From: Serinicoccus kebangsaanensis
Lineage (GTDB): Bacteria; Actinomycetota; Actinomycetes; Actinomycetales; Dermatophilaceae
DNA: 50,441 nucleotides
Assembly: GCF_008919445.1 (NCBI RefSeq)
Contig: NZ_VSLG01000019.1
Span: forward strand, 1 to 50,441
Direction: 5' to 3'
Every line of letters begins with the position of its first letter. Within the stretch, counting starts at the first letter, position 1. Made by a program: the position numbers and the translations under genes. This document shows positions 1 through 50,441 of this stretch, piece after piece. Below the pieces are notes generated by a model, which had not been told where the DNA came from, did not search any database, and was given only the letters and a program-made list of their open reading frames with translations.

Positions 1-77
1 GGCCGCGTCCGCGCCCGACGTACACGCCGGGAACGATCACGGTGACCGCGCTACACCACTATGCGGGACTCAACTGG
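1..77 (+). repeat. Left copy of 77-bp terminal inverted repeat
   Basis: Bases 1-77 are the exact reverse complement of the last 77 bases of the window; the match ends at base 78 (g here, c in the other copy). One frame (from base 3) is open through the repeat and continues to a TGA at 132-134. The corresponding frame of the right copy also stays open before stopping. The repeat could therefore be part of a longer duplicated coding sequence cut by the window edge. No transposase signature is recognisable. The exact length of 77 equals a default de Bruijn k-mer, so an assembly-graph overlap is a serious alternative. Confidence 0.97.
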
Positions 78-315
78 GCACCGATCCTGAGGTCAATAGA
101 ACTAGTAGCCGCGAGTCGGTCGCACGAGACTTGAGTGGTTTCGCGGAACGTGCGTGAGCAACCGTCGGGGACCTGTGGATCGGTGTGTCACGCGAGGCAC
201 CGCAGAGTTGGCTCATGCAGCCTAAAGCCAGCGAGATCGCCTACGAACGTTGGCTCATCGCACCGAGGGTGAGGCGCTGACCCTCACTAGGCCGCCCTCG
301 ACGTCGGCATCACGG
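78..315. other. Gene-free stretch at left edge
   Basis: I see no credible gene between the end of the terminal repeat and the stop of the phosphotransferase-like gene, apart from the end of the frame that enters from the repeat and stops at 132-134. Open frames here are short and lack recognisable motifs. The sequence is less GC-rich than the core. No tRNA, attachment site or transposase end was recognised. Confidence 0.5.
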
Positions 316-1218
316 TTACGGCGTGACATTGAAGAGGTCGCGGGACAGTTTCTCGCTCAAGGGAGATGTGCGGCGGAGACCGTCGAGTTCCCAGCGTCCG
401 GGTTGACGCCCACGACGCAGGTGAAACAGGCACAGGCTGAGCATCAGCGCCCACCAGTCGATCAGGACCATCCGCCATTCCTGATCATTGAGCGCGGCTA
501 CCTGGTCGTAGGCCAGCAGCACGTCATCGTGACGACTGCGCCACACCAACATCGCCTCGGTGATGCGACGGTCGACTGTGGCTAGCTCGAGGTCCAGCAC
601 GCCCGTGAGGCGCCCACTGGACCACAGAAGGTTGTGACCTACGAGGTCACCATGAACCAGAGTTCGCGGGGACGCGTCCCAGTCCACGTCCTGTGCCCCA
701 GACAGGACCTGGTCCAAGCGCCTCAGCAGCCACCCTCGATCCTGCTCGTCGGCGCACTCGGCGAGAACCTGTGCGGCATCGGCCTCGACCAGCACAGCGA
801 GATGGTCGAACCGATGAGGCTGAGGACCGACTTCCTGGGCCAGATCGCCAAGCTCCCCCCAGCGGGCGAGCAGGTTCGCATGTTGGGTCGGGCTCACCTG
901 GGCCGCCGTGCCCGGCAGCCATTCTTCGAGCGTCCACCACGCGCCGCCAGATCGGAGAGGTTGGCCGACTGGAGCGGCCACCGGCCAACCGGCCCGGTGC
1001 ACCCGAGCCCGCGTCTGGACCTGCCAGTCGATCGCCTCGCGCTGCATGGCCGGACCCAGTTCGAGAACATCGAGGTACTGCCGCAGCACCAGAGCATGGC
1101 CTCCCCGTGAGACGAGCCAGTTCGTGCTGGACCGACCACCCAAGGCGCGCTCGAGCGAGACCCCCAACTCACGGGTCGCGTCCGTCACGTCGGGCATATC
1201 GGATGCTAGCGGGATCAT
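316..1218 (-). CDS. APH-family phosphotransferase (aminoglycoside/choline kinase fold)
   Basis: The product is about 300 aa with the signature of the APH kinase-like family. The catalytic loop HGDLVGHNLL lies at about residues 189-198 (D191 as catalytic base, N196 as metal ligand). A VLDLE segment (207-211) supplies the second metal-binding Asp. The N-terminal part (30-100) matches the ATP-binding lobe, with LVLRQY like the beta-3 lysine strand but Arg in place of Lys. The frame is open upstream to 1434; I chose the ATG at 1218 because homology-like sequence starts there, and 1197 is an alternative. The substrate cannot be read from the sequence: the family includes antibiotic, homoserine and choline kinases. 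Codon use is less GC3-biased than in the core, which suggests a different history. Confidence 0.75.
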   Translation of the reverse strand: MIPLASDMPDVTDATRELGVSLERALGGRSSTNWLVSRGGHALVLRQYLDVLELGPAMQREAIDWQVQTRARVHRAGWPVAAPVGQPLRSGGAWWTLEEWLPGTAAQVSPTQHANLLARWGELGDLAQEVGPQPHRFDHLAVLVEADAAQVLAECADEQDRGWLLRRLDQVLSGAQDVDWDASPRTLVHGDLVGHNLLWSSGRLTGVLDLELATVDRRITEAMLVWRSRHDDVLLAYDQVAALNDQEWRMVLIDWWALMLSLCLFHLRRGRQPGRWELDGLRRTSPLSEKLSRDLFNVTP

Positions 1219-1442
1219 CGCGGACACTCTCGCACGCTGGCCTGCCAAGGCTGGCCACGATGTCGGCGCGTCATGCCGTGGTCTGTCATCATTCCTCTCT
1301 AGGCCAAGGCGTGGGTGGCAGGCACCCGCGAACGCGACGTTGCCGATCAAGATGCGGCCGTCAGGTGGTCGATGGTCCGTCTGTAGGCGCAGGTGATTCC
1401 GCGGCGTCGTTGGAGACTGCTTCACGGAATGCATGGCGAGAA

Positions 1443-1976
1443 CTACCGGGCAGGCTCAAGGTCGACCTCGAGGAGCACCCCGGTGCAGACTTCGTGGCGG
1501 ACCGTGTGAGGTTCCCGGCCTCCGTCGAGATTGTGACCGCAGGATGAGACCTCCTCGTAGCGTGCGTCTGAGGACTCGGGCCCCCACACGCGGCTGCCGG
1601 GTGGGTCCTGCACGTACCACCGGTGCACAGTCCACATGCGCGCGACGATCCCCGTCGTCGTCGGCCAGTCAGGCGGAGCGAGGTAGGTGTCGAGACCCAG
1701 CACCCCGGTCGCCGTCGTCGCTCCTGCCTGCACCCTCCCTGGAGACTCCCAGTAGACAGGCGCAGGACCGATGTCCAGACGATGGGCGTGCTGGTGCAGG
1801 CCCAGTCCTTCCCACGGCGGCAAGGGCGTCACGAGGCCCTCGTAGGTTCTCGACAGTTCAGCCGGCCAGCCCTCTGGGCCGTGCAGCACCAACCATTCCG
1901 AGAACGGGTCTCCGACGGCGACGCCGTGGCCGCGGTCGCCGAGCACCCACTCCTGGCAGTGCACCCGCAGCCGCAT
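1443..1976 (-). CDS. Hypothetical protein, DUF6578-like
   Basis: A 177-aa soluble protein starting MRLRVHCQEW. The N-terminal pattern (short beta strand, W, then VAVGDPF) and overall length resemble the DUF6578 family of actinobacterial hypothetical proteins. I know of no function for this family, and the assignment is from memory of its N-terminus only. The frame is also open from a GTG at 1991; the ATG at 1976 gives the family-like N-terminus. It lies 224 bp upstream of the kinase-like gene on the same strand, too far to argue for co-transcription. No membrane segment or catalytic motif is visible. Confidence 0.55.
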   Translation of the reverse strand: MRLRVHCQEWVLGDRGHGVAVGDPFSEWLVLHGPEGWPAELSRTYEGLVTPLPPWEGLGLHQHAHRLDIGPAPVYWESPGRVQAGATTATGVLGLDTYLAPPDWPTTTGIVARMWTVHRWYVQDPPGSRVWGPESSDARYEEVSSCGHNLDGGREPHTVRHEVCTGVLLEVDLEPAR

Positions 1977-2037
1977 GACGTGATCTGCCACGTCGGGCGA
2001 GATGCCGCCTCAGCGCAAGGTCGATACGTTGCACGCC

Positions 2038-2448
2038 ATGGCCCACTACCCCCAGTTGCTCCACACCGTGCTCGACACCCCCGAGGTCCGCGAGCTGGCG
2101 GAGTTCTACCGCCTCCTTCTCGGTCTGCAGTATCGGCCAGGCGACGAACCCTCAGCAGAGGGGGACCACGACGTCGACTGGCTGGTCCTCACCGATGCGC
2201 ACGGCAACCGCAAGCTGGCCTTCCAGCAGGTCGAGCGCCTGGAACGGACGACGTGGCCGCGGCTTGATGTGCCGATGCAGATGCATCTCGACCTCACTGT
2301 CCCCGACCGGGCAGCGCTGGAGAAGCAGCACCGACGAGCCGTCGACCTGGGGGCCGAGCTCCTCTTCGATCGCACGGACGACCCGCTTGAGCCGTTGTAC
2401 GTCTTTGCCGACCCAGCCGGACACCCGTTCTGCATCTTCGTCGCCTGA
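2038..2448 (+). CDS. VOC (glyoxalase/bleomycin-resistance) family protein
   Basis: A 136-aa single VOC module. It has the N-terminal strand with His (QLLHTVLDTPE), the helix ELAEFYRLLLGLQY, a central QMHLDLTV strand and the C-terminal strand with DPAGHPFCIFV. These are the paired beta-alpha-beta-beta-beta units of the vicinal-oxygen-chelate fold. Members bind a metal or sequester small molecules such as bleomycin; the substrate cannot be predicted. The usual last metal ligand (Glu in the final strand) appears to be Cys or is absent. The frame is open from 2002, but MAHYPQ at 2038 gives the normal VOC start. Confidence 0.82.
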   Translation: MAHYPQLLHTVLDTPEVRELAEFYRLLLGLQYRPGDEPSAEGDHDVDWLVLTDAHGNRKLAFQQVERLERTTWPRLDVPMQMHLDLTVPDRAALEKQHRRAVDLGAELLFDRTDDPLEPLYVFADPAGHPFCIFVA

Positions 2449-2465
2449 CGAACCAGGCAGAGGCG

Positions 2466-2879
2466 TCAGGACGCCTGGGGGCCGGCGATATTGACCATCC
2501 AGCTGACGCCGAACTGGTCGGTGAGCTGGCCGTAGGTGTCGCCCCACATCTGCGGCTCGAGCGGCATGGTGACCTGGCCGCCGTCGGCGAGCCCGTCCCA
2601 ATAGCCGCGCAGCTCGGCCTCGTCGTCGCCGCTCAGGCTGATCGACATGTTGCCCTCGGACGAGGCGGCGGGCATACCGGGCGGGGTGTCCGAGGCCATG
2701 AGGGTGAAGCCGGCCGGCGTGGTGAGCTGGGCATGCATGACGCCGTCGCTGCCCTCACCCTCCATGCCGTACTCACCAAACGTGTTGAGGGCGAGGTCAC
2801 CGCCGAAGATCTGCTGGTAGCGCTCCATCGCTGCCTTGGCCGAGCCGTCGAAGCTGACATAGGGGTTGAGCGTGGACAT
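2466..2879 (-). CDS. PhnB-like VOC family protein
   Basis: A 137-aa protein of the PhnB/YjdN-like branch of the VOC superfamily. It starts with the typical LNPYVSFDGSAKAAMERYQQIFGG block and continues with MHAQLTTPAGFTLMASD and the C-terminal WGDTYGQLTDQFGVSWMVN. Such proteins are small homodimers of mostly unknown substrate; despite the name, a phosphonate role is not implied. It is convergent with the preceding VOC gene (17 bp apart) and stands alone, with the DUF418 gene stopping 48 bp upstream. Confidence 0.85.
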   Translation of the reverse strand: MSTLNPYVSFDGSAKAAMERYQQIFGGDLALNTFGEYGMEGEGSDGVMHAQLTTPAGFTLMASDTPPGMPAASSEGNMSISLSGDDEAELRGYWDGLADGGQVTMPLEPQMWGDTYGQLTDQFGVSWMVNIAGPQAS

Positions 2880-2927
2880 GGCGTCTCCTCTCGGTCGACG
2901 GCCGGTCCGTCGAGCACATCGCGGAAA

Positions 2928-4205
2928 CTACACCCGGGAGGCGACAGACCGCATCGAGTCGCGTGACCCATAGGTGAACCTGCGCAGCACGACCTCCGCC
3001 GGCCCCGTGCGGCCGCTGCGGTCGAGCACCGCGCAGCCGACCACGGAGACGCCCCAGATGAGGATCGCGACGCCCGCCGCAGCCGCCGACCCCAGCACCC
3101 CGCCCAGGCCCAGACCCCAGGCCGCGAAGAGCGGAGCCATCGCCACCGACTGCCACAGGTAGGACGACAGCGACCGCCGCCCCACCGCCGACAGCGCCGA
3201 GGCCACCGGCCCCGGCCGCCAGGACTCACCGGCACGCTCGGCGCGCTGCTGCGCCTGACCGACCACCAGGGCGAAGAGCGCGGCATACCCCAGACCCCCG
3301 GCCAGCCCGGTGAGCGACTGCAGACCCATGAACATCCAGCTGATCTCGACGGGCACCCACAGCCCCAGGTGGGTGAGCATCATCGGCACACCGCCGAGCC
3401 ACGCCACCGGCAGCCCCAGGAGTGCGGTGCGTCGCAGCCGCGGCAGGTGCTCGGCCGGGCGGTCCAGCACACCGTCCCGCGCCCACAGCCACCCGGTGAG
3501 GATCGCGGCGGGCACGCTCAGGCTGACGACCGAGAAGCTGGTGATGAAGGCCCACTCCGAGAGCCTCGGCAGGATCGAGGCCGGGTAGGAGGCGATCGCG
3601 TTGGCGTCGGTCGTCGCGGGGATCATCCACGTCTCGGGCGGCACCTGCATCAGCGCCACCCCTCCGACGATCGCGCCGGCGGCGAAGAGCACCAGCAGAC
3701 CCAGCAGCACCCCGCGCACGACCCGGATCGCGCGGGTGCTGCGCAGGAAGAGCAGCGGGACCAGGATCAGCCCGAGCAGGCCGTAGACCCCGAGGACGTC
3801 GCCGAACCACAGCAGTGCCGCGTGCACGCCGCCCAGCACGAGGAGGCCGACGTGCCGCCGGGCCAGCATCGCGCGGAACTCCAGCAGCGGCGTCCCCCTG
3901 GCCTCCTGCGCCCGGGCGAACTGCACCATGCCGTAGCCGAAGAGCAGCGCGAACATCGGCAGCGCCCGCATGTCGACCAGCGGGATCATCAGCGCCTGGA
4001 CCACCCTGTCCGCCCCCTGGGCACCCAGCGGGTGGCCGAGGGTCAGGCCGCGCTCACCGGCATACAGGAACCACGGGATGTTGGCCAGCACGATGAGCAG
4101 CAGCATCACCCCACGGGCCAGGTCGGGCATCGCGGCGCGCGGCGGGACGGAGGGCGCCGCGGCGCGGCCGGGGGCGGGCGACGGCGTCCCGCTGGAGTCA
4201 CTCAC
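2928..4205 (-). CDS. DUF418 domain-containing membrane protein
   Basis: A 425-aa polytopic membrane protein. The N-terminus carries the LARGVMLLLIVLANIP motif typical of the acyltransferase-like/DUF418 family. Roughly ten hydrophobic segments follow, and the C-terminal third (about 255-405) fits the DUF418 domain, including SLSSYLWQS and a late GPAEVVLRRFTYG segment. The family is related to the OafA/YeiB type of membrane proteins; function is unknown, probably transfer or transport of a small group at the membrane. It is the last gene before the convergent VOC region. Three GGCATAC-type motifs fall in it or in its shadow strand (2672 is in the neighbour; 3287 and 4052 are here). Confidence 0.85.
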   Translation of the reverse strand: MSDSSGTPSPAPGRAAAPSVPPRAAMPDLARGVMLLLIVLANIPWFLYAGERGLTLGHPLGAQGADRVVQALMIPLVDMRALPMFALLFGYGMVQFARAQEARGTPLLEFRAMLARRHVGLLVLGGVHAALLWFGDVLGVYGLLGLILVPLLFLRSTRAIRVVRGVLLGLLVLFAAGAIVGGVALMQVPPETWMIPATTDANAIASYPASILPRLSEWAFITSFSVVSLSVPAAILTGWLWARDGVLDRPAEHLPRLRRTALLGLPVAWLGGVPMMLTHLGLWVPVEISWMFMGLQSLTGLAGGLGYAALFALVVGQAQQRAERAGESWRPGPVASALSAVGRRSLSSYLWQSVAMAPLFAAWGLGLGGVLGSAAAAGVAILIWGVSVVGCAVLDRSGRTGPAEVVLRRFTYGSRDSMRSVASRV

Positions 4206-4277
4206 CCCCGCAGCCTGTCATCGACCGGGCGTCCACGGGTATGACACCCGTCACCTGAGCGGGATCCTCAGCAAGCC

Positions 4278-4598
4278 TCAGCCTTCGCTCATCAGAGGCA
4301 GGTCGAGGTCATAGGCCAGGACGATGGCCCGGGCGAGAGAGCGTTCCTGCTCCGGCGCGAGGAAGCCCAGCGTGCGCCCGAGGACCCCGACCGGGACGGT
4401 CACCACGTTGTCGATCGAGACCACGCTCTGCTGCTCCACTCCGTTGACGGTCCCGACCGGGACCTCGCTGGACAGGCCTTTGATGGTGGATGTGATGGGC
4501 GCGACCGTCACCTTGCTCATCGCCGAGCGAGCGGCATCCCGCGTGAGCACGAGGACGGGCCTGGTCTTGTCCAGTCGTGCCAGACAGATCTCGCGCAC
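4278..4598 (-). CDS. MazF/PemK-family toxin (endoribonuclease)
   Basis: A 106-aa MazF-type toxin. The N-terminus LARLDKTRPVLVLTRD and the next strand VTVAPITSTIKGLSSEVPV are diagnostic of the MazF/PemK ribonuclease barrel; the conserved Arg of RPVLVL and the Thr of PITST are active-site positions in the family. It would cleave mRNA when released from the antitoxin. It starts with GTG only 3 nt after the antitoxin stop codon, so the two genes are translationally coupled. The first strand of the fold (GDI.WV) seems shortened to MREICL, as in several actinobacterial MazF proteins. Confidence 0.87.
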   Translation of the reverse strand: MREICLARLDKTRPVLVLTRDAARSAMSKVTVAPITSTIKGLSSEVPVGTVNGVEQQSVVSIDNVVTVPVGVLGRTLGFLAPEQERSLARAIVLAYDLDLPLMSEG

Positions 4599-4601
4599 CC
4601 C

Positions 4602-4835
4602 TCAGTCCTCGACCGTCGCGTGGGAGACGGACCAGGACACCAGCTCGTCCAGGTCGTCGCCCGGCCCGTGCTCCGTCAGCACCTCCACGTCCCGCAGGGC
4701 GGCTTGCCGTCGCATCTCACGCTCCAGCGCCCTGGTCACGAGCGCTGCCCGGCTCGCTGCTCGCCCGCTGGCGACGCTGAGGTCGAGGAACCGGACGACG
4801 TCCTCGGGCAGGCGGACAGCGATCTGGATGGTCAC
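4602..4835 (-). CDS. Ribbon-helix-helix antitoxin (MazE-type)
   Basis: A 77-aa protein starting at a GTG. Its first strand IQIAVRLPEDVVRFLD is a ribbon-helix-helix DNA-binding strand plus helix, followed by ASRAALVTRALEREMRR (second helix) and an acidic C-terminal tail (GPGDDLDELVSW) that would bind and block the toxin. The frame is open to 4928, but the RHH strand normally begins at the N-terminus and the perfect palindrome at 4854-4874 lies just upstream of this GTG, so the shorter form is preferred. The antitoxin comes first and the toxin second, the usual order for autoregulated modules. Confidence 0.82.
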   Translation of the reverse strand: MTIQIAVRLPEDVVRFLDLSVASGRAASRAALVTRALEREMRRQAALRDVEVLTEHGPGDDLDELVSWSVSHATVED

Positions 4836-4853
4836 GCCACCAGCATACCGCGC

Positions 4854-4874
4854 TGCATCCCAGAGTGGGATGCA
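4854..4874. promoter_or_regulatory. Perfect palindromic operator of the toxin-antitoxin operon
   Basis: A perfect inverted repeat, TGCATCCCA-gag-TGGGATGCA (9-bp arms, 3-bp spacer), lies 18 bp upstream of the antitoxin GTG and about 42 bp upstream of the divergent gene at 4917. The position fits autorepression by the RHH antitoxin, and the site may also affect the divergent gene. Binding itself is inferred. Confidence 0.72.
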
Positions 4875-4916
4875 TCGTGGCCGTCGTGGCGCTACCCGCC
4901 CTGACATGATGCCTTC

Positions 4917-5675
4917 ATGACGCACCATGAGCCCGAGGTGCTCCGCGACCGCACCTTCCGCGGCAGGAGCCTGCGCGGGTCGCGATTCGTGGGGTGCGAC
5001 CTCGGTGATGTCGTCGTCCGCGGCAGCGATCTCGCAGGTATGGAGCTCGACTCACCGTGGCTGCTGGAGGGCGACGGCGTGCTGCTCGTCAACGGCGTCG
5101 ACGTGGTGCCACTGGTCGAGGCCGAGCTGAGTCGGCGGTTCCCGGGGCGGGAGCTGCGCACCGCGGAGGATCCCGACGGCCTGCGTGAGGCCTGGGCGGC
5201 GCTCGAGCGCACCTGGGCCGCGACGCTGGATCGCGCCCGCGCCATGCCTCACGGCACCCTCGACGACTCGGTCGACGGCGAGTGGTCGTTCGCCCAGACG
5301 CTGCGCCATCTCGTCATGGCCACCGACACCTGGCTCGGCAGGGCAATCCTCCAGCGGGAGGCGCCCTTCCATCCGGTGGGACTGGCCCACGACGACTCCG
5401 ACAGCGACGCCTACAGCAACGACGACGTCTCGGCGGAGACACCAGCGTTCGAGGAAGTCCTCGAGGCCCGCCACGAGCGGCAGGCGATGGTCCGCGACTT
5501 CATCGCCACGGTCACCTCGGAGGCCCTGGGCGAGACGCGCCCCAACCCTCACGCTCCCGAGCACGGGGAGACGGTCCTCTCCTGCCTGCGCACCATCCTG
5601 GAGGAGGAGTGGGAGCACCACCGCTACGCCGTGCGTGACCTGGACGTGCTCTCCGGCTCCGGCTCAGCGAAGTAG
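4917..5675 (+). CDS. DinB-family protein with N-terminal pentapeptide repeats
   Basis: A 252-aa protein with two parts. Residues about 8-42 follow the five-residue periodicity of pentapeptide repeats (F/L at every fifth position: TFRGRSLRGSRFVGCDL), forming a short quadrilateral helix. Residues about 85-245 form a DinB-like four-helix bundle with His positions in TLRHLVMATDTW and EEEWEHHRYAVRDLD that could bind a metal. DinB-like proteins of actinobacteria include mycothiol-dependent enzymes, but the substrate here is unknown. It is transcribed divergently from the antitoxin gene across an 81-bp region with the palindromic operator. Confidence 0.82.
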   Translation: MTHHEPEVLRDRTFRGRSLRGSRFVGCDLGDVVVRGSDLAGMELDSPWLLEGDGVLLVNGVDVVPLVEAELSRRFPGRELRTAEDPDGLREAWAALERTWAATLDRARAMPHGTLDDSVDGEWSFAQTLRHLVMATDTWLGRAILQREAPFHPVGLAHDDSDSDAYSNDDVSAETPAFEEVLEARHERQAMVRDFIATVTSEALGETRPNPHAPEHGETVLSCLRTILEEEWEHHRYAVRDLDVLSGSGSAK

Positions 5676-5684
5676 CCGCCCACC

Positions 5685-6725
5685 TCAGGGCGTGTCCGTG
5701 TCCCGCGCGTCGTCGTCAAGCCCCGACCGGTCCGTCGAGTCCACCTCTCCGATGTGCACCAGCGCGTCACCCCGGTTGACCAGCGGCGCCTCGGCCCGGC
5801 CGATGACGACACCCGCGCGGTCGGCCTTGACGATGGCCAGCCGCTTGCCGAAGGAGTTGAAGAGCTCGCCGAGCTTCTCCCCCTCCTCGACGTGCTGCCC
5901 CAGCGCGACGTCCAGGTGCACGATCCCGGTGCGCCGGGCGCGCACCCAGCCGCTGCGCCAGCACACCTCGCTGGGGGTATGCAGGGGCGCCAAGTCGACC
6001 TCGTCGCGGTCGACCATCCCCAGGTGGGCCAGCACCCGGAGCACCCCGACGACGCCGGCGTCGATGGCCCACTCGTCGAAGCGCCACGCCTCGCCACCCT
6101 CGTAGAGCAGGACGCGCGCGCCCCGCTCGCGCGCGGCATACCGCAGCGAGCCGTCGCGGAGCTTGGCGTGATACATCACCGGGGCGCCGAAGGCCTCGGC
6201 CAGCTCGCGGGTCTGCGGGTCCTCCAGGTCGCACCGGATCTGCGGCAGGTTGGTGCGCCGGTCGGCGCCGGTGTGCAGGTCGATCCCGACGTCGGAGGGG
6301 CCGATGACCTCGCGCATCATCAGGTGCGCGATCCGCCCCGCGAGCGAGCCCCGGGCCGAGCCCGGGAAGCTGCGGTTGAGGTCGCGCCGGTCGGGGAGAT
6401 AGCGGTCTCCGGACATCACGCCGAGGACGTTGACGATGGGCACCGCCAGCACCGTGCCGCGGATGGTCTTCGGGTCCAGCACCGCCATCACCCGGCGGAC
6501 CACCTCGATGCCCACCACCTCGTCACCGTGGATCGCGGCGGAGAGCCACACCGTCGGCCCCTCCTCGCGGCCGTGCAGCACGTGCACCGGCAGGCTCACC
6601 TCGGCACCCGTGACCAGCCGGGAGATGGGCAGCGACACCTCGCGGCGGCTGCCCGCGCGGACCTTGACGGTGCCGATCGGGAAGGAGGGCCGCAGCGTGC
6701 GCGACCGGGTGCGGGTCTCGCTCAC
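5685..6725 (-). CDS. Succinylglutamate desuccinylase/aspartoacylase-family hydrolase
   Basis: A 346-aa zinc carboxypeptidase-like (M14 clan) hydrolase. Zn ligands are visible as H66 and E69 in SAAIHGDEVVG and H151 in GIDLHTGAD. RRDLNRSFPG (113-122) is the substrate-carboxylate binding segment, and VLLYEGGE (about 213-220) holds the catalytic Glu. A C-terminal beta domain (about 255-335) resembles a biotinyl/lipoyl-like barrel. Known members deacylate N-acyl amino acids. The GTG start overlaps the stop of the zinc-protease-like gene as GTGA (6722-6725), so the two are translationally coupled. Next to rimK, an inferred role is hydrolysis of a glutamyl or other acyl-amino-acid product. Confidence 0.87.
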   Translation of the reverse strand: MSETRTRSRTLRPSFPIGTVKVRAGSRREVSLPISRLVTGAEVSLPVHVLHGREEGPTVWLSAAIHGDEVVGIEVVRRVMAVLDPKTIRGTVLAVPIVNVLGVMSGDRYLPDRRDLNRSFPGSARGSLAGRIAHLMMREVIGPSDVGIDLHTGADRRTNLPQIRCDLEDPQTRELAEAFGAPVMYHAKLRDGSLRYAARERGARVLLYEGGEAWRFDEWAIDAGVVGVLRVLAHLGMVDRDEVDLAPLHTPSEVCWRSGWVRARRTGIVHLDVALGQHVEEGEKLGELFNSFGKRLAIVKADRAGVVIGRAEAPLVNRGDALVHIGEVDSTDRSGLDDDARDTDTP

Positions 6726-7210
6726 CGCTTCCCCCAGTTCCTGCGGCGCACGGCCCGCCCGGGCCGGCCCCCGGCATAGCTCGCGGCCGGGTCGACGAGG
6801 AAGCCCTGCACCAGCGCCTCCCTGCCGACGAGCATCCGGAAGCCCATCTCGTCCCGGTCGGTGAGCGTCACCTCCGCGGGCACCTCGCGGCCACCGAGGA
6901 CCAACGGGAGGAGCACGGCATACCGCTGCTCCTCGTGCCCCGACGAGGAGCGGACCGACCTCGTGTCGAGCAGGGGCAGCTCCATCGTCACCGCGTCCTC
7001 CGCGCTCGCCTGCCACGGGTGCACGGAGAAGCTGACCCAGGCACGGCCATACCGCTCCACCGTGCGCAGGTCGAAGGCGTGCAGCGCCGACGTCTTGGCA
7101 CCGGTGTCGATCTTGGCCTTGATCCAGGGCACCCCGAGCTGCGGGATCTGGACCCACTCGCGCCACCCGACGACGGTTCGATCTGTGGTGAGATGGTTGG
7201 ACCCTGTCAC
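6722..7210 (-). CDS. RimB-like 'ATP-dependent zinc protease' family protein
   Basis: A 162-aa protein of the family formerly called ATP-dependent zinc protease (retropepsin-like fold). The signature KAKIDTGAKTSALHA contains the catalytic-type Asp-Thr-Gly at 35-37, and VGWREWV near the N-terminus is family-typical. In proteobacteria the homologue RimB acts with RimK as a protease or deglutamylase. The start is a GTG; rimK begins 25 bp away on the opposite strand, so the two promoters must overlap heavily or one gene is leaderless. It is translationally coupled to the downstream aspartoacylase-like gene. Confidence 0.85.
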   Translation of the reverse strand: MTGSNHLTTDRTVVGWREWVQIPQLGVPWIKAKIDTGAKTSALHAFDLRTVERYGRAWVSFSVHPWQASAEDAVTMELPLLDTRSVRSSSGHEEQRYAVLLPLVLGGREVPAEVTLTDRDEMGFRMLVGREALVQGFLVDPAASYAGGRPGRAVRRRNWGKR

Positions 7211-7235
7211 GCCCCCATCCTCTCAGGACGTCCCG

Positions 7236-8438
7236 ATGAAGCTCGCCATCCTCTCCCGGTCCCTGCGCGCCTACTCCACCCAGCGGCTGCGCACGGCCGC
7301 CCTCGACCGCGGCCACGAGGTCAAGGTGCTCGACACCCTGCGCTTCGGGATCGACCTGTCCGGCGACGAGCCGGACCTGCACTTCCGGGGCAGGCCGCTG
7401 TCGACCTACGACGCCGTGCTGCCGCGCGTCGGCGCCTCGGTGACCTACTTCGGCACCGCGGTCGTGCGCCAGTTCGAGCAGATGGACGTCTACACGCCGA
7501 ACACCGCCAACGGGATCATGAACAGCCGCGACAAGCTCCGCGCGACCCAGATCCTGTCCCGCCACGAGATCGGTATGCCGGCCACCGCCTTCGTCCGCAA
7601 CCGCGCCGAGATCCCGCACGCGATCGAGATGGTCGGCGGCGCGCCCGTCGTGGTCAAGCTGCTGGAGGGCACGCAGGGCATCGGCGTGATCCTGGCGCCC
7701 ACGATGAAGGTGGCCGAGGCGATCATCGAGACGCTGCACGGCACCAACCAGCAGGTGCTCATCCAGCGCTTCGTCAAGGAGTCCAAGGGCAAGGACGTGC
7801 GCGCCCTCGTCGTCGGCGACCGGGTCGTGGCGGCGATGCGGCGGCGCGCGCAGGGCGACGAGTTCCGCTCCAACGTGCACCGCGGCGGCACGGTCGAGAG
7901 CGTCGACCTCGACCCGGAGTACCAGGAGATCGCCGTCCGCGCAGCCCACATCATGGGCCTGCGGGTCGCCGGGGTGGACATGCTCGAGGGCAAGGACGGC
8001 CCGCTCGTCATGGAGGTCAACTCCTCCCCCGGCCTCGAGGGCATCGAGGCGGCGACCAAGCTGGACGTCGCCGGCGCGATCGTCGACTACATCGCCGACC
8101 AGGCCGGCTTCCCCGACATCGACGTGCGCCAGCGGCTCGCGGTGTCCACGGGGTATGGCGTGGCCGAGATCGCGGTCATGTCCGGCTCCGGACTGGTCGG
8201 GCAGGAGATCAAGGACTCGGGCCTGCGGGAGAAGGACATCCAGGTCCTCACCCTGCACCGCGGCACCCGGGTCGTCCCCAACCCGGCCGGCAGCAAGGTG
8301 CTCGAGGACGGCGACCGCCTGCTCTGCTTCGGCAAGCACGAGAACATGCGCTCGCTCATCCCCGCCCGCTCGCGCCGGCCCCGGCGGGTCCGCAAGCTGC
8401 CGAAGCAGCCGATCCACGAGGACACTCCCGGCGCCTGA
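7236..8438 (+). CDS. rimK: RimK-family alpha-L-glutamate ligase with C-terminal RCK/TrkA-C domain
   Basis: A 400-aa ATP-grasp enzyme. Residues 1-90 are the RimK N-terminal domain; 95-285 hold the ATP-grasp core with VVVKLLEGTQGIGVIL and the metal-binding EVNSSPGLEGIE near 268-280. RimK adds glutamate to ribosomal protein S6 or makes poly-glutamate or other peptides. An extra C-terminal domain (about 305-375: AEIAVMSGSGLVGQ, DIQVLTLHRG, LEDGDRLLCFG) matches the RCK_C/TrkA-C ligand-binding fold, which is absent from E. coli RimK (about 300 aa). It could sense a nucleotide or metabolite. The ATG at 7236 lies 25 bp from the divergent RimB-like gene. Confidence 0.9.
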   Translation: MKLAILSRSLRAYSTQRLRTAALDRGHEVKVLDTLRFGIDLSGDEPDLHFRGRPLSTYDAVLPRVGASVTYFGTAVVRQFEQMDVYTPNTANGIMNSRDKLRATQILSRHEIGMPATAFVRNRAEIPHAIEMVGGAPVVVKLLEGTQGIGVILAPTMKVAEAIIETLHGTNQQVLIQRFVKESKGKDVRALVVGDRVVAAMRRRAQGDEFRSNVHRGGTVESVDLDPEYQEIAVRAAHIMGLRVAGVDMLEGKDGPLVMEVNSSPGLEGIEAATKLDVAGAIVDYIADQAGFPDIDVRQRLAVSTGYGVAEIAVMSGSGLVGQEIKDSGLREKDIQVLTLHRGTRVVPNPAGSKVLEDGDRLLCFGKHENMRSLIPARSRRPRRVRKLPKQPIHEDTPGA

Positions 8439-8512
8439 GGTCGGCGCGCTGGGCGCAGACCCCGGCGGCCACGCGCACCCCAACCACCACACCTCCCTGC
8501 CCAGGTATGCCC

Positions 8513-9193
8513 TCAGGCCCCGGAGGCCACCTCGTCGAGGGCTTCGTCGATCGGGGTCTGGCCGCCGAGGAACTCGATGGTCCTCCCGGTGAGGTCGTCG
8601 CGGCCGATCACCGCCGCCAGCACGGCCGCCACGTCGGCGCGGGCGACGTCGCGCCCCTCCGTGCCGGCGATCTGACGGGAGCCGGTGCCGTCGCCCATGA
8701 CCTCGATCTGGCCGGTCGGGTCGTCCAGGCTCAGGTGACCCGGCGCGACGATGGTCCAGTCCAGCTGCGAGGCGCGCAGGTGGGCGTCCGCCTCGGCCTT
8801 GGCCTGGGCGTAGGCGTGGAACGGGTTGTCCTCGGGGACGCCGTGCTCCAGCCCGGCACCGAGGTAGCTGACCATGAGGTAGCGACCGGCACCTGCCCGC
8901 CCGGCGGCGTCCATGGAGCGGATGGCGGCGGCGCGGTCCACGGCATAGGTGCGGTCCGGGTCGCCCCCGCCCGCACCCGCGGACCAGACCACGACGTCCT
9001 GCCCTTGGAGCAGCTCGGTGAGCTCGTCGGTGCTCATCGTCTCGACGTCGGCGACGACCGGCGTCGCGCCGGCGTCGGTCACGTCCTCGCGATGGTCCGG
9101 GTTGCGGATCACGCCCGTCACCTCGTGCCCGCTCAGCAGCGGCCCGAGCAGCAGGGCGATCTTTCCGTGTCCTCCGATGATGGCGATACGCAT
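8513..9193 (-). CDS. NAD(P)-binding atypical SDR family protein
   Basis: A 226-aa Rossmann protein starting MRIAIIGGHGKIALLLGPLL, the glycine-rich dinucleotide loop of the SDR_a5/NmrA-like group. It continues with YLMVSYLGAG, the YAQAKAEADAHLR segment (Tyr-x-x-x-Lys-like YAQAK) and WTIVAPGHL. Members are oxidoreductases or NAD(P) sensors; no substrate can be assigned. It is convergent with rimK (74 bp apart, no clear terminator) and follows the formate-dehydrogenase-like gene, of which it may be a separate unit. Confidence 0.85.
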   Translation of the reverse strand: MRIAIIGGHGKIALLLGPLLSGHEVTGVIRNPDHREDVTDAGATPVVADVETMSTDELTELLQGQDVVVWSAGAGGGDPDRTYAVDRAAAIRSMDAAGRAGAGRYLMVSYLGAGLEHGVPEDNPFHAYAQAKAEADAHLRASQLDWTIVAPGHLSLDDPTGQIEVMGDGTGSRQIAGTEGRDVARADVAAVLAAVIGRDDLTGRTIEFLGGQTPIDEALDEVASGA

Positions 9194-9236
9194 ACCCCGG
9201 TCAACACGACTGGCGACGCGCGTGTTCCGGTATGCC

Positions 9237-11522
<2,286 letters not shown>

Positions 11523-11544
11523 GTGTCCTCCTCGCGCCGGCCGG

Positions 11545-11697
11545 TCAGCCGAAGAGCTGGGTGACGCGGGCGATCGTCTCGCCCACGCCGTAGACCAGGC
11601 CGGCACCGACGATCACCCAGAGGACGATGGCCGCGGTGCGCTCTGCCGCGTCGGCGCCCTCGGGGCGCTCGGCGGTGCTGGACGGGGAATCGGTCAT
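11545..11697 (-). CDS. MFS transporter small subunit (single-TM, 50 aa)
   Basis: A 50-aa protein with a polar, acidic N-terminus (TDSPSSTAERPEGADAAE) and one membrane segment (AAIVLWVIVGAGLVYGV). Its ATG overlaps the TGA of the OFA transporter (ATGA, 11694-11697). This architecture matches the small proteins annotated as 'MFS transporter small subunit' next to OFA-family transporters in actinobacteria. It probably binds the transporter in the membrane; the mechanism is unknown to me. Confidence 0.8.
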   Translation of the reverse strand: MTDSPSSTAERPEGADAAERTAAIVLWVIVGAGLVYGVGETIARVTQLFG

Positions 11698-13049
11698 GAG
11701 GACGCTCCTTGGGTCTCGAGCTCGTCGTCGGGGTCCGGGTCCGACTCGTGGAAGCGTGTGTCGACCGGCCGCACGAGCAGGTTCGCGACGAAGCCGACGA
11801 CGAGCACGCCCACCATGATGTAGAGGGACAGCAGGTAGAGGTCCGCACCCTCCTCGCCGCGCGCGGTCTGCAAGTCCTGGATCCCGGAGACGATGAGCGG
11901 CCCGGCGATGCCGGCGGCGGACCAGGCGGTGAGCAGGCGGCCGTGGATGGCCCCGACCTGCAGACCGCCGAAGAGGTCCTTGAGGTAGGCCGGGATGGTC
12001 GCGAAGCCGCCGCCGTAGAAGCTGAGGATCACCACGCTCATCAGCACGAAGAGCAGCAGCGAGGTGCGGCCGAGGGTCGCGACGCCGAGGTAGAGCAGGG
12101 CTCCCACGCCGAGGTAGAGCATGTAGGTGGGCTTGCGCCCGATGACGTCGGACGTGGAGGACCACACGATCCGGCCGGCCATGTTGGCCAGGCTGAGCAG
12201 GCTGACGAAGCCGGCGGCGGCGGCGGGGCCGACCCCGGAGAAGAAGTTCTGCACGATCGGGGAGGCCTGGGCCAGGATGCCGATGCCAGCGGTGACGTTG
12301 CAGAAGAGCACCGTCCACAGCAGCCAGAACTGCGGGGTCCGGATGGCGTTGCGGGCGGTGACGTCCGCCGTGGTCCTCATCGAGGTCTCGTCGGACTTCT
12401 CCGGCGGGGTCCATCCCTCCGGCTTCCAGTCCTGCGCCGGCACCCGGATGACGTAGGCGCCCAGACCCATGAGCACGGCATACACCACGCCGAGGGTGAC
12501 GAACGTCGGGACCAGACCGGCGACCGGGTCCTCGCCGCCGTAGAGCCCGAGCAGCCGGTTGCTCAGTGGCGACGCGATGAGGGCGCCGCCGCCGAAGCCC
12601 ATGATCGCCAGGCCGGTCGCCAGGCCCGGTCGGTCGGGGAACCACTTGATGAGCGTCGAGACGGGTGAGATGTAGCCCAGCCCCAGACCGATGCCGCCGA
12701 GCACGCCGTAGCCGAGGTAGACGATCCACAGCTGACCGGCCGAGACACCCAGGGCGGAGACCAGGAAGCCCGCGACCCACAGCGCCGCGGCGACCGCCAT
12801 CGTCTTGCGCGGGCCGTTGCGCTCCACCCAGGTCCCCAGGATCGCCGCGGACAGGCCGAGCATGACGATCGAGATGGAGAAGATGGTGGAGACCGCGGTG
12901 GCGGAGGCGCCGAAGCGCTCCTCGAGCGGGATGTTGAAGACGCTAAAGGCATACACCTGACCGATGGACAGGTGCACGGCGAGCGCGGCAGGCGGCACGA
13001 ACCACCGGTTGAACCCGGGGCCGGCGACGGTGCGCTCCCGGGCGAGCAT
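11694..13049 (-). CDS. OFA-family MFS transporter (oxalate/formate antiporter type)
   Basis: A 451-aa, 12-TM major facilitator of the oxalate:formate antiporter family. Family blocks include HLSIGQVYAFSVFNIPLE at TM1, GLGLGYISPVSTLIKWFPDRPGLATGLAIMGFGGGALI in TM4-5, and GFVSLLSLANMAGRIVWSSTSDVIGR at TM8. A central loop (about 200-235) carries PAQDWKPEGW, typical of the group. The start at ATG 13049 follows an AGGAGT ribosome site; the frame extends further but without a site. It is the first gene of the operon with the 50-aa small subunit and the FdhF/YdeP oxidoreductase. Transport of formate, oxalate or a related monocarboxylate is inferred from family and context. Confidence 0.9.
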   Translation of the reverse strand: MLARERTVAGPGFNRWFVPPAALAVHLSIGQVYAFSVFNIPLEERFGASATAVSTIFSISIVMLGLSAAILGTWVERNGPRKTMAVAAALWVAGFLVSALGVSAGQLWIVYLGYGVLGGIGLGLGYISPVSTLIKWFPDRPGLATGLAIMGFGGGALIASPLSNRLLGLYGGEDPVAGLVPTFVTLGVVYAVLMGLGAYVIRVPAQDWKPEGWTPPEKSDETSMRTTADVTARNAIRTPQFWLLWTVLFCNVTAGIGILAQASPIVQNFFSGVGPAAAAGFVSLLSLANMAGRIVWSSTSDVIGRKPTYMLYLGVGALLYLGVATLGRTSLLLFVLMSVVILSFYGGGFATIPAYLKDLFGGLQVGAIHGRLLTAWSAAGIAGPLIVSGIQDLQTARGEEGADLYLLSLYIMVGVLVVGFVANLLVRPVDTRFHESDPDPDDELETQGASS

Positions 13050-13148
13050 GGGGACTCCTCGCGTGACAGGAGTGACGGGAAGGGACACCCCAGCCTCACA
13101 CGTCAGCGGCCGGTCGGCATGTCGAGCCGCGCGTCACCGCCTGCCTGC

Positions 13149-13355
13149 TCACTCCTCGACGAGTCGGAAGATCTCCTCGACCGGCCGCCCCAGGAGCCGG
13201 GCGATGCGCAGGGCCAGCGGCAGGCTGGGGTCGAACCTCCCGGTCTCGATCGCGTTGATGGTCTGCCGGGAGACACCCAGCTCCTCCGCCAGCCGCCCCT
13301 GGCTCCAGCCCCGCTCGGAGCGCAGCGCCCGCAGGACGCTGGTGGTCTCAGCCAC
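13149..13355 (-). CDS. Small XRE-family transcriptional regulator
   Basis: A 68-aa protein that is essentially one Cro/C1 helix-turn-helix: LRALRSERGWSQGRLAEELG (helices 1-2), then VSRQTINAIETGRFDPSLPLALRIARLLGRPVEEIFRL. It belongs to the very short XRE regulators that sit next to a small membrane protein gene. The GTG start overlaps the stop of the membrane-protein gene by 8 bp, so expression is coupled. Two CAAG-N4-CTTG sites just upstream of the operon (13743-13782) are good candidates for its operators. Confidence 0.88.
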   Translation of the reverse strand: MAETTSVLRALRSERGWSQGRLAEELGVSRQTINAIETGRFDPSLPLALRIARLLGRPVEEIFRLVEE

Positions 13356-13737
13356 CCAGCCGCTCCAGGTGGATCGTGTAGCGCACCCAGAACAGCGCCA
13401 CCATGCCCAGCAGGCACAGGACGGCCCACACCATGGGCAGTGCCCCCGGCACGACGGTCAGCGCCAGAATGGTGAGGGCGACGAGGATCAGTGAGCCCTC
13501 GAAGGCGTCGCTGCGCGCGGCGTGGGTGGCGCGGCTCTCCACGCTGTCGGGGGCGTCGGCGCGCCGCGCGGCACGGCGTCGGCGGGCGCTGATGTTGGTG
13601 GCCAGACCGACCGGCACGACCACCAGGACGGTGGCCAGGATCCGGAGCCAGGTCGCCCCGTCCTCGGCGACGTAGAGCAGCGCGATGCCCCCGACGGCGA
13701 GGAGCGCCGTCACCAGCCAGATCGTCCGTGTGGTCAT
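13348..13737 (-). CDS. Membrane protein partnered with the XRE regulator
   Basis: A 129-aa integral membrane protein with four hydrophobic segments (about 5-20, 28-45, 80-98, 102-120) and a basic loop RRRRAARRAD in the middle. I do not recognise a named family; small membrane proteins of this kind commonly precede a short XRE regulator in Gram-positive bacteria and may modulate it or be its main target. The ATG at 13737 is chosen because hydrophobic sequence begins there and the operator pair lies directly upstream; the frame is open to 13779. Confidence 0.75.
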   Translation of the reverse strand: MTTRTIWLVTALLAVGGIALLYVAEDGATWLRILATVLVVVPVGLATNISARRRRAARRADAPDSVESRATHAARSDAFEGSLILVALTILALTVVPGALPMVWAVLCLLGMVALFWVRYTIHLERLGG

Positions 13738-13740
13738 GAT

Positions 13741-13785
13741 GTCAAGTGTGCTTGTCACTTCTGCGCCTGTCAAGCACACTTGTCA
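13741..13785. promoter_or_regulatory. Paired CAAG-N4-CTTG operators upstream of XRE operon
   Basis: Two palindromic sites, CAAG-tgtg-CTTG (13743-13754) and CAAG-caca-CTTG (13771-13782), both followed by TCA, are centred exactly 28 bp apart. They are also reverse complements of each other in the spacer. They lie immediately upstream of the membrane protein/XRE operon and touch the stop of the convergent-side SRPBCC gene. Binding by the 68-aa XRE regulator is inferred from position. Confidence 0.75.
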
Positions 13786-14289
13786 GTAGTTTCGCTCAGG
13801 GGGACCAAGAGGTCCGTCGCGGCCCAGCCCGGCGCGGGCCGAGCGCATCATCGCGGCGTGGTTGGCGCGCAGTGCCCAGCGGACGGGAGGGAGCGCGGCG
13901 AGGTGACGCAGGCCGGGCTTGGTCAGCAGCACCCGCTGCTCCCAGACCATGCGGCACCCGGCGGGGATCCGCGTGACCTGCACCTCGACATACCCCTGCA
14001 GGTCTCCCTCGATGCCGACCCGCAGCTGCCCGGCCTCCCGGTCCTCGCGCTCGCGGACGAGGGTCAGGTGCAGCGGCGCGGGGAGGAGGCTCCGGACGCG
14101 GACCCGCGCCCGGTCGGAGGCCAGCTGCTCGACCAAGCGCACCTGTCGCCACCACGTCGGGTAGGCCTCGAGGTCGACGAGCCGGTCCAGCACCGTCGCG
14201 GGCTCGACCGGCAGGGTCCAGTCCTCGTGGAAGCGGAACTCGCGGCCCCCGTCCGAGGGCCGCGGTGGGGTGGGCATACCGGCCATCAT
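13783..14289 (-). CDS. SRPBCC (START/polyketide-cyclase-like) family protein
   Basis: A 168-aa single-domain protein with the SRPBCC pattern: FRFHEDWTLPVEPATVLDRLVDLEAYPTWW at the N-terminus (strand plus lipid-pocket helix), VEVQVTRIPAGCRMVWEQRVLL in the middle and a long basic C-terminal helix (RWALRANHAAMMRSARAGL). Such proteins bind hydrophobic ligands or act as cyclases; no ligand can be predicted. Two in-frame ATGs start the gene (14289 and 14286). The stop codon abuts the XRE operator pair. Confidence 0.83.
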   Translation of the reverse strand: MMAGMPTPPRPSDGGREFRFHEDWTLPVEPATVLDRLVDLEAYPTWWRQVRLVEQLASDRARVRVRSLLPAPLHLTLVREREDREAGQLRVGIEGDLQGYVEVQVTRIPAGCRMVWEQRVLLTKPGLRHLAALPPVRWALRANHAAMMRSARAGLGRDGPLGPPERNY

Positions 14290-14333
14290 CGGGCACGCCC
14301 TGCGGATCTTCTACGCAGAAGCTGCACCGATGT

Positions 14334-14347
14334 CGTGATGCATCACG
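14334..14347. promoter_or_regulatory. 14-bp perfect palindrome CGTGATGCATCACG
   Basis: This perfect palindrome lies 45 bp upstream of the SRPBCC start and 32 bp downstream of the cbiX/sirB stop. It could be an operator for the SRPBCC gene or part of a transcript end; it is too short and lacks a T-tract for a classical terminator. Confidence 0.5.
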
Positions 14348-14378
14348 GCAGACGTACAACATCTGCGTATGAGCGGTC

Positions 14379-15077
14379 TCAGGACGCGGACACGGCCTCG
14401 CGGTAGCGCCGGGCGACGAGCGCGCTCACCAGGTCGTGGGTGCCCAGCGGCTCGGTCGGGGCGCAGCCGGCGGCGAGGGCGACGGCGTGCGCCTGGTCGA
14501 GGAAGTAGCCGGGCGAGAGCAGGTGCGCGGCCACCGCGACGCGGGTATGCCCGGCCTCCCGCAGGCGGGCCAGCTCGTCCGTGGGGCGCGGGCCGGGCCC
14601 GCTGAGGAAGGCGGTCGTGGGCACCGCGGAGAGCGCGGCGGCGACACCCTCGGCGACCTCGGCCACCTCGGCCCGGGCGCCGTCGACGCTCGACCCGGCC
14701 CCGATGACGAGCAGCGCCTCGGGCGACTCCTCGCCACGCACTGCCCAGGCGTCGCGGACCCGGTCGGTCAGAGCGCGCACCACCTCGTCGGCGGCGCCGA
14801 GCGCGGGCGTCACCGTCGCACCGGCGACGGCCTCGACGGCCGTGGGGACGTCGTGGCGCACGTGGTATCCGGAGGCCAGGAAGAGCGGCACCACGACGGG
14901 CGCGTCCACCTCGGCCAGCACCTCGTCCAGCGTCGGTCCGCAGACGTCGACGAAACCGACGGTCGGAGGGCCTGGCATCCCGAGCTCCTGCAGCGCGCGG
15001 GTGGCGCAGCCGCGGACCACCGCCTGCCCCTCCAGGCTGGCGGTGCCGTGCGCGGCCACCACGAGCGGGCGGCTCAC
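14379..15077 (-). CDS. CbiX/SirB-type sirohydrochlorin chelatase
   Basis: A 232-aa class II chelatase. VVAAHGT (metal-binding H10) begins the first half and LFLASGYHVRHD (H72) closes the metal site; a second, diverged half starts at ALLVIGAGSS. The family inserts Fe2+ or Co2+ into sirohydrochlorin. Its GTG overlaps the cysG stop (15074-15077), and the operon also encodes APS reductase, so the likely job is the ferrochelatase step of siroheme synthesis for assimilatory sulfite reduction. This would complement CysG even though CysG has its own precorrin-2 dehydrogenase domain. Sulfite reductase itself is not in the window. Confidence 0.87.
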   Translation of the reverse strand: MSRPLVVAAHGTASLEGQAVVRGCATRALQELGMPGPPTVGFVDVCGPTLDEVLAEVDAPVVVPLFLASGYHVRHDVPTAVEAVAGATVTPALGAADEVVRALTDRVRDAWAVRGEESPEALLVIGAGSSVDGARAEVAEVAEGVAAALSAVPTTAFLSGPGPRPTDELARLREAGHTRVAVAAHLLSPGYFLDQAHAVALAAGCAPTEPLGTHDLVSALVARRYREAVSAS

Positions 15078-16312
15078 GCGACCGCCCCTGCCGACCCCCT
15101 CGCCGCACCGGCCCAGCCGTGCGCCAGGGTGACGACGTCGCCGACGACCACGACCGCGGGCGAGGCGACGCCGACCCGCTCGGCCCGGTCCGCGATGTCG
15201 GCCAGGGTGCCGAGCGTGACCCGCTGCTGCGGGGTCCAGCCGTTCTCCACGATCCCGACCGGGCAGGTGCTGGGACGCCCCGCCTGCACCAGCCCCGCGG
15301 CGGTCTCGCGCAGGCTGCCGACCCCCATGAGCACCACGAGCGTGTGGTCGGTGCCGGTCGGCAGGCCGGGCAGCTCGTCGTGCCCGGTGACCACGGTGAA
15401 TCCGCGGGCCAGGCCGCGGTGGGTGACGGGGATGCCCGCCGCCGCCGGGACCGAGACGGCGCTGGTCACGCCGGGGACGACCTCGACCTTGACGCCCACC
15501 GCCTCGCAGGCGGCGCGCTCCTCCCCGCCGCGACCGAGGACATACGGGTCGCCACCCTTGAGCCGCACGACGCCCCGGCCGCGCAGCGCCTCCTCCACGA
15601 GGATCCGGTTGATCTCGCCCTGCGGGACCGGGTGGTGCCGCGGCGACTTGCCCACGTCCACGACCCGGGTGCTCTCGGGCAGCCGCGCGAGCAGCGCCTG
15701 GGGCACGAGCCGGTCGGTGACCACGACGTCGGCGGCGGCGAGCAACGTCGCGGCGCGGCGGGTGAGCAGGCGCTCGTCGCCCGGTCCGGCCCCCACCAGC
15801 GCGACCCACCCCCCGGTCGGCCGGCGGCCGCGCAGGTCCACGATGCCGCTGGTCAGGTGGTCGACGAGGCTGTTGCGGATGGTGGCTGCGCGCCTCGGGT
15901 CGCCGCCCGCGTGCACGGCCACCCGCACGTCCCCGGCCGGGGTCGGCACCTCCGCCCGGGCCGGCACCTGGGCGCTGCCGGTGGTCGCGTCGCCCGCGTT
16001 GACGCAGAAGGTGTGCCGGGCCTCCGCGTCCTCGGCGACGGCCCGGTCGGTCGCCGGGTCGCCGGTCGCGGTGTGCACGAGGAAGGCGCCGTCGAGGTCG
16101 TGGGCACCGGCATACCGTCGGCGGGTCCAGACGACGTGGCCCGCGGCGGCCAGGTCGGCCAGCTCCGCGACGACGGTCGGCGCGACCACCTCGATCGCGG
16201 CCCCCTCGGCGAGCAGGTCTCTCACGCGCCGGGCGGTGACGGCACCGCCGCCCACCGCGACGACGCGTCGGCCCTGCAGCGACAGGTCGAGGAGGAAGGG
16301 CCCGGCGCTCAC
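15074..16312 (-). CDS. cysG: Siroheme synthase CysG (precorrin-2 dehydrogenase + uroporphyrinogen-III C-methyltransferase)
   Basis: A 412-aa bifunctional enzyme. The N-terminal domain (1-150) has VVAVGGGAVTARR (18-29), the NAD-binding loop of precorrin-2 dehydrogenase/ferrochelatase. The C-terminal domain (168-400) is the SAM-dependent uroporphyrinogen-III methyltransferase, with VALVGAGPGD (170-179), VRLKGGDPYVLGRGGEE and VVPGVTSAVSVPAAAGIPVTHRG. Together they turn uroporphyrinogen III into sirohydrochlorin. The length is somewhat below E. coli CysG (about 457 aa). It starts with GTG overlapping the cysH stop and ends overlapping cbiX, so all three genes are translationally coupled. Confidence 0.92.
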   Translation of the reverse strand: MSAGPFLLDLSLQGRRVVAVGGGAVTARRVRDLLAEGAAIEVVAPTVVAELADLAAAGHVVWTRRRYAGAHDLDGAFLVHTATGDPATDRAVAEDAEARHTFCVNAGDATTGSAQVPARAEVPTPAGDVRVAVHAGGDPRRAATIRNSLVDHLTSGIVDLRGRRPTGGWVALVGAGPGDERLLTRRAATLLAAADVVVTDRLVPQALLARLPESTRVVDVGKSPRHHPVPQGEINRILVEEALRGRGVVRLKGGDPYVLGRGGEERAACEAVGVKVEVVPGVTSAVSVPAAAGIPVTHRGLARGFTVVTGHDELPGLPTGTDHTLVVLMGVGSLRETAAGLVQAGRPSTCPVGIVENGWTPQQRVTLGTLADIADRAERVGVASPAVVVVGDVVTLAHGWAGAARGSAGAVA

Positions 16313-17082
16313 GATGCCGCCTCGCGCGATTCGGAGGCGTCGGCCTCGGGGCCGCCGTGCAGGCCGCACTCGGTCTTGGCGAAGCCGGACCACCGGCCGG
16401 CCCGCGGGTCGTCGCCCGGCGCCACCGCACGGGTGCAGGGGCTGCACCCGATCGAGGGATAGCCCCGGGACAGCAGCGGGTTGGCGGGCAGGTCGTGCAG
16501 GTCGGCGTAGAGCCGGACCTCTTCGTCGCTCCAGGCCGCGAGCGGGTTGATCTTGACCAGCCCGAAGCTCTCGTCGAAGGCCACGACCGGGGTGTCCGCG
16601 CGGGTCGGTCCCTCGGCGCGGCGCACACCGGTGACCCAGGCGGAGTAGCCGGCCAGGGCGCGGCGCAGCGGCTCCACCTTGCGCATCGCGCAGCAGGCGC
16701 CCGGGTCCCGGTCGTGCAGCCGTGGCCCGAGCTGCGCGTCCTGCTCGGCCACGGTGAGGTCGGGCCGCAGGTCGACGACGGTCACGTCGAGCTCGGCCGC
16801 CACCCGGTCGCGGGTCGCCAGCGTCTCCGCGAAGTGGTAGCCGGTGTCCAGGAAGAGCACGTCCACCCCTGGCCGGTGCCGGGAGGCGAGGTGCGGGAGG
16901 ACTGACTCGGCCATGCTGGAGGCCACCGCCAGCCCGGCCCCGAAGGTGTGCGCGGCCCAGGAGAGGACGGTGTCGGCGTCGGCGTCGGCATAGCGCTCGG
17001 CCGCGTCGGCGGCGCAGGCGCGCAGGTGGTCGCGCTGGGCGCGCTCGGAGCGCGTGGCCAGGTGCAGCTCGGTGATGCTCAT
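16309..17082 (-). CDS. cysH: Adenylyl-sulfate (APS) reductase, CysH family
   Basis: A 257-aa thioredoxin-dependent reductase giving sulfite. FLDTGYHFAET (77-87) is the substrate-binding loop; the iron-sulfur cysteine pattern is complete: CC (130-131) in GACCAMRKVEPL and C213/C216 in GCSPC. The catalytic C239 lies in KTECGLH. The paired Cys ligands of a 4Fe-4S cluster indicate an APS rather than PAPS preference. A GAGGTGA ribosome site precedes the ATG. It is the first gene of the cysH-cysG-cbiX operon, and a sulfur-type leader peptide lies 88 bp upstream. Confidence 0.93.
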   Translation of the reverse strand: MSITELHLATRSERAQRDHLRACAADAAERYADADADTVLSWAAHTFGAGLAVASSMAESVLPHLASRHRPGVDVLFLDTGYHFAETLATRDRVAAELDVTVVDLRPDLTVAEQDAQLGPRLHDRDPGACCAMRKVEPLRRALAGYSAWVTGVRRAEGPTRADTPVVAFDESFGLVKINPLAAWSDEEVRLYADLHDLPANPLLSRGYPSIGCSPCTRAVAPGDDPRAGRWSGFAKTECGLHGGPEADASESREAAS

Positions 17083-17170
17083 CGGTGGTCACCTCGGGGA
17101 CGTCGCTGGGCTGGGTCGCGCGGACGACCGTGGGTGGTGGTCCGCGGCAACCCGGGTGGGCGGGATGCGG

Positions 17171-17257
17171 TCAGCGACGGGCGCACATCAGCATGCTACT
17201 GACGCGCAGGAGGTCTACTTCGTGACGCGCGGTGAGGCGCCAACCCCGAGAGTGCAT
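17171..17257 (-). CDS. Cysteine-type regulatory leader peptide (28 aa) upstream of cysH
   Basis: A 28-aa open frame (MHSRGWRL..., ending MLMCARR then TGA) contains RHEVDLLRVSSMLMCARR. This closely fits the 'putative leader peptide' pattern of actinobacterial sulfur operons, roughly RHVDLxRVxSxLCxR. Such peptides act in cis: ribosome progress through the late Cys codon reports cysteine supply and controls the operon downstream. It ends 88 bp before the cysH start. An inverted repeat GTGCATG-N7-CATGCAC (17252-17272) overlaps its start codon. Confidence 0.78.
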   Translation of the reverse strand: MHSRGWRLTARHEVDLLRVSSMLMCARR

Positions 17258-17272
17258 GGGTCCATCATGCAC
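17252..17272. promoter_or_regulatory. Inverted repeat overlapping leader-peptide start
   Basis: GTGCATG-ggtccat-CATGCAC, 7-bp perfect arms with a 7-bp spacer, covers the start codon of the leader peptide and lies in the promoter region of the cysH operon. It is a candidate operator for a sulfur regulator or a translational control hairpin; the sequence alone does not decide. Confidence 0.5.
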
Positions 17273-17286
17273 AGTTATGCATGCGG

Positions 17287-18573
17287 TCACAAGTCGTTGG
17301 GTATGCCTGGCGCCGCGTCCGCCCGTCCCGCCGACTCGTCCTCGTCGAAGGCCGCCTCGATCGCGACCCGGTGCCGGTGCAGCACCCACCACACCCCGAG
17401 ACCGGCCAGACCCGAGCCGACCCCGGTGAGGACGAAGACCGCGGGCAGGCCGAGCAGCCGCCCGAGCAGACCGCCCAGCAGCGTGCCGACGGGGATGCCT
17501 CCCCAGATGACGGTGCGGTAGGCACCCTGCACCCGGCCGAACAGGCGCTCCGGGATGATCGCCTGCCGCACCGACATGATCTGCACGTTGAAGGCGGTCA
17601 CCGAGCCGGCGCTCACCGCCAGGCCGGCGACGGCGACGACCGGGTGGACCCACAGCCCCATCACCGTGACCGCGACGGCGGAGACGAGCTGCAGCACCCC
17701 CATCGAGGTGGTCCTGCCCATCAGCCGGGTCGCGAGGGGTGAGAGCAGGGAGCCGGCGATCGCCCCCACCCCCGCGACGGCGAGGAAGAGGCCGAAGGCG
17801 CGCTCGGAGAGGCCCAGCTCCTCCAGGACGAAGAGCACCAGGATGCCGCTGGTCATCGTCCCGAGGGTCGCGGCGACCCCGGTCGTCAGCATCAGCGGGA
17901 AGAGGATCGGGTGGCGTCGCAGCCACGCCAGGCCCTCGCGCGTGTCCTGGCCCGCGGTCGTGGTCGTCTCCCGCTCTGGCCGGAAGCGACCGGCGACGAG
18001 CAGGACGAGCGCCCCGGCGACGAGGTATGCCGTGGCACCCCCGAACAACGGCAGGCTGGCGGCGATCGCGAAGAGCCACGCCCCCACCGGCGGCCCGAGG
18101 AAGATCTGACCGGTCGACTCGGCCGTCGTCAGCAGGCTGTTGCCACGCTCCAGCTGACGCTTGGGCACCACCCGCGGCAGCAGCGCCCGCGCCGCGCTGT
18201 CGTAGACCACCTCCGCGGTCCCGAGGACCAGCGCGACGGCATACAGCACCGGCAGCGAGACCCACCCGGTGACCACCGAGACGGCGAGCGCCACGATGGC
18301 GAGCGCGCGCAGCAGGTTCGCCCCCGCCATCGCGCGGCGGCGGTCGACGCGGTCGACCAGCGTGCCGGCCGGGATCGCGAAGAGCAGCCAGGGCAGGAAG
18401 GCCAGCGAGGCCAGCAGGCTGACGAGGAACGGGTCGCGGGTGAGCGTCGCGGCCAGCAGTGGTGCCGCCGCCTGCATGACGCCGTCCGACACGTTGGACG
18501 TCGCGCTCGCGCCGAAGAGGTGCCAGAAGTTCCCGCCCAGCCGGCGCGCGTCCGTCTCGACACCACGCCTCAC
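17287..18573 (-). CDS. MFS transporter, EntS/MFS_3-like
   Basis: A 428-aa, 12-TM exporter of the enterobactin-exporter-like MFS_3 group. The TM1 region has FWHLFGASATSNVSDGV, loop 2-3 the IPAGTLVDRVDRRRAM signature, and TM5 the ERGNSLLTTAESTGQIFLGPPVGAWLF motif common in this group. Family members export siderophores, macrolides or other drugs. The C-terminal 35 residues are polar. It is transcribed in the same direction as the cys operon but separated from it by the leader/promoter region, so it is a separate unit. Confidence 0.87.
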   Translation of the reverse strand: MRRGVETDARRLGGNFWHLFGASATSNVSDGVMQAAAPLLAATLTRDPFLVSLLASLAFLPWLLFAIPAGTLVDRVDRRRAMAGANLLRALAIVALAVSVVTGWVSLPVLYAVALVLGTAEVVYDSAARALLPRVVPKRQLERGNSLLTTAESTGQIFLGPPVGAWLFAIAASLPLFGGATAYLVAGALVLLVAGRFRPERETTTTAGQDTREGLAWLRRHPILFPLMLTTGVAATLGTMTSGILVLFVLEELGLSERAFGLFLAVAGVGAIAGSLLSPLATRLMGRTTSMGVLQLVSAVAVTVMGLWVHPVVAVAGLAVSAGSVTAFNVQIMSVRQAIIPERLFGRVQGAYRTVIWGGIPVGTLLGGLLGRLLGLPAVFVLTGVGSGLAGLGVWWVLHRHRVAIEAAFDEDESAGRADAAPGIPNDL

Positions 18574-18582
18574 GGCGCCATG

Positions 18583-19548
18583 TTACGCCCCGGCACGAGC
18601 GGTCGAGACGTCCTCGGCACGGTCGCCGGACCGCTGCGTCGGGTGCCTTCGCCCACCCGCGCGCGTGGCCGGGGGCGGGACGGGCGCCGGACCACGGGCG
18701 GCCCACAGCACCCCGGCCACGACCAGCACACCACCTGCCACCTCCAGGGGGACCGGGCGCTCGCCGAGCACCCACCACGCCGCGGTCATGCCGACGACCG
18801 GGACCAGCATCGAGAAGGGCGCGACCACCCCGGCGGGGTGACGGGCCAGCAGCCACACCCAGATGCCCGAGCCCACGACCGTGCCGAGGACCACGGTGTA
18901 GGCCAGCCCCAGCCACGCGGGGACGGCACTGGCGTCCACGGAGGTCACCAGCGCGGAGCCGATCTGCTCCGGGCCCTCGACGAGCAGCGAGACCGCCAGC
19001 ATCGGCAGCGGCGGGACGACGGACATCCACAGCGTGAGGTGCAGCGGGTTCGGCGCCGCCGCGAGCCGGCTGCACACGTTGCCGACGGCCCAGCCGAAGG
19101 CTCCGAGGACGACGAGCAGGAAGGGAACCCAGCTGGTGGCCTCGGCGCGGCTCAGGCCGACGACGGCCAGCCCGGTGACCGCAGCCGCCACACCTGCGGC
19201 GCGTCTCCAGGTGAGGCGCTCGCGCAGCAGCAGCACACCGAGCACGACGGTGAACGGTGCGGACGCCTGCAGCACCAGGGACGCCAGCCCGGCCGGGAAG
19301 CCGGCGGCCATCCCGAGGTAGAGACCGAAGAACTGCAGCGTCCCGAAGCCGAGCCCGTAGCCGATCAGCCAGCGCAGCGGGACCGCCGGGCGAGGGACCA
19401 GGAGCACCGCCGGGACGGCAAGGACGGCGAACCGCAGCGCGACGAGGAAGAGTGGCGGGAAGTGCTCCAGGGAGGCGTGGATCGCGAGGAAGTTCAGCCC
19501 CCAGACGGCGGCGACGGTCACGGCCAGGAGGGTGTGGCGCAGCGGCAT
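18583..19548 (-). CDS. EamA (DMT superfamily) transporter
   Basis: A 321-aa protein with ten predicted TM helices in two EamA repeats (about 5-135 and 150-280); the first has AVWGLNFLAIHASLEHFPPL and the second WVPFLLVVLGAFGWAVGNV. The family exports amino acids and other metabolites. The C-terminal tail (290-321) is polar and basic. It starts 72 bp from a divergent LysR gene, which probably controls it. The GGTATGCC motif overlaps its own start codon. Confidence 0.88.
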   Translation of the reverse strand: MPLRHTLLAVTVAAVWGLNFLAIHASLEHFPPLFLVALRFAVLAVPAVLLVPRPAVPLRWLIGYGLGFGTLQFFGLYLGMAAGFPAGLASLVLQASAPFTVVLGVLLLRERLTWRRAAGVAAAVTGLAVVGLSRAEATSWVPFLLVVLGAFGWAVGNVCSRLAAAPNPLHLTLWMSVVPPLPMLAVSLLVEGPEQIGSALVTSVDASAVPAWLGLAYTVVLGTVVGSGIWVWLLARHPAGVVAPFSMLVPVVGMTAAWWVLGERPVPLEVAGGVLVVAGVLWAARGPAPVPPPATRAGGRRHPTQRSGDRAEDVSTARAGA

Positions 19549-19599
19549 ACCTCCGAGTGTGTGCGGCTGCGTCGATGAGGTCCAGCGAATGTTTCTGCA

Positions 19600-19611
19600 C
19601 TAATTCATTAG
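19600..19611. promoter_or_regulatory. Candidate LysR operator CTAAT-tc-ATTAG
   Basis: In the 72-bp region between the divergent EamA and LysR genes, CTAATTCATTAG is a 5-2-5 inverted repeat and the only AT-rich island. It is 9 bp upstream of the LysR ATG, where autorepression is plausible. The assignment is from position only. Confidence 0.5.
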
Positions 19612-19620
19612 GGTGGCTGC

Positions 19621-20517
19621 ATGGACACGCGCCACCTGGAGCTGCTGCGCGAGCTCTCCGTCCGGGGCACCCTCGCGGCGGTCGCGGCCGCCACGCACCG
19701 CACGCCGTCCGCGCTGTCCCAGCAGCTGCGCACGGCGGAGCGCGACTTCGGCGTCGCCCTCGTCGAGCCGGTGGGTCGAGGCCTGCGGCTCACGGCCGAG
19801 GGGCAGCTGCTGGCCGACTCCGCCGACGAGGTATGCCGGGTCCAGGCGCAGGTGCAGGCGCGGCTGGACGCGGCGCGCGGAGAGCCTCGGGGCCGGGTGA
19901 GCATCGGGACCCTGCCCAGCGCCGGGCAGGCACTGCTGCCGGGGCTGGTGTCGGCCCTGCGCGGCTCCGATATCGAGCTCGAGCTGGACGACTTCGACCT
20001 GGCGGAGCAGGACTACGCCGCACGCACCCTGGACGTCGACGTCGTCATCTCGCACAGCCTCCGCGGGGACGTGCCCGCCGGCGCCGAGCGGCTGACCGCG
20101 CGCCTGCTCGCCCGGGAGCCGATCGACGTCGCCCTGCCCTCGGATCACCCTCTTGCCCGGCGGGCCGAGCTGCGGCCCACCGACCTGGTCGGGACGGACT
20201 GGATCGGGGTGCCGGAGGAGTATCCCTTCGACACCGTGCTGCGGGCGGTCGAGGCGGTGACCGACAGCCCGCTCACCCGCGTCCTCCGGCTGCGCGACAA
20301 CCACCTGATCAGGGCACTCGTCGCGCAGGGCGTGGGGCTGGCGCTGCTGCCGCGGTTCACCACGCCCGTCGGCGGTGAGGTGGTGCTGCGCCGGCTCGTC
20401 GGGGTGCCGGCGCGCCGCAGCATCGTGGCGCTCTGCCGCCCGGACCGGTATGCCCGGCTCGCCGTGCGCCGCGTCGTGGACGAGCTGGAGCGGGTCGGCT
20501 CGACCCTCGGCGGGTGA
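19621..20517 (+). CDS. LysR-family transcriptional regulator
   Basis: A 298-aa LTTR. The N-terminal winged HTH is clear: LELLRELSVRGTLAAVAAATHRTPSALSQQLRTAERDFGVALVEPVGRGLRLTAEG (about 5-60). The linker helix and periplasmic-binding-protein-like effector domain (about 90-290) follow, with RVSIGTLPSAGQALLPGL and a late VAQGVGLALLPRF. It lies divergent to the EamA exporter, the standard arrangement for a regulator and its transporter target. The effector is unknown. Confidence 0.92.
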   Translation: MDTRHLELLRELSVRGTLAAVAAATHRTPSALSQQLRTAERDFGVALVEPVGRGLRLTAEGQLLADSADEVCRVQAQVQARLDAARGEPRGRVSIGTLPSAGQALLPGLVSALRGSDIELELDDFDLAEQDYAARTLDVDVVISHSLRGDVPAGAERLTARLLAREPIDVALPSDHPLARRAELRPTDLVGTDWIGVPEEYPFDTVLRAVEAVTDSPLTRVLRLRDNHLIRALVAQGVGLALLPRFTTPVGGEVVLRRLVGVPARRSIVALCRPDRYARLAVRRVVDELERVGSTLGG

Positions 20518-20558
20518 CCGACCGCGCCCCGGGCCTGCCGCTGAGACGACGCCGCGGC

Positions 20559-21584
20559 TCAGTCGACGACGCGGCCGGCGAAGGCCGCCAGGCCAGCATA
20601 GGCGTCGCCACCCTGCGGCTCCGGCCGCGCCGGGCCGAACGCCTCGCCGCGGTTCTCGTCGGTGAGGTTGGCCCGCATGAACGCCCCACCCCGCTCCGCG
20701 ACCCGCTGGTCCAGGTCCGCCGTCGAGCGTCCGAGGGCGGTCGCGAGGTCCCAGGTGTGGACGGCATACTCCGCGAGCTGCCAGTCCGGGGGATCCACGC
20801 CCTCCCCGGCGCCGGACCTGGCGTGGAACAGGTCGTCGGCAGCCTGCGCGAACGCCTGCGCCACGTCCCCCTCCACCGGCTGCGGCGACGCGGTCCAGTC
20901 GACCGCCTCCCCGCGCACCCCACGGGTGAAGGCGTCGGTCGTGGTCACGAGGTGCTCGCTCAGACGACGGACGTCCCAGCCCTCGCAGGGGGTCGTCATC
21001 CCGGCGGCCTCGCCGTCGGTCCCGGCCCTGACCAGCTCCTTGAGCTGGGCCAAAGCCGACATGAGGACCGCCTCGCCCACCTGCGCGGCGGGGAGGTCGA
21101 AGGCCTCGGCATACTCCGTCCCGAGCGCGAGGTAGCCGTCCCACGTGGTGGTCGCCACCTCACCGGTCCGCACGGTGTCGGTCAGCCGGTCCAGGTAGTA
21201 CTCCCAGCCCGGTCCGACGTCGACCACCAACGCGGGGTCGGTGAGCACCTGGGCGAAGCGGAGGGTCGTGACCCCGTCCTCCTCCGCCAGCCGCAGGTCC
21301 AGGGTCCACACCTGATCCGCGTCGTCGCTCTCGTTGTGCACCCGCAAGCGGGTCGGCTCCTCGCACACCTCGATGACGTAGGGCTCGCTGCCCGCCTCGT
21401 CCTCGTAGGCCCAGCTGACCTCCACCCGGCCGCTCGCGGGGTCACCGGTCCACGTGCCGAACCAGCGACCGAGCCGCTCGCTCTCGGTGATCGCGGCCCA
21501 GACGTCCTGGACGGGCGCGGTGAAGGTGCGGGTGAGGACCAGGTGCTGCTGGCCGTCGATCGTCTCGGGTGCTCCGGTGATCAT
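20559..21584 (-). CDS. SRPBCC (AHSA1-like) - DinB/TIGR03086-like fusion protein
   Basis: A 341-aa two-domain protein. Residues 1-150 are an AHSA1/START-like SRPBCC domain (LTRTFTAPVQDVWAAITESERLGRWFGTW; GWEYYLDRL near 125). Residues about 165-340 are a DinB/maleylpyruvate-isomerase-like bundle of the TIGR03086 type (LKELVRAGTDGEAAGMTTPCEGWDVRRLSEHLV, then YAVHTWDLATALGR). The PCEGWDVRxLxxH block is a mycothiol-dependent-enzyme-like metal site. Its ATG overlaps the ArsR stop (21581-21584). The ArsR-SRPBCC pair is a widespread arrangement; the DinB extension is less usual. Confidence 0.87.
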   Translation of the reverse strand: MITGAPETIDGQQHLVLTRTFTAPVQDVWAAITESERLGRWFGTWTGDPASGRVEVSWAYEDEAGSEPYVIEVCEEPTRLRVHNESDDADQVWTLDLRLAEEDGVTTLRFAQVLTDPALVVDVGPGWEYYLDRLTDTVRTGEVATTTWDGYLALGTEYAEAFDLPAAQVGEAVLMSALAQLKELVRAGTDGEAAGMTTPCEGWDVRRLSEHLVTTTDAFTRGVRGEAVDWTASPQPVEGDVAQAFAQAADDLFHARSGAGEGVDPPDWQLAEYAVHTWDLATALGRSTADLDQRVAERGGAFMRANLTDENRGEAFGPARPEPQGGDAYAGLAAFAGRVVD

Positions 21585-22000
21585 GCGCTCTCCTCGGTGT
21601 CTGCGGTGCTGGTGGTGTCGTGGTCTGGGTCGGTATGCCGCTGCTCGCCCTGCGCCGTCCGGTCGCGGACGGTGCGCCGCACCTCGAGGCCGAGGGCGTC
21701 CAGCGCGGTGGCGCTGACCGGCGGCCGGGCGGTCGCGTCTCCCCCGGTCGCGCGCAGGCGGGCCAGCAGGTCGTCCACCTGCGCCAGCGGGGACGCGTCG
21801 AGGGAGTAGTGCCGCTCCCGCCCTCGGTCGGCGGCGGAGACCAGCCCGGCCTCACCGAGCACACGGAGGTGTCGGCTGACGGCCGGGCGGGAGATCCCGC
21901 GGTCGCGCGTCAGGTCGACCACCCGGCTGGCCCCGTCGGCCGCCAGCTGCTCCAGCAGGTCCCGACGGACCGGGTCGGCCAGCGCGGCGAAGACATCCAT
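21581..22000 (-). CDS. ArsR-family transcriptional regulator
   Basis: A 139-aa winged-helix regulator. MDVFAALADPVRRDLLEQLAADGASRVVDLTRDRGISRPAVSRHLRVLGEAGLV (1-54) is the ArsR HTH, with recognition helix ISRPAVSRHLRVL and wing ADRGRERHYSLD. No metal-binding Cys pair is visible, as expected for the group that controls AHSA1-like proteins. It is the first gene of a two-gene operon, overlapping the SRPBCC gene by ATGA. A GGTAAC-N6-GTTACC palindrome sits directly upstream. Confidence 0.9.
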   Translation of the reverse strand: MDVFAALADPVRRDLLEQLAADGASRVVDLTRDRGISRPAVSRHLRVLGEAGLVSAADRGRERHYSLDASPLAQVDDLLARLRATGGDATARPPVSATALDALGLEVRRTVRDRTAQGEQRHTDPDHDTTSTADTEESA

Positions 22001-22004
22001 GCCG

Positions 22005-22028
22005 ATAGGTAACCACATCGTTACCAAT
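22005..22028. promoter_or_regulatory. ArsR operator candidate GGTAAC-N6-GTTACC
   Basis: ATAGGTAAC-cacatc-GTTACCAAT is an inverted repeat with 8 of 9 matching arm positions, placed 5-28 bp upstream of the ArsR start codon. Location and symmetry fit the dimeric ArsR regulator and autoregulation. Confidence 0.75.
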
Positions 22029-22054
22029 CGGTCAAGGGACGGCCCTCACCACCA

Positions 22055-22120
22055 GGAGTGACCACGGGATAGCACAACCCTCATCGGCGAACTTCCCGAT
22101 GGAGGTTGTGCTATCCCGAC
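22055..22120 (+). repeat. 52-bp hairpin repeat, copy 1 (with conserved flanks)
   Basis: Bases 22066-22117 form a hairpin with arms GGGATAGCACAACC...CATCGG and CCGATG...GGTTGTGCTATCCC around a 7-8-nt loop. The 11-bp flank ggagtgaccac is also shared. An inverted second copy lies at 30860-30925. It sits between the ArsR operon and the methyltransferase stop, in a non-coding gap. It looks like a REP-type or MITE-like element rather than a simple terminator, because sequence and flank are conserved. Confidence 0.88.
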
Positions 22121-22223
22121 CACACTCCCCTGTGGGCACGCGGCGACGCTCCCTCGACTCCCGTCCGTCACACGGGATGTCACGCCGTCCCGCGGCGGTG
22201 GGCCGGCGCCGTGCCGCCGGCCG

Positions 22224-23309
22224 TCACGCCGTCCCGCCGAGCGCCTTGATGTGCTCCGGCAGCCGGGCGTTGTCGCCATACATGAAGTGGTTCTGCATCT
22301 TCTCCGAGAAGCGGCTGGCCTCGGTCGTCAGACCGACGGCCTCGGCCACCTGGCGCACCAGCATCGGGGAGGCGCCGCAGCACACGCCGAGGTAGTTGAT
22401 GCCGAGCGCGAAGGCATCGGCCGCGAACGCCCCGACCTCGTAGCGGTTGCAGGACAGCGGGTCCAGCGCCGTCGGGAAGGTGCGGCCGTGGGGCGAGGGC
22501 ACCGTCACGCCGTTGGTGTCGGTGAGGTTGAAGAAGGTGGGCTCCGCGTCCGTGGTGCGGTAGGGGATCGGCAGCGCCGCCACGTGGCAGGTCACGGCCT
22601 CCCGGATCTGCCGCAGCCAGGGCAGCATGGTGGTCGGACCGCGGAAGCAGTTCATCCCCACGACGTCGGCCCCGCCCTGCTCCAGCCGCTGGCACACCTC
22701 GACGATCCCGACGTCGTCACGCATCTGCTCGCCGGCCATCGGCGCGACGGTGAGCACCACCGGGAGCCCGCTGGCCCTGGCGATCTCCAGGGCCGCCTCG
22801 GCCTCCCCGGCGTAGTAGAAGGTCTCGCCGATGATGAGGTCGGCGCCCTCCTCGACCGCCCAGCCGGCCATCTCCTCGAACATCGAGCGCACCTCACGCT
22901 GCGAGTCGGGGTCGCTCGGGTCCCACAGGTTGCTGTTGGAGATGTTGCCGGCGACGAGGTTGCCGGGCTTCTCGTCCGCCACCGACCGGGCGATCTGCAG
23001 CGCGGCCCGGTTGAGCGGCTCGAGCAGCTCCTCCTTGCCGATGACCCGCATCTTCTCGCGGTGTCCGTTGTAGGTGAAGGCCTCGACGATGTCGCTGCCC
23101 GCGCGCTGGAAGTCACGGTGCAGGGCCCGCAGCGCGTCGGGGAACTCCAGGGCGACCTCGGGGACGAACTCCCCGGCGGTCAGGTAGCCGCGCCGTTCCA
23201 GCTCGAAGAGGAAGCCCTCGGCGCAGATCACGGCCCCCTGGTCGAGACGCTCGACCAGTCCGGCAGCAGGTGTGGTGGTGGGGTCGGTGGGGGTATGCGT
23301 GTCGCTCAT
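22224..23309 (-). CDS. Homocysteine S-methyltransferase family protein (BHMT-like)
   Basis: A 361-aa TIM-barrel methyltransferase. The three zinc cysteines are in place: C221 in GMNCFRG and C310-C311 in GVCCGAS. The N-terminal block GAVICAEGFLFELERRGYLTAG and the SDIVEAFTYNGHREKM segment resemble the betaine-homocysteine methyltransferase group. It would transfer a methyl group to homocysteine to make methionine without cobalamin; betaine as donor is a guess. A cobalamin riboswitch precedes it, consistent with a B12-independent route shut off when B12 is available. Confidence 0.9.
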   Translation of the reverse strand: MSDTHTPTDPTTTPAAGLVERLDQGAVICAEGFLFELERRGYLTAGEFVPEVALEFPDALRALHRDFQRAGSDIVEAFTYNGHREKMRVIGKEELLEPLNRAALQIARSVADEKPGNLVAGNISNSNLWDPSDPDSQREVRSMFEEMAGWAVEEGADLIIGETFYYAGEAEAALEIARASGLPVVLTVAPMAGEQMRDDVGIVEVCQRLEQGGADVVGMNCFRGPTTMLPWLRQIREAVTCHVAALPIPYRTTDAEPTFFNLTDTNGVTVPSPHGRTFPTALDPLSCNRYEVGAFAADAFALGINYLGVCCGASPMLVRQVAEAVGLTTEASRFSEKMQNHFMYGDNARLPEHIKALGGTA

Positions 23310-23342
23310 CCGTGCTCATCCCTCGCGAGCTCGTCGGGCACC

Positions 23343-23358
23343 GGGCCCGGACGGGCCC
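23343..23358 (-). promoter_or_regulatory. GC-rich hairpin between riboswitch and start codon
   Basis: GGGCCC-ggac-GGGCCC is a strong hairpin just 3' of the riboswitch core and upstream of the methyltransferase. It is a candidate expression platform (early transcription stop or access to the ribosome site), but there is no T-tract. Confidence 0.5.
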
Positions 23359-23364
23359 TGCGGT

Positions 23365-23530
23365 CGAGGCAGGTCTTCGGACTCGTGGGCACACCTGTCG
23401 ACAGGCACCTACCGGCGTCGCTTCCCAGGCGTGCAGCCCAGTGCTTGTGTGACGCGCTCGTTCCCACATACCGCTGCGGGGCAGTCCAGGACTCGCACCT
23501 GGTTCCCTCTTACGACGACCCCTGCGGGGC
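23365..23530 (-). ncRNA. Cobalamin riboswitch
   Basis: Read on the minus strand, the conserved elements appear in order. They are AGGGAACC then GGTGCGAGTCCTGG (23486-23499), CTGCCCCGCAGC (23473-23484), GCACTGGG (23437-23444), CCTGGGAAGCG (23419-23429) and the 3' block GAGTCCGAAGACCTGCC (23368-23384). This is the standard AdoCbl/B12 aptamer layout. It sits about 55 bp upstream of the BHMT-like gene on the same strand and should reduce its expression when cobalamin is bound. Confidence 0.92.
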
Positions 23531-23575
23531 CGAACCACGACGCGACGATGCTACTCCCGTGGCACCGGCCGGACG

Positions 23576-24187
23576 TCATCTGGACTGGAGGGCCAGTCGT
23601 CCGGCCAGGAGGACATACGTCCCGCTGAAGACGCGACGCAGCCAGGTCATGACGCGAGGACGACGGATGACCCGGTCCCGCATGGTCGAAGCGAAGAGAC
23701 CGTAGAGCGCGAAGACGACGAAGGTCACGGCCATGAAGACCAGGCTCAGCCCGACCATGGTCGCCGTCGCCCGCGCGGACCCGGCCGGCACGAACTGCGG
23801 CAGGAAGGCGAAGAAGAAGATCGTCAGCTTGGGGTTGAGCAGGTTGATCAGCACAGCCCGTCGGATCACCTGGGACACCGTGGCTCGCGGCGCCGACTCG
23901 TCGACGTCCACCGTCGAGGAGTCACGCAGCGTCTGCCAGGCGAGCAGCAGCAGATAGAGCACGCCGAGCCACTTGATCGTCTGGAAGGCCACGGCGCTGG
24001 TGTGCAGGACCGCTGCCAGGCCGGTGATCGCAGCCACCATGTGCGGGATCACGCCCAGCATGCACCCGAGCGCCGCGACCAGCCCGGCACGGGTGCCGCG
24101 GGACAGGCCGGCGGCGATCGTGTAGACCGCGCCGGTGCCGGGCGTGGCGACCACGACCAGGGTGGTGAGCAGGAAGGCCAGGCTCAT
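23576..24187 (-). CDS. LysE-family translocator
   Basis: A 203-aa membrane protein with five to six TM segments. It has the RhtB/LysE signatures: TPGTGAVYTIAAGLSRGTRAGL (15-36), KWLGVLYLLLLAWQTLR and NLLNPKLTIFFFAFLPQFV (about 115-133). The family exports amino acids or related metabolites such as homoserine, threonine or lysine; the substrate is not determined. The gene is monocistronic. Its stop lies about 46 bp from the 5' end of the cobalamin riboswitch, so the riboswitch does not control it. Confidence 0.9.
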   Translation of the reverse strand: MSLAFLLTTLVVVATPGTGAVYTIAAGLSRGTRAGLVAALGCMLGVIPHMVAAITGLAAVLHTSAVAFQTIKWLGVLYLLLLAWQTLRDSSTVDVDESAPRATVSQVIRRAVLINLLNPKLTIFFFAFLPQFVPAGSARATATMVGLSLVFMAVTFVVFALYGLFASTMRDRVIRRPRVMTWLRRVFSGTYVLLAGRLALQSR

Positions 24188-24229
24188 GGTGATCCCCTCG
24201 GATGCCGTGCTGAAGGCCGACGCTACACC

Positions 24230-25375
24230 TCATCCACCCAGGTGGGCGGGCAGCTGCGGGTCGAGGTCGAGCCAGGCGGCCAGGTCGTGGATCTCGGCGA
24301 CGACGCGGTCCCGGCGCGCCGCGCTCCAGGCCCCGCCCTCGTGCAGCGCGTCGACCCGCAGCACGCCCCGCTTGTGCTCGGCTGTGGCGTCCAGCTTGCC
24401 GACCAGCTCGTCGCCGTCGAGCACGGGAAGCGCGTAGTAGCCGAACCTCCGCTGCGCCTTGGGCTTGTACATCTCCAGCACGTAGTCGAAGGCGAACAGC
24501 TCGGCCATCCGCTCGCGGTCGAAGACCAACCGGTCGACCGGGCAGAGCAGCGCGGCGCGGCCGGTGAAGCGGTCGTCCGGGTCGAGGTATGCCGGGTGCA
24601 CCCGCCAGGTGCCGGGCACCCCGTCGATGGTCGCCCGCTCACCGGCCTCACCCGCGTCGCCCGGCTCGGTGGGGCGCTCCGGGCCGCGCGAGCGCAGCAG
24701 CCCCAGGGCGGCCAGCCGGCGGGCGTCCTGCTCGGCCAGCGCCTCGTCCAGGGCGAGGTCCGGGACGTCGGGGTAGACCCGCTCGGCCAGGTCCCAGAGG
24801 CGTTGCCCGCCCTCGCGCCCGGACACGGCGACCTCACCCCGCTCGACCATGAAGTCGAGCAGCCGTTGCACGTTCTTGTCGTTGGTCCACCCGCTCGACC
24901 GCCACGGCACGTCCGTCGCGTCCGGCAGCCCGCCCGTGGGCGTGGGGCCCTCGGCCTCCAGGTGGGCCAGGATCTCGCAGCGGCCGCGGTCGTTGGCCTC
25001 GACCCACCGGGCGTTCGACTCCTGCCAGGCGCTCACCTCGCCGTGCCGGCGCAGCGGCGTCGGCCAGCCCGCCATCTGGGCGCGGTAGAGCGCGACGTCC
25101 TCGCCCGCGCGGATGAAGCCGCGGATCTCCACCAGGGTCCGCTCGGCCAGCAGCCGGTCCAGCTCACCCATGTCGTAGGCGCTGCCCAACCGGCTCCACA
25201 GCACCAGATGGTGCGCCGGTGCCACGGCCTTGACCGGGTCGATCTGCAGCAGCGTCAGCTCGCGCACGGTCTCCACCACGTCGCCGGGCCGCTGCGCCGT
25301 GAGCAGCTGGGCGCGCACCGCCACCCGCCGGGCGTCGCGCACCGAGAGGTGGTGGACCACGGTCACCGCACCCAC
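24230..25375 (-). CDS. Winged-helix protein, YcaQ-type (AlkX) DNA glycosylase family
   Basis: A 381-aa protein of the HTH_42/YcaQ family, whose E. coli and Streptomyces members unhook DNA interstrand crosslinks. The N-terminal block LLQIDPVKAVAPAHHLVLWSRLG (about 42-64) holds the QxD-type catalytic motif (Q-I-D). A C-terminal CPVDRLVFDRERMAELFAFDYVLEMYKP followed by RRFGYYALPVL is strongly conserved in the family. The start is the GTG/ATG-type codon giving MGAVTVVHHLS; MTVVHHLS three codons later is not ATG. No operon partner is visible. Confidence 0.87.
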   Translation of the reverse strand: MGAVTVVHHLSVRDARRVAVRAQLLTAQRPGDVVETVRELTLLQIDPVKAVAPAHHLVLWSRLGSAYDMGELDRLLAERTLVEIRGFIRAGEDVALYRAQMAGWPTPLRRHGEVSAWQESNARWVEANDRGRCEILAHLEAEGPTPTGGLPDATDVPWRSSGWTNDKNVQRLLDFMVERGEVAVSGREGGQRLWDLAERVYPDVPDLALDEALAEQDARRLAALGLLRSRGPERPTEPGDAGEAGERATIDGVPGTWRVHPAYLDPDDRFTGRAALLCPVDRLVFDRERMAELFAFDYVLEMYKPKAQRRFGYYALPVLDGDELVGKLDATAEHKRGVLRVDALHEGGAWSAARRDRVVAEIHDLAAWLDLDPQLPAHLGG

Positions 25376-25431
25376 CGCGCCGCTCGGGCAACCGCATGCG
25401 CAACGCCGGTGAGTGGTGTCAGGATCGGGAC

Positions 25432-25989
25432 ATGCATCTTCTCGAGCACGAGGTCTGGGTGATGGACCAGGTCAGCAGCTTCCTCAGCAACGACTTCGCC
25501 ATCCACGCCCTGGACGGCTCCACCATCGGGCGGATCCGCACCGAGGGCGGAGCGCTCGGGCGGATGCTCATGGGCAGCCGCGAGCTGACCGTGCTGGACA
25601 TGGACGGCACCCCGCTGCTGCGGTTGCAGGACACCATGACCCTCGGGCGCGAGCGGATGGTCATCACCGACGGCACCGGTGGGCCGCTGGCGCACCTGGT
25701 CAAGCGGATCACGCTCTTCAAGACCCGGTTCACGGTGGAGTTCGACGGGCAGCCGCTCGACCTGACCGGCAGCATCTGGGGCTTCGACTTCACGATGTCC
25801 GGCCCGCGCGGGCAGATGGCGACGGTCGCCCGCAGCTGGGCGGGTGTCGCCAAAGCGCTGCTCGGTCGCAGCAGGTATGTCGTCCACCTCACGCCCGAGC
25901 TGGTGGCCCGGGAGCGCCTCGTCGTGCTGGGCACGGTCATCGCGCTCGACCTGGTCCGGGCCAAGCAGGACCGCTCCTCCGCCGGCTAG
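25432..25989 (+). CDS. LURP-one-related / scramblase-like family protein
   Basis: A 185-aa beta-rich protein of the LURP1/Tubby C-terminal-like fold. It alternates short beta strands such as HEVWVMDQVSSFLSNDFAIHA, GTPLLRLQDTMTL, RFTVEFDGQPLDLTGSIWGFDF and VVHLTPELVARERLVVLGTVIALDLV. The ATG at 25432 starts MHLLEHEVWVM and is preceded by a short leader; the frame is open to 25396. The fold is related to phospholipid scramblases, but the bacterial function is unknown. Confidence 0.78.
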   Translation: MHLLEHEVWVMDQVSSFLSNDFAIHALDGSTIGRIRTEGGALGRMLMGSRELTVLDMDGTPLLRLQDTMTLGRERMVITDGTGGPLAHLVKRITLFKTRFTVEFDGQPLDLTGSIWGFDFTMSGPRGQMATVARSWAGVAKALLGRSRYVVHLTPELVARERLVVLGTVIALDLVRAKQDRSSAG

Positions 25990-26006
25990 GCCTCGCGCGT
26001 CGCTCC

Positions 26007-26339
26007 TCACCGCGCCGGCTGCGCTCGTGCCCAGGTGGTCCCGAGGCGGACCAGCTCCGCGAGCAGGGCGTCGTCGGAGGCCGCCGACGCCTCGCTGTGG
26101 ACCCACTCGCGCATCGGGCGACCGCGCATCACCATCGGCTCGAGGCCCTCGCGACGGCTCAGCTCCTGCGCCAGCGCCTCGTCGACGTGGATCATCACGC
26201 CCTCGTCACCGGTCGCGGCGACCGCCATGTGCCCGTCGACGAGGAAGGCGAGCCCGCCGAACATCGCCTTCTCGACGACCCCCGTCTCCCCCGCCAGCAG
26301 GTCACGGATCCGCTGGGCCAGACCCTCGTCGTAGGCCAT
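26007..26339 (-). CDS. TfoX/Sxy-family protein (N-terminal domain)
   Basis: A 110-aa protein matching the TfoX N-terminal domain: LAQRIRDLLAG, then VVEKAMFGGLAFLVDGHMAVAATGDEGVMIHVD and a C-terminal MVMRGRPMREWV. Full-length Sxy/TfoX of gamma-proteobacteria regulates competence, but isolated N-terminal-domain proteins in actinobacteria have no known role. It starts 1 nt after the stop of the DinB gene (26341-26343), so it is the second gene of a two-gene unit. Confidence 0.85.
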   Translation of the reverse strand: MAYDEGLAQRIRDLLAGETGVVEKAMFGGLAFLVDGHMAVAATGDEGVMIHVDEALAQELSRREGLEPMVMRGRPMREWVHSEASAASDDALLAELVRLGTTWARAQPAR

Positions 26340-26340
26340 G

Positions 26341-26910
26341 TCAGACCCAGGACGCCGGCGGCGCCCAGTCGTCCGGCGGATCCTCACCGGCGCGGCCGTC
26401 GACCGCCTCCCGCAGCAGGTCGGCGTGACCCGTGTGCCGGGCATACTCCTCCAGGATGTCGAAGAGCATCCGGCGCAGGCTCATGTCGACACCCCACTGC
26501 TTGCCCCACTCGATGATGTGGTCCAGCCCGTGCTGCTCGATGTAGGCGCGCTGTCTGGCCCGGGTCGTGGCGACGGCCTCGACGTAGCGGTCGTACAGCT
26601 GGTCGGGCGTCTCCTCGGCCGCGCTGAGGAAGTCCCAGTCGGGCTGGGCCTCCCAGTCGACGTCGGTCCACGGGCTCCCGGGCGAGGACCCGTCCATCCG
26701 CCACGTGCCGGCCGTCACCTCGACCCCGCTGAGGTGCTTGAGCAGGCCACCGAGCGTGAGGGACGACGCCCCGACCCGGGTGCTCAGGCCGTCGGCGTCC
26801 AGCCCTTCGGCCTTCCACCAGAAGGTCATGCGTTGCCGGTCCAGCGCACCGAGCAGGTGACCGATCTCGTCACCGGCGACCGGCGGCTCCCAGGGGCGTT
26901 CGTCACTCAT
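26341..26910 (-). CDS. DinB-family protein (DUF664-like)
   Basis: A 189-aa DinB/DUF664 four-helix-bundle protein. Metal-site-type histidines occur in LGGLLKHLSGVE (about 62-73) and in ILEEYARHTGHADLLRE near the C-terminus. The segments MTFWWKAEGLDADGLSTRVG and YVEAVATTRARQRAYIEQHGLD are typical. Actinobacterial DUF664 proteins are often annotated as mycothiol transferases; activity is not demonstrated here. The adjacent TfoX gene follows after 1 nt. The strong hairpin upstream (26924-26960) belongs to the fdhA transcript. Confidence 0.87.
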   Translation of the reverse strand: MSDERPWEPPVAGDEIGHLLGALDRQRMTFWWKAEGLDADGLSTRVGASSLTLGGLLKHLSGVEVTAGTWRMDGSSPGSPWTDVDWEAQPDWDFLSAAEETPDQLYDRYVEAVATTRARQRAYIEQHGLDHIIEWGKQWGVDMSLRRMLFDILEEYARHTGHADLLREAVDGRAGEDPPDDWAPPASWV

Positions 26911-26923
26911 GGACGGCACGGTA

Positions 26924-26960
26924 GCGCCCGCGGCGGACAGATGGTGTCCGCCGCGGGCGC
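26924..26960 (-). terminator. Strong GC hairpin downstream of fdhA
   Basis: A perfect 16-bp stem (GCGCCCGCGGCGGACA / TGTCCGCCGCGGGCGC) with a 5-nt loop sits 20 bp past the fdhA stop. It is the strongest simple hairpin in the window. There is no T-run, as is common for actinobacterial terminators. Confidence 0.75.
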
Positions 26961-26980
26961 GGTGGCACCGACGGGGGTGG

Positions 26981-28192
26981 TCAGGCGACCATGCCGTGCG
27001 GGTCGATGACGAACTTCGTCGCCGCTCCCTGGTCGAACTCCTGGTAGCCGCGCGGAGCGTCGTCCAGGCTGATCGTCTGCGCGTTGACCGCCTTCGCGAT
27101 CTGGGCACGGTCGTGCAGGATCATGTTCATCAGCTTGCGGTTGTAGCGCTTCACCGGGCACTGGCCGGTGGTGAAGTGCTGGGACTTGGCCCAGCCGAGC
27201 CCCAGACGGACGCCGAGCGTGCCCTCCTTGGCGGCGTCGTCCACGGCACCGGGGTCTCCGGTGACATAGAGGCCGGGTATGCCGATGCCTCCTGCCGCGC
27301 GGGTGATCGTCATCGCGTCGTTGAGCACGGTGGCGGGCGCCTCGTCCGCGCCCTGGCCGTGGCCCCGCGCCTCGAAGCCGACCGCGTCGACGGCGGCGTC
27401 GACCTCGCGCTCGCCCACGACCGCCTCGATCTTGTCGACCAGGTCGCCCTCGGCGGTGAGGTCGATCCCGACGCAGCCGAAGCTCTCCGCCTGCCCCAGG
27501 CGGTCGGCGTTCATGTCGCCGACCATCACCACGGCGGCACCGAGCAGCTGCGCGGCGTGGGCCGCGGCCAGGCCGACCGGGCCCGCGCCCGCGACATACA
27601 CCGTCGACCCGGTGGTGACGCCGGCCGTGTAGGCGCCGTGGTAGCCGGTCGGGAAGATGTCGGACAGCATGGTCAGGTCCAGGATCTTCTCCAGCGCCTG
27701 GTCCCGGTCGGGGAACTTCAGCAGGTTGAAGTCGGCGTAGGGGATCATGACGTACTCCGCCTGACCACCGACCCAGCCGCCCATGTCGACGTAGCCGTAG
27801 GCGGCGCCGGCCCGCGCCGGGTTGACGTTCAGGCATACCCCGGTGTGTCCCTCGTTGCACATCCGGCACCGGCCGCAGGCGATGTTGAACGGCACCGAGC
27901 AGATGTCGCCCTTGTTCACGAAGAGGACGTCCTCGCCGGTCTCCACCACCTCCCCGGTGATCTCGTGGCCGAGCGACTGCCCGACCGGCGCGGTGGTGCG
28001 GCCCCGGACCATGTGCTGGTCGGAGCCGCAGATGTTGGTGGTCACGAGCTTGAGGATCGCCGCGTGCGGCGCCTTCCGGGCGATGCCGAAGTGGTCCGCC
28101 ACCTCCTGCGGGATCTCCAGGCCGGGGTAGTCGACGGACTCGACCGCCACCTCTCCCGGACCCTTGTAGACAACGACTCTGTTGCTGGCCAT
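26981..28192 (-). CDS. fdhA: Glutathione-independent formaldehyde dehydrogenase
   Basis: A 403-aa zinc-dependent medium-chain dehydrogenase. Catalytic zinc ligands are C55 (NICGSDQH) and H76 (GHE), and the structural zinc set C98, C106, C109, C112, C120 is visible in the DICSVPFNIACGRCRMC region. The NAD loop VYVAGAGPVGLAAA lies near 205. The long insert LDLTMLSDIFPTGYHGAYTAGV and the C-terminal KRYNRKLMNMILHDRAQI are hallmarks of the Pseudomonas putida-type FdhA, which oxidises or dismutes formaldehyde without glutathione. The gene has its own promoter region (171 bp to the divergent sulfotransferase) and its own terminator. Confidence 0.93.
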   Translation of the reverse strand: MASNRVVVYKGPGEVAVESVDYPGLEIPQEVADHFGIARKAPHAAILKLVTTNICGSDQHMVRGRTTAPVGQSLGHEITGEVVETGEDVLFVNKGDICSVPFNIACGRCRMCNEGHTGVCLNVNPARAGAAYGYVDMGGWVGGQAEYVMIPYADFNLLKFPDRDQALEKILDLTMLSDIFPTGYHGAYTAGVTTGSTVYVAGAGPVGLAAAHAAQLLGAAVVMVGDMNADRLGQAESFGCVGIDLTAEGDLVDKIEAVVGEREVDAAVDAVGFEARGHGQGADEAPATVLNDAMTITRAAGGIGIPGLYVTGDPGAVDDAAKEGTLGVRLGLGWAKSQHFTTGQCPVKRYNRKLMNMILHDRAQIAKAVNAQTISLDDAPRGYQEFDQGAATKFVIDPHGMVA

Positions 28193-28363
28193 GACGTCTC
28201 GCGCTCCTTCGTGCGGTCGTGGCCCCGGGGGTCGGCCGGGGCCCTGGGTGGCACCGCAGGCCGCCGGACCTCACCGTCCTCGCGCGGCCTGCGCCGCGCA
28301 CCTGTTCACCCTCTCCCCGCTGGAGGGTCGGCGCAACCGCTGCCGGGTGGTACTTTCACGCGG

Positions 28364-29389
28364 GTGAGACGCCACGAGCTTCCCCCGCACAAGACCGCCA
28401 CCTATGTCCTCCCGGACAAGAAGCTGGTCTACGTCTCGGTGCCGAAGGCGGCCTGCACCAGCCTGAAGTGGCTGGTCGCCGACCTCCAGGGGGAGTCGCG
28501 TGCGAGGTTCTACACGACCCTGAGCGAGGAGACCGGCCGCTCGATGACGGTGCACCGGCGCTCGAGGTGGCAGCACACCCCGATGCTGCACCAGCTCGAC
28601 GAGGACCAGCTCGCCGAGATCACCCCCGACAACGGGTGGTTCGTCTTCGGGGTGGTGCGCCACCCCGCGTCCAGGTTCTGGTCCGGCTGGCAGTCCAAGA
28701 TGCTGCTGCACGAGCCGCGCTTCGTGCGGAGGTATCCCGACGCCCAGTGGCCGCGCATCCCGAGCACGAGCAGCGACGTCGAGGAGGACTTCGCCCGGTT
28801 CAGCGAGGTCCTGGACAGCCCCGAGGAGCAGCCCATCCTCAGGGACCGGCACTTCATGCGGCAGACCGACCTGCTGCGCCTGGGCACCACGCCGTACGAC
28901 CGGATCTACCAGACGTCCGAGATGGGGCAGCTGCTGACCGACCTCGCGGAGCACCTGCGGCCGCTCGGGGTGAGCGAGCTCCCGGAGATGCCGCACAGCA
29001 ACGAGACGCCGCTGCGGCCCACCCGGTCCGTCCTCTCCCCCGCGGTGCTGGAGCGGATCAACCGTTACTACGCCGACGACATGGAGCGCTTCGGCTTCGA
29101 CCCGGACAACCCCTCGGGCATGGACCAGCGCGAGAGCTACCCCGACTCGGAGCTGGTCGAGATCTCCCGCCTGGTCGAGCGCGGCGAGCGGATCGGGGAC
29201 CTCGCGAAGATGGCGACCTCGGCCCGGCGCGAGCGCGCCAAGCTGGCCCAACGGGTCAAGGAGCTCGAGGGCGCCGCCCCGGCGTCGGCGAAGGCGCCCG
29301 TGAGCGTGCCGGCGACGAGGACCCGACGCAGGGTGGCCGGCGCCGCGCGGTCCCTCGCCCGTCGGGCGGTCCGGCGTCTGTCCAGGTAA
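28364..29389 (+). CDS. Sulfotransferase family 2 domain-containing protein
   Basis: A 341-aa PAPS-dependent sulfotransferase of the carbohydrate type. The 5'-phosphosulfate loop is VSVPKAACTSLKWLV (25-38) and the 3'-phosphate site VVRHPASRFWSGW (97-109). The C-terminus (about 285-341) is a coiled-coil-like then strongly basic tail (RRERAKLAQRVKELEG, then RRRVAGAARSLARRAVRRLSR). The start is GTG 28364; there is no ATG before the PAPS loop. The sulfated substrate is unknown, probably a polysaccharide or glycolipid. A M50-type protease gene follows 18 bp later. Confidence 0.87.
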   Translation: MRRHELPPHKTATYVLPDKKLVYVSVPKAACTSLKWLVADLQGESRARFYTTLSEETGRSMTVHRRSRWQHTPMLHQLDEDQLAEITPDNGWFVFGVVRHPASRFWSGWQSKMLLHEPRFVRRYPDAQWPRIPSTSSDVEEDFARFSEVLDSPEEQPILRDRHFMRQTDLLRLGTTPYDRIYQTSEMGQLLTDLAEHLRPLGVSELPEMPHSNETPLRPTRSVLSPAVLERINRYYADDMERFGFDPDNPSGMDQRESYPDSELVEISRLVERGERIGDLAKMATSARRERAKLAQRVKELEGAAPASAKAPVSVPATRTRRRVAGAARSLARRAVRRLSR

Positions 29390-29407
29390 GCCTGGCACGC
29401 TGCCGTC

Positions 29408-30118
29408 GTGCCCCCGCTCGACCTCGTCTGGGACCGGCTCACCACCACCCAGCCCGCGCTGTCCTGGCAGGTCAGCCTGCTCCTCGCCGTCGTCGTGCTC
29501 GTCATCACGTGGAGTCCTGCGGGCTACCGGCTGGTCCGCCACCTCATCACCCTCGTGCACGAGGCGGGGCACGCCGCAGTGGCCGCGCTGGTCGGGCGTC
29601 GCCTGAGCGGGATCCGGCTGCACTCGGACACCTCGGGGGTCACGGTGTCCCGCGGCCGCCCGCGCGGCCCGGGCATGGTGGCCACGGTGCTCGCGGGATA
29701 TCCGGCGCCCGCCCTCGTCGGCCTCGGCGGGGCGCTGCTGCTCGGGCAGGGCTATGCCGCCGCGCTGCTGTGGTCCCTGGTCCTCGTGTGCGCGCTCATG
29801 CTGCTGCTCATCCGCAACCTCTACGGCCTCTGGGTCGTCCTGGTGACCGGCGTCGCCGTGGCGGCCCTGTCGTGGGCCGCCACGCCACCGGTCCTGAGCG
29901 CCACGGCATACCTCGTCGTCTGGGCGCTCCTCCTGGCGGCGCCGCGTGCGGTCGTCGAGCTGCAGCGGCAACGTCGCCGGCGGTGCGAGCGCGGCAGCGA
30001 CGTCGACCAGCTGGCCCGGCTGACGGGGGTGCCGCCCGTGGTGTGGGTCGGGGTGCTGTGGCTGGTGTGCGTCGGCGCGCTCGTCGTCGGCGCGCGTGAG
30101 CTGCTGCCCCTCGGGTGA
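29408..30118 (+). CDS. M50-family (M50B-like) membrane metallopeptidase
   Basis: A 236-aa polytopic membrane protein. HEAGH at 51-55 is the zinc-binding and catalytic motif, and IRNLYGLWVVL (about 136-146) is the position of the second conserved segment in the M50B-like group. About six TM helices are predicted. No PDZ domain or clear NPDG motif is present, so it is not a classical site-2 protease; substrates are unknown. It starts with GTG 18 bp after the sulfotransferase stop and may be co-transcribed. Confidence 0.83.
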   Translation: MPPLDLVWDRLTTTQPALSWQVSLLLAVVVLVITWSPAGYRLVRHLITLVHEAGHAAVAALVGRRLSGIRLHSDTSGVTVSRGRPRGPGMVATVLAGYPAPALVGLGGALLLGQGYAAALLWSLVLVCALMLLLIRNLYGLWVVLVTGVAVAALSWAATPPVLSATAYLVVWALLLAAPRAVVELQRQRRRRCERGSDVDQLARLTGVPPVVWVGVLWLVCVGALVVGARELLPLG

Positions 30119-30148
30119 CCTGACGTCCCGCGGTCCTCGCGCACCGGC

Positions 30149-30544
30149 TCAGGCGACGACGATCTCCACCTCGAAGCCCTGGACGTTCTCCAGGAAGAGG
30201 GCGGTGTGCCCGGGCCCGCCGGCGTGCGGGTAGGCCTCGGCGAACAGCTCGGACCAGCCGTGCTCGCCCGCCTGGGCGCGTATGCCGTCCAGGTCGGACC
30301 GGTGGTCGATGCGGAGGGCGAGGTGGTTGAGGCCGGCGCGCATCCGGTCGTGCGGTGCCGTCACGGCCGGGGACTGCTCGAGCGTGACGTAGGCCCCGCT
30401 CGGGTGCAGCCACACCCGGCCCTGCGGCCAGGCGGGGTCGTGGTCGGCGGCCCAGCCGAGGCGGGGCAGCAGCCAGTCGAAGGAGGGCTCGACCTGCGCG
30501 AGGTCGTGCGTCCAGAGCTCGATGTGGTGGACCGGGTTGCTCAC
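30149..30544 (-). CDS. VOC family protein
   Basis: A 131-aa glyoxalase-like protein with HHIELWTHDLAQVEPSFDWLLPRLGW at the N-terminus (metal-binding His at 7), a central GLNHLALRID strand and LFLENVQGFEVEIV at the C-terminus (Glu ligand). All three usual metal-ligand positions look intact. The substrate is unknown. It is convergent with the M50 gene. Confidence 0.87.
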   Translation of the reverse strand: MSNPVHHIELWTHDLAQVEPSFDWLLPRLGWAADHDPAWPQGRVWLHPSGAYVTLEQSPAVTAPHDRMRAGLNHLALRIDHRSDLDGIRAQAGEHGWSELFAEAYPHAGGPGHTALFLENVQGFEVEIVVA

Positions 30545-30568
30545 CCGCCCGAGGCTAGCCTCGCCGCC

Positions 30569-30757
30569 CTAGTCGGACGGCATGATGATCCAGAGCACGA
30601 TGTAGGCGATCACCTGCGGCCCGGGGAGCAGCACGGACAGCACGAAGAGCAGGCGCACGAGGCTGGCGCTCATGCCGAAGCGGCGGGCGAGGCCGGCGCA
30701 GACTCCGGCGATGACGCGGTCCTGGCGGGGGCGGACGAGGGCTGGTGCAGCAGTCAT
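30569..30757 (-). CDS. PspC domain-containing protein
   Basis: A 62-aa protein that is one PspC domain: RPRQDRVIAGVCAGLARRFG, then ASLVRLLFVLSVLLPGPQVIAYIVLWIIMPSD. The GVCAGLA and LWIIMP motifs are diagnostic. It is a small membrane protein of the phage-shock/envelope-stress type. The frame is open three codons upstream (30766); the ATG giving MTAAPALVRP is preferred. Confidence 0.9.
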   Translation of the reverse strand: MTAAPALVRPRQDRVIAGVCAGLARRFGMSASLVRLLFVLSVLLPGPQVIAYIVLWIIMPSD

Positions 30758-30859
30758 GTCCTCCACGCTAGGCGCGGCGGCGGGGCATCACCATCGGGTC
30801 CGCCACCCGGCCCGGGTGGGGCTACCCCCCGTCCGCCCTCTGCCCCCCTCAGGACCAAC

Positions 30860-30925
30860 GTCGGGATAGCACAACCCTCATCGGGAAGTTCGCCGATGAA
30901 GGTTGTGCTATCCCGTGGTCACTCC
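30860..30925 (-). repeat. 52-bp hairpin repeat, copy 2 (inverted)
   Basis: Bases 30863-30914 are the inverted copy of the hairpin at 22066-22117, with the same 11-bp flank (gtggtcactcc, 30915-30925). Comparison shows only three substitutions, all at the bulge, so the hairpin is kept. It lies upstream of the PspC gene and beside a G-rich tract. Confidence 0.9.
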
Positions 30926-31008
30926 CGGCTGGGGTGGGGGTTCGGGGCGGGGGTGGGGGATGGGGTGGGGCGGGTTCGGGGTGGGGGCGGGGGTGGGCTC
31001 GGGTGGGG
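30926..31008 (+). other. G-rich tract with quadruplex potential
   Basis: Runs of three to five G recur at short spacing (GGGG-TGGGGG-TTCGGGG-CGGGGG-TGGGGG) on the plus strand, next to hairpin copy 2 and just past the stop of the DUF2087 gene. It is low complexity, not coding, and could form G-quadruplexes. Confidence 0.75.
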
Positions 31009-31485
31009 TCAGCCGGGGGTATGCCGCGCCCGGGGCACCCGCGCCAGCCGCGCGACCTCGTCCGACGGCACCTCCTGGGCCTCCTGGGCGTGCCGCTCCG
31101 GCACCTCGTCCACGACCCGGTAGATCCCGTCGGCGCGGCGCACCCAGCGGTAGTCGACCAGCTCGCGCCGTAGGGACGCGACGTCCTCGTGCGCGGTGGC
31201 GAGGATCTCGTTGACCTCGCGCTCGGCATACTCCCGCCCGCGCTCGAAGCGGGTGAGCAGCTCCATCAGCACGGCGGCCCGCGCCCGACGCCGCGTCGGG
31301 ATCGAGCGCAGCCGGTCGCCGTCGAAGAAGGAGCGCACCGCCTTGTCCGCGACGAGGTCGGTCTCGACCACGAGGGCGCGGCGGGGTGGCTCCGTGAGGA
31401 GTGCCGCACGGGCGGCGGTGTAGTTCTCCCCGGTGCGGGCCATCCGCTCACGCACCCGGGCCTTGAGGTCGGCGTCGGTCGTCAT
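31009..31485 (-). CDS. DUF2087 domain-containing protein
   Basis: A 158-aa protein whose core (about 70-125) is the DUF2087 motif: LRSIPTRRRARAAVLMELLTRFERGREYAEREVNEIL, then HEDVASLRRELVDYRWVRRADGIYRV. The domain resembles a winged helix and is often linked to transcription factors or ArsR-like proteins. The N-terminal 50 residues are charged; the C-terminus ends in the G-rich tract region. The ATG at 31485 is the only good start. Confidence 0.87.
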   Translation of the reverse strand: MTTDADLKARVRERMARTGENYTAARAALLTEPPRRALVVETDLVADKAVRSFFDGDRLRSIPTRRRARAAVLMELLTRFERGREYAEREVNEILATAHEDVASLRRELVDYRWVRRADGIYRVVDEVPERHAQEAQEVPSDEVARLARVPRARHTPG

Positions 31486-31704
31486 GCTCACTGCTGTCCG
31501 GTCGGTCACGCCCCAGCCGCGGCCGACCTCGGTGAGGTATGCCGTTGCGCCGGCCCCGGAGGATCTGCTCCCCTTCGCCGTGGGTGACCTGCGGGCTGGG
31601 CGCGGGTCCGGCTCGGTGTCAGGGCGACACCACGTGCACGATATCGCGGTCAGGCCCCTGCCGGCGCCTCTGCGTCCGTCGCCGCGGTGCTCTACTGTCG
31701 AGCG

Positions 31705-32943
31705 GTGACCGAGGCGCCACCCGACGGACGTCGGGCCACCGGCCAGCTCGCGCTGGTCTGCGTCATCAGCGTCCTGGCGCTGACCACGTGGTTCTCCGCG
31801 ACGGCGGCCGCGCCGGCCCTGCGCCGCGAGTGGTCGATCGGCCCGGCGGCCGAGGCCCTGCTCACGGTCGGGGTCCAGCTCGGCTTCGTGCTCGGCGCGC
31901 TCGCGTCGGCCGCGACCAACCTGCCGGACCGCGTCCACCCACCACGACTGATCGGGATCGGGGCCGCGCTGGCGGCCGCGGCGACGACGGCCACCGCCAC
32001 CCTCGCGGACGGACCGGTCACCGCCGTGGTGCTGCGGGTCGTCACCGGGGTCGCGCTCGCCCTGGTCTACCCCGTCGGGATGAAGGTCCTCGTCAGCTGG
32101 TTCGCGGTGCGCCGCGGCCTGGCCGTCAGCCTGATGGTCGGCTCGCTCGCGCTGGGCAGCATCTTCCCCCAGCTCGTCTCGGGTGCCCTGGCGCAGTCCT
32201 GGCGGCCGGCGCTGCTGATCACGGCCGGCCTCGCGGCGGTCGCGTCCCTGCTGCACCCCTGGCTGCGGGTCGGCCCGCTCCTGGATCGCTCGGAGGGCTT
32301 CCGCCCCGGCGTGCTGGTCGAGCTGTGGCGGCAGCCGGCCCCGCGGCTGGCCAACCTCGGCTACCTCGGCCACATGTGGGAGCTGTATGCCGTCTGGGCC
32401 TGGGCACCGGCCTTCCTCGTCGCCTCGCTGGCGGCCCGGGGCCAGGAGGCGCAGAGCGCCACGGTCGGGCTGGTCGTCTTCGTCGCCTTCGGGGTGTGCG
32501 GGCTGCTCGGCTGCGTGGTCGCCGGGTGGGTGGGTGACCGGATCGGGCGCGCCCGGGCCGCGGCGGCGGCGATGGTCGTCAGCGGGCTGTGCTGCCTCGG
32601 CGCCGCGCTCGCCTTCGGCGGACCGCTGTGGCTGCTCGTGCCGTTGCTCATGGTCTGGGGGGCGTCCGTCATCGCCGACTCCGCGATGTTCTCCGCCTGC
32701 CTCGGCACCGTGGTGGACCGGCGCTACGTCGGCACCGCGCTCACCCTGCAGACCGCCCTCGGCTTCCTCCTCACCATGGTCACCATCCAGGGGCTGCCGC
32801 TGGTCGCGGAGGCCACCAGCTGGCGGCTGGCCGTGGGGCTGCTCGCGGTCGGCCCGCTGCTCGGCTCGCTCGCCATGGTGCGGCTGCACCGGCTGCTCCC
32901 TCAGGACGCGGCCCCGGCCCCCGCCCCACGTCGCCCGGTGTAG
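31705..32943 (+). CDS. MFS transporter (nitrate/cyanate-type, MFS_1)
   Basis: A 412-aa, 12-TM major facilitator. TM1 has LVCVISVLALTTWFSATAAAPALRREW, TM4-5 the VYPVGMKVLVSWFAVRRGLAVSLMVGSLALGSIFPQ block, and the loop before TM8 the GWVGDRIGRARAAA signature. It resembles the NimT/CynX/NarK-like group, but the substrate is not predictable. The start is GTG 31705; the frame is open seven codons upstream. The 3' end overlaps the stop of the convergent citrate-synthase-like gene by 43 bp. Confidence 0.85.
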   Translation: MTEAPPDGRRATGQLALVCVISVLALTTWFSATAAAPALRREWSIGPAAEALLTVGVQLGFVLGALASAATNLPDRVHPPRLIGIGAALAAAATTATATLADGPVTAVVLRVVTGVALALVYPVGMKVLVSWFAVRRGLAVSLMVGSLALGSIFPQLVSGALAQSWRPALLITAGLAAVASLLHPWLRVGPLLDRSEGFRPGVLVELWRQPAPRLANLGYLGHMWELYAVWAWAPAFLVASLAARGQEAQSATVGLVVFVAFGVCGLLGCVVAGWVGDRIGRARAAAAAMVVSGLCCLGAALAFGGPLWLLVPLLMVWGASVIADSAMFSACLGTVVDRRYVGTALTLQTALGFLLTMVTIQGLPLVAEATSWRLAVGLLAVGPLLGSLAMVRLHRLLPQDAAPAPAPRRPV

Positions 32944-34199
32944 ACGCCCCGCAGGCGGAAACGCATACCTGGCTCGGCGAGCTCCTCGACGGCGTGCGCC
33001 GTCCACCCTGCGGTGCGGCCGCAGGCGAAGAGCACCGACCCGGCATCCCGCGGCAGGTCGTGCAGGTGCATCATCAACGCCAAGGCGGTGTCGACGTTGA
33101 GCACCCAGCCGCGCCGGACGGCCAGCTCCTCCTCCAGCAGCTCCAGCGCGCCGCGCGTCGCCTCGTCGCACTCCAGCCGGGCCAGCAGCAGCTGCGCACG
33201 CGGGTCCTGCTCGGTGTAGACCACGTGACCGAAGCCGGGTGGCGGCCGGTCGGCGACGAGCGCCGCGTCCAGCGCCGCGCCCGGGTCGCGCAGCGCGCCA
33301 CGGAGCCAGTCGATAGCCAGGGCGGAGGCGCCGACGTGCAGCGGGCTGTCCGCGGCGGCGAGGCCGGCGAGCAGGGCCGAGGACAGGTCGCTGCCCGCCG
33401 AGACCGCCACCCGCACCGCTGTCGTGGACACCGCGAGGTCGTGGTCGGCGAGGAGGACGAGCACCAGGTCGACGAGGTCGGTTGGCAGGTCGAGGTATGC
33501 CGCGAGACCGGCCGCAACGGAGGTGTCCGGTGGCACACCGGTGAGCGAGGACACCATCGCGTCGGCCGCCCGGGCTCCGGCGAGCGCGACGGCCCCGGGG
33601 CGGCGGTCGTGCCGCCCCATGTCCGCCGCCCCGGCCACGAGCACGGCGTGCTTGAACCGGTCCAGCGCGGTGGTGCTCGCGGGCAGCGCCGCGACGAGGT
33701 CGCGCAGGGCGCTGTCCGCGGCGGGGTCGACGCAGACCGTGCGGTCGGTCGACGCAGACCGTGCGGTCGGTCGACGCAGACCGTGCGGTCGGTCGAGGGG
33801 TATGCCGGTGAGCAGGTCGCGGACCTCCTCGAAGGTCCACGCCTCCCCGCTCGGCACTCCGTCGTCGACCGGCACCGTCGCACCACCCTGCCCCGTCGCA
33901 GCGCCGGCGCCCACGAGGTCCCGGATGTCGCGCCCGCGGTAGGCCAGGCTCCCCGGACCGATCTCGGTGATCTGGGTGCGGACGTCGTCGCTGGTCGAGG
34001 GGTCGCGCGAGCGTCGCGAGTGTCGCGACCGGCCACCCGCACCGGACAGCGCCTGCACCTCGGCGACGTCGAAGAGGCTCCCGGTCCCCGGCACTCGGCG
34101 GCGGGGCGCCAGCACGCCCCGGCTGACGTAGGCATACACCGTCTGGACCTTGACACCCAGGTAGTCGGCGACCTGCTGGGTCGTCAGCTCGCCCCTCAT
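32901..34199 (-). CDS. Citrate synthase-like protein with N-terminal DNA-binding (MerR-like) domain
   Basis: A 432-aa protein. Residues 1-46 are a MerR/excisionase-like HTH (LTTQQVADYLGVKVQTVYAYVSRG) and about 75-425 a citrate synthase fold. Corresponding to the neighbour's catalytic blocks it has LADHDLAVSTTAVRV, SPLHVGAS and GFGHVVYTEQDPRAQ, so several active-site residues are changed and activity may be weak or lost. Residues 136-158 are encoded by three 22-bp tandem repeats (33725-33790) inserted in frame (RPHGLRRPTARSASTDRTV). It may be a citrate/acyl-CoA-sensing repressor of the divergent citrate synthase gene; palindromes lie between them. Confidence 0.85.
   Translation of the reverse strand: MRGELTTQQVADYLGVKVQTVYAYVSRGVLAPRRRVPGTGSLFDVAEVQALSGAGGRSRHSRRSRDPSTSDDVRTQITEIGPGSLAYRGRDIRDLVGAGAATGQGGATVPVDDGVPSGEAWTFEEVRDLLTGIPLDRPHGLRRPTARSASTDRTVCVDPAADSALRDLVAALPASTTALDRFKHAVLVAGAADMGRHDRRPGAVALAGARAADAMVSSLTGVPPDTSVAAGLAAYLDLPTDLVDLVLVLLADHDLAVSTTAVRVAVSAGSDLSSALLAGLAAADSPLHVGASALAIDWLRGALRDPGAALDAALVADRPPPGFGHVVYTEQDPRAQLLLARLECDEATRGALELLEEELAVRRGWVLNVDTALALMMHLHDLPRDAGSVLFACGRTAGWTAHAVEELAEPGMRFRLRGVYTGRRGAGAGAAS
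33725..33790 (-). repeat. 22-bp tandem repeat x3 inside the citrate synthase-like CDS
   Basis: Three perfect 22-bp units (plus-strand start ggtcgacgcagaccgtgcgg) plus a 6-bp partial unit. Three units total 66 bp, so the reading frame is kept. The reverse complement matches the unit of the array at 40225-40334 in about 21 of 22 positions. Confidence 0.95.
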
Positions 34200-34200
34200 G

Positions 34201-34231
34201 TTGACGTGATCAACGTTGACACACGATCAAC
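34201..34231. promoter_or_regulatory. Operator cluster between the divergent citrate synthase genes
   Basis: The 52-bp divergent region holds a perfect palindrome TCAACGTTGA (34210-34219) and overlapping TTGA-N5-TCAA (34201-34213) and TTGA-N7-TCAA elements. The half-site TTGA/TCAA recurs four times in 31 bp. The HTH-bearing citrate synthase-like protein encoded on the left is the likely binder. Confidence 0.7.
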
Positions 34232-34251
34232 TCTAGCGGCACCCTCGGCCC

Positions 34252-35382
34252 ATGACCACGGCACCAGCAGGACTCAAGGGCCTCGTCGTCGCGCAGACCC
34301 GGACCGGCGACGTGAAGGGGCAGGACGGCTTCTACCACTTCCGGGAGTACTCCGCCGTCGACCTGGCCCGGCACCGCACCTTCGAGGACGTCGCCCACCT
34401 CATGGTCGGGGGCCACCTGCCGTCAGCAGCCGAGGCGGACGCCTTCGCCGCCGAGCTGGCCGCCGCGTCGACCATGCCGCACGAGCTGCTCGAGGTCCTG
34501 CTCGCCATCGCCCGGTCCGGTGCGGACCGCGCCTCCCTGGCCCGGCTGCGCACCGCGATCTCGATGCTGGGCTCGCTCGAGGACTTCCCCGCGAGCTACG
34601 GCGCCGAGCCGGAGCAGGTGCGCGCGGGCGTCGTCCGGCTCATCGCCCTGACGCCCGTGCTGCAGGCGGCCATCCACCGGCTCCGGCGCGGCGAGACGCC
34701 GCTGCCGCCGCGCCCCGAGCTGGGTGCCGCCGGCAGCTGGCTGTGGATGCTCACCGGCGAGGAGCCGGCGCCGGAGCACACCGCGGCGGTCACGGCATAC
34801 CTCATCAGCACGATCGACCACGGCTTCAGCGCCTCCACCTTCACCGCGCGCGTGGTCACCTCGGCCGGCGCCGACGTGGCCTCGGCGGTCTGCGGCGCCC
34901 TCGGCACCTTCGCCGGGCCGCTGCACGGCGGTGCCCCCGACCGGGCGCTGGACTCCCTCGACGAGATCGGGACCCCGGACCGGGCCCGGGGATGGGTGCG
35001 TGAGCGGGTCGCCGCCGGCGAGCGGATCATGGGCTTCGGGCACGCGGTCTACCGCACCACCGACCCCCGGGCCGTCCTCATGCGTGACCACGCCGAGCGG
35101 CTCGGCGGACCGCTGGCGGAGCTGGCGGTGGCCGTGGAGCGCGAGGTCGTCGCCGCGCTGGCCGAGCTGAAGCCGGGCCGGGAGCTGCACACCAACGTCG
35201 AGTTCTACGCCGGTGTCGTCATGGAGCAGTGCGGCATCCCGCGGGAGATGTTCACCCCGACCTTCGCGGTGGCCCGGGTCGTCGGCTGGGGCGCCCACAT
35301 CCTGGAGCAGAGCGCCGACCCAAGGATCATCCGGCCCTCGGCGGAGTATGTCGGCCCGCCGGCGCCGGCACCGCTGCCCTGA
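34252..35382 (+). CDS. Citrate synthase (type-2/CitA-like)
   Basis: A 376-aa citrate synthase/methylcitrate synthase. Catalytic blocks are intact: IDHGFSASTFTARVV (about 187-200), GPLHGGAPDRAL (about 223-234), GFGHAVYRTTDPRA (about 261-274) and NVEFYAGVV (Glu at the usual Asp position, as I recall for CitA-type enzymes) followed by FTPTFAVARVVGWGAHILEQ. It condenses oxaloacetate with acetyl- or propionyl-CoA. It is transcribed divergently from the HTH-citrate synthase-like gene across a 52-bp region packed with palindromic half-sites. Confidence 0.9.
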   Translation: MTTAPAGLKGLVVAQTRTGDVKGQDGFYHFREYSAVDLARHRTFEDVAHLMVGGHLPSAAEADAFAAELAAASTMPHELLEVLLAIARSGADRASLARLRTAISMLGSLEDFPASYGAEPEQVRAGVVRLIALTPVLQAAIHRLRRGETPLPPRPELGAAGSWLWMLTGEEPAPEHTAAVTAYLISTIDHGFSASTFTARVVTSAGADVASAVCGALGTFAGPLHGGAPDRALDSLDEIGTPDRARGWVRERVAAGERIMGFGHAVYRTTDPRAVLMRDHAERLGGPLAELAVAVEREVVAALAELKPGRELHTNVEFYAGVVMEQCGIPREMFTPTFAVARVVGWGAHILEQSADPRIIRPSAEYVGPPAPAPLP

Positions 35383-35398
35383 GCACTAGTCTGCTGCG

Positions 35399-36403
35399 GT
35401 GACCCCCGCTCCCCCGTCCCGCACGCTCTGCGCCGACGGCATCCGGCTGACGACGATCTCGACGGGGGCGGCGGTGGCGGGGCTCCGGCTCGAGGACAGC
35501 GAGGGCGGCTGGACCGACGTCGTCCTGGGTCACGCGGACCGTCGTTCCTACCGGCACGGGGGATACCTGGGAGCCGTCATCGGGCGGGTCGGCAACCGGA
35601 TCGACCGCGGGCGGTTCGAGCTGGACGGCGCGACCCACCAGGTGTCGGTCGACGAACGCGGCAACGCGCTGCACGGCGGCGTGGAGGGCTTCGACCTGCG
35701 GGAGTGGGAGCTCGTCGACGCCGCGGCGGACCACGTGACCTGGGGTCTGGTCTCGCCCGCCGGCGACCAGGGCTTCCCCGGTGAGGTGCGGGTGCAGGTG
35801 CGCTACCGGCTCAGCCCCGGCGAGGTGAGGCTCGACTACTCCGCCACCACGACCGCCCCGACCCCGCTCAACCTCACCCACCACGCCTACTTCAACCTGG
35901 ACGGCGAGTCCTCGGGCACCATCCGGGAGCACCGGCTGCAGGTCGAGGCCGACACCTTCATCCCCACCCGCCCGGACCAGATCCCGACCGGCGAGGTGCG
36001 CGAGGTCGCAGGCACCGCCTTCGACCTCCGCCAGCCGACGCCCCTCGCGGCGCCGCTCTCCGCGGCGGACGAGCAGGTGCGGATCGCCGGCGGCATCGAC
36101 CACCACTTCGTGGTGCGCGGTGAGGGTATGCGCCGGCACGCGACCCTCGTGGGCGGCTCGGGGCGCCGGCTGGAGGTCTGGAGCGACCGGCCCGGGGTGC
36201 AGGTCTACACCGGCGACCACTTCGACGGGACGATCACGGGGATCTCGGGGTCGGCATACCACCGCGAGGCGGGCGTGGCCCTGGAGACCCAGGGCCCGCC
36301 CGACGCGATCAACCAGCCGGGCTTCCCCTCGCCGGTGCTGCGCCCCGGCGAGACCTTCCGGTCGTGGACCGTCTGGCGAGTGGGCACCTCCGACCCGATC
36401 TGA
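35399..36403 (+). CDS. galM: Aldose 1-epimerase (mutarotase)
   Basis: A 334-aa GalM-type beta-sandwich enzyme. YLGAVIGRVGNRIDRGRFELDG and HGGVEGFDLREWEL (His near 93) are the first substrate block. LTHHAYFNLDGESSGTIREH carries the catalytic His pair, and VALETQGPPDAINQP near 300 the catalytic Glu. It interconverts alpha and beta sugar anomers. The gene starts with GTG 16 bp after the citrate synthase stop, so co-transcription is possible, though functionally the two are unrelated. Confidence 0.93.
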   Translation: MTPAPPSRTLCADGIRLTTISTGAAVAGLRLEDSEGGWTDVVLGHADRRSYRHGGYLGAVIGRVGNRIDRGRFELDGATHQVSVDERGNALHGGVEGFDLREWELVDAAADHVTWGLVSPAGDQGFPGEVRVQVRYRLSPGEVRLDYSATTTAPTPLNLTHHAYFNLDGESSGTIREHRLQVEADTFIPTRPDQIPTGEVREVAGTAFDLRQPTPLAAPLSAADEQVRIAGGIDHHFVVRGEGMRRHATLVGGSGRRLEVWSDRPGVQVYTGDHFDGTITGISGSAYHREAGVALETQGPPDAINQPGFPSPVLRPGETFRSWTVWRVGTSDPI

Positions 36404-36406
36404 CGG

Positions 36407-38017
36407 TCAGCGGACGGGGACGTCCCGGCGGCGCAGGCCGACGAAGCCGGCCGCCACCAGCGCCGCACCGACCACGGTCAGCACGACCGCACCGGACGCG
36501 GAGGCACCCTCGCCGACGACGTCCTGCCCCACGGCCAGGTAGGGCGAGGCGTCCAGCAGCGCGTCCGGCAGCCCCAGCCCGGGGCCGAGGTAGGCCAGCA
36601 GCGCGGCCACCGCGAAGACCGCCCAGGCGAGGCCGAAGCCCCGCGGCAGCCAGCCGAAGAGCGCCACGACCAGGCCGAGGAAGATCACCGCCGTCGGGGC
36701 GTATGCCGCGGCCCCGGCGAGCAGCTCACCCACCCACGAGTCGTCCTCCAGCGAGGCGGCGGCGGTCCCGCCCAGCGCGAGGGCGCCGACGGCTCCGATG
36801 ACCGCGGCACCGACGACGACGATCGCCAGGTGGGTGGCCATCCAGCCGCCCCGGGACCGGCGGGAGGACAGCTCGACCTCCATCCGGGCACTCTCCTCCT
36901 CCCGGCGCAGCCCGCCGACCGCCATGACGACATAGGCCGTCACCAGCATCGCGAGCATCATCAGGAAGGTCGACATCACCGGTGAGAGCACCAGCTCGGC
37001 GGCCTGCTCCTCCGAGCCCCCACCGGCACCGAGGAAACCGCCCAGGGCGGGGTTGTCCAGCACCGCGTCGACGATCTCCTGGGCCAGCGAGCCGAAGACC
37101 GCCATGAGTGCGGCGCCGCCGACCGCCCAGCCGATCACCGCGCCGCGCTGCTGGTGCCAGGCCAGGCCGACCGGGGTCCGCAGGGCCCGCGAGGCCCGGG
37201 GCGTGGCCCGCCGCGGCTGCACCAGGGCGCTGCCGACGTCCCGACGGCCGCGCAGCCAGAAGGCGAGGACCAGCAGCAGCGCCCACGCCGCCAGGGGCAG
37301 CGCCAGCGGCCACCACCGGGCGTCGTCGCCGAAGGTGCGCAGCTCGTCCACCCAGCCGTGCGGGCTGGCCCAGACCAGGGCGCTCTCCTGCAGCGCCCCG
37401 ACCCCGCGCACCAGGTAGGACGCGACGGCCAGCGCCAGGCCGATCCCCCACACGGCGCGGTTGTGCTCGACGACCTGCGCCGCCACCGCGGTGAGGCCCA
37501 CGAAGACGAGACCGAGGCCGGCGACCCCGAGGCCGTAGCGGACCGAGCCGGTGGCGTCGGCGTCGAAGGCGACCATCGCCGCGCCGATGCCGAGCCCGGC
37601 CAGGACCACCGCCGCGCTGGCGAGCAGGGCCGCGGCCACGAGCGGGGCATACCGACCGACCCGGGCCGCGAGCAGCAGCTCCAGCCGGCCGGTCTCCTCG
37701 TCCCGGCGGGTGTGCCTGGCGGTCAGCGCGATCGCCATGACCGGCACCCCGAAGGACATGACGAAGCCGAACTCGTTGGCGAAGACGCCACCCAGGGTGT
37801 CCAGCCCGGCGATCCGGCCGTTGAGGACGGCGATGGCGTCGCCGCCGAGGCTCGCGGCATAGCCTGCGACCTTCTCCGGGGTGTCGTAGAGCGCCGCGAT
37901 GGAGGACCCGGTGAGGACCATGACGCCGATCAGCGCCACCACCCAGGCGACCAGCCCCTTCCACCCGGTGCGCCAGGCGATCCCGGTCATGGTGCCGACG
38001 CCGTGGACCGCGCTCAT
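36407..38017 (-). CDS. ABC transporter permease (polyketide antibiotic exporter type)
   Basis: A 536-aa permease with about twelve hydrophobic segments in two similar halves (about 20-250 and 280-530), each starting with a conserved module ([33 protein letters not shown]). Segments such as [18 protein letters not shown] and [18 protein letters not shown] are typical of the actinobacterial exporter permease family. It is the third gene of the TetR-ABC-permease operon; its ATG overlaps the ABC gene stop (38014-38017). It probably exports a hydrophobic compound; the compound is unknown. Confidence 0.88.
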
Positions 38018-38934
38018 CGCGCACCGACCAGGGTCTCGTCGCCCGCGTAGGCCTGCAGGAAGAGGTCGTCCAGGCTCGGCGGCGTCACGGTGAGGGTGTG
38101 GATGCCGGCGTCGTGCAGCACACCCACCAGCCGGCCGACCGCGTCCGGCTCGGCCGACGCGTGGACCTCGTGCCGGCCCTCGTCGTCGGTGCCGGTCTCG
38201 ACGTCGCTGACCCCGGGCATACCCTCCAGGGCGGGCCGCTGGTCGGTGACCGCGCGCACCGTGGAGTGGGTATGCCGTCGCAGGTCCGTCAGCGTGCCGG
38301 TCGTGACCGTGCGGCCGGCGCGGATGATCGAGACCCGGTCGGCCAGCGCCTCGACCTCGCCGAGGATGTGGCTGGAGAGCAGCACGGTCGTGCCCTGCTC
38401 CCGGCGCTCACCGACGACCTGCTGGAAGACCTCCTCCATCAGCGGGTCCAGGCCCGAGGTCGGCTCGTCCAGCACGAGCAGCTCGGAGTCGGTGGCGAGC
38501 GCGGCGACGAGGGAGACCTTCTGCCGGTTGCCCTTGGAGTAGTCGCGCGAGCGCTTGCTGGGGTCGAGGTCGAAGCGGTCGATCAGCTCGGCCCGCCTCG
38601 ACTCGTCGATCTGCCCGTGCGCGCGGGCCAGGATGTCGATGCACTGACCGCCGGTGAGCCCGGGCCACAGCGTCACGTCCCCCGGCACGTAGGCGAGCCT
38701 GGAGTGCAGCTCCACGGCGTCCGCCCACGGGTCACCGCCGAAGAGCCGGGCGGAGCCGCCGTCGGCCCGCATCAGGCCGAGCAGGATGCGGATGGTGGTG
38801 GACTTGCCGGCGCCGTTCGGGCCGAGGAAGCCGTGCACCTCGCCGCGGTCGACGACGAGGTCCAGCCCGTCCAGCGCGGTGGTGCGGCCGAAGGTCTTGC
38901 GCAGACCGTCGATCTCGATGAGGTGGTCGCTCAT
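38014..38934 (-). CDS. ABC transporter ATP-binding protein
   Basis: A 306-aa ATPase. Walker A is GPNGAGKST (38-46); the signature is YSKGNRQKV (132-140), the variant LSGGQ seen in antibiotic-exporter ATPases; Walker B is LLVLDEP (152-158), followed by [13 protein letters not shown] and the H-loop [10 protein letters not shown]. The C-terminal part (about 215-306) is an extra domain with [10 protein letters not shown] near the end. It overlaps the TetR gene upstream (ATGA at 38931-38934) and the permease downstream, forming a tight three-gene operon. Confidence 0.92.
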
Positions 38935-39554
38935 GGCGTGCCTTTCGCGTCGGGGGTGAGCATGAGGGCGAAGAGGGAGTACATGTCGGTGCCCCAGCGG
39001 TCGATCCCCTCCGGGGCCAGCGGGTCGAAGCCGAGCATGTCGCTCAGCGGTCCGCGCAGCAGGACCCCGCCGAGGTCCATCGCGAGCAGGGCGGCGGCGC
39101 GGACCTGCGGGTCCGGCCCCGGGTCGAGGACCCCGGCGTCCCGCCACCGCAGCAGCAGGCCGAGGGTGAGGTCGTACCAGCCGCGGAGGATGGCCCGCGC
39201 CCGCTCGTCGTCGGTGAGCAGCATGCGGCGCAGGTAGGGCAGCACCGGGGAGTCCCCGGGGAAGAGCTCGGCGAAGGACCCGAACTTCTGCGTCGGCTCC
39301 TCGCCGAGGGCCGCCGCGAGCTCCTGGTCGGCGACCTGGGCCTCACCGAGCAGCCCGTCGAACAGGCCGAGGATGTGCTCGTCGCAGGCGGCCCGCAACC
39401 CGTCCTTGGAGCCGTAGTGGTGCACGACCAGGCCGGGTGAGACCTCGGCCGCCGCGGCGATGCGGCGGACCGTCGCGGCCTCGAAACCCTCGTCGGCGAA
39501 GAGCCGCAGGGAGGCGTCGCGGATCCGCGCCTTCGTGGTGAGGTCTGAACGCAT
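38931..39554 (-). CDS. TetR-family transcriptional regulator of the ABC exporter operon
   Basis: A 207-aa TetR. The HTH is [53 protein letters not shown] (about 9-61); the rest is the ligand domain with [14 protein letters not shown]. The frame is open to 39590, but ATG 39554 ([13 protein letters not shown]) is the natural start. It is the first gene of the operon with the ABC ATPase and permease, and a palindrome TTAAACGATCGTTCAA lies 11 bp upstream, so it probably autoregulates the operon. Confidence 0.92.
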
Positions 39555-39564
39555 GTTCAATACC

Positions 39565-39580
39565 TTAAACGATCGTTCAA
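39565..39580. promoter_or_regulatory. TetR operator TTAAACGATCGTTCAA
   Basis: A 16-bp near-perfect palindrome (14 of 16 positions symmetrical) lies between the divergent TetR operon and the rhomboid gene, 11 bp upstream of the TetR ATG. It is a good candidate for the TetR-family binding site and could affect both directions. Confidence 0.78.
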
Positions 39581-39607
39581 TCGCACGCAAGGTGCGAGAC
39601 TGGGGGC

Positions 39608-40213
39608 ATGAGCCAGCCAGCCACCCGCAGGGTCGACGTCCCCGCCTGGGCGAACCGCGTCATACCCGTGCTGGTGCTCGTCGCCGTGATGTGGGTGACC
39701 GAGATCGTCGACCTGCTGCTGCCGCTGCCGCTGGACCAGTTCGGCATCCGGCCGCGGGACCCGGGGCACCTGGCCGGCATCGTGCTCAGCCCGTTCCTGC
39801 ACCTGGGCTTCGGCCACCTGATGGCCAACACCGTGACGCTGCTCGTGCTCGGCTCACTGCTCGCCCTGACCACACGGCACCTGTGGCTGGTCACCGGCGG
39901 CGTGGTCCTGCTCGGCGGGCTGGGCGTGTGGCTGCTCGGTGGCCCGAACACGGTCCACATCGGCGCCAGCGGCGTCGTCTACGGGTATGCCGCGTTCCTC
40001 GCCGCCTACGGCTTCGTCGCCCGGCGGGTGGGGCAGGCGCTGCTCGGCCTGCTCGTCATCGTCGTCTACGGCTCCATGCTGTGGGGCGTGCTGCCGGTGC
40101 GCGAGGGCGTGTCCTGGCAGGCGCACCTTTTCGGGGCGGCCGCCGGTGTGGCGCTGGCGTTCTGGCTGGGGCGGCGCGACCGCGACCGCGACACGGCACC
40201 CGCCCGGCGCTGA
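39608..40213 (+). CDS. Rhomboid family intramembrane serine protease
   Basis: A 201-aa six-TM rhomboid. The catalytic Ser is S121 in HIGASGVVYG and the His is H173 in SWQAHLFGAAAG; the HLMAN segment (70-74) supplies the conserved His and Asn. It cleaves membrane protein substrates within or near the bilayer; targets are unknown. Its start is 53 bp from the divergent TetR gene. The 3' side runs into the 22-bp tandem repeat array. Confidence 0.92.
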   Translation: MSQPATRRVDVPAWANRVIPVLVLVAVMWVTEIVDLLLPLPLDQFGIRPRDPGHLAGIVLSPFLHLGFGHLMANTVTLLVLGSLLALTTRHLWLVTGGVVLLGGLGVWLLGGPNTVHIGASGVVYGYAAFLAAYGFVARRVGQALLGLLVIVVYGSMLWGVLPVREGVSWQAHLFGAAAGVALAFWLGRRDRDRDTAPARR

Positions 40214-40224
40214 TCCGGCGACCC

Positions 40225-40334
40225 GACCGGCCGCACGGTTTGCACCGACCGGCCGCACGGTCTGCGTCGACCGGCCGCACGGTCTGCGTCGACCGGCCGC
40301 ACGGTCTGCGTCGACCGGCCGCACGGTCTGCGCC
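40225..40334 (+). repeat. 22-bp tandem repeat array (5 units)
   Basis: Five 22-bp units of gaccggccgcacggtctgcg-tc run head to tail, the first slightly diverged, with a partial sixth unit at 40335-40344. The array lies between the rhomboid stop and the VOC stop, in a convergent gap. Each unit has an internal GACCG...CGGTC inverted repeat. The same unit, inverted, forms the array inside the citrate synthase-like gene at 33725-33790. Confidence 0.95.
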
Positions 40335-40348
40335 GACCGGCCGGTGGG

Positions 40349-40768
40349 TCAGGCGTCCCAGGCCGTGACGTGCCGCGCCTCGTAGATCAGGATGTCGTCG
40401 GCGCCCGGGACCTGCACCATCGCGGCGAGCCCGAAGCCCATGTCCGTCGGGCCGGAGGTGAAGATCGCCCCGCGCTGGGTCAGCTCGGCCATGGTGGCCT
40501 CGATGTCGTCGCAGACCAGCGCGATCTCGTGATGGCGTGACCCGTTGTAGCCCGGCGAGGAGGTGGGATGCACGCCCAGCTCGCTCGGCCCGGTCGCGAA
40601 GATCAGCCAGTCCGCCGGGTCCTGCGACCCGGAGTCGCCGCCGCTGCGCCTCCCCTCGTCCCCGCTGCCCGGCTCGGCCACGAACGGCCACCGCAGGACG
40701 TCCTTGAGGAAGGCGCGGGTCGCGGTCGGGTCGTCGCTGTAGATGAGGGTGTGCACCGCCGTGATCAT
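40349..40768 (-). CDS. VOC family protein
   Basis: A 139-aa glyoxalase-like protein: AVHTLIYSDDPTATRAFLKDVLRWPFV (His at about 5), ADWLIFATGPSELGVHPT, HHEIALVCDDIEATMAELTQRGAIF with metal-type His and Glu, and a C-terminal AAMVQVPGADDILIYEARH strand. It is a single-module VOC protein of unknown substrate. It starts 50 bp from the divergent LLM flavoprotein gene. Confidence 0.87.
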   Translation of the reverse strand: MITAVHTLIYSDDPTATRAFLKDVLRWPFVAEPGSGDEGRRSGGDSGSQDPADWLIFATGPSELGVHPTSSPGYNGSRHHEIALVCDDIEATMAELTQRGAIFTSGPTDMGFGLAAMVQVPGADDILIYEARHVTAWDA

Positions 40769-40818
40769 GACTCGACGCTAGCGAGGAATGCCGCGCCCCA
40801 CCAGGCGTTGACCAGGGT

Positions 40819-41835
40819 ATGAAGCGCATCGGCTTTCTCTCCTTCGGCCACTGGACGCCGCACCCCCAGTCCGCGACGCAGTCCGCCTCGGACGTCCTGC
40901 TGCAGTCGATCGACCTGGCCGCCGCGGCCGAGGACCTCGGCGCCGACGGCGCCTACTTCCGGGTGCACCACTTCGCCCGCCAGCTGGCCTCGCCCTTCCC
41001 GCTGCTCGCCGCCGTTGGCGCGCGGACGCAGCGGATCGAGATCGGCACCGGCGTGATCGACATGCGCTACGAGAACCCGCTCTACATGGTGGAGGACGCC
41101 GGGGCCGCCGACCTCATCGCCGGTGGTCGCCTCCAGCTGGGCATCAGCCGCGGCAGCCCGGAGCAGGTCGTCGAGGGTTACCGGCACTTCGGTCACGACC
41201 CTGCGGACGGTGAGAGCGACGCGGACATGGCGCGACGGCATACCGCCCGCTTCCTCAAGGCGCTCTCGGGCGAGGGGTTCGCCGAGCCGAGCCCCCGCCC
41301 GATGTTCCCCAACCCGCCCGGGCTGCTGCGCCTGGAGCCGCACAGCGAGGGCCTGCGCGAGCGGATCTGGTGGGGTGCCGGCACCCGCGCGACCGCCGAG
41401 TGGGCGGCCGGTGAGGGGATGAACCTCATGAGCTCGACCCTGCTCACCGAGGACACCGGCGTCCCCTTCCACCAGCTGCAGGCCGAGCAGATCCAGGTCT
41501 TCCGCGACGCGTGGACCGCCGCCGGTCACGACCGGACGCCCCGGGTGTCGGTGAGCCGCAGCGTCTTCCCGCTGCGGACCGCCCAGGACCACGCATACTT
41601 CGGGCTCGAGCGGCGCAGCTCCGACCAGGTCGGGATCATCGACGGCGTGCGCGCGACCTTCGGCAAGACGTATGCCGCCGAGCCGGACGAGCTCGCGCGT
41701 CAGCTGGCCGCCGACGAGGCCGTCGCCGCGGCGGACACGCTGCTGCTGACGGTCCCGAACCAGCTCGGCGTCGACTACTGCGCGCACGTGATCGAGGGCG
41801 TGCTGGAGGTGGCCGCCGAGCTCGGCTGGCGCTGA
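40819..41835 (+). CDS. LLM class flavin-dependent oxidoreductase
   Basis: A 338-aa luciferase-like monooxygenase, TIM-barrel type. Segments include ADGAYFRVHHFARQLASPFPLLAAVGARTQRIEIGTGVIDMRYENPLYMVEDAGAADLIAGGRLQLGISRGSPEQVVEGYRHFG, the typical barrel start of the F420/FMN-binding group. WWGAGTRATAEWAAGEGMNLM lies near 200. It oxidises a small molecule using reduced flavin or F420; the cofactor cannot be decided from sequence alone. The ATG is preceded by a short leader in the divergent region. Confidence 0.88.
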   Translation: MKRIGFLSFGHWTPHPQSATQSASDVLLQSIDLAAAAEDLGADGAYFRVHHFARQLASPFPLLAAVGARTQRIEIGTGVIDMRYENPLYMVEDAGAADLIAGGRLQLGISRGSPEQVVEGYRHFGHDPADGESDADMARRHTARFLKALSGEGFAEPSPRPMFPNPPGLLRLEPHSEGLRERIWWGAGTRATAEWAAGEGMNLMSSTLLTEDTGVPFHQLQAEQIQVFRDAWTAAGHDRTPRVSVSRSVFPLRTAQDHAYFGLERRSSDQVGIIDGVRATFGKTYAAEPDELARQLAADEAVAAADTLLLTVPNQLGVDYCAHVIEGVLEVAAELGWR

Positions 41836-41849
41836 GGAGGTCCCGACCG

Positions 41850-41970
41850 TCGAATTCGACCTTGCCTTCTCGCGCCATGGCGACGTTTCCCATAGTCGAA
41901 ATCGGGCCGAACCTCGATTTTCGACCGTGCTTTTTCGCGCCATGGCGACGATTCCAGTAGTCGAAATCGA
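41850..41970. repeat. Tandem pair of 57-bp palindromes, 65-bp period
   Basis: Two imperfect direct copies, each palindromic about a central CGCCATGGCG (41873-41882 and 41938-41947) with outer arms like TCGAATTCGAC/TCGATTTTCGAC and AGTCGAAATCG. They fill the gap between the convergent LLM and MFS genes and could act as a bidirectional terminator or as a mobile REP-like element. Confidence 0.85.
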
Positions 41971-41978
41971 GGGGCAGG

Positions 41979-43331
41979 TCACTCGGCGACGCGGAACTCG
42001 CCGACCTCGCGGTGCGTGAGCGCGACCCAGGCCCCCGCGGCCAGGCAGGCGAGCGAGCCGAGCAGCGCGGACCAGGCCGGCGTGGTGAGCCCGGCGACGA
42101 GGCCCGCGCGGGCGTTGCCGACGTCCGGCCCGGCGACGCCGATGACGTGCTCGACCGCCGACACCCGCCCCAGGTGGCTGTCCGACGTGGCCAGCTGCAC
42201 CATCGCGGCCCGTGAGGTGACCGACACCGTGTCGGCAGCTCCCGCCACGACGAGGGCGCCCAGCGCTGCCCACGCCACGCCGGTGAGCGAGGCGACGCCG
42301 AAGCCGAGCAGGGCCAGGCCCCAGACCCCGACCGCGAGCAGCTGGACCACGCCGAGGCGGCGCCGACGGGTGACCAGGCCGGATCCCAGCCCGGCGGTGA
42401 CCCCACCGATGGCGATGCAGGTGAGGAAGAGGCCGAGGGTGCGCGGGTCGCCGCCGAAGAGGGACTGGTTGACCATCGGGAAGAGCGCCACCGGGAAGGC
42501 GAGCAGCGTCGCCGCCAGGTCGAGGAGGAACGACCCGCGCAGCACCGGGTCGCGACGCACCTGCCCCACGCCCTCACCCAGCAGGACCAGCGCAGTGCGG
42601 ACGCGGCGTCGCAGCCTCGCGGACCGCGGGACGGGGTATGCCTGCTCGGCCTCGGCGGGGCCGCGCGCCGGCGCCGCGCCGTCCACGTCCCCGCTCCCGG
42701 GCGGTGGCGTGGGCCGCTGCGGTGGCATCGCCGGCAGGGTCCACACGGTCCACGCGCTGACGACGAGCGCGACGGCGTTGACCAGGTAGCACAGGGCGGG
42801 TGAGGCGACGCCCAGCAGCAGACCGCCCACGGCCGGGCCGGCCATCATGGCCACCTGGAAGCTGATCATGTGCAGCGCGATCGCCGCTGGCACGAGGGTA
42901 CGGGGCATGAGGCGGACGATGAAGGTGCGTCGCGCCGGGGCACCGAGCGCGCTGCAGGCGGTCTGCAGGCTGAGCACGGCGAGCAGGAGCGGCAGCGGGT
43001 AGAGCCCCACCGCGAGCTGCGCGCCGAGCACGAGCGCCGCGGCGGCCTGCCCGAGGGTGGCCCCGAGGGCGACGCGGCGCCGGTCCAGGACGTCGGCGAC
43101 CGGACCGCCGACCAGTCCCATGACGATCATCGGGACCGCCTGCGCGACCCCGATCGAGGCGACCCAGAAGGGGTTCCGCGTCATCTCCCAGACCTGGAAG
43201 AGCACCGCCACGACGGCGACCTGGTGCCCCAGCCCGGACAGCGCACCGCCGACCCAGAGGCGGCGGTAGGGACGGCTGTGCCGCAGCGGCGTGAGATCGA
43301 TCAGGGCGCTGCCGGCCCGAGGCCCGCTCAC
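41979..43331 (-). CDS. MFS transporter (drug-exporter-like)
   Basis: A 450-aa, 12-TM facilitator: YRRLWVGGALSGLGHQVAVVAVLFQVWEMTRNPFWVASIGVAQAVPMIVMGLVGGPVADVLDRRRVALGATLGQ at the start, with the conserved GGPVADVLDRRR motif of loop 2-3, and a later GSGLVTRRRRLGVVQL. A proline-rich loop (about 215-235) separates the halves. It is preceded by a MarR regulator 70 bp upstream on the same strand, so the two probably form an efflux unit. The GTG start at 43331 lies beside an 18-nt copy of the 32-bp repeat core. Confidence 0.85.
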   Translation of the reverse strand: MSGPRAGSALIDLTPLRHSRPYRRLWVGGALSGLGHQVAVVAVLFQVWEMTRNPFWVASIGVAQAVPMIVMGLVGGPVADVLDRRRVALGATLGQAAAALVLGAQLAVGLYPLPLLLAVLSLQTACSALGAPARRTFIVRLMPRTLVPAAIALHMISFQVAMMAGPAVGGLLLGVASPALCYLVNAVALVVSAWTVWTLPAMPPQRPTPPPGSGDVDGAAPARGPAEAEQAYPVPRSARLRRRVRTALVLLGEGVGQVRRDPVLRGSFLLDLAATLLAFPVALFPMVNQSLFGGDPRTLGLFLTCIAIGGVTAGLGSGLVTRRRRLGVVQLLAVGVWGLALLGFGVASLTGVAWAALGALVVAGAADTVSVTSRAAMVQLATSDSHLGRVSAVEHVIGVAGPDVGNARAGLVAGLTTPAWSALLGSLACLAAGAWVALTHREVGEFRVAE

Positions 43332-43401
43332 CTCACCCCACCGGGCGTCGCTCCTGGTTGCCCTGGTCCTGACCGAGCGTCGGTCGTGGTTGTCCGAGCC
43401 G

Positions 43402-43887
43402 TCACGCTCCGTCCCTCCCGAGGTGCTCCTCCAGCCGCTCGGCGAACGACCGGCGACCCAGTGCTGCGGCCATGTCCGCGGCGACCTGGGTCGCGGCATA
43501 CGGCAGCTCGGCGTCCAGCTCGGCGATCGCCGCCTCGGTCGCCCGCCACTCCGCCTCGGCCAGCGGGACGAGCGCCCGGCCGCGGTCGGTCAGGGTGACG
43601 ACCCGGGTGCGGCCGTCCTCGCCCGGCTCGCTGCCGACCAGGCCCGCCTGGCGCATCTGGGCGACGGTCTGCGACAGCGCCGAGTGGGTGCGGTCCAGCT
43701 CGCCGGCGAGCGCGGTGATGGTCATGGGTCCCACGTGCGCCAGCCGCACCAGCGGGAGGATGAAGCGCGACCTGACCTCGCCCTCGCCGCGGGCGCGGTA
43801 GACCTCGGTGATCGCCGCGTCGATGTCGGCGAGGACGTCGAAGAGCTGCTTGAAGTGGCTGGTGCGGGTCGGGTCGGTCGATGTCAC
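43402..43887 (-). CDS. MarR-family transcriptional regulator
   Basis: A 161-aa MarR protein. The winged HTH is MTITALAGELDRTHSALSQTVAQMRQAGLVGSEPGEDGRTRVVTLTDRGRALVPLAEAEWRAT (about 55-118), with the wing motif DGRTRVVTLTDRG. It lies upstream of the MFS transporter on the same strand and starts at GTG next to a palindrome AACAGCACTGTT, so it likely represses itself and the transporter. Confidence 0.88.
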   Translation of the reverse strand: MTSTDPTRTSHFKQLFDVLADIDAAITEVYRARGEGEVRSRFILPLVRLAHVGPMTITALAGELDRTHSALSQTVAQMRQAGLVGSEPGEDGRTRVVTLTDRGRALVPLAEAEWRATEAAIAELDAELPYAATQVAADMAAALGRRSFAERLEEHLGRDGA

Positions 43888-43898
43888 AGCGCTAATAT

Positions 43899-43910
43899 AA
43901 CAGCACTGTT
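43899..43910. promoter_or_regulatory. MarR operator candidate AACAG-ca-CTGTT
   Basis: A 12-bp palindrome of AT-richer sequence lies 12 bp upstream of the MarR start codon, between it and the divergent VOC gene. MarR proteins usually bind such 12-16 bp palindromes. Supported by symmetry and position only. Confidence 0.65.
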
Positions 43911-43967
43911 GGAAATCCGCGGTCGCATGGCGATGAGGTGCGTCGGTCCCGTGAATCAGACTGAGGC

Positions 43968-44375
43968 ATGAGCACCGACCTGGTCCCCTCCCTCTTCGGG
44001 CTGGAGGACGCCTTCAACGGCTTCTCCGTCGACGACCTCGACGCCGCCGAGGCCTTCTACCGCGACACCCTCGGCATACCCGTCGACCGCACCTACGGGG
44101 CGATGGACCTGCTGCAGCTCCGGCTGGGTGCCCGCTCCGTGCTGGTCTATCCCAAGGGCCCGGCGCACGCCCCCGCCAGCTACACCGTGCTCAACTTCCC
44201 GAGCGACGACGTGCATGCCACGGTCCGGGAGCTGACCGAGCGAGGGCTGAGCTTCCTGCGCTACGACGGTATGCCGCACGACGAGCTGGGGGTGATGACC
44301 GGCGGTGGGCCGCTGATCGCGTGGTTCACCGACCCGGCCGGCAACGTCCACTCGGTCATCCAGCGGGACGACTGA
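43968..44375 (+). CDS. VOC family protein
   Basis: A 135-aa glyoxalase-family protein: AFNGFSVDDLDAAEAFYRDTLGIPVDRTYG (Asn rather than His at the first ligand position), MDLLQLRLGARSVLVYPKGPAH, YTVLNFPSDDVHATVRELTERGLSFL, and FTDPAGNVHSVIQRDD at the end. The missing first His and the Val-His at the C-terminus suggest a non-enzymatic or altered-metal member. It is divergent from the MarR gene across an 80-bp region. Confidence 0.85.
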   Translation: MSTDLVPSLFGLEDAFNGFSVDDLDAAEAFYRDTLGIPVDRTYGAMDLLQLRLGARSVLVYPKGPAHAPASYTVLNFPSDDVHATVRELTERGLSFLRYDGMPHDELGVMTGGGPLIAWFTDPAGNVHSVIQRDD

Positions 44376-44420
44376 CCGGGCACCGGCCGCAAGGGGCTGG
44401 GCGGCTGGTAGACCTGAGCC

Positions 44421-45410
44421 ATGAGACTCCTGCTGCTCGGCGGCACCGCCTTTCTCGGCCGTGCCGTCGCCATCGAGGCCATGGGTCGTGGCCACGACGT
44501 CACCTGCCTCGCCCGGGGCAGCGCGCCTCCCCCGGACGGCGTCACCTTCGTGCGCGCCGACCGGGACGAGCCGGACGCGCTGGCCGAGGTGCGCGGCCAG
44601 GACTGGGACGCGGTGCTCGACGTGACCCGGCAGCCGGGGCAGGTGCGTCGTGCGGTCGCCGAGCTGCGCACCCCGCACTGGGTTTTCGTCTCCACCGCCA
44701 ACGTGTATGCCCCCGCGCCGGGCCTCCGGCCGGTCGAGACCGACCCGTTGCTCGAGCCGCTGGCCGGCGAGGTGATGGAGTCGATGGAGGACTACGGACC
44801 GGCCAAGGTCGCCTGCGAGCAGGCCGCGGCCGACGGCATGGCGGCGACCGGGGGCACCGCGACCCTGGCCCGCGCGGGGTTGATCGCCGGCCCGGGCGAC
44901 GAGTCGGGGCGCGTCGGCTACTGGCCCTGGCGGTTCGCGCACCCCAGCGGCTCGGACGTGATCGTGCCGGACGACCCCGACTTCCCGGTCGCCTTCATCG
45001 ACGTGCGGGACCTCGCTGGCTGGCTGGTGGACGCGGCCGAGCAGCGGTTGGAGGGGGCATACAACGTCACCGGCGAGGTGGTGTCGCTGACCGACGTGCT
45101 GGCGGCCGCCGCGGACGCGGCCGGCGCGAGCGTGCCGGCCCGGCCGGTCGCGCCGCAGACCCTGGCCGAGCTGGGCGTCGCGCCGTGGATGGGCCCGCGG
45201 TCGCTGCCGCTGTGGATCGACGACCCGGACCTGCGGGAGTTCGCGGCGCTGAACATCTCCCGGGCCGTGGGCTCGGGCCTGCGGCTGCGGCCGCTCGCGA
45301 CCACGCTGGCCGACACGCTCGCCTGGGAGGAGACCCGGCATACCCCGCGGCGGGCCGGCCTCACGGACGACGAGGAGCGGGAGATCCGCGCCGCGCTCGA
45401 CGCCGGCTGA
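44421..45410 (+). CDS. NAD-dependent epimerase/dehydratase family protein
   Basis: A 329-aa extended-SDR protein. The nucleotide-binding loop LLLGGTAFLGRAVAIEA is at 4-20; the catalytic YGPAKVACE (Tyr-x-x-x-Lys-like) lies near 129. The C-terminal part carries WIDDPDLREFAALNISRAVGSGLRLRPL. It resembles the reductase/isomerase group of short extended SDRs of actinobacteria. Substrate unknown. Its stop codon adjoins the 32-bp triplet repeat. Confidence 0.87.
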   Translation: MRLLLLGGTAFLGRAVAIEAMGRGHDVTCLARGSAPPPDGVTFVRADRDEPDALAEVRGQDWDAVLDVTRQPGQVRRAVAELRTPHWVFVSTANVYAPAPGLRPVETDPLLEPLAGEVMESMEDYGPAKVACEQAAADGMAATGGTATLARAGLIAGPGDESGRVGYWPWRFAHPSGSDVIVPDDPDFPVAFIDVRDLAGWLVDAAEQRLEGAYNVTGEVVSLTDVLAAAADAAGASVPARPVAPQTLAELGVAPWMGPRSLPLWIDDPDLREFAALNISRAVGSGLRLRPLATTLADTLAWEETRHTPRRAGLTDDEEREIRAALDAG

Positions 45411-45506
45411 CCCCACACCCCACCGGGCGTCGCCTGTGGTCACCCCACACACCACCGGGCGTCGCCTGTGGTCACCCCACACCCCACCGGGCGTCGCCCG
45501 TGGTGG
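45411..45506 (+). repeat. 32-bp tandem repeat x3
   Basis: Three 32-bp units (ccccacaccccaccgggcgt-cgcctgtggtca) run from directly after the epimerase stop. The third differs at the end (cgcccgtggtgg), making a longer hairpin. An exact 18-nt core of the unit recurs singly at 43334-43351, next to the MFS start. The array is the border between the motif-rich core and the AT-richer right flank. Confidence 0.93.
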
Positions 45507-46039
45507 CGACACGAAAGTCCTCTCTTTGATGGCTTCCGGGCCAATCGCGTTCTGAGTCCGTCTATCGAGTCACGCCAGCTCGCGCTGGAGATGGACGGTA
45601 CGCGGGCGCCCCAGCTGGCTCGAAATGTGTCGTTACTGGACCAGAGTCGCCAGCACGCCTTAGCGTTCGAAACGCTCCGTTATGGGTGGCGACCGACGGC
45701 GGCCCCCATCTCAAGCCCGACGCCGCTCTCCCGATCGGCTGGGTCGCCGTCGGCTACCCGGACCGTCTGATCCGACCCTGTGATCACGAGCAGCACTGTG
45801 TGTGGCGTCGACCGTGCACCTCGATGCGCAGATGTGCCGCCGCCAGTCCACCCTGTAGGGACCGAGTCACGTTGACCTGTGCCGTAGGAGGTCCCTGTCC
45901 CGGTGAGTATGTGCGGACGGGTCCAGTGAGACGCGCCAGGTTGGCTTGAACTCTTGCCACCACACCAGCCCGCGGTGTCGCCGTTCGTGGTTTGGCTTGT
46001 GGGACCGCTCGTACATGTAGAGGGTTGAGCGCTGGTCAA
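45507..46039. other. Gene-poor boundary stretch, possible decayed element
   Basis: No gene with recognisable motifs was found in this 533-bp stretch, whose composition is more AT-rich than the core. On the minus strand, fragments resembling the C-terminal beta domain of integrase-type (IS481-like) transposases appear in different frames (for example HTVLLVITGSDQTVRVADGD). Decay of an insertion element is possible but not proved. A 119-codon open frame at 45680-46039 lacks any family pattern. Confidence 0.4.
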
Positions 46040-46621
46040 CTATCGACGCGACGTCGGTCGGTAGACCAACTCTTGCGTGTTCCCGTCCAGGGTCCGGCTC
46101 TCCAGCAGCTCGAGGTCGAAGTCTCCCGCTCCTCGGAAGACGGGGAAGGCGCCCGTCTTGGCCGAGATCACAGGGAAGACCGTCAGCTGGATCCGGTCCA
46201 CGAGACCTGCGGCCATGAGCGACCAGTTCAGGGCCAAGCTGGCTTGCGACCGTAGCGGGCGGTCCGAGGTCGCCTTGAGATGCCGCACCACGGCGACGGC
46301 GTCGCCACGCTCGATAGTGGCTTCAGGCCAGCCCAGGGTGCTCTGCAGGGTGGAGGAGATGACAGTTGCTGGGGCGCGCCACGTGCGGAGGTTCCACTCA
46401 TCGAGTGCGTTCGGGTCATCCAGTGCGGTCATGATCGCGGCGTTCTCGCGGAAGAAGTTGGCTCCGAAGATCATTCGGGGCTCGGGGTCGAACAGTGAGG
46501 CGCGGTGTTCGAGCAGTTCGGGGCCCTGCTTGCTCCAGTAGCCGCCCCAGTTTGCCCCCTCGGCGTAGCCCCCGTATCCGTCGAGGGTGGAGAAGACATC
46601 CCAGGTGTAGGTGGCGCTCAT
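46040..46621 (-). CDS. Dihydrofolate reductase family (RibD_C) protein 1
   Basis: A 193-aa RibD_C/DHFR-like protein starting MSATYTWDVFSTLDGYG, the strand-loop start of the family. FGANFFRENAAIM, WRAPATVISSTL, and the C-terminal FPVISAKTGAFPVFRGAGDFDLELLESRTL follow. The family reduces pyrimidine or related heterocycles with NADPH, but such actinobacterial singletons have no known substrate. An AGGAG ribosome site precedes the ATG. It shows no GTATGCC motif and weaker codon bias than the core. Confidence 0.87.
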   Translation of the reverse strand: MSATYTWDVFSTLDGYGGYAEGANWGGYWSKQGPELLEHRASLFDPEPRMIFGANFFRENAAIMTALDDPNALDEWNLRTWRAPATVISSTLQSTLGWPEATIERGDAVAVVRHLKATSDRPLRSQASLALNWSLMAAGLVDRIQLTVFPVISAKTGAFPVFRGAGDFDLELLESRTLDGNTQELVYRPTSRR

Positions 46622-46784
46622 CCAGCAACTCCTTCGCTTCGGTTATCGCCGGTCGACGCTCAGACCGGACCAGTGATCAAGACTCATCTCGCCGCGCTCG
46701 CACGTGCCGCGCCGGTCACGCTGCGCGTGACGATTCCGGTTGCGGCGTGACGCCTGCAGGTCACCAATCTCACATGAGCGGGCG

Positions 46785-47183
46785 TCAGGAAGGGTCGTCG
46801 GCGAAGGTCTCGGTGACCAGGTGGGTGTCCATGTACTCGCGGATCTCGTGGATCTGGCCGTCTGTGAAGTCGAGCACCCAGCAGTAGTTGTTGTCGTATC
46901 TGCGGCCGTCGGGTGTTGCGCTGCTGCCGGTGTGCTCGACCACCACGTGGTCTCCGTCGGCGTAGATGTGGTGCACCCGGGTGGTGCCGCTGTCGTCCAG
47001 CGTGTCCGCCACACCGCTGAACAGGTCTTCGATCACAGCTTGCTTGCCCTCGAAGGTCTTGGACCACCGATCGACGCCCATCCATCGCCACCTCACATCC
47101 TCAGCCATGGCCTCGAGAAGCGGCCGGTGGTCGCCGCTGGCCAAGGCATCGAAGATGCCGCGTACCCGATCCTTGTGCCTCAT
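46785..47183 (-). CDS. Nuclear transport factor 2 / SnoaL-like protein
   Basis: A 132-aa single NTF2-like fold protein: VRGIFDALASGDHRPLLEAMAEDVRWRWMG, then VIEDLFSGVADTLDDS, VHHIYADGDHVVVEHTG and YDNNYCWVLDFTDGQIHEIREYMDTHLVTETF. The last block is the typical SnoaL C-terminus. Members are small isomerases, cyclases or binding proteins; function unknown. It stands between two RibD_C reductase genes, on the same strand. Confidence 0.87.
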   Translation of the reverse strand: MRHKDRVRGIFDALASGDHRPLLEAMAEDVRWRWMGVDRWSKTFEGKQAVIEDLFSGVADTLDDSGTTRVHHIYADGDHVVVEHTGSSATPDGRRYDNNYCWVLDFTDGQIHEIREYMDTHLVTETFADDPS

Positions 47184-47264
47184 CTCCTGCTTAGTCCCTT
47201 CCGTGGGGCTGCTGGTCTCCTGTTGCCTGCCGGGTCGTGGTCGACTCTGCTCACTGAACTGTCT

Positions 47265-47849
47265 TCACGAATCGACATTCCGCTCAGGTTGGCCTCCGAC
47301 GGAATGGATGTCGTAGCGAACGTGGGTGAGGGTGCCCCAGTCTTCGCTCAGCGTCTGTGACAGCGAGAGGGGTTCGGTCAGCAGCGCGACGCCGGTCCCG
47401 AGGACCACTGGGAGCACGAAGAGATCGAGCTCGTCCAGCTCGCCGGCAGCGGCGAGCTGGTTCATCAGGGCCAGTGATCCCCAGATCACGATGTCACCAG
47501 GCCCGTGGTGGCGGGCTTGGCGGACGTGTTCGACGGCATCAGTCACCACCGTCGCCGGTTCCCCGTCAGCCCAGGGCGCCTGGTTCAGGGACCGTGATGC
47601 GACCACTTTCGGCACGGTGTTCACCGTGTCGGCGATCGTCTCGGTAGATGTCGGCCAGTAGCTGACGAACGACTCGTAGGTCCTCCGGCCCAGCAGCACG
47701 TGCTGGATGCTCGGGCGCAACTCGACGTTGTACCGCTGGCTGCGTTCGTCGGCCCCGGGGGCCACGTGCGCGAAGAGTGCGTCCTCGCCGTCGGTCCCGC
47801 TGGCGAACCCGTCGAGCGAGACCCACTGCTGCGCGATGATCCTGGTCAT
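47265..47849 (-). CDS. Dihydrofolate reductase family (RibD_C) protein 2
   Basis: A 194-aa RibD_C protein: IIAQQWVSLDGFASG (strand 1 and the Asp-Gly loop), LLGRRTYESFVSYWP (NADPH-binding GRRTYE motif), IVIWGSLALMNQLAAAGELDELDLFVLPVVLGTGVALL. Strong family match. It starts 10 bp before the stop of RibD_C protein 3, so the two are one operon, opposite to the TetR gene. Substrate unknown. Confidence 0.9.
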   Translation of the reverse strand: MTRIIAQQWVSLDGFASGTDGEDALFAHVAPGADERSQRYNVELRPSIQHVLLGRRTYESFVSYWPTSTETIADTVNTVPKVVASRSLNQAPWADGEPATVVTDAVEHVRQARHHGPGDIVIWGSLALMNQLAAAGELDELDLFVLPVVLGTGVALLTEPLSLSQTLSEDWGTLTHVRYDIHSVGGQPERNVDS

Positions 47850-47859
47850 GCTCGCGGCC

Positions 47860-48426
47860 TCAGTCGGTGACCGGTCGGTGCCGCATGAGCACGATCCCGG
47901 ACCGGAACGTCTTCGCCTCGAGGAGCTCCAGTCGTGGGACCTGGTAGCCGTCGGGGAAGAGGCGACGTCCGGCGCCCTGCACGACCGGGTAGACGAACAG
48001 TCGGTACTCATCGACCACGCCTGCGGGGATGAGGGCGTGGACCAGGCTGATGCTGCCGGTGCAGACGATGTCCTGGCCCTCGGTCCGCTTCAACGCCCGG
48101 ACCTGCTCGACCGGGTCGCCGGAGAGCACGACCGACCGGTCCCAGCCCGGGTCGGTCATCGTGGAGCTCACGACGTACTTCGTCACCCTGTTCAGGGTGT
48201 CGGTGACCCCGGTCCGGTCGTCGGTCTGCTGCGGCCAGTAGCCGCGCATGTCCTCGAACGTCCGCCGGCCGAAGAGCACCGCATCGTTCGTCGCGTCCTG
48301 CCGGGCCATCTCCTCGATCAGGTCGTCCTGGTCCTGCTCCGCCTCGGGCGAGAACCAATCGGTGCCCTCGAGCATCTCGATCGACCCGTCCAAGGTGATG
48401 TTCTGGGTCACGATCAGCTGTCGCAT
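47860..48426 (-). CDS. Dihydrofolate reductase family (RibD_C) protein 3
   Basis: A 188-aa RibD_C protein: LIVTQNITLDGSIEML, DAVLFGRRTFEDMRGYWP, VTKYVVSSTM, IVCTGSISLVHALIPAGVVDEYRLFVYPVVQGAGRRLF. The ATG follows an AGGAGA site. First gene of the operon with reductase 2 (10-bp gap), divergent from the TetR gene across an 84-bp region with two palindromes. Confidence 0.9.
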   Translation of the reverse strand: MRQLIVTQNITLDGSIEMLEGTDWFSPEAEQDQDDLIEEMARQDATNDAVLFGRRTFEDMRGYWPQQTDDRTGVTDTLNRVTKYVVSSTMTDPGWDRSVVLSGDPVEQVRALKRTEGQDIVCTGSISLVHALIPAGVVDEYRLFVYPVVQGAGRRLFPDGYQVPRLELLEAKTFRSGIVLMRHRPVTD

Positions 48427-48450
48427 ACTCAAACTCTCCTCACTGCTGAG

Positions 48451-48485
48451 TGAACGTTGTTCACCTGCTACCCTAACGCTGTTAG
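48451..48485. promoter_or_regulatory. Two palindromic operators in the divergent TetR/reductase region
   Basis: TGAAC-gtt-GTTCA (48451-48463) and CTAAC-gct-GTTAG (48473-48485) are perfect 5-3-5 inverted repeats, centred 22 bp apart. They lie between the reductase operon and the TetR gene. Control by the adjacent TetR protein is the simplest reading. Confidence 0.72.
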
Positions 48486-48510
48486 AGCAGGAGTCAAGAG
48501 AAAGGTCCTC

Positions 48511-49134
48511 GTGGTCCAACCCAGACCCCCCGGCGATCCGCGCGTCAAAATCACGCCAGAGTCCATCGCGGACACCGCACTGGCGATGATCCGCGAGGCT
48601 GGAGTCGACTCGATGACCATGCGGGCGCTGGCGGCCCGGTTGGACGTGAGCGCACCGGCGCTCTACCACCACGTCGCAGGGCGCGAGGAGCTGCTCGACC
48701 TGGTCGCGCGCCGGGTACCGGCCGACTCCGGGGACACCCAGATCTGCCTGGACTCGGTCACCACCATCGAGGAGTACGTCGCACTGGCCCGCCCCGGCTC
48801 CCTCGCGCTGCGCGACTACTACCTGGCCCACCCAGGGCTCGCCCGGGTCATGCTGGATCGAGTTGGCGGCCGCGGACACGACAGCGTCGACGACCGCCAC
48901 CAACGCACCGCCGCCGACATCGCGGCGCTTATCCGTTGCGGGCTCGACCCGACCGTGGCTTCTACGACCTACGACACCATGGCCCGGTGGACCCTGGCCG
49001 CCATCGCCGCCGAACACGATGCCCAACCCACCCCCTCCGCCAACGCATCCTTCGCCCACGGACTGGACCTCCTCCTAGCCGGCCTCGTCGCCACCGCCAA
49101 GAACCCACTCGCAAGACCCACGTCAGATACATGA
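48511..49134 (+). CDS. TetR-family transcriptional regulator (TetR_C type)
   Basis: A 207-aa TetR protein with HTH ITPESIADTALAMIREAGVDSMTMRALAARLDVSAPALYHHVAGREELLDLVARR (about 11-65) and a ligand domain of the TetR_C_13-like type. The GTG at 48511 is preceded by a GAAAGG site; the frame is open to 48457. It is divergent from the two-gene RibD_C operon with palindromes between them, so it probably represses that operon and itself. Confidence 0.9.
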   Translation: MVQPRPPGDPRVKITPESIADTALAMIREAGVDSMTMRALAARLDVSAPALYHHVAGREELLDLVARRVPADSGDTQICLDSVTTIEEYVALARPGSLALRDYYLAHPGLARVMLDRVGGRGHDSVDDRHQRTAADIAALIRCGLDPTVASTTYDTMARWTLAAIAAEHDAQPTPSANASFAHGLDLLLAGLVATAKNPLARPTSDT

Positions 49135-49189
49135 CCCGGGGACAGGCTTGTCGGCCCTAGGCTCGAAACGGTCGCCACCGGACAGGTCC

Positions 49190-50253
49190 TCAGGAGCTGA
49201 TGAGCACGCCTGCGGAGACGGAAAGATAGAACGGCGACGGGACCACGGGCCGCCTCCCCCGCAAGAGCCGCTGCGCGATGAAACGCGGCCATGATGGAGC
49301 CTCGCGGACCCCGGTGACGTACACGACAGTGCGGCCGGTGTCGGCGTCATAGAGCACGCCAGGGCCGTAGACGCCCCGCGCGAGCGATGCAGGCATCCCG
49401 GCATCTGCGGTGTTCAGCACGTGGCGCGGCACCGACCATGAGGAACGATCAGCGGAGAGCTCGCGGGTCGTGCTCACCCACAAGCCCTGCTCCGGGAATC
49501 CTCCGGTGCCATGCAGGTCCGGTCCTCGGGCGAGCACCATCAGCCACCCATCTCTCGTGCGGGCGATGGTGTTGTCGAAGAACCCCTTCGCCGGCGTGGA
49601 GAACACCCGCGGTACCGACCAGGACACCCCGTCCACGCTCTCGGTGACACGCAGCTCATAGTCCGGGTACTCCCCCGGCCCGATCTCGTGGGGATTGGCC
49701 TGGAACCACATCACGTACCGACCGCGGTCGTGGACGACGAGCGGTTCGAGAACACTGGACCGTGGTGCGGTCCCTCGGATCAGCGGCTCATCGCGGCGCA
49801 CCCACGCGCCGTCGATCAGTTCCAGGGCACCGATCGCGTAGCTGCTGTCGGGGCCGTACTGCTTCTTCGACGCTCGCCCGGTGTAGTAGACGCGGGCAGG
49901 CTGGCCGTCGGCCGCGGGCACGAACGAGGGGGTATGCATACCCTCGGCATCCCAGGCGTCCTTAGGCGGGTCCACGGTGAGGGCACGGGCACGGCCACGC
50001 GCGTCACAGACAAACCGCCAGGAACGGCTCCCCGGGTCGGCGCCAGGGGTCAGGGTCGCGGTGTAGAGACGGTTGCGGAAGGACGTCGAGAACCCTCCGA
50101 GGAACATCGTCGGACCCCATCAATGACGTGCACATCAGGATCACCGACGCCCAGCACACCCCGCGGCATCGGCCCACCCACCATGTCCCACAACGAAACG
50201 ATGGCAGACGGGGGAACGATCTGAAACACGGCGACCTCCACGGAATCGAACAC
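49190..50253 (-). pseudogene. Glycosyl hydrolase-like beta-propeller protein, frameshifted
   Basis: The main frame (49190-50107) encodes 305 aa of five-bladed propeller-type sequence like GH43/GH32-related proteins (MFLGGFSTSFRNRLYTATL, VYYTGRASKKQYGPDSSYAIGALEL, VLEPLVVHDRGRYVMWFQANPHE, VTESVDGVSWSVPRVF). The missing N-terminus lies in another frame: GTG 50253 to about 50119 encodes MFDSVEVAVFQIVPPSAIVS, then LWDMVGGPMPRGVLGVGDPDVHVIDG. Restoring one G in the GGGG run (plus strand cccc, 50116-50119) joins them as VIDGGPTMFLGGF. It is therefore a single-base deletion, either real or a sequencing error. Intact product would be about 354 aa. Confidence 0.72.
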
Positions 50254-50364
50254 GCCAAGCAGGCGCGGACTCCCCTGCTGATCAGGTAGGTCGGTGAAGC
50301 AAGCCTACCAGTGCCCGGCCGGGGGGATCGATGGTGCCGGTCCACCGAGCACCGTGCGCGGCGG

Positions 50365-50441
50365 CCAGTTGAGTCCCGCATAGTGGTGTAGCGCGGTCAC
50401 CGTGATCGTTCCCGGCGTGTACGTCGGGCGCGGACGCGGCC
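50365..50441 (-). repeat. Right copy of 77-bp terminal inverted repeat
   Basis: Exact reverse complement of bases 1-77, extending to the last base. Read on the minus strand, an open frame runs from the edge through the repeat and stops at TAG 50305-50307, so a coding sequence may enter from outside. It is about 110 bp upstream of the glycosidase-like gene. See the left copy for interpretations. Confidence 0.97.

What the first reader, a model, noticed from the sequence alone, without database searches (positions are those of the whole stretch)
2670..45345. A highly iterated 7-mer (GTATGCC/GGCATAC) pervades the core and overrides codon choice
About 50 copies occur in the core where about five are expected from a rough 72% GC composition. 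The motif appears in all six frames and forces rare codons: GGT-ATG-CC (Gly-Met-Pro in RimK, 7572), GTA-TGC (Val-Cys in the LysR gene, 19831), TAT-GCC (20449), GGC-ATA-CC (Gly-Ile-Pro, 44074), GCA-TAC (34795) and CAT-ACC (41237, 45337). Both orientations are equally frequent. Selection must therefore act on DNA, not protein. It resembles highly iterated motifs such as HIP1 of cyanobacteria, DNA-uptake or Chi-like sites, but I know of no described role for this one.
Basis: partly seen in the sequence, partly recalled or inferred. Interest (0 to 1): 0.85.

Follow-up and report, generated by a model that had tools for sequence, protein, structure and literature searches.

The report
Actinobacterial DNA-uptake-signal-like repeated motif
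A short DNA word, GGTATGCC(G), is repeated over a thousand times in this bacterium's genome and is abundant through much of its family, while some related genera carry different words instead, which looks like a self-recognition password for taking up DNA of a kind known from two unrelated bacterial families.

Summary
Confirmed, and larger than claimed. The window holds 51 GTATGCC/GGCATAC (24/27; 2-6 expected by order-1/order-3 Markov; 47 in genes against 3.7 in synonymous-codon shuffles). The genome (Ornithinimicrobium, 3.5 Mb) holds 1051 GGTATGCCG (539/512); the reversed word, 3. Codon choice is overridden: between G and GCC, Tyr is TAT 164 : TAC 22. Of 186 family genomes, 119 exceed the maximum (61) of 229 other genomes of the order. 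Genomes lacking it can carry another strand-symmetric word: CGAAGGGG (19 of 19 genomes of two genera, one Janibacter-like), GGATGCCG (one sampled genome in each of two genera), CGATGCGG (one species). Density, strand neutrality, absence from one phage and a defence island, and clade dialects match DNA uptake sequences (DUS/USS); intergenic preference and perfect-over-mismatched excess do not. ComEA, ComEC and Tad genes, the Micrococcus luteus competence set, are present, but equally in motif-poor genomes. I propose an uptake signal; uptake preference is untested and no receptor was found. A HIP-like methylation origin is less likely (no palindrome; no methyltransferase family tested is universal); Chi/KOPS are disfavoured (no strand skew). 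Two word searches and six topic searches of a partial library listed no description of it.

The parts
2671..2677 (-). motif copy GTATGCC
   Evidence: exact match
3282..3288 (-). motif copy GTATGCC
4059..4065 (-). motif copy GTATGCC
6135..6141 (-). motif copy GTATGCC
6917..6923 (-). motif copy GTATGCC
7573..7579 (+). motif copy GTATGCC (GGT-ATG-CC in the RimK-family gene 7236-8438)
8505..8511 (+). motif copy GTATGCC
9230..9236 (+). motif copy GTATGCC
12477..12483 (-). motif copy GTATGCC
12948..12954 (-). motif copy GTATGCC
14273..14279 (-). motif copy GTATGCC
14545..14551 (+). motif copy GTATGCC
16109..16115 (-). motif copy GTATGCC
17301..17307 (+). motif copy GTATGCC
18025..18031 (+). motif copy GTATGCC
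18238..18244 (-). motif copy GTATGCC
19544..19550 (-). motif copy GTATGCC
19831..19837 (+). motif copy GTATGCC (GTA-TGC frame)
20448..20454 (+). motif copy GTATGCC (TAT-GCC frame)
20763..20769 (-). motif copy GTATGCC
21108..21114 (-). motif copy GTATGCC
21633..21639 (+). motif copy GTATGCC
24587..24593 (+). motif copy GTATGCC
26440..26446 (-). motif copy GTATGCC
27277..27283 (+). motif copy GTATGCC
27832..27838 (-). motif copy GTATGCC
29905..29911 (-). motif copy GTATGCC
30280..30286 (+). motif copy GTATGCC
31019..31025 (+). motif copy GTATGCC
31225..31231 (-). motif copy GTATGCC
31537..31543 (+). motif copy GTATGCC
32385..32391 (+). motif copy GTATGCC
33495..33501 (+). motif copy GTATGCC
33800..33806 (+). 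motif copy GTATGCC
34131..34137 (-). motif copy GTATGCC
34794..34800 (-). motif copy GTATGCC (GCA-TAC in the citrate-synthase-family gene 34252-35382)
36253..36259 (-). motif copy GTATGCC
36701..36707 (+). motif copy GTATGCC
37646..37652 (-). motif copy GTATGCC
38216..38222 (-). motif copy GTATGCC
38270..38276 (+). motif copy GTATGCC
39985..39991 (+). motif copy GTATGCC
41237..41243 (-). motif copy GTATGCC (CAT-ACC in the luciferase-like gene 40819-41835)
41670..41676 (+). motif copy GTATGCC
42636..42642 (+). motif copy GTATGCC
43495..43501 (-). motif copy GTATGCC
44073..44079 (-). motif copy GTATGCC (GGC-ATA frame)
44269..44275 (+). motif copy GTATGCC
44705..44711 (+). motif copy GTATGCC
45056..45062 (-). 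motif copy GTATGCC
45337..45343 (-). motif copy GTATGCC (CAT-ACC in the epimerase-family gene 44421-45410)

Best explanation
GGTATGCC[not A] is a DNA uptake signal (DUS/USS-like) of the GTDB family that contains Ornithinimicrobium (inferred to be GTDB Dermatophilaceae). Inferred mechanism: these Actinobacteria are naturally competent with a Micrococcus luteus-type machine (Tad/Flp pilus, ComEA, ComEC); a surface receptor of that machine, not identified here, prefers fragments bearing the word; fragments from kin are therefore taken up and recombined more often, so point mutations that create the word spread and those that destroy it are replaced (molecular drive). This fills the genome with about one copy per kb at positions where proteins tolerate it. 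When the receptor changes specificity in a lineage, the genome is gradually rewritten to another dialect. Shown: genome-wide, clade-wide, strand-neutral enrichment that overrides codon usage; several dialects; machinery genes present. Inferred: uptake preference, the receptor, and the drive.
For: Density 0.77/kb in 450 kb; strand-neutral genome-wide (539/512) and over 6 contigs (182+/165-); non-palindromic. In genes 323 perfect copies against 25 in synonymous shuffles, while the 21 one-mismatch words sum to 524 against 655 in shuffles (my sums of the list). Codon override. 119 of 186 family genomes have more copies (up to 2198) than any of 229 sampled genomes of the order outside the family (0-61). 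Dialects: CGAAGGGGNG only in g27 (16/16 genomes, 296-772) and g36 (3/3, 892-1040), the other 167 at 18-99 copies, and g27/g36 have 3-20 GGTATGCCG; GGATGCCG 3949 and 3816 in G178 and G017, 2195 in G036, 260-1038 in the other 54 of 57; CGATGCGGTG 529 in G083 against 15-85 in the other 56. ComEC in 180/186 genomes; comEA-comEC read in own genome; TadE in 33/33 genomes and a Tad-like cluster in own genome (read from sequence). Motif-free: one defence island; at background: Tetrasphaera phage TJE1 (3 in 49 kb, expected 2.3). Short spacings avoided: gaps under 50 bp 2 against 13.8. Published USS/DUS traits (PMC1626085 passages) are matched in part; Neisseriaceae and Pasteurellaceae also show dialects (abstracts).
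Against: No uptake data; no receptor found. ComEC, ComEA and TadE are just as present in genomes where I detected no word (G160, G001, G011, G038), so the machinery does not predict the motif. Intergenic density (0.68/kb) is not higher than coding (0.78/kb), whereas USS/DUS prefer non-coding DNA. Perfect copies do not outnumber one-mismatch copies as they do for USS/DUS: 347 against 624 for the 7-mer, 138 against 303 for GGTATGCCG (the high-GC background supplies many of the latter). Terminator-like pairs are rare: only 2 pairs closer than 50 bp, both inverted but inside called genes. Overall spacing is not more regular than random (CV 1.05). I recall no report of natural transformation in this family, and one search listed none. 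HIP motifs of cyanobacteria also show clade replacement (PMC4390886 abstract), so dialects alone do not prove uptake.
Confidence: 0.57

Rival explanations
1. HIP1-like: an orphan methyltransferase plus methylation-dependent mismatch repair creates and maintains the word; dialects follow changes of methyltransferase.
For: HIP words are also strewn over whole genomes and are replaced by alternate HIPs with matching methyltransferases (PMC4390886 abstract). The own genome has a Type ISP enzyme and PF02384/PF00145 hits.
Against: The words are not palindromic. Of 33 genomes rich in the own word or a dialect, PF01555 hits 6, PF02384 22, PF00145 18; two (G108, a single contig with 994 GGTATGCCG; G007, 466) have none of the three. 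The own Type ISP enzyme sits in a low-GC, motif-free island. Changes favouring the word include transversions (ATC to ATA, 33 of 128 compatible Gly-Ile sites), so simple deamination is excluded. Caveat: other methyltransferase families were not searched, and PF02384 scores Type ISP enzymes weakly.
Confidence: 0.16
2. Recombination or chromosome-handling signal (Chi-like for an AddAB/RecBCD-type nuclease, or KOPS-like for FtsK).
For: Chi-type motifs are short, species-specific and over-represented (recalled); dialects could track nuclease specificity.
Against: Strand use is balanced in each of 6 contigs (my chi-square about 4.0 on 6 df) and genome-wide, whereas Chi and KOPS are oriented with replication (recalled).
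Confidence: 0.09
3. Binding site of an abundant nucleoid or segregation protein, or another unknown DNA-level function, with site turnover.
For: Avoidance of spacings under 50 bp, partial positional conservation between orthologues (59-78% of amino-acid-compatible sites kept at 60% protein identity or more), two one-mismatch words 3-4 fold enriched.
Against: Most one-mismatch words are at or below the shuffle, atypical of ordinary protein-binding sites; replacement of the whole word by an unrelated one in other genera of the family is hard for a protein with hundreds of sites unless a drive operates.
Confidence: 0.15
4. Codon, dipeptide or mutational artefact.
For: Tyr-Ala and Ala-Tyr frames dominate (230 of 313).
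Against: Synonymous shuffles give 25 against 323; control 7-mers fill 0-1.9% of compatible sites against 35%; all frames and intergenic DNA are used.
Confidence: 0.01

Closest known systems
Uptake signal sequences (USS) of Pasteurellaceae (Hin AAGTGCGGT, Apl ACAAGCGGT)
   Same: Short non-palindromic core, about one copy per kb, no orientation bias, many copies in genes, family-wide, two subclade-specific types, competence genes conserved in the whole family (PMC1626085: abstract and passages).
   Different: Other phylum and other word; no AT-rich flanking segments; not enriched in intergenic DNA; perfect copies do not outnumber one-mismatch copies; PilM of type IVa pili in only 7 of 186 genomes but Tad genes present; uptake preference unproven.
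DNA uptake sequence (DUS) dialects of Neisseriaceae
   Same: Several dialects, each conserved in its clade, high copy number per genome (PMC3630211 abstract).
   Different: Neisserial dialects share a CTG core; here GTATGCC/GGATGCC share a core but CGAAGGGG does not; the neisserial receptor ComP is a T4P minor pilin (PMC6370729 passages), while the receptor here is unknown.
HIP1 and alternate HIPs of cyanobacteria
   Same: Genome-wide iterated octamer, replacement by alternate words in some genomes (PMC4390886 abstract).
   Different: HIPs are palindromic and accompanied by a cognate methyltransferase; the first is not met, the second not met for the three families tested.
Micrococcus luteus Flp(Tad)-pilus-dependent transformation
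   Same: The ComEA + ComEC + tad gene set (PMC4322843 passages) is present in the genomes of this family that I tested.
   Different: No uptake word is mentioned: zero occurrences of 'uptake sequence' in the main text of PMC4322843 and PMC12849477.

Membership tests
DUS/USS uptake signal | short non-palindromic word at about 1 copy per kb | tested here: met
   0.77 per kb of the 7-mer, 347 in 450 kb
DUS/USS uptake signal | no orientation bias | tested here: met
   539/512 genome-wide; 182/165 over 6 contigs
DUS/USS uptake signal | perfect copies in large excess over a null that keeps the proteins, one-mismatch copies not | tested here: met
   323 vs 25; 21 neighbours together 524 vs 655, though GTATGTC and GTATGCA are 3-4 fold and GTAGGCC and GTATGCG 1.3 fold up
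DUS/USS uptake signal | more perfect than one-mismatch copies in absolute number (a trait reported for USS and DUS) | tested here: not met
   347 vs 624 (GTATGCC), 220 vs 414, 231 vs 401, 138 vs 303 (GGTATGCCG) in 450 kb
DUS/USS uptake signal | more regular spacing than random, with some close opposite pairs | tested here: inconclusive
   gaps <50 bp 2 vs 13.8 and 400-1600 bp in excess, but CV 1.05 because of long gaps; 9 of 11 pairs closer than 100 bp are opposite
DUS/USS uptake signal | preference for non-coding DNA (typical, not defining) | tested here: not met
   0.68 per kb intergenic vs 0.78 coding, crude gene calls
DUS/USS uptake signal | family-wide distribution with clade-specific dialects | tested here: met
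DUS/USS uptake signal | competence machinery present | tested here: met
   ComEC 180/186, comEA in own operon, TadE 33/33; but equally present in motif-poor genomes
DUS/USS uptake signal | preferential uptake or transformation of DNA bearing the word | not testable with these tools
   needs an experiment; with this open and two traits not met it is not filed as a member, only as working like one
HIP1/HIP | palindromic word | tested here: not met
   GTATGCC and the three other dialect words differ from their reverse complements
HIP1/HIP | cognate orphan methyltransferase present with the word | tested here: not met
   none of PF01555, PF02384, PF00145 universal in 33 word-rich genomes (6, 22, 18); 2 of 33 lack all three; other families untested
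Chi / KOPS | orientation bias with replication | tested here: not met
   balanced in the six contigs examined; draft contigs, ori/ter not mapped

The most novel reading that the evidence does not exclude
The first DNA uptake signal system outside Proteobacteria: an actinobacterial family whose Tad-pilus/ComEA/ComEC competence machine reads a genome-wide word, with at least four clade-specific dialects (GTATGCC, GGATGCCG, CGAAGGGG, CGATGCGG), one genome (G036) caught carrying two, and sexual isolation between genera set by the dialect.
Probability: 0.52. Interest if true: 0.93.

Novelty: new variant of a known kind. Interest (0 to 1): 0.85.

Why it matters
[quoted passage not shown] A third, independent case in high-GC Gram-positives, with a different pilus type and with words that change completely between genera of one family, would let one test how such signals originate and switch, would predict natural transformation in Ornithinimicrobium, Janibacter, Phycicoccus, Tetrasphaera, Knoellia and kin (including wastewater phosphate accumulators), and would give a practical handle for their genetics. 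Even if uptake is not the reason, a word that shifts Tyr codon choice about 190-fold in odds, fills genomes over much of a bacterial family and is swapped for another word in other genera of it needs an explanation.

Tried and rejected
Markov order 5 as a null: rejected, the sub-words are themselves enriched. Simple C-to-T deamination of GTACGCC: rejected because the Gly-Ile, His-Thr and Val-Cys frames need other changes. T4aP as the machine: PilM in only 7 of 186 genomes. ComEC as a discriminating gene: present in both motif-rich and motif-poor genomes. ComEA missing in motif-poor genomes: rejected; found by a pattern in 17 of 20 loci, and the own one was read by eye after the pattern missed it; two loci (L100, L106) gave no hit and were not followed. 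Further candidate dialects GTACGCCG (G090), GTACGGCG (G084), GGACGCGT (G184), GCTGACGG (G021): about 4-5 fold over synonymous shuffles or less, or one-sided, while GCAGCAGC/CGAGCAGC-type words score as high in several genomes, so I do not claim them. G041's GTATGCCGC copies share a longer repeat, did not appear among the enriched coding words, and were set aside. No clear dialect in G160, G001, G011, G038, G008 with 60-100 kb each. Part of the output was cut, so I did not see its lists for some genomes. A plasmid search with the own Type ISP enzyme found 286 records, all under 60% identity, and was not used further. Full-text searches: GGTATGCCG (55 papers; one listed, none about an iterated genomic motif by title or abstract start), GTATGCC + motif (801; only 20 listed), and on topics: no description of this word in what was listed; most subscription papers and bioRxiv are not held.

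Full report
OBSERVATION. The window carries 51 copies of GTATGCC/GGCATAC (24 and 27), against 2.2 (order-1) or 5.6 (order-3 Markov) expected; it ranks first among 7-mers with at least 10 copies. In the window's 57 crude gene calls there are 47, against a mean of 3.7 and a maximum of 8 in 200 shuffles of synonymous codons. The window is contig C10 of a 3.50 Mb draft genome in which GGTATGCCG occurs 1051 times (539/512), while the word read backwards occurs 3 times. The phenomenon is genome-wide, not a property of this stretch.

THE WORD. In 450 kb of the own genome (20 stretches plus the window) there are 347 copies, 0.77 per kb. The consensus is G(0.67)-GTATGCC-G(0.63), with A nearly excluded (0.01) at the last place; beyond that I saw only 3-base codon periodicity. 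It is strand-balanced in each of six contigs (182/165 in all). Density is 0.78 per kb in genes and 0.68 between them; all six reading frames are used (5, 23, 164 sense; 33, 22, 66 antisense). Of 885 places where the protein sequence would allow the word by synonymous choice, 310 (35%) have it; six control 7-mers reach 0-1.9%. Tyr between a G and GCC is TAT 164: TAC 22; where no G precedes and no Ala follows it is 66: 1706 (Fisher p 2e-157). TAT is also somewhat raised after G without Ala (61: 205) and before GCC without G (21: 103). GTACGCC, one synonymous step away, is reduced to 29 from 138; the 21 one-mismatch words together are below the shuffle (524 against 655, my sums), but GTATGTC and GTATGCA are 3-4 fold and GTAGGCC and GTATGCG 1.3 fold up. 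In absolute numbers one-mismatch copies exceed perfect ones (624 to 347 for the 7-mer, 303 to 138 for GGTATGCCG). Several kinds of base change have been used to make the word, including the rare Ile codon ATA (33 of 128 compatible sites), so a single mutational process does not explain it.

SPACING AND ISLANDS. In 470 kb, gaps under 50 bp number 2 against 13.8 expected, gaps of 400-1600 bp are in excess, and the five gaps over 6.4 kb exceed the 2.2 expected; the overall CV is 1.05. Both pairs under 50 bp are inverted repeats but lie inside called genes. The longest gap, 10.4 kb on C2, has 62% GC and holds a Type ISP restriction enzyme, a NucC-like protein and a SIR2 protein: a defence island. 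The one phage of a family host that I examined, Tetrasphaera phage TJE1 (58% GC), has 3 copies in 49 kb (2.3 expected), while a 22 kb stretch of an uncultured Tetrasphaera has 18.

DISTRIBUTION. The nearest named loci of that survey are Knoellia, Terrabacter, Humibacillus, Intrasporangium, Janibacter, Arsenicicoccus, Tetrasphaera and Phycicoccus; I infer that the family is GTDB Dermatophilaceae. All 186 genomes held for it were counted: 113 have at least 100 GGTATGCCG, 6 have 60-99, 67 fewer. In the own genus 30 of 31 have 193-1323 and one (G114) has 20. Several genera are at background (g27, g36, g46, g38, g2, g51 and others). In a sample of 248 genomes of the order, the 229 outside the family have 0-61. 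Named loci agree: Phycicoccus elongatus Lp2 has 22 GTATGCC in 22 kb, Janibacter indicus and Intrasporangium flavum none; Streptomyces and Nocardioides loci have 0-4.

DIALECTS. Comparing 6- to 8-mers among 16 family genomes (40-80 kb each), then against synonymous shuffles (60-100 kb each), gave other words in motif-poor genomes; three were counted genome-wide. CGAAGGGGNG: 296-772 in 16 of 16 genomes of g27 and 892-1040 in 3 of 3 of g36, but 18-99 in the other 167; these 19 genomes have only 3-20 GGTATGCCG. A 12 kb Janibacter indicus locus has 6 CGAAGGGG and no GTATGCC, so g27 is probably Janibacter. GGATGCCG, one base from the own core: 3949 in G178 and 3816 in G017 (with 11 and 52 GGTATGCCG), 2195 in G036 (which also has 492 GGTATGCCG), 260-1038 in the other 54 of 57 genomes sampled. 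CGATGCGGTG: 529 in G083, 15-85 in the other 56, including its congener G082. All are strand-symmetric. Five genomes examined with 60-100 kb gave no clear word.

ORTHOLOGUES. In 22 Ornithinimicrobium ComEC regions, the word is kept at 59-78% of amino-acid-compatible orthologous sites when the proteins are at least 60% identical, and at 40% (34 of 84) in the 50-60% bin. This exceeds the 35% base rate but shows turnover: individual sites seem dispensable, the abundance not.

MACHINERY. PF03772 (ComEC) is in 180 of 186 genomes. In the own genome comEA (with the helix-hairpin-helix motif) precedes comEC beside degV- and leuS-like genes (these names by sequence and position, not by family search). 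PilM of type IVa pili is in 7 of 186. TadE is in 33 of 33 genomes tested, 4 of them outside the family; the own genome has a Tad-like cluster with a TadA-like ATPase (read from sequence) and a second TadE/TadG set. This is the gene set used by Micrococcus luteus for transformation (PMC4322843, passages). None of it separates motif-rich from motif-poor genomes.

MECHANISM. The USS/DUS literature lists: about one copy per kb, no orientation bias, somewhat regular spacing, some close opposite pairs, preference for non-coding DNA with many copies in genes, more perfect than one-mismatch copies, and presence across the family (PMC1626085 passages), with clade-specific types (abstracts). Density, strand neutrality, family distribution and dialects are met; regular spacing is only partly met; non-coding preference and absolute excess of perfect copies are not. 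HIP1 motifs are the main rival because alternate HIPs also replace one another, but they are palindromic and come with cognate methyltransferases (PMC4390886 abstract). Among 33 word-rich genomes three large methyltransferase families hit 6, 22 and 18, and G108 and G007 have none. Chi and KOPS should be oriented (recalled); the word is not. I therefore judge an uptake signal most likely (0.57), with uptake preference, receptor and drive inferred and not shown.

NOVELTY. Full-text searches for the word (20 listed of 55 and of 801) and on uptake sequences, iterated motifs or competence in these groups listed no description; the library lacks most subscription papers. If confirmed, it is a new variant of a known kind: the same logic in another phylum, with another machine and unrelated words.

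Noticed in passing
L019:6518-16936 (own genome C2 106.5-116.9 kb): Low-GC (62%) defence island with a Type ISP/IIG restriction enzyme, a NucC-like/DUF6602 protein and a SIR2 protein, free of the motif, next to a small TadE/TadG pilin operon.
   Followed up: partly
L093, L094, L101 (genome G041, g18): GTATGCCG copies there (19 in 60 kb) share a longer string (GTATGCCGCTGGGC-like) and do not show up among enriched coding words: an interspersed repeat family that contains the word.
   Followed up: partly
L087, L088, L102 (G090), L067-L070, L103 (G084); L150, L159, L164, L185 (Nocardioidaceae): GTAC-centred words such as CGTACGCCG, CGTACGGCG or ACGTACGC are several-fold enriched; possibly further iterated motifs or codon-pair effects around GTAC.
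   Followed up: no
genome G036 (g15): Carries two dialects at once: 2195 GGATGCCG and 492 GGTATGCCG; a possible transition state.
   Followed up: no
genomes G114 (own genus), G008 (g4), G084 (g33): Single genomes at motif background inside motif-rich genera: natural loss cases for a gene-content contrast.
   Followed up: no
window 1-2669 and 45345-50441: No motif copy in 7.8 kb; genes there include an APH-family phosphotransferase (316-1434 -), a RibD_C protein (47860-49059 -) and a TetR regulator (48457-49134 +).
   Followed up: partly
own genome, 470 kb: The one-mismatch words GTATGTC and GTATGCA are 3-4 fold above synonymous shuffles while most other neighbours are at or below them; perhaps tolerated variants.
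   Followed up: no
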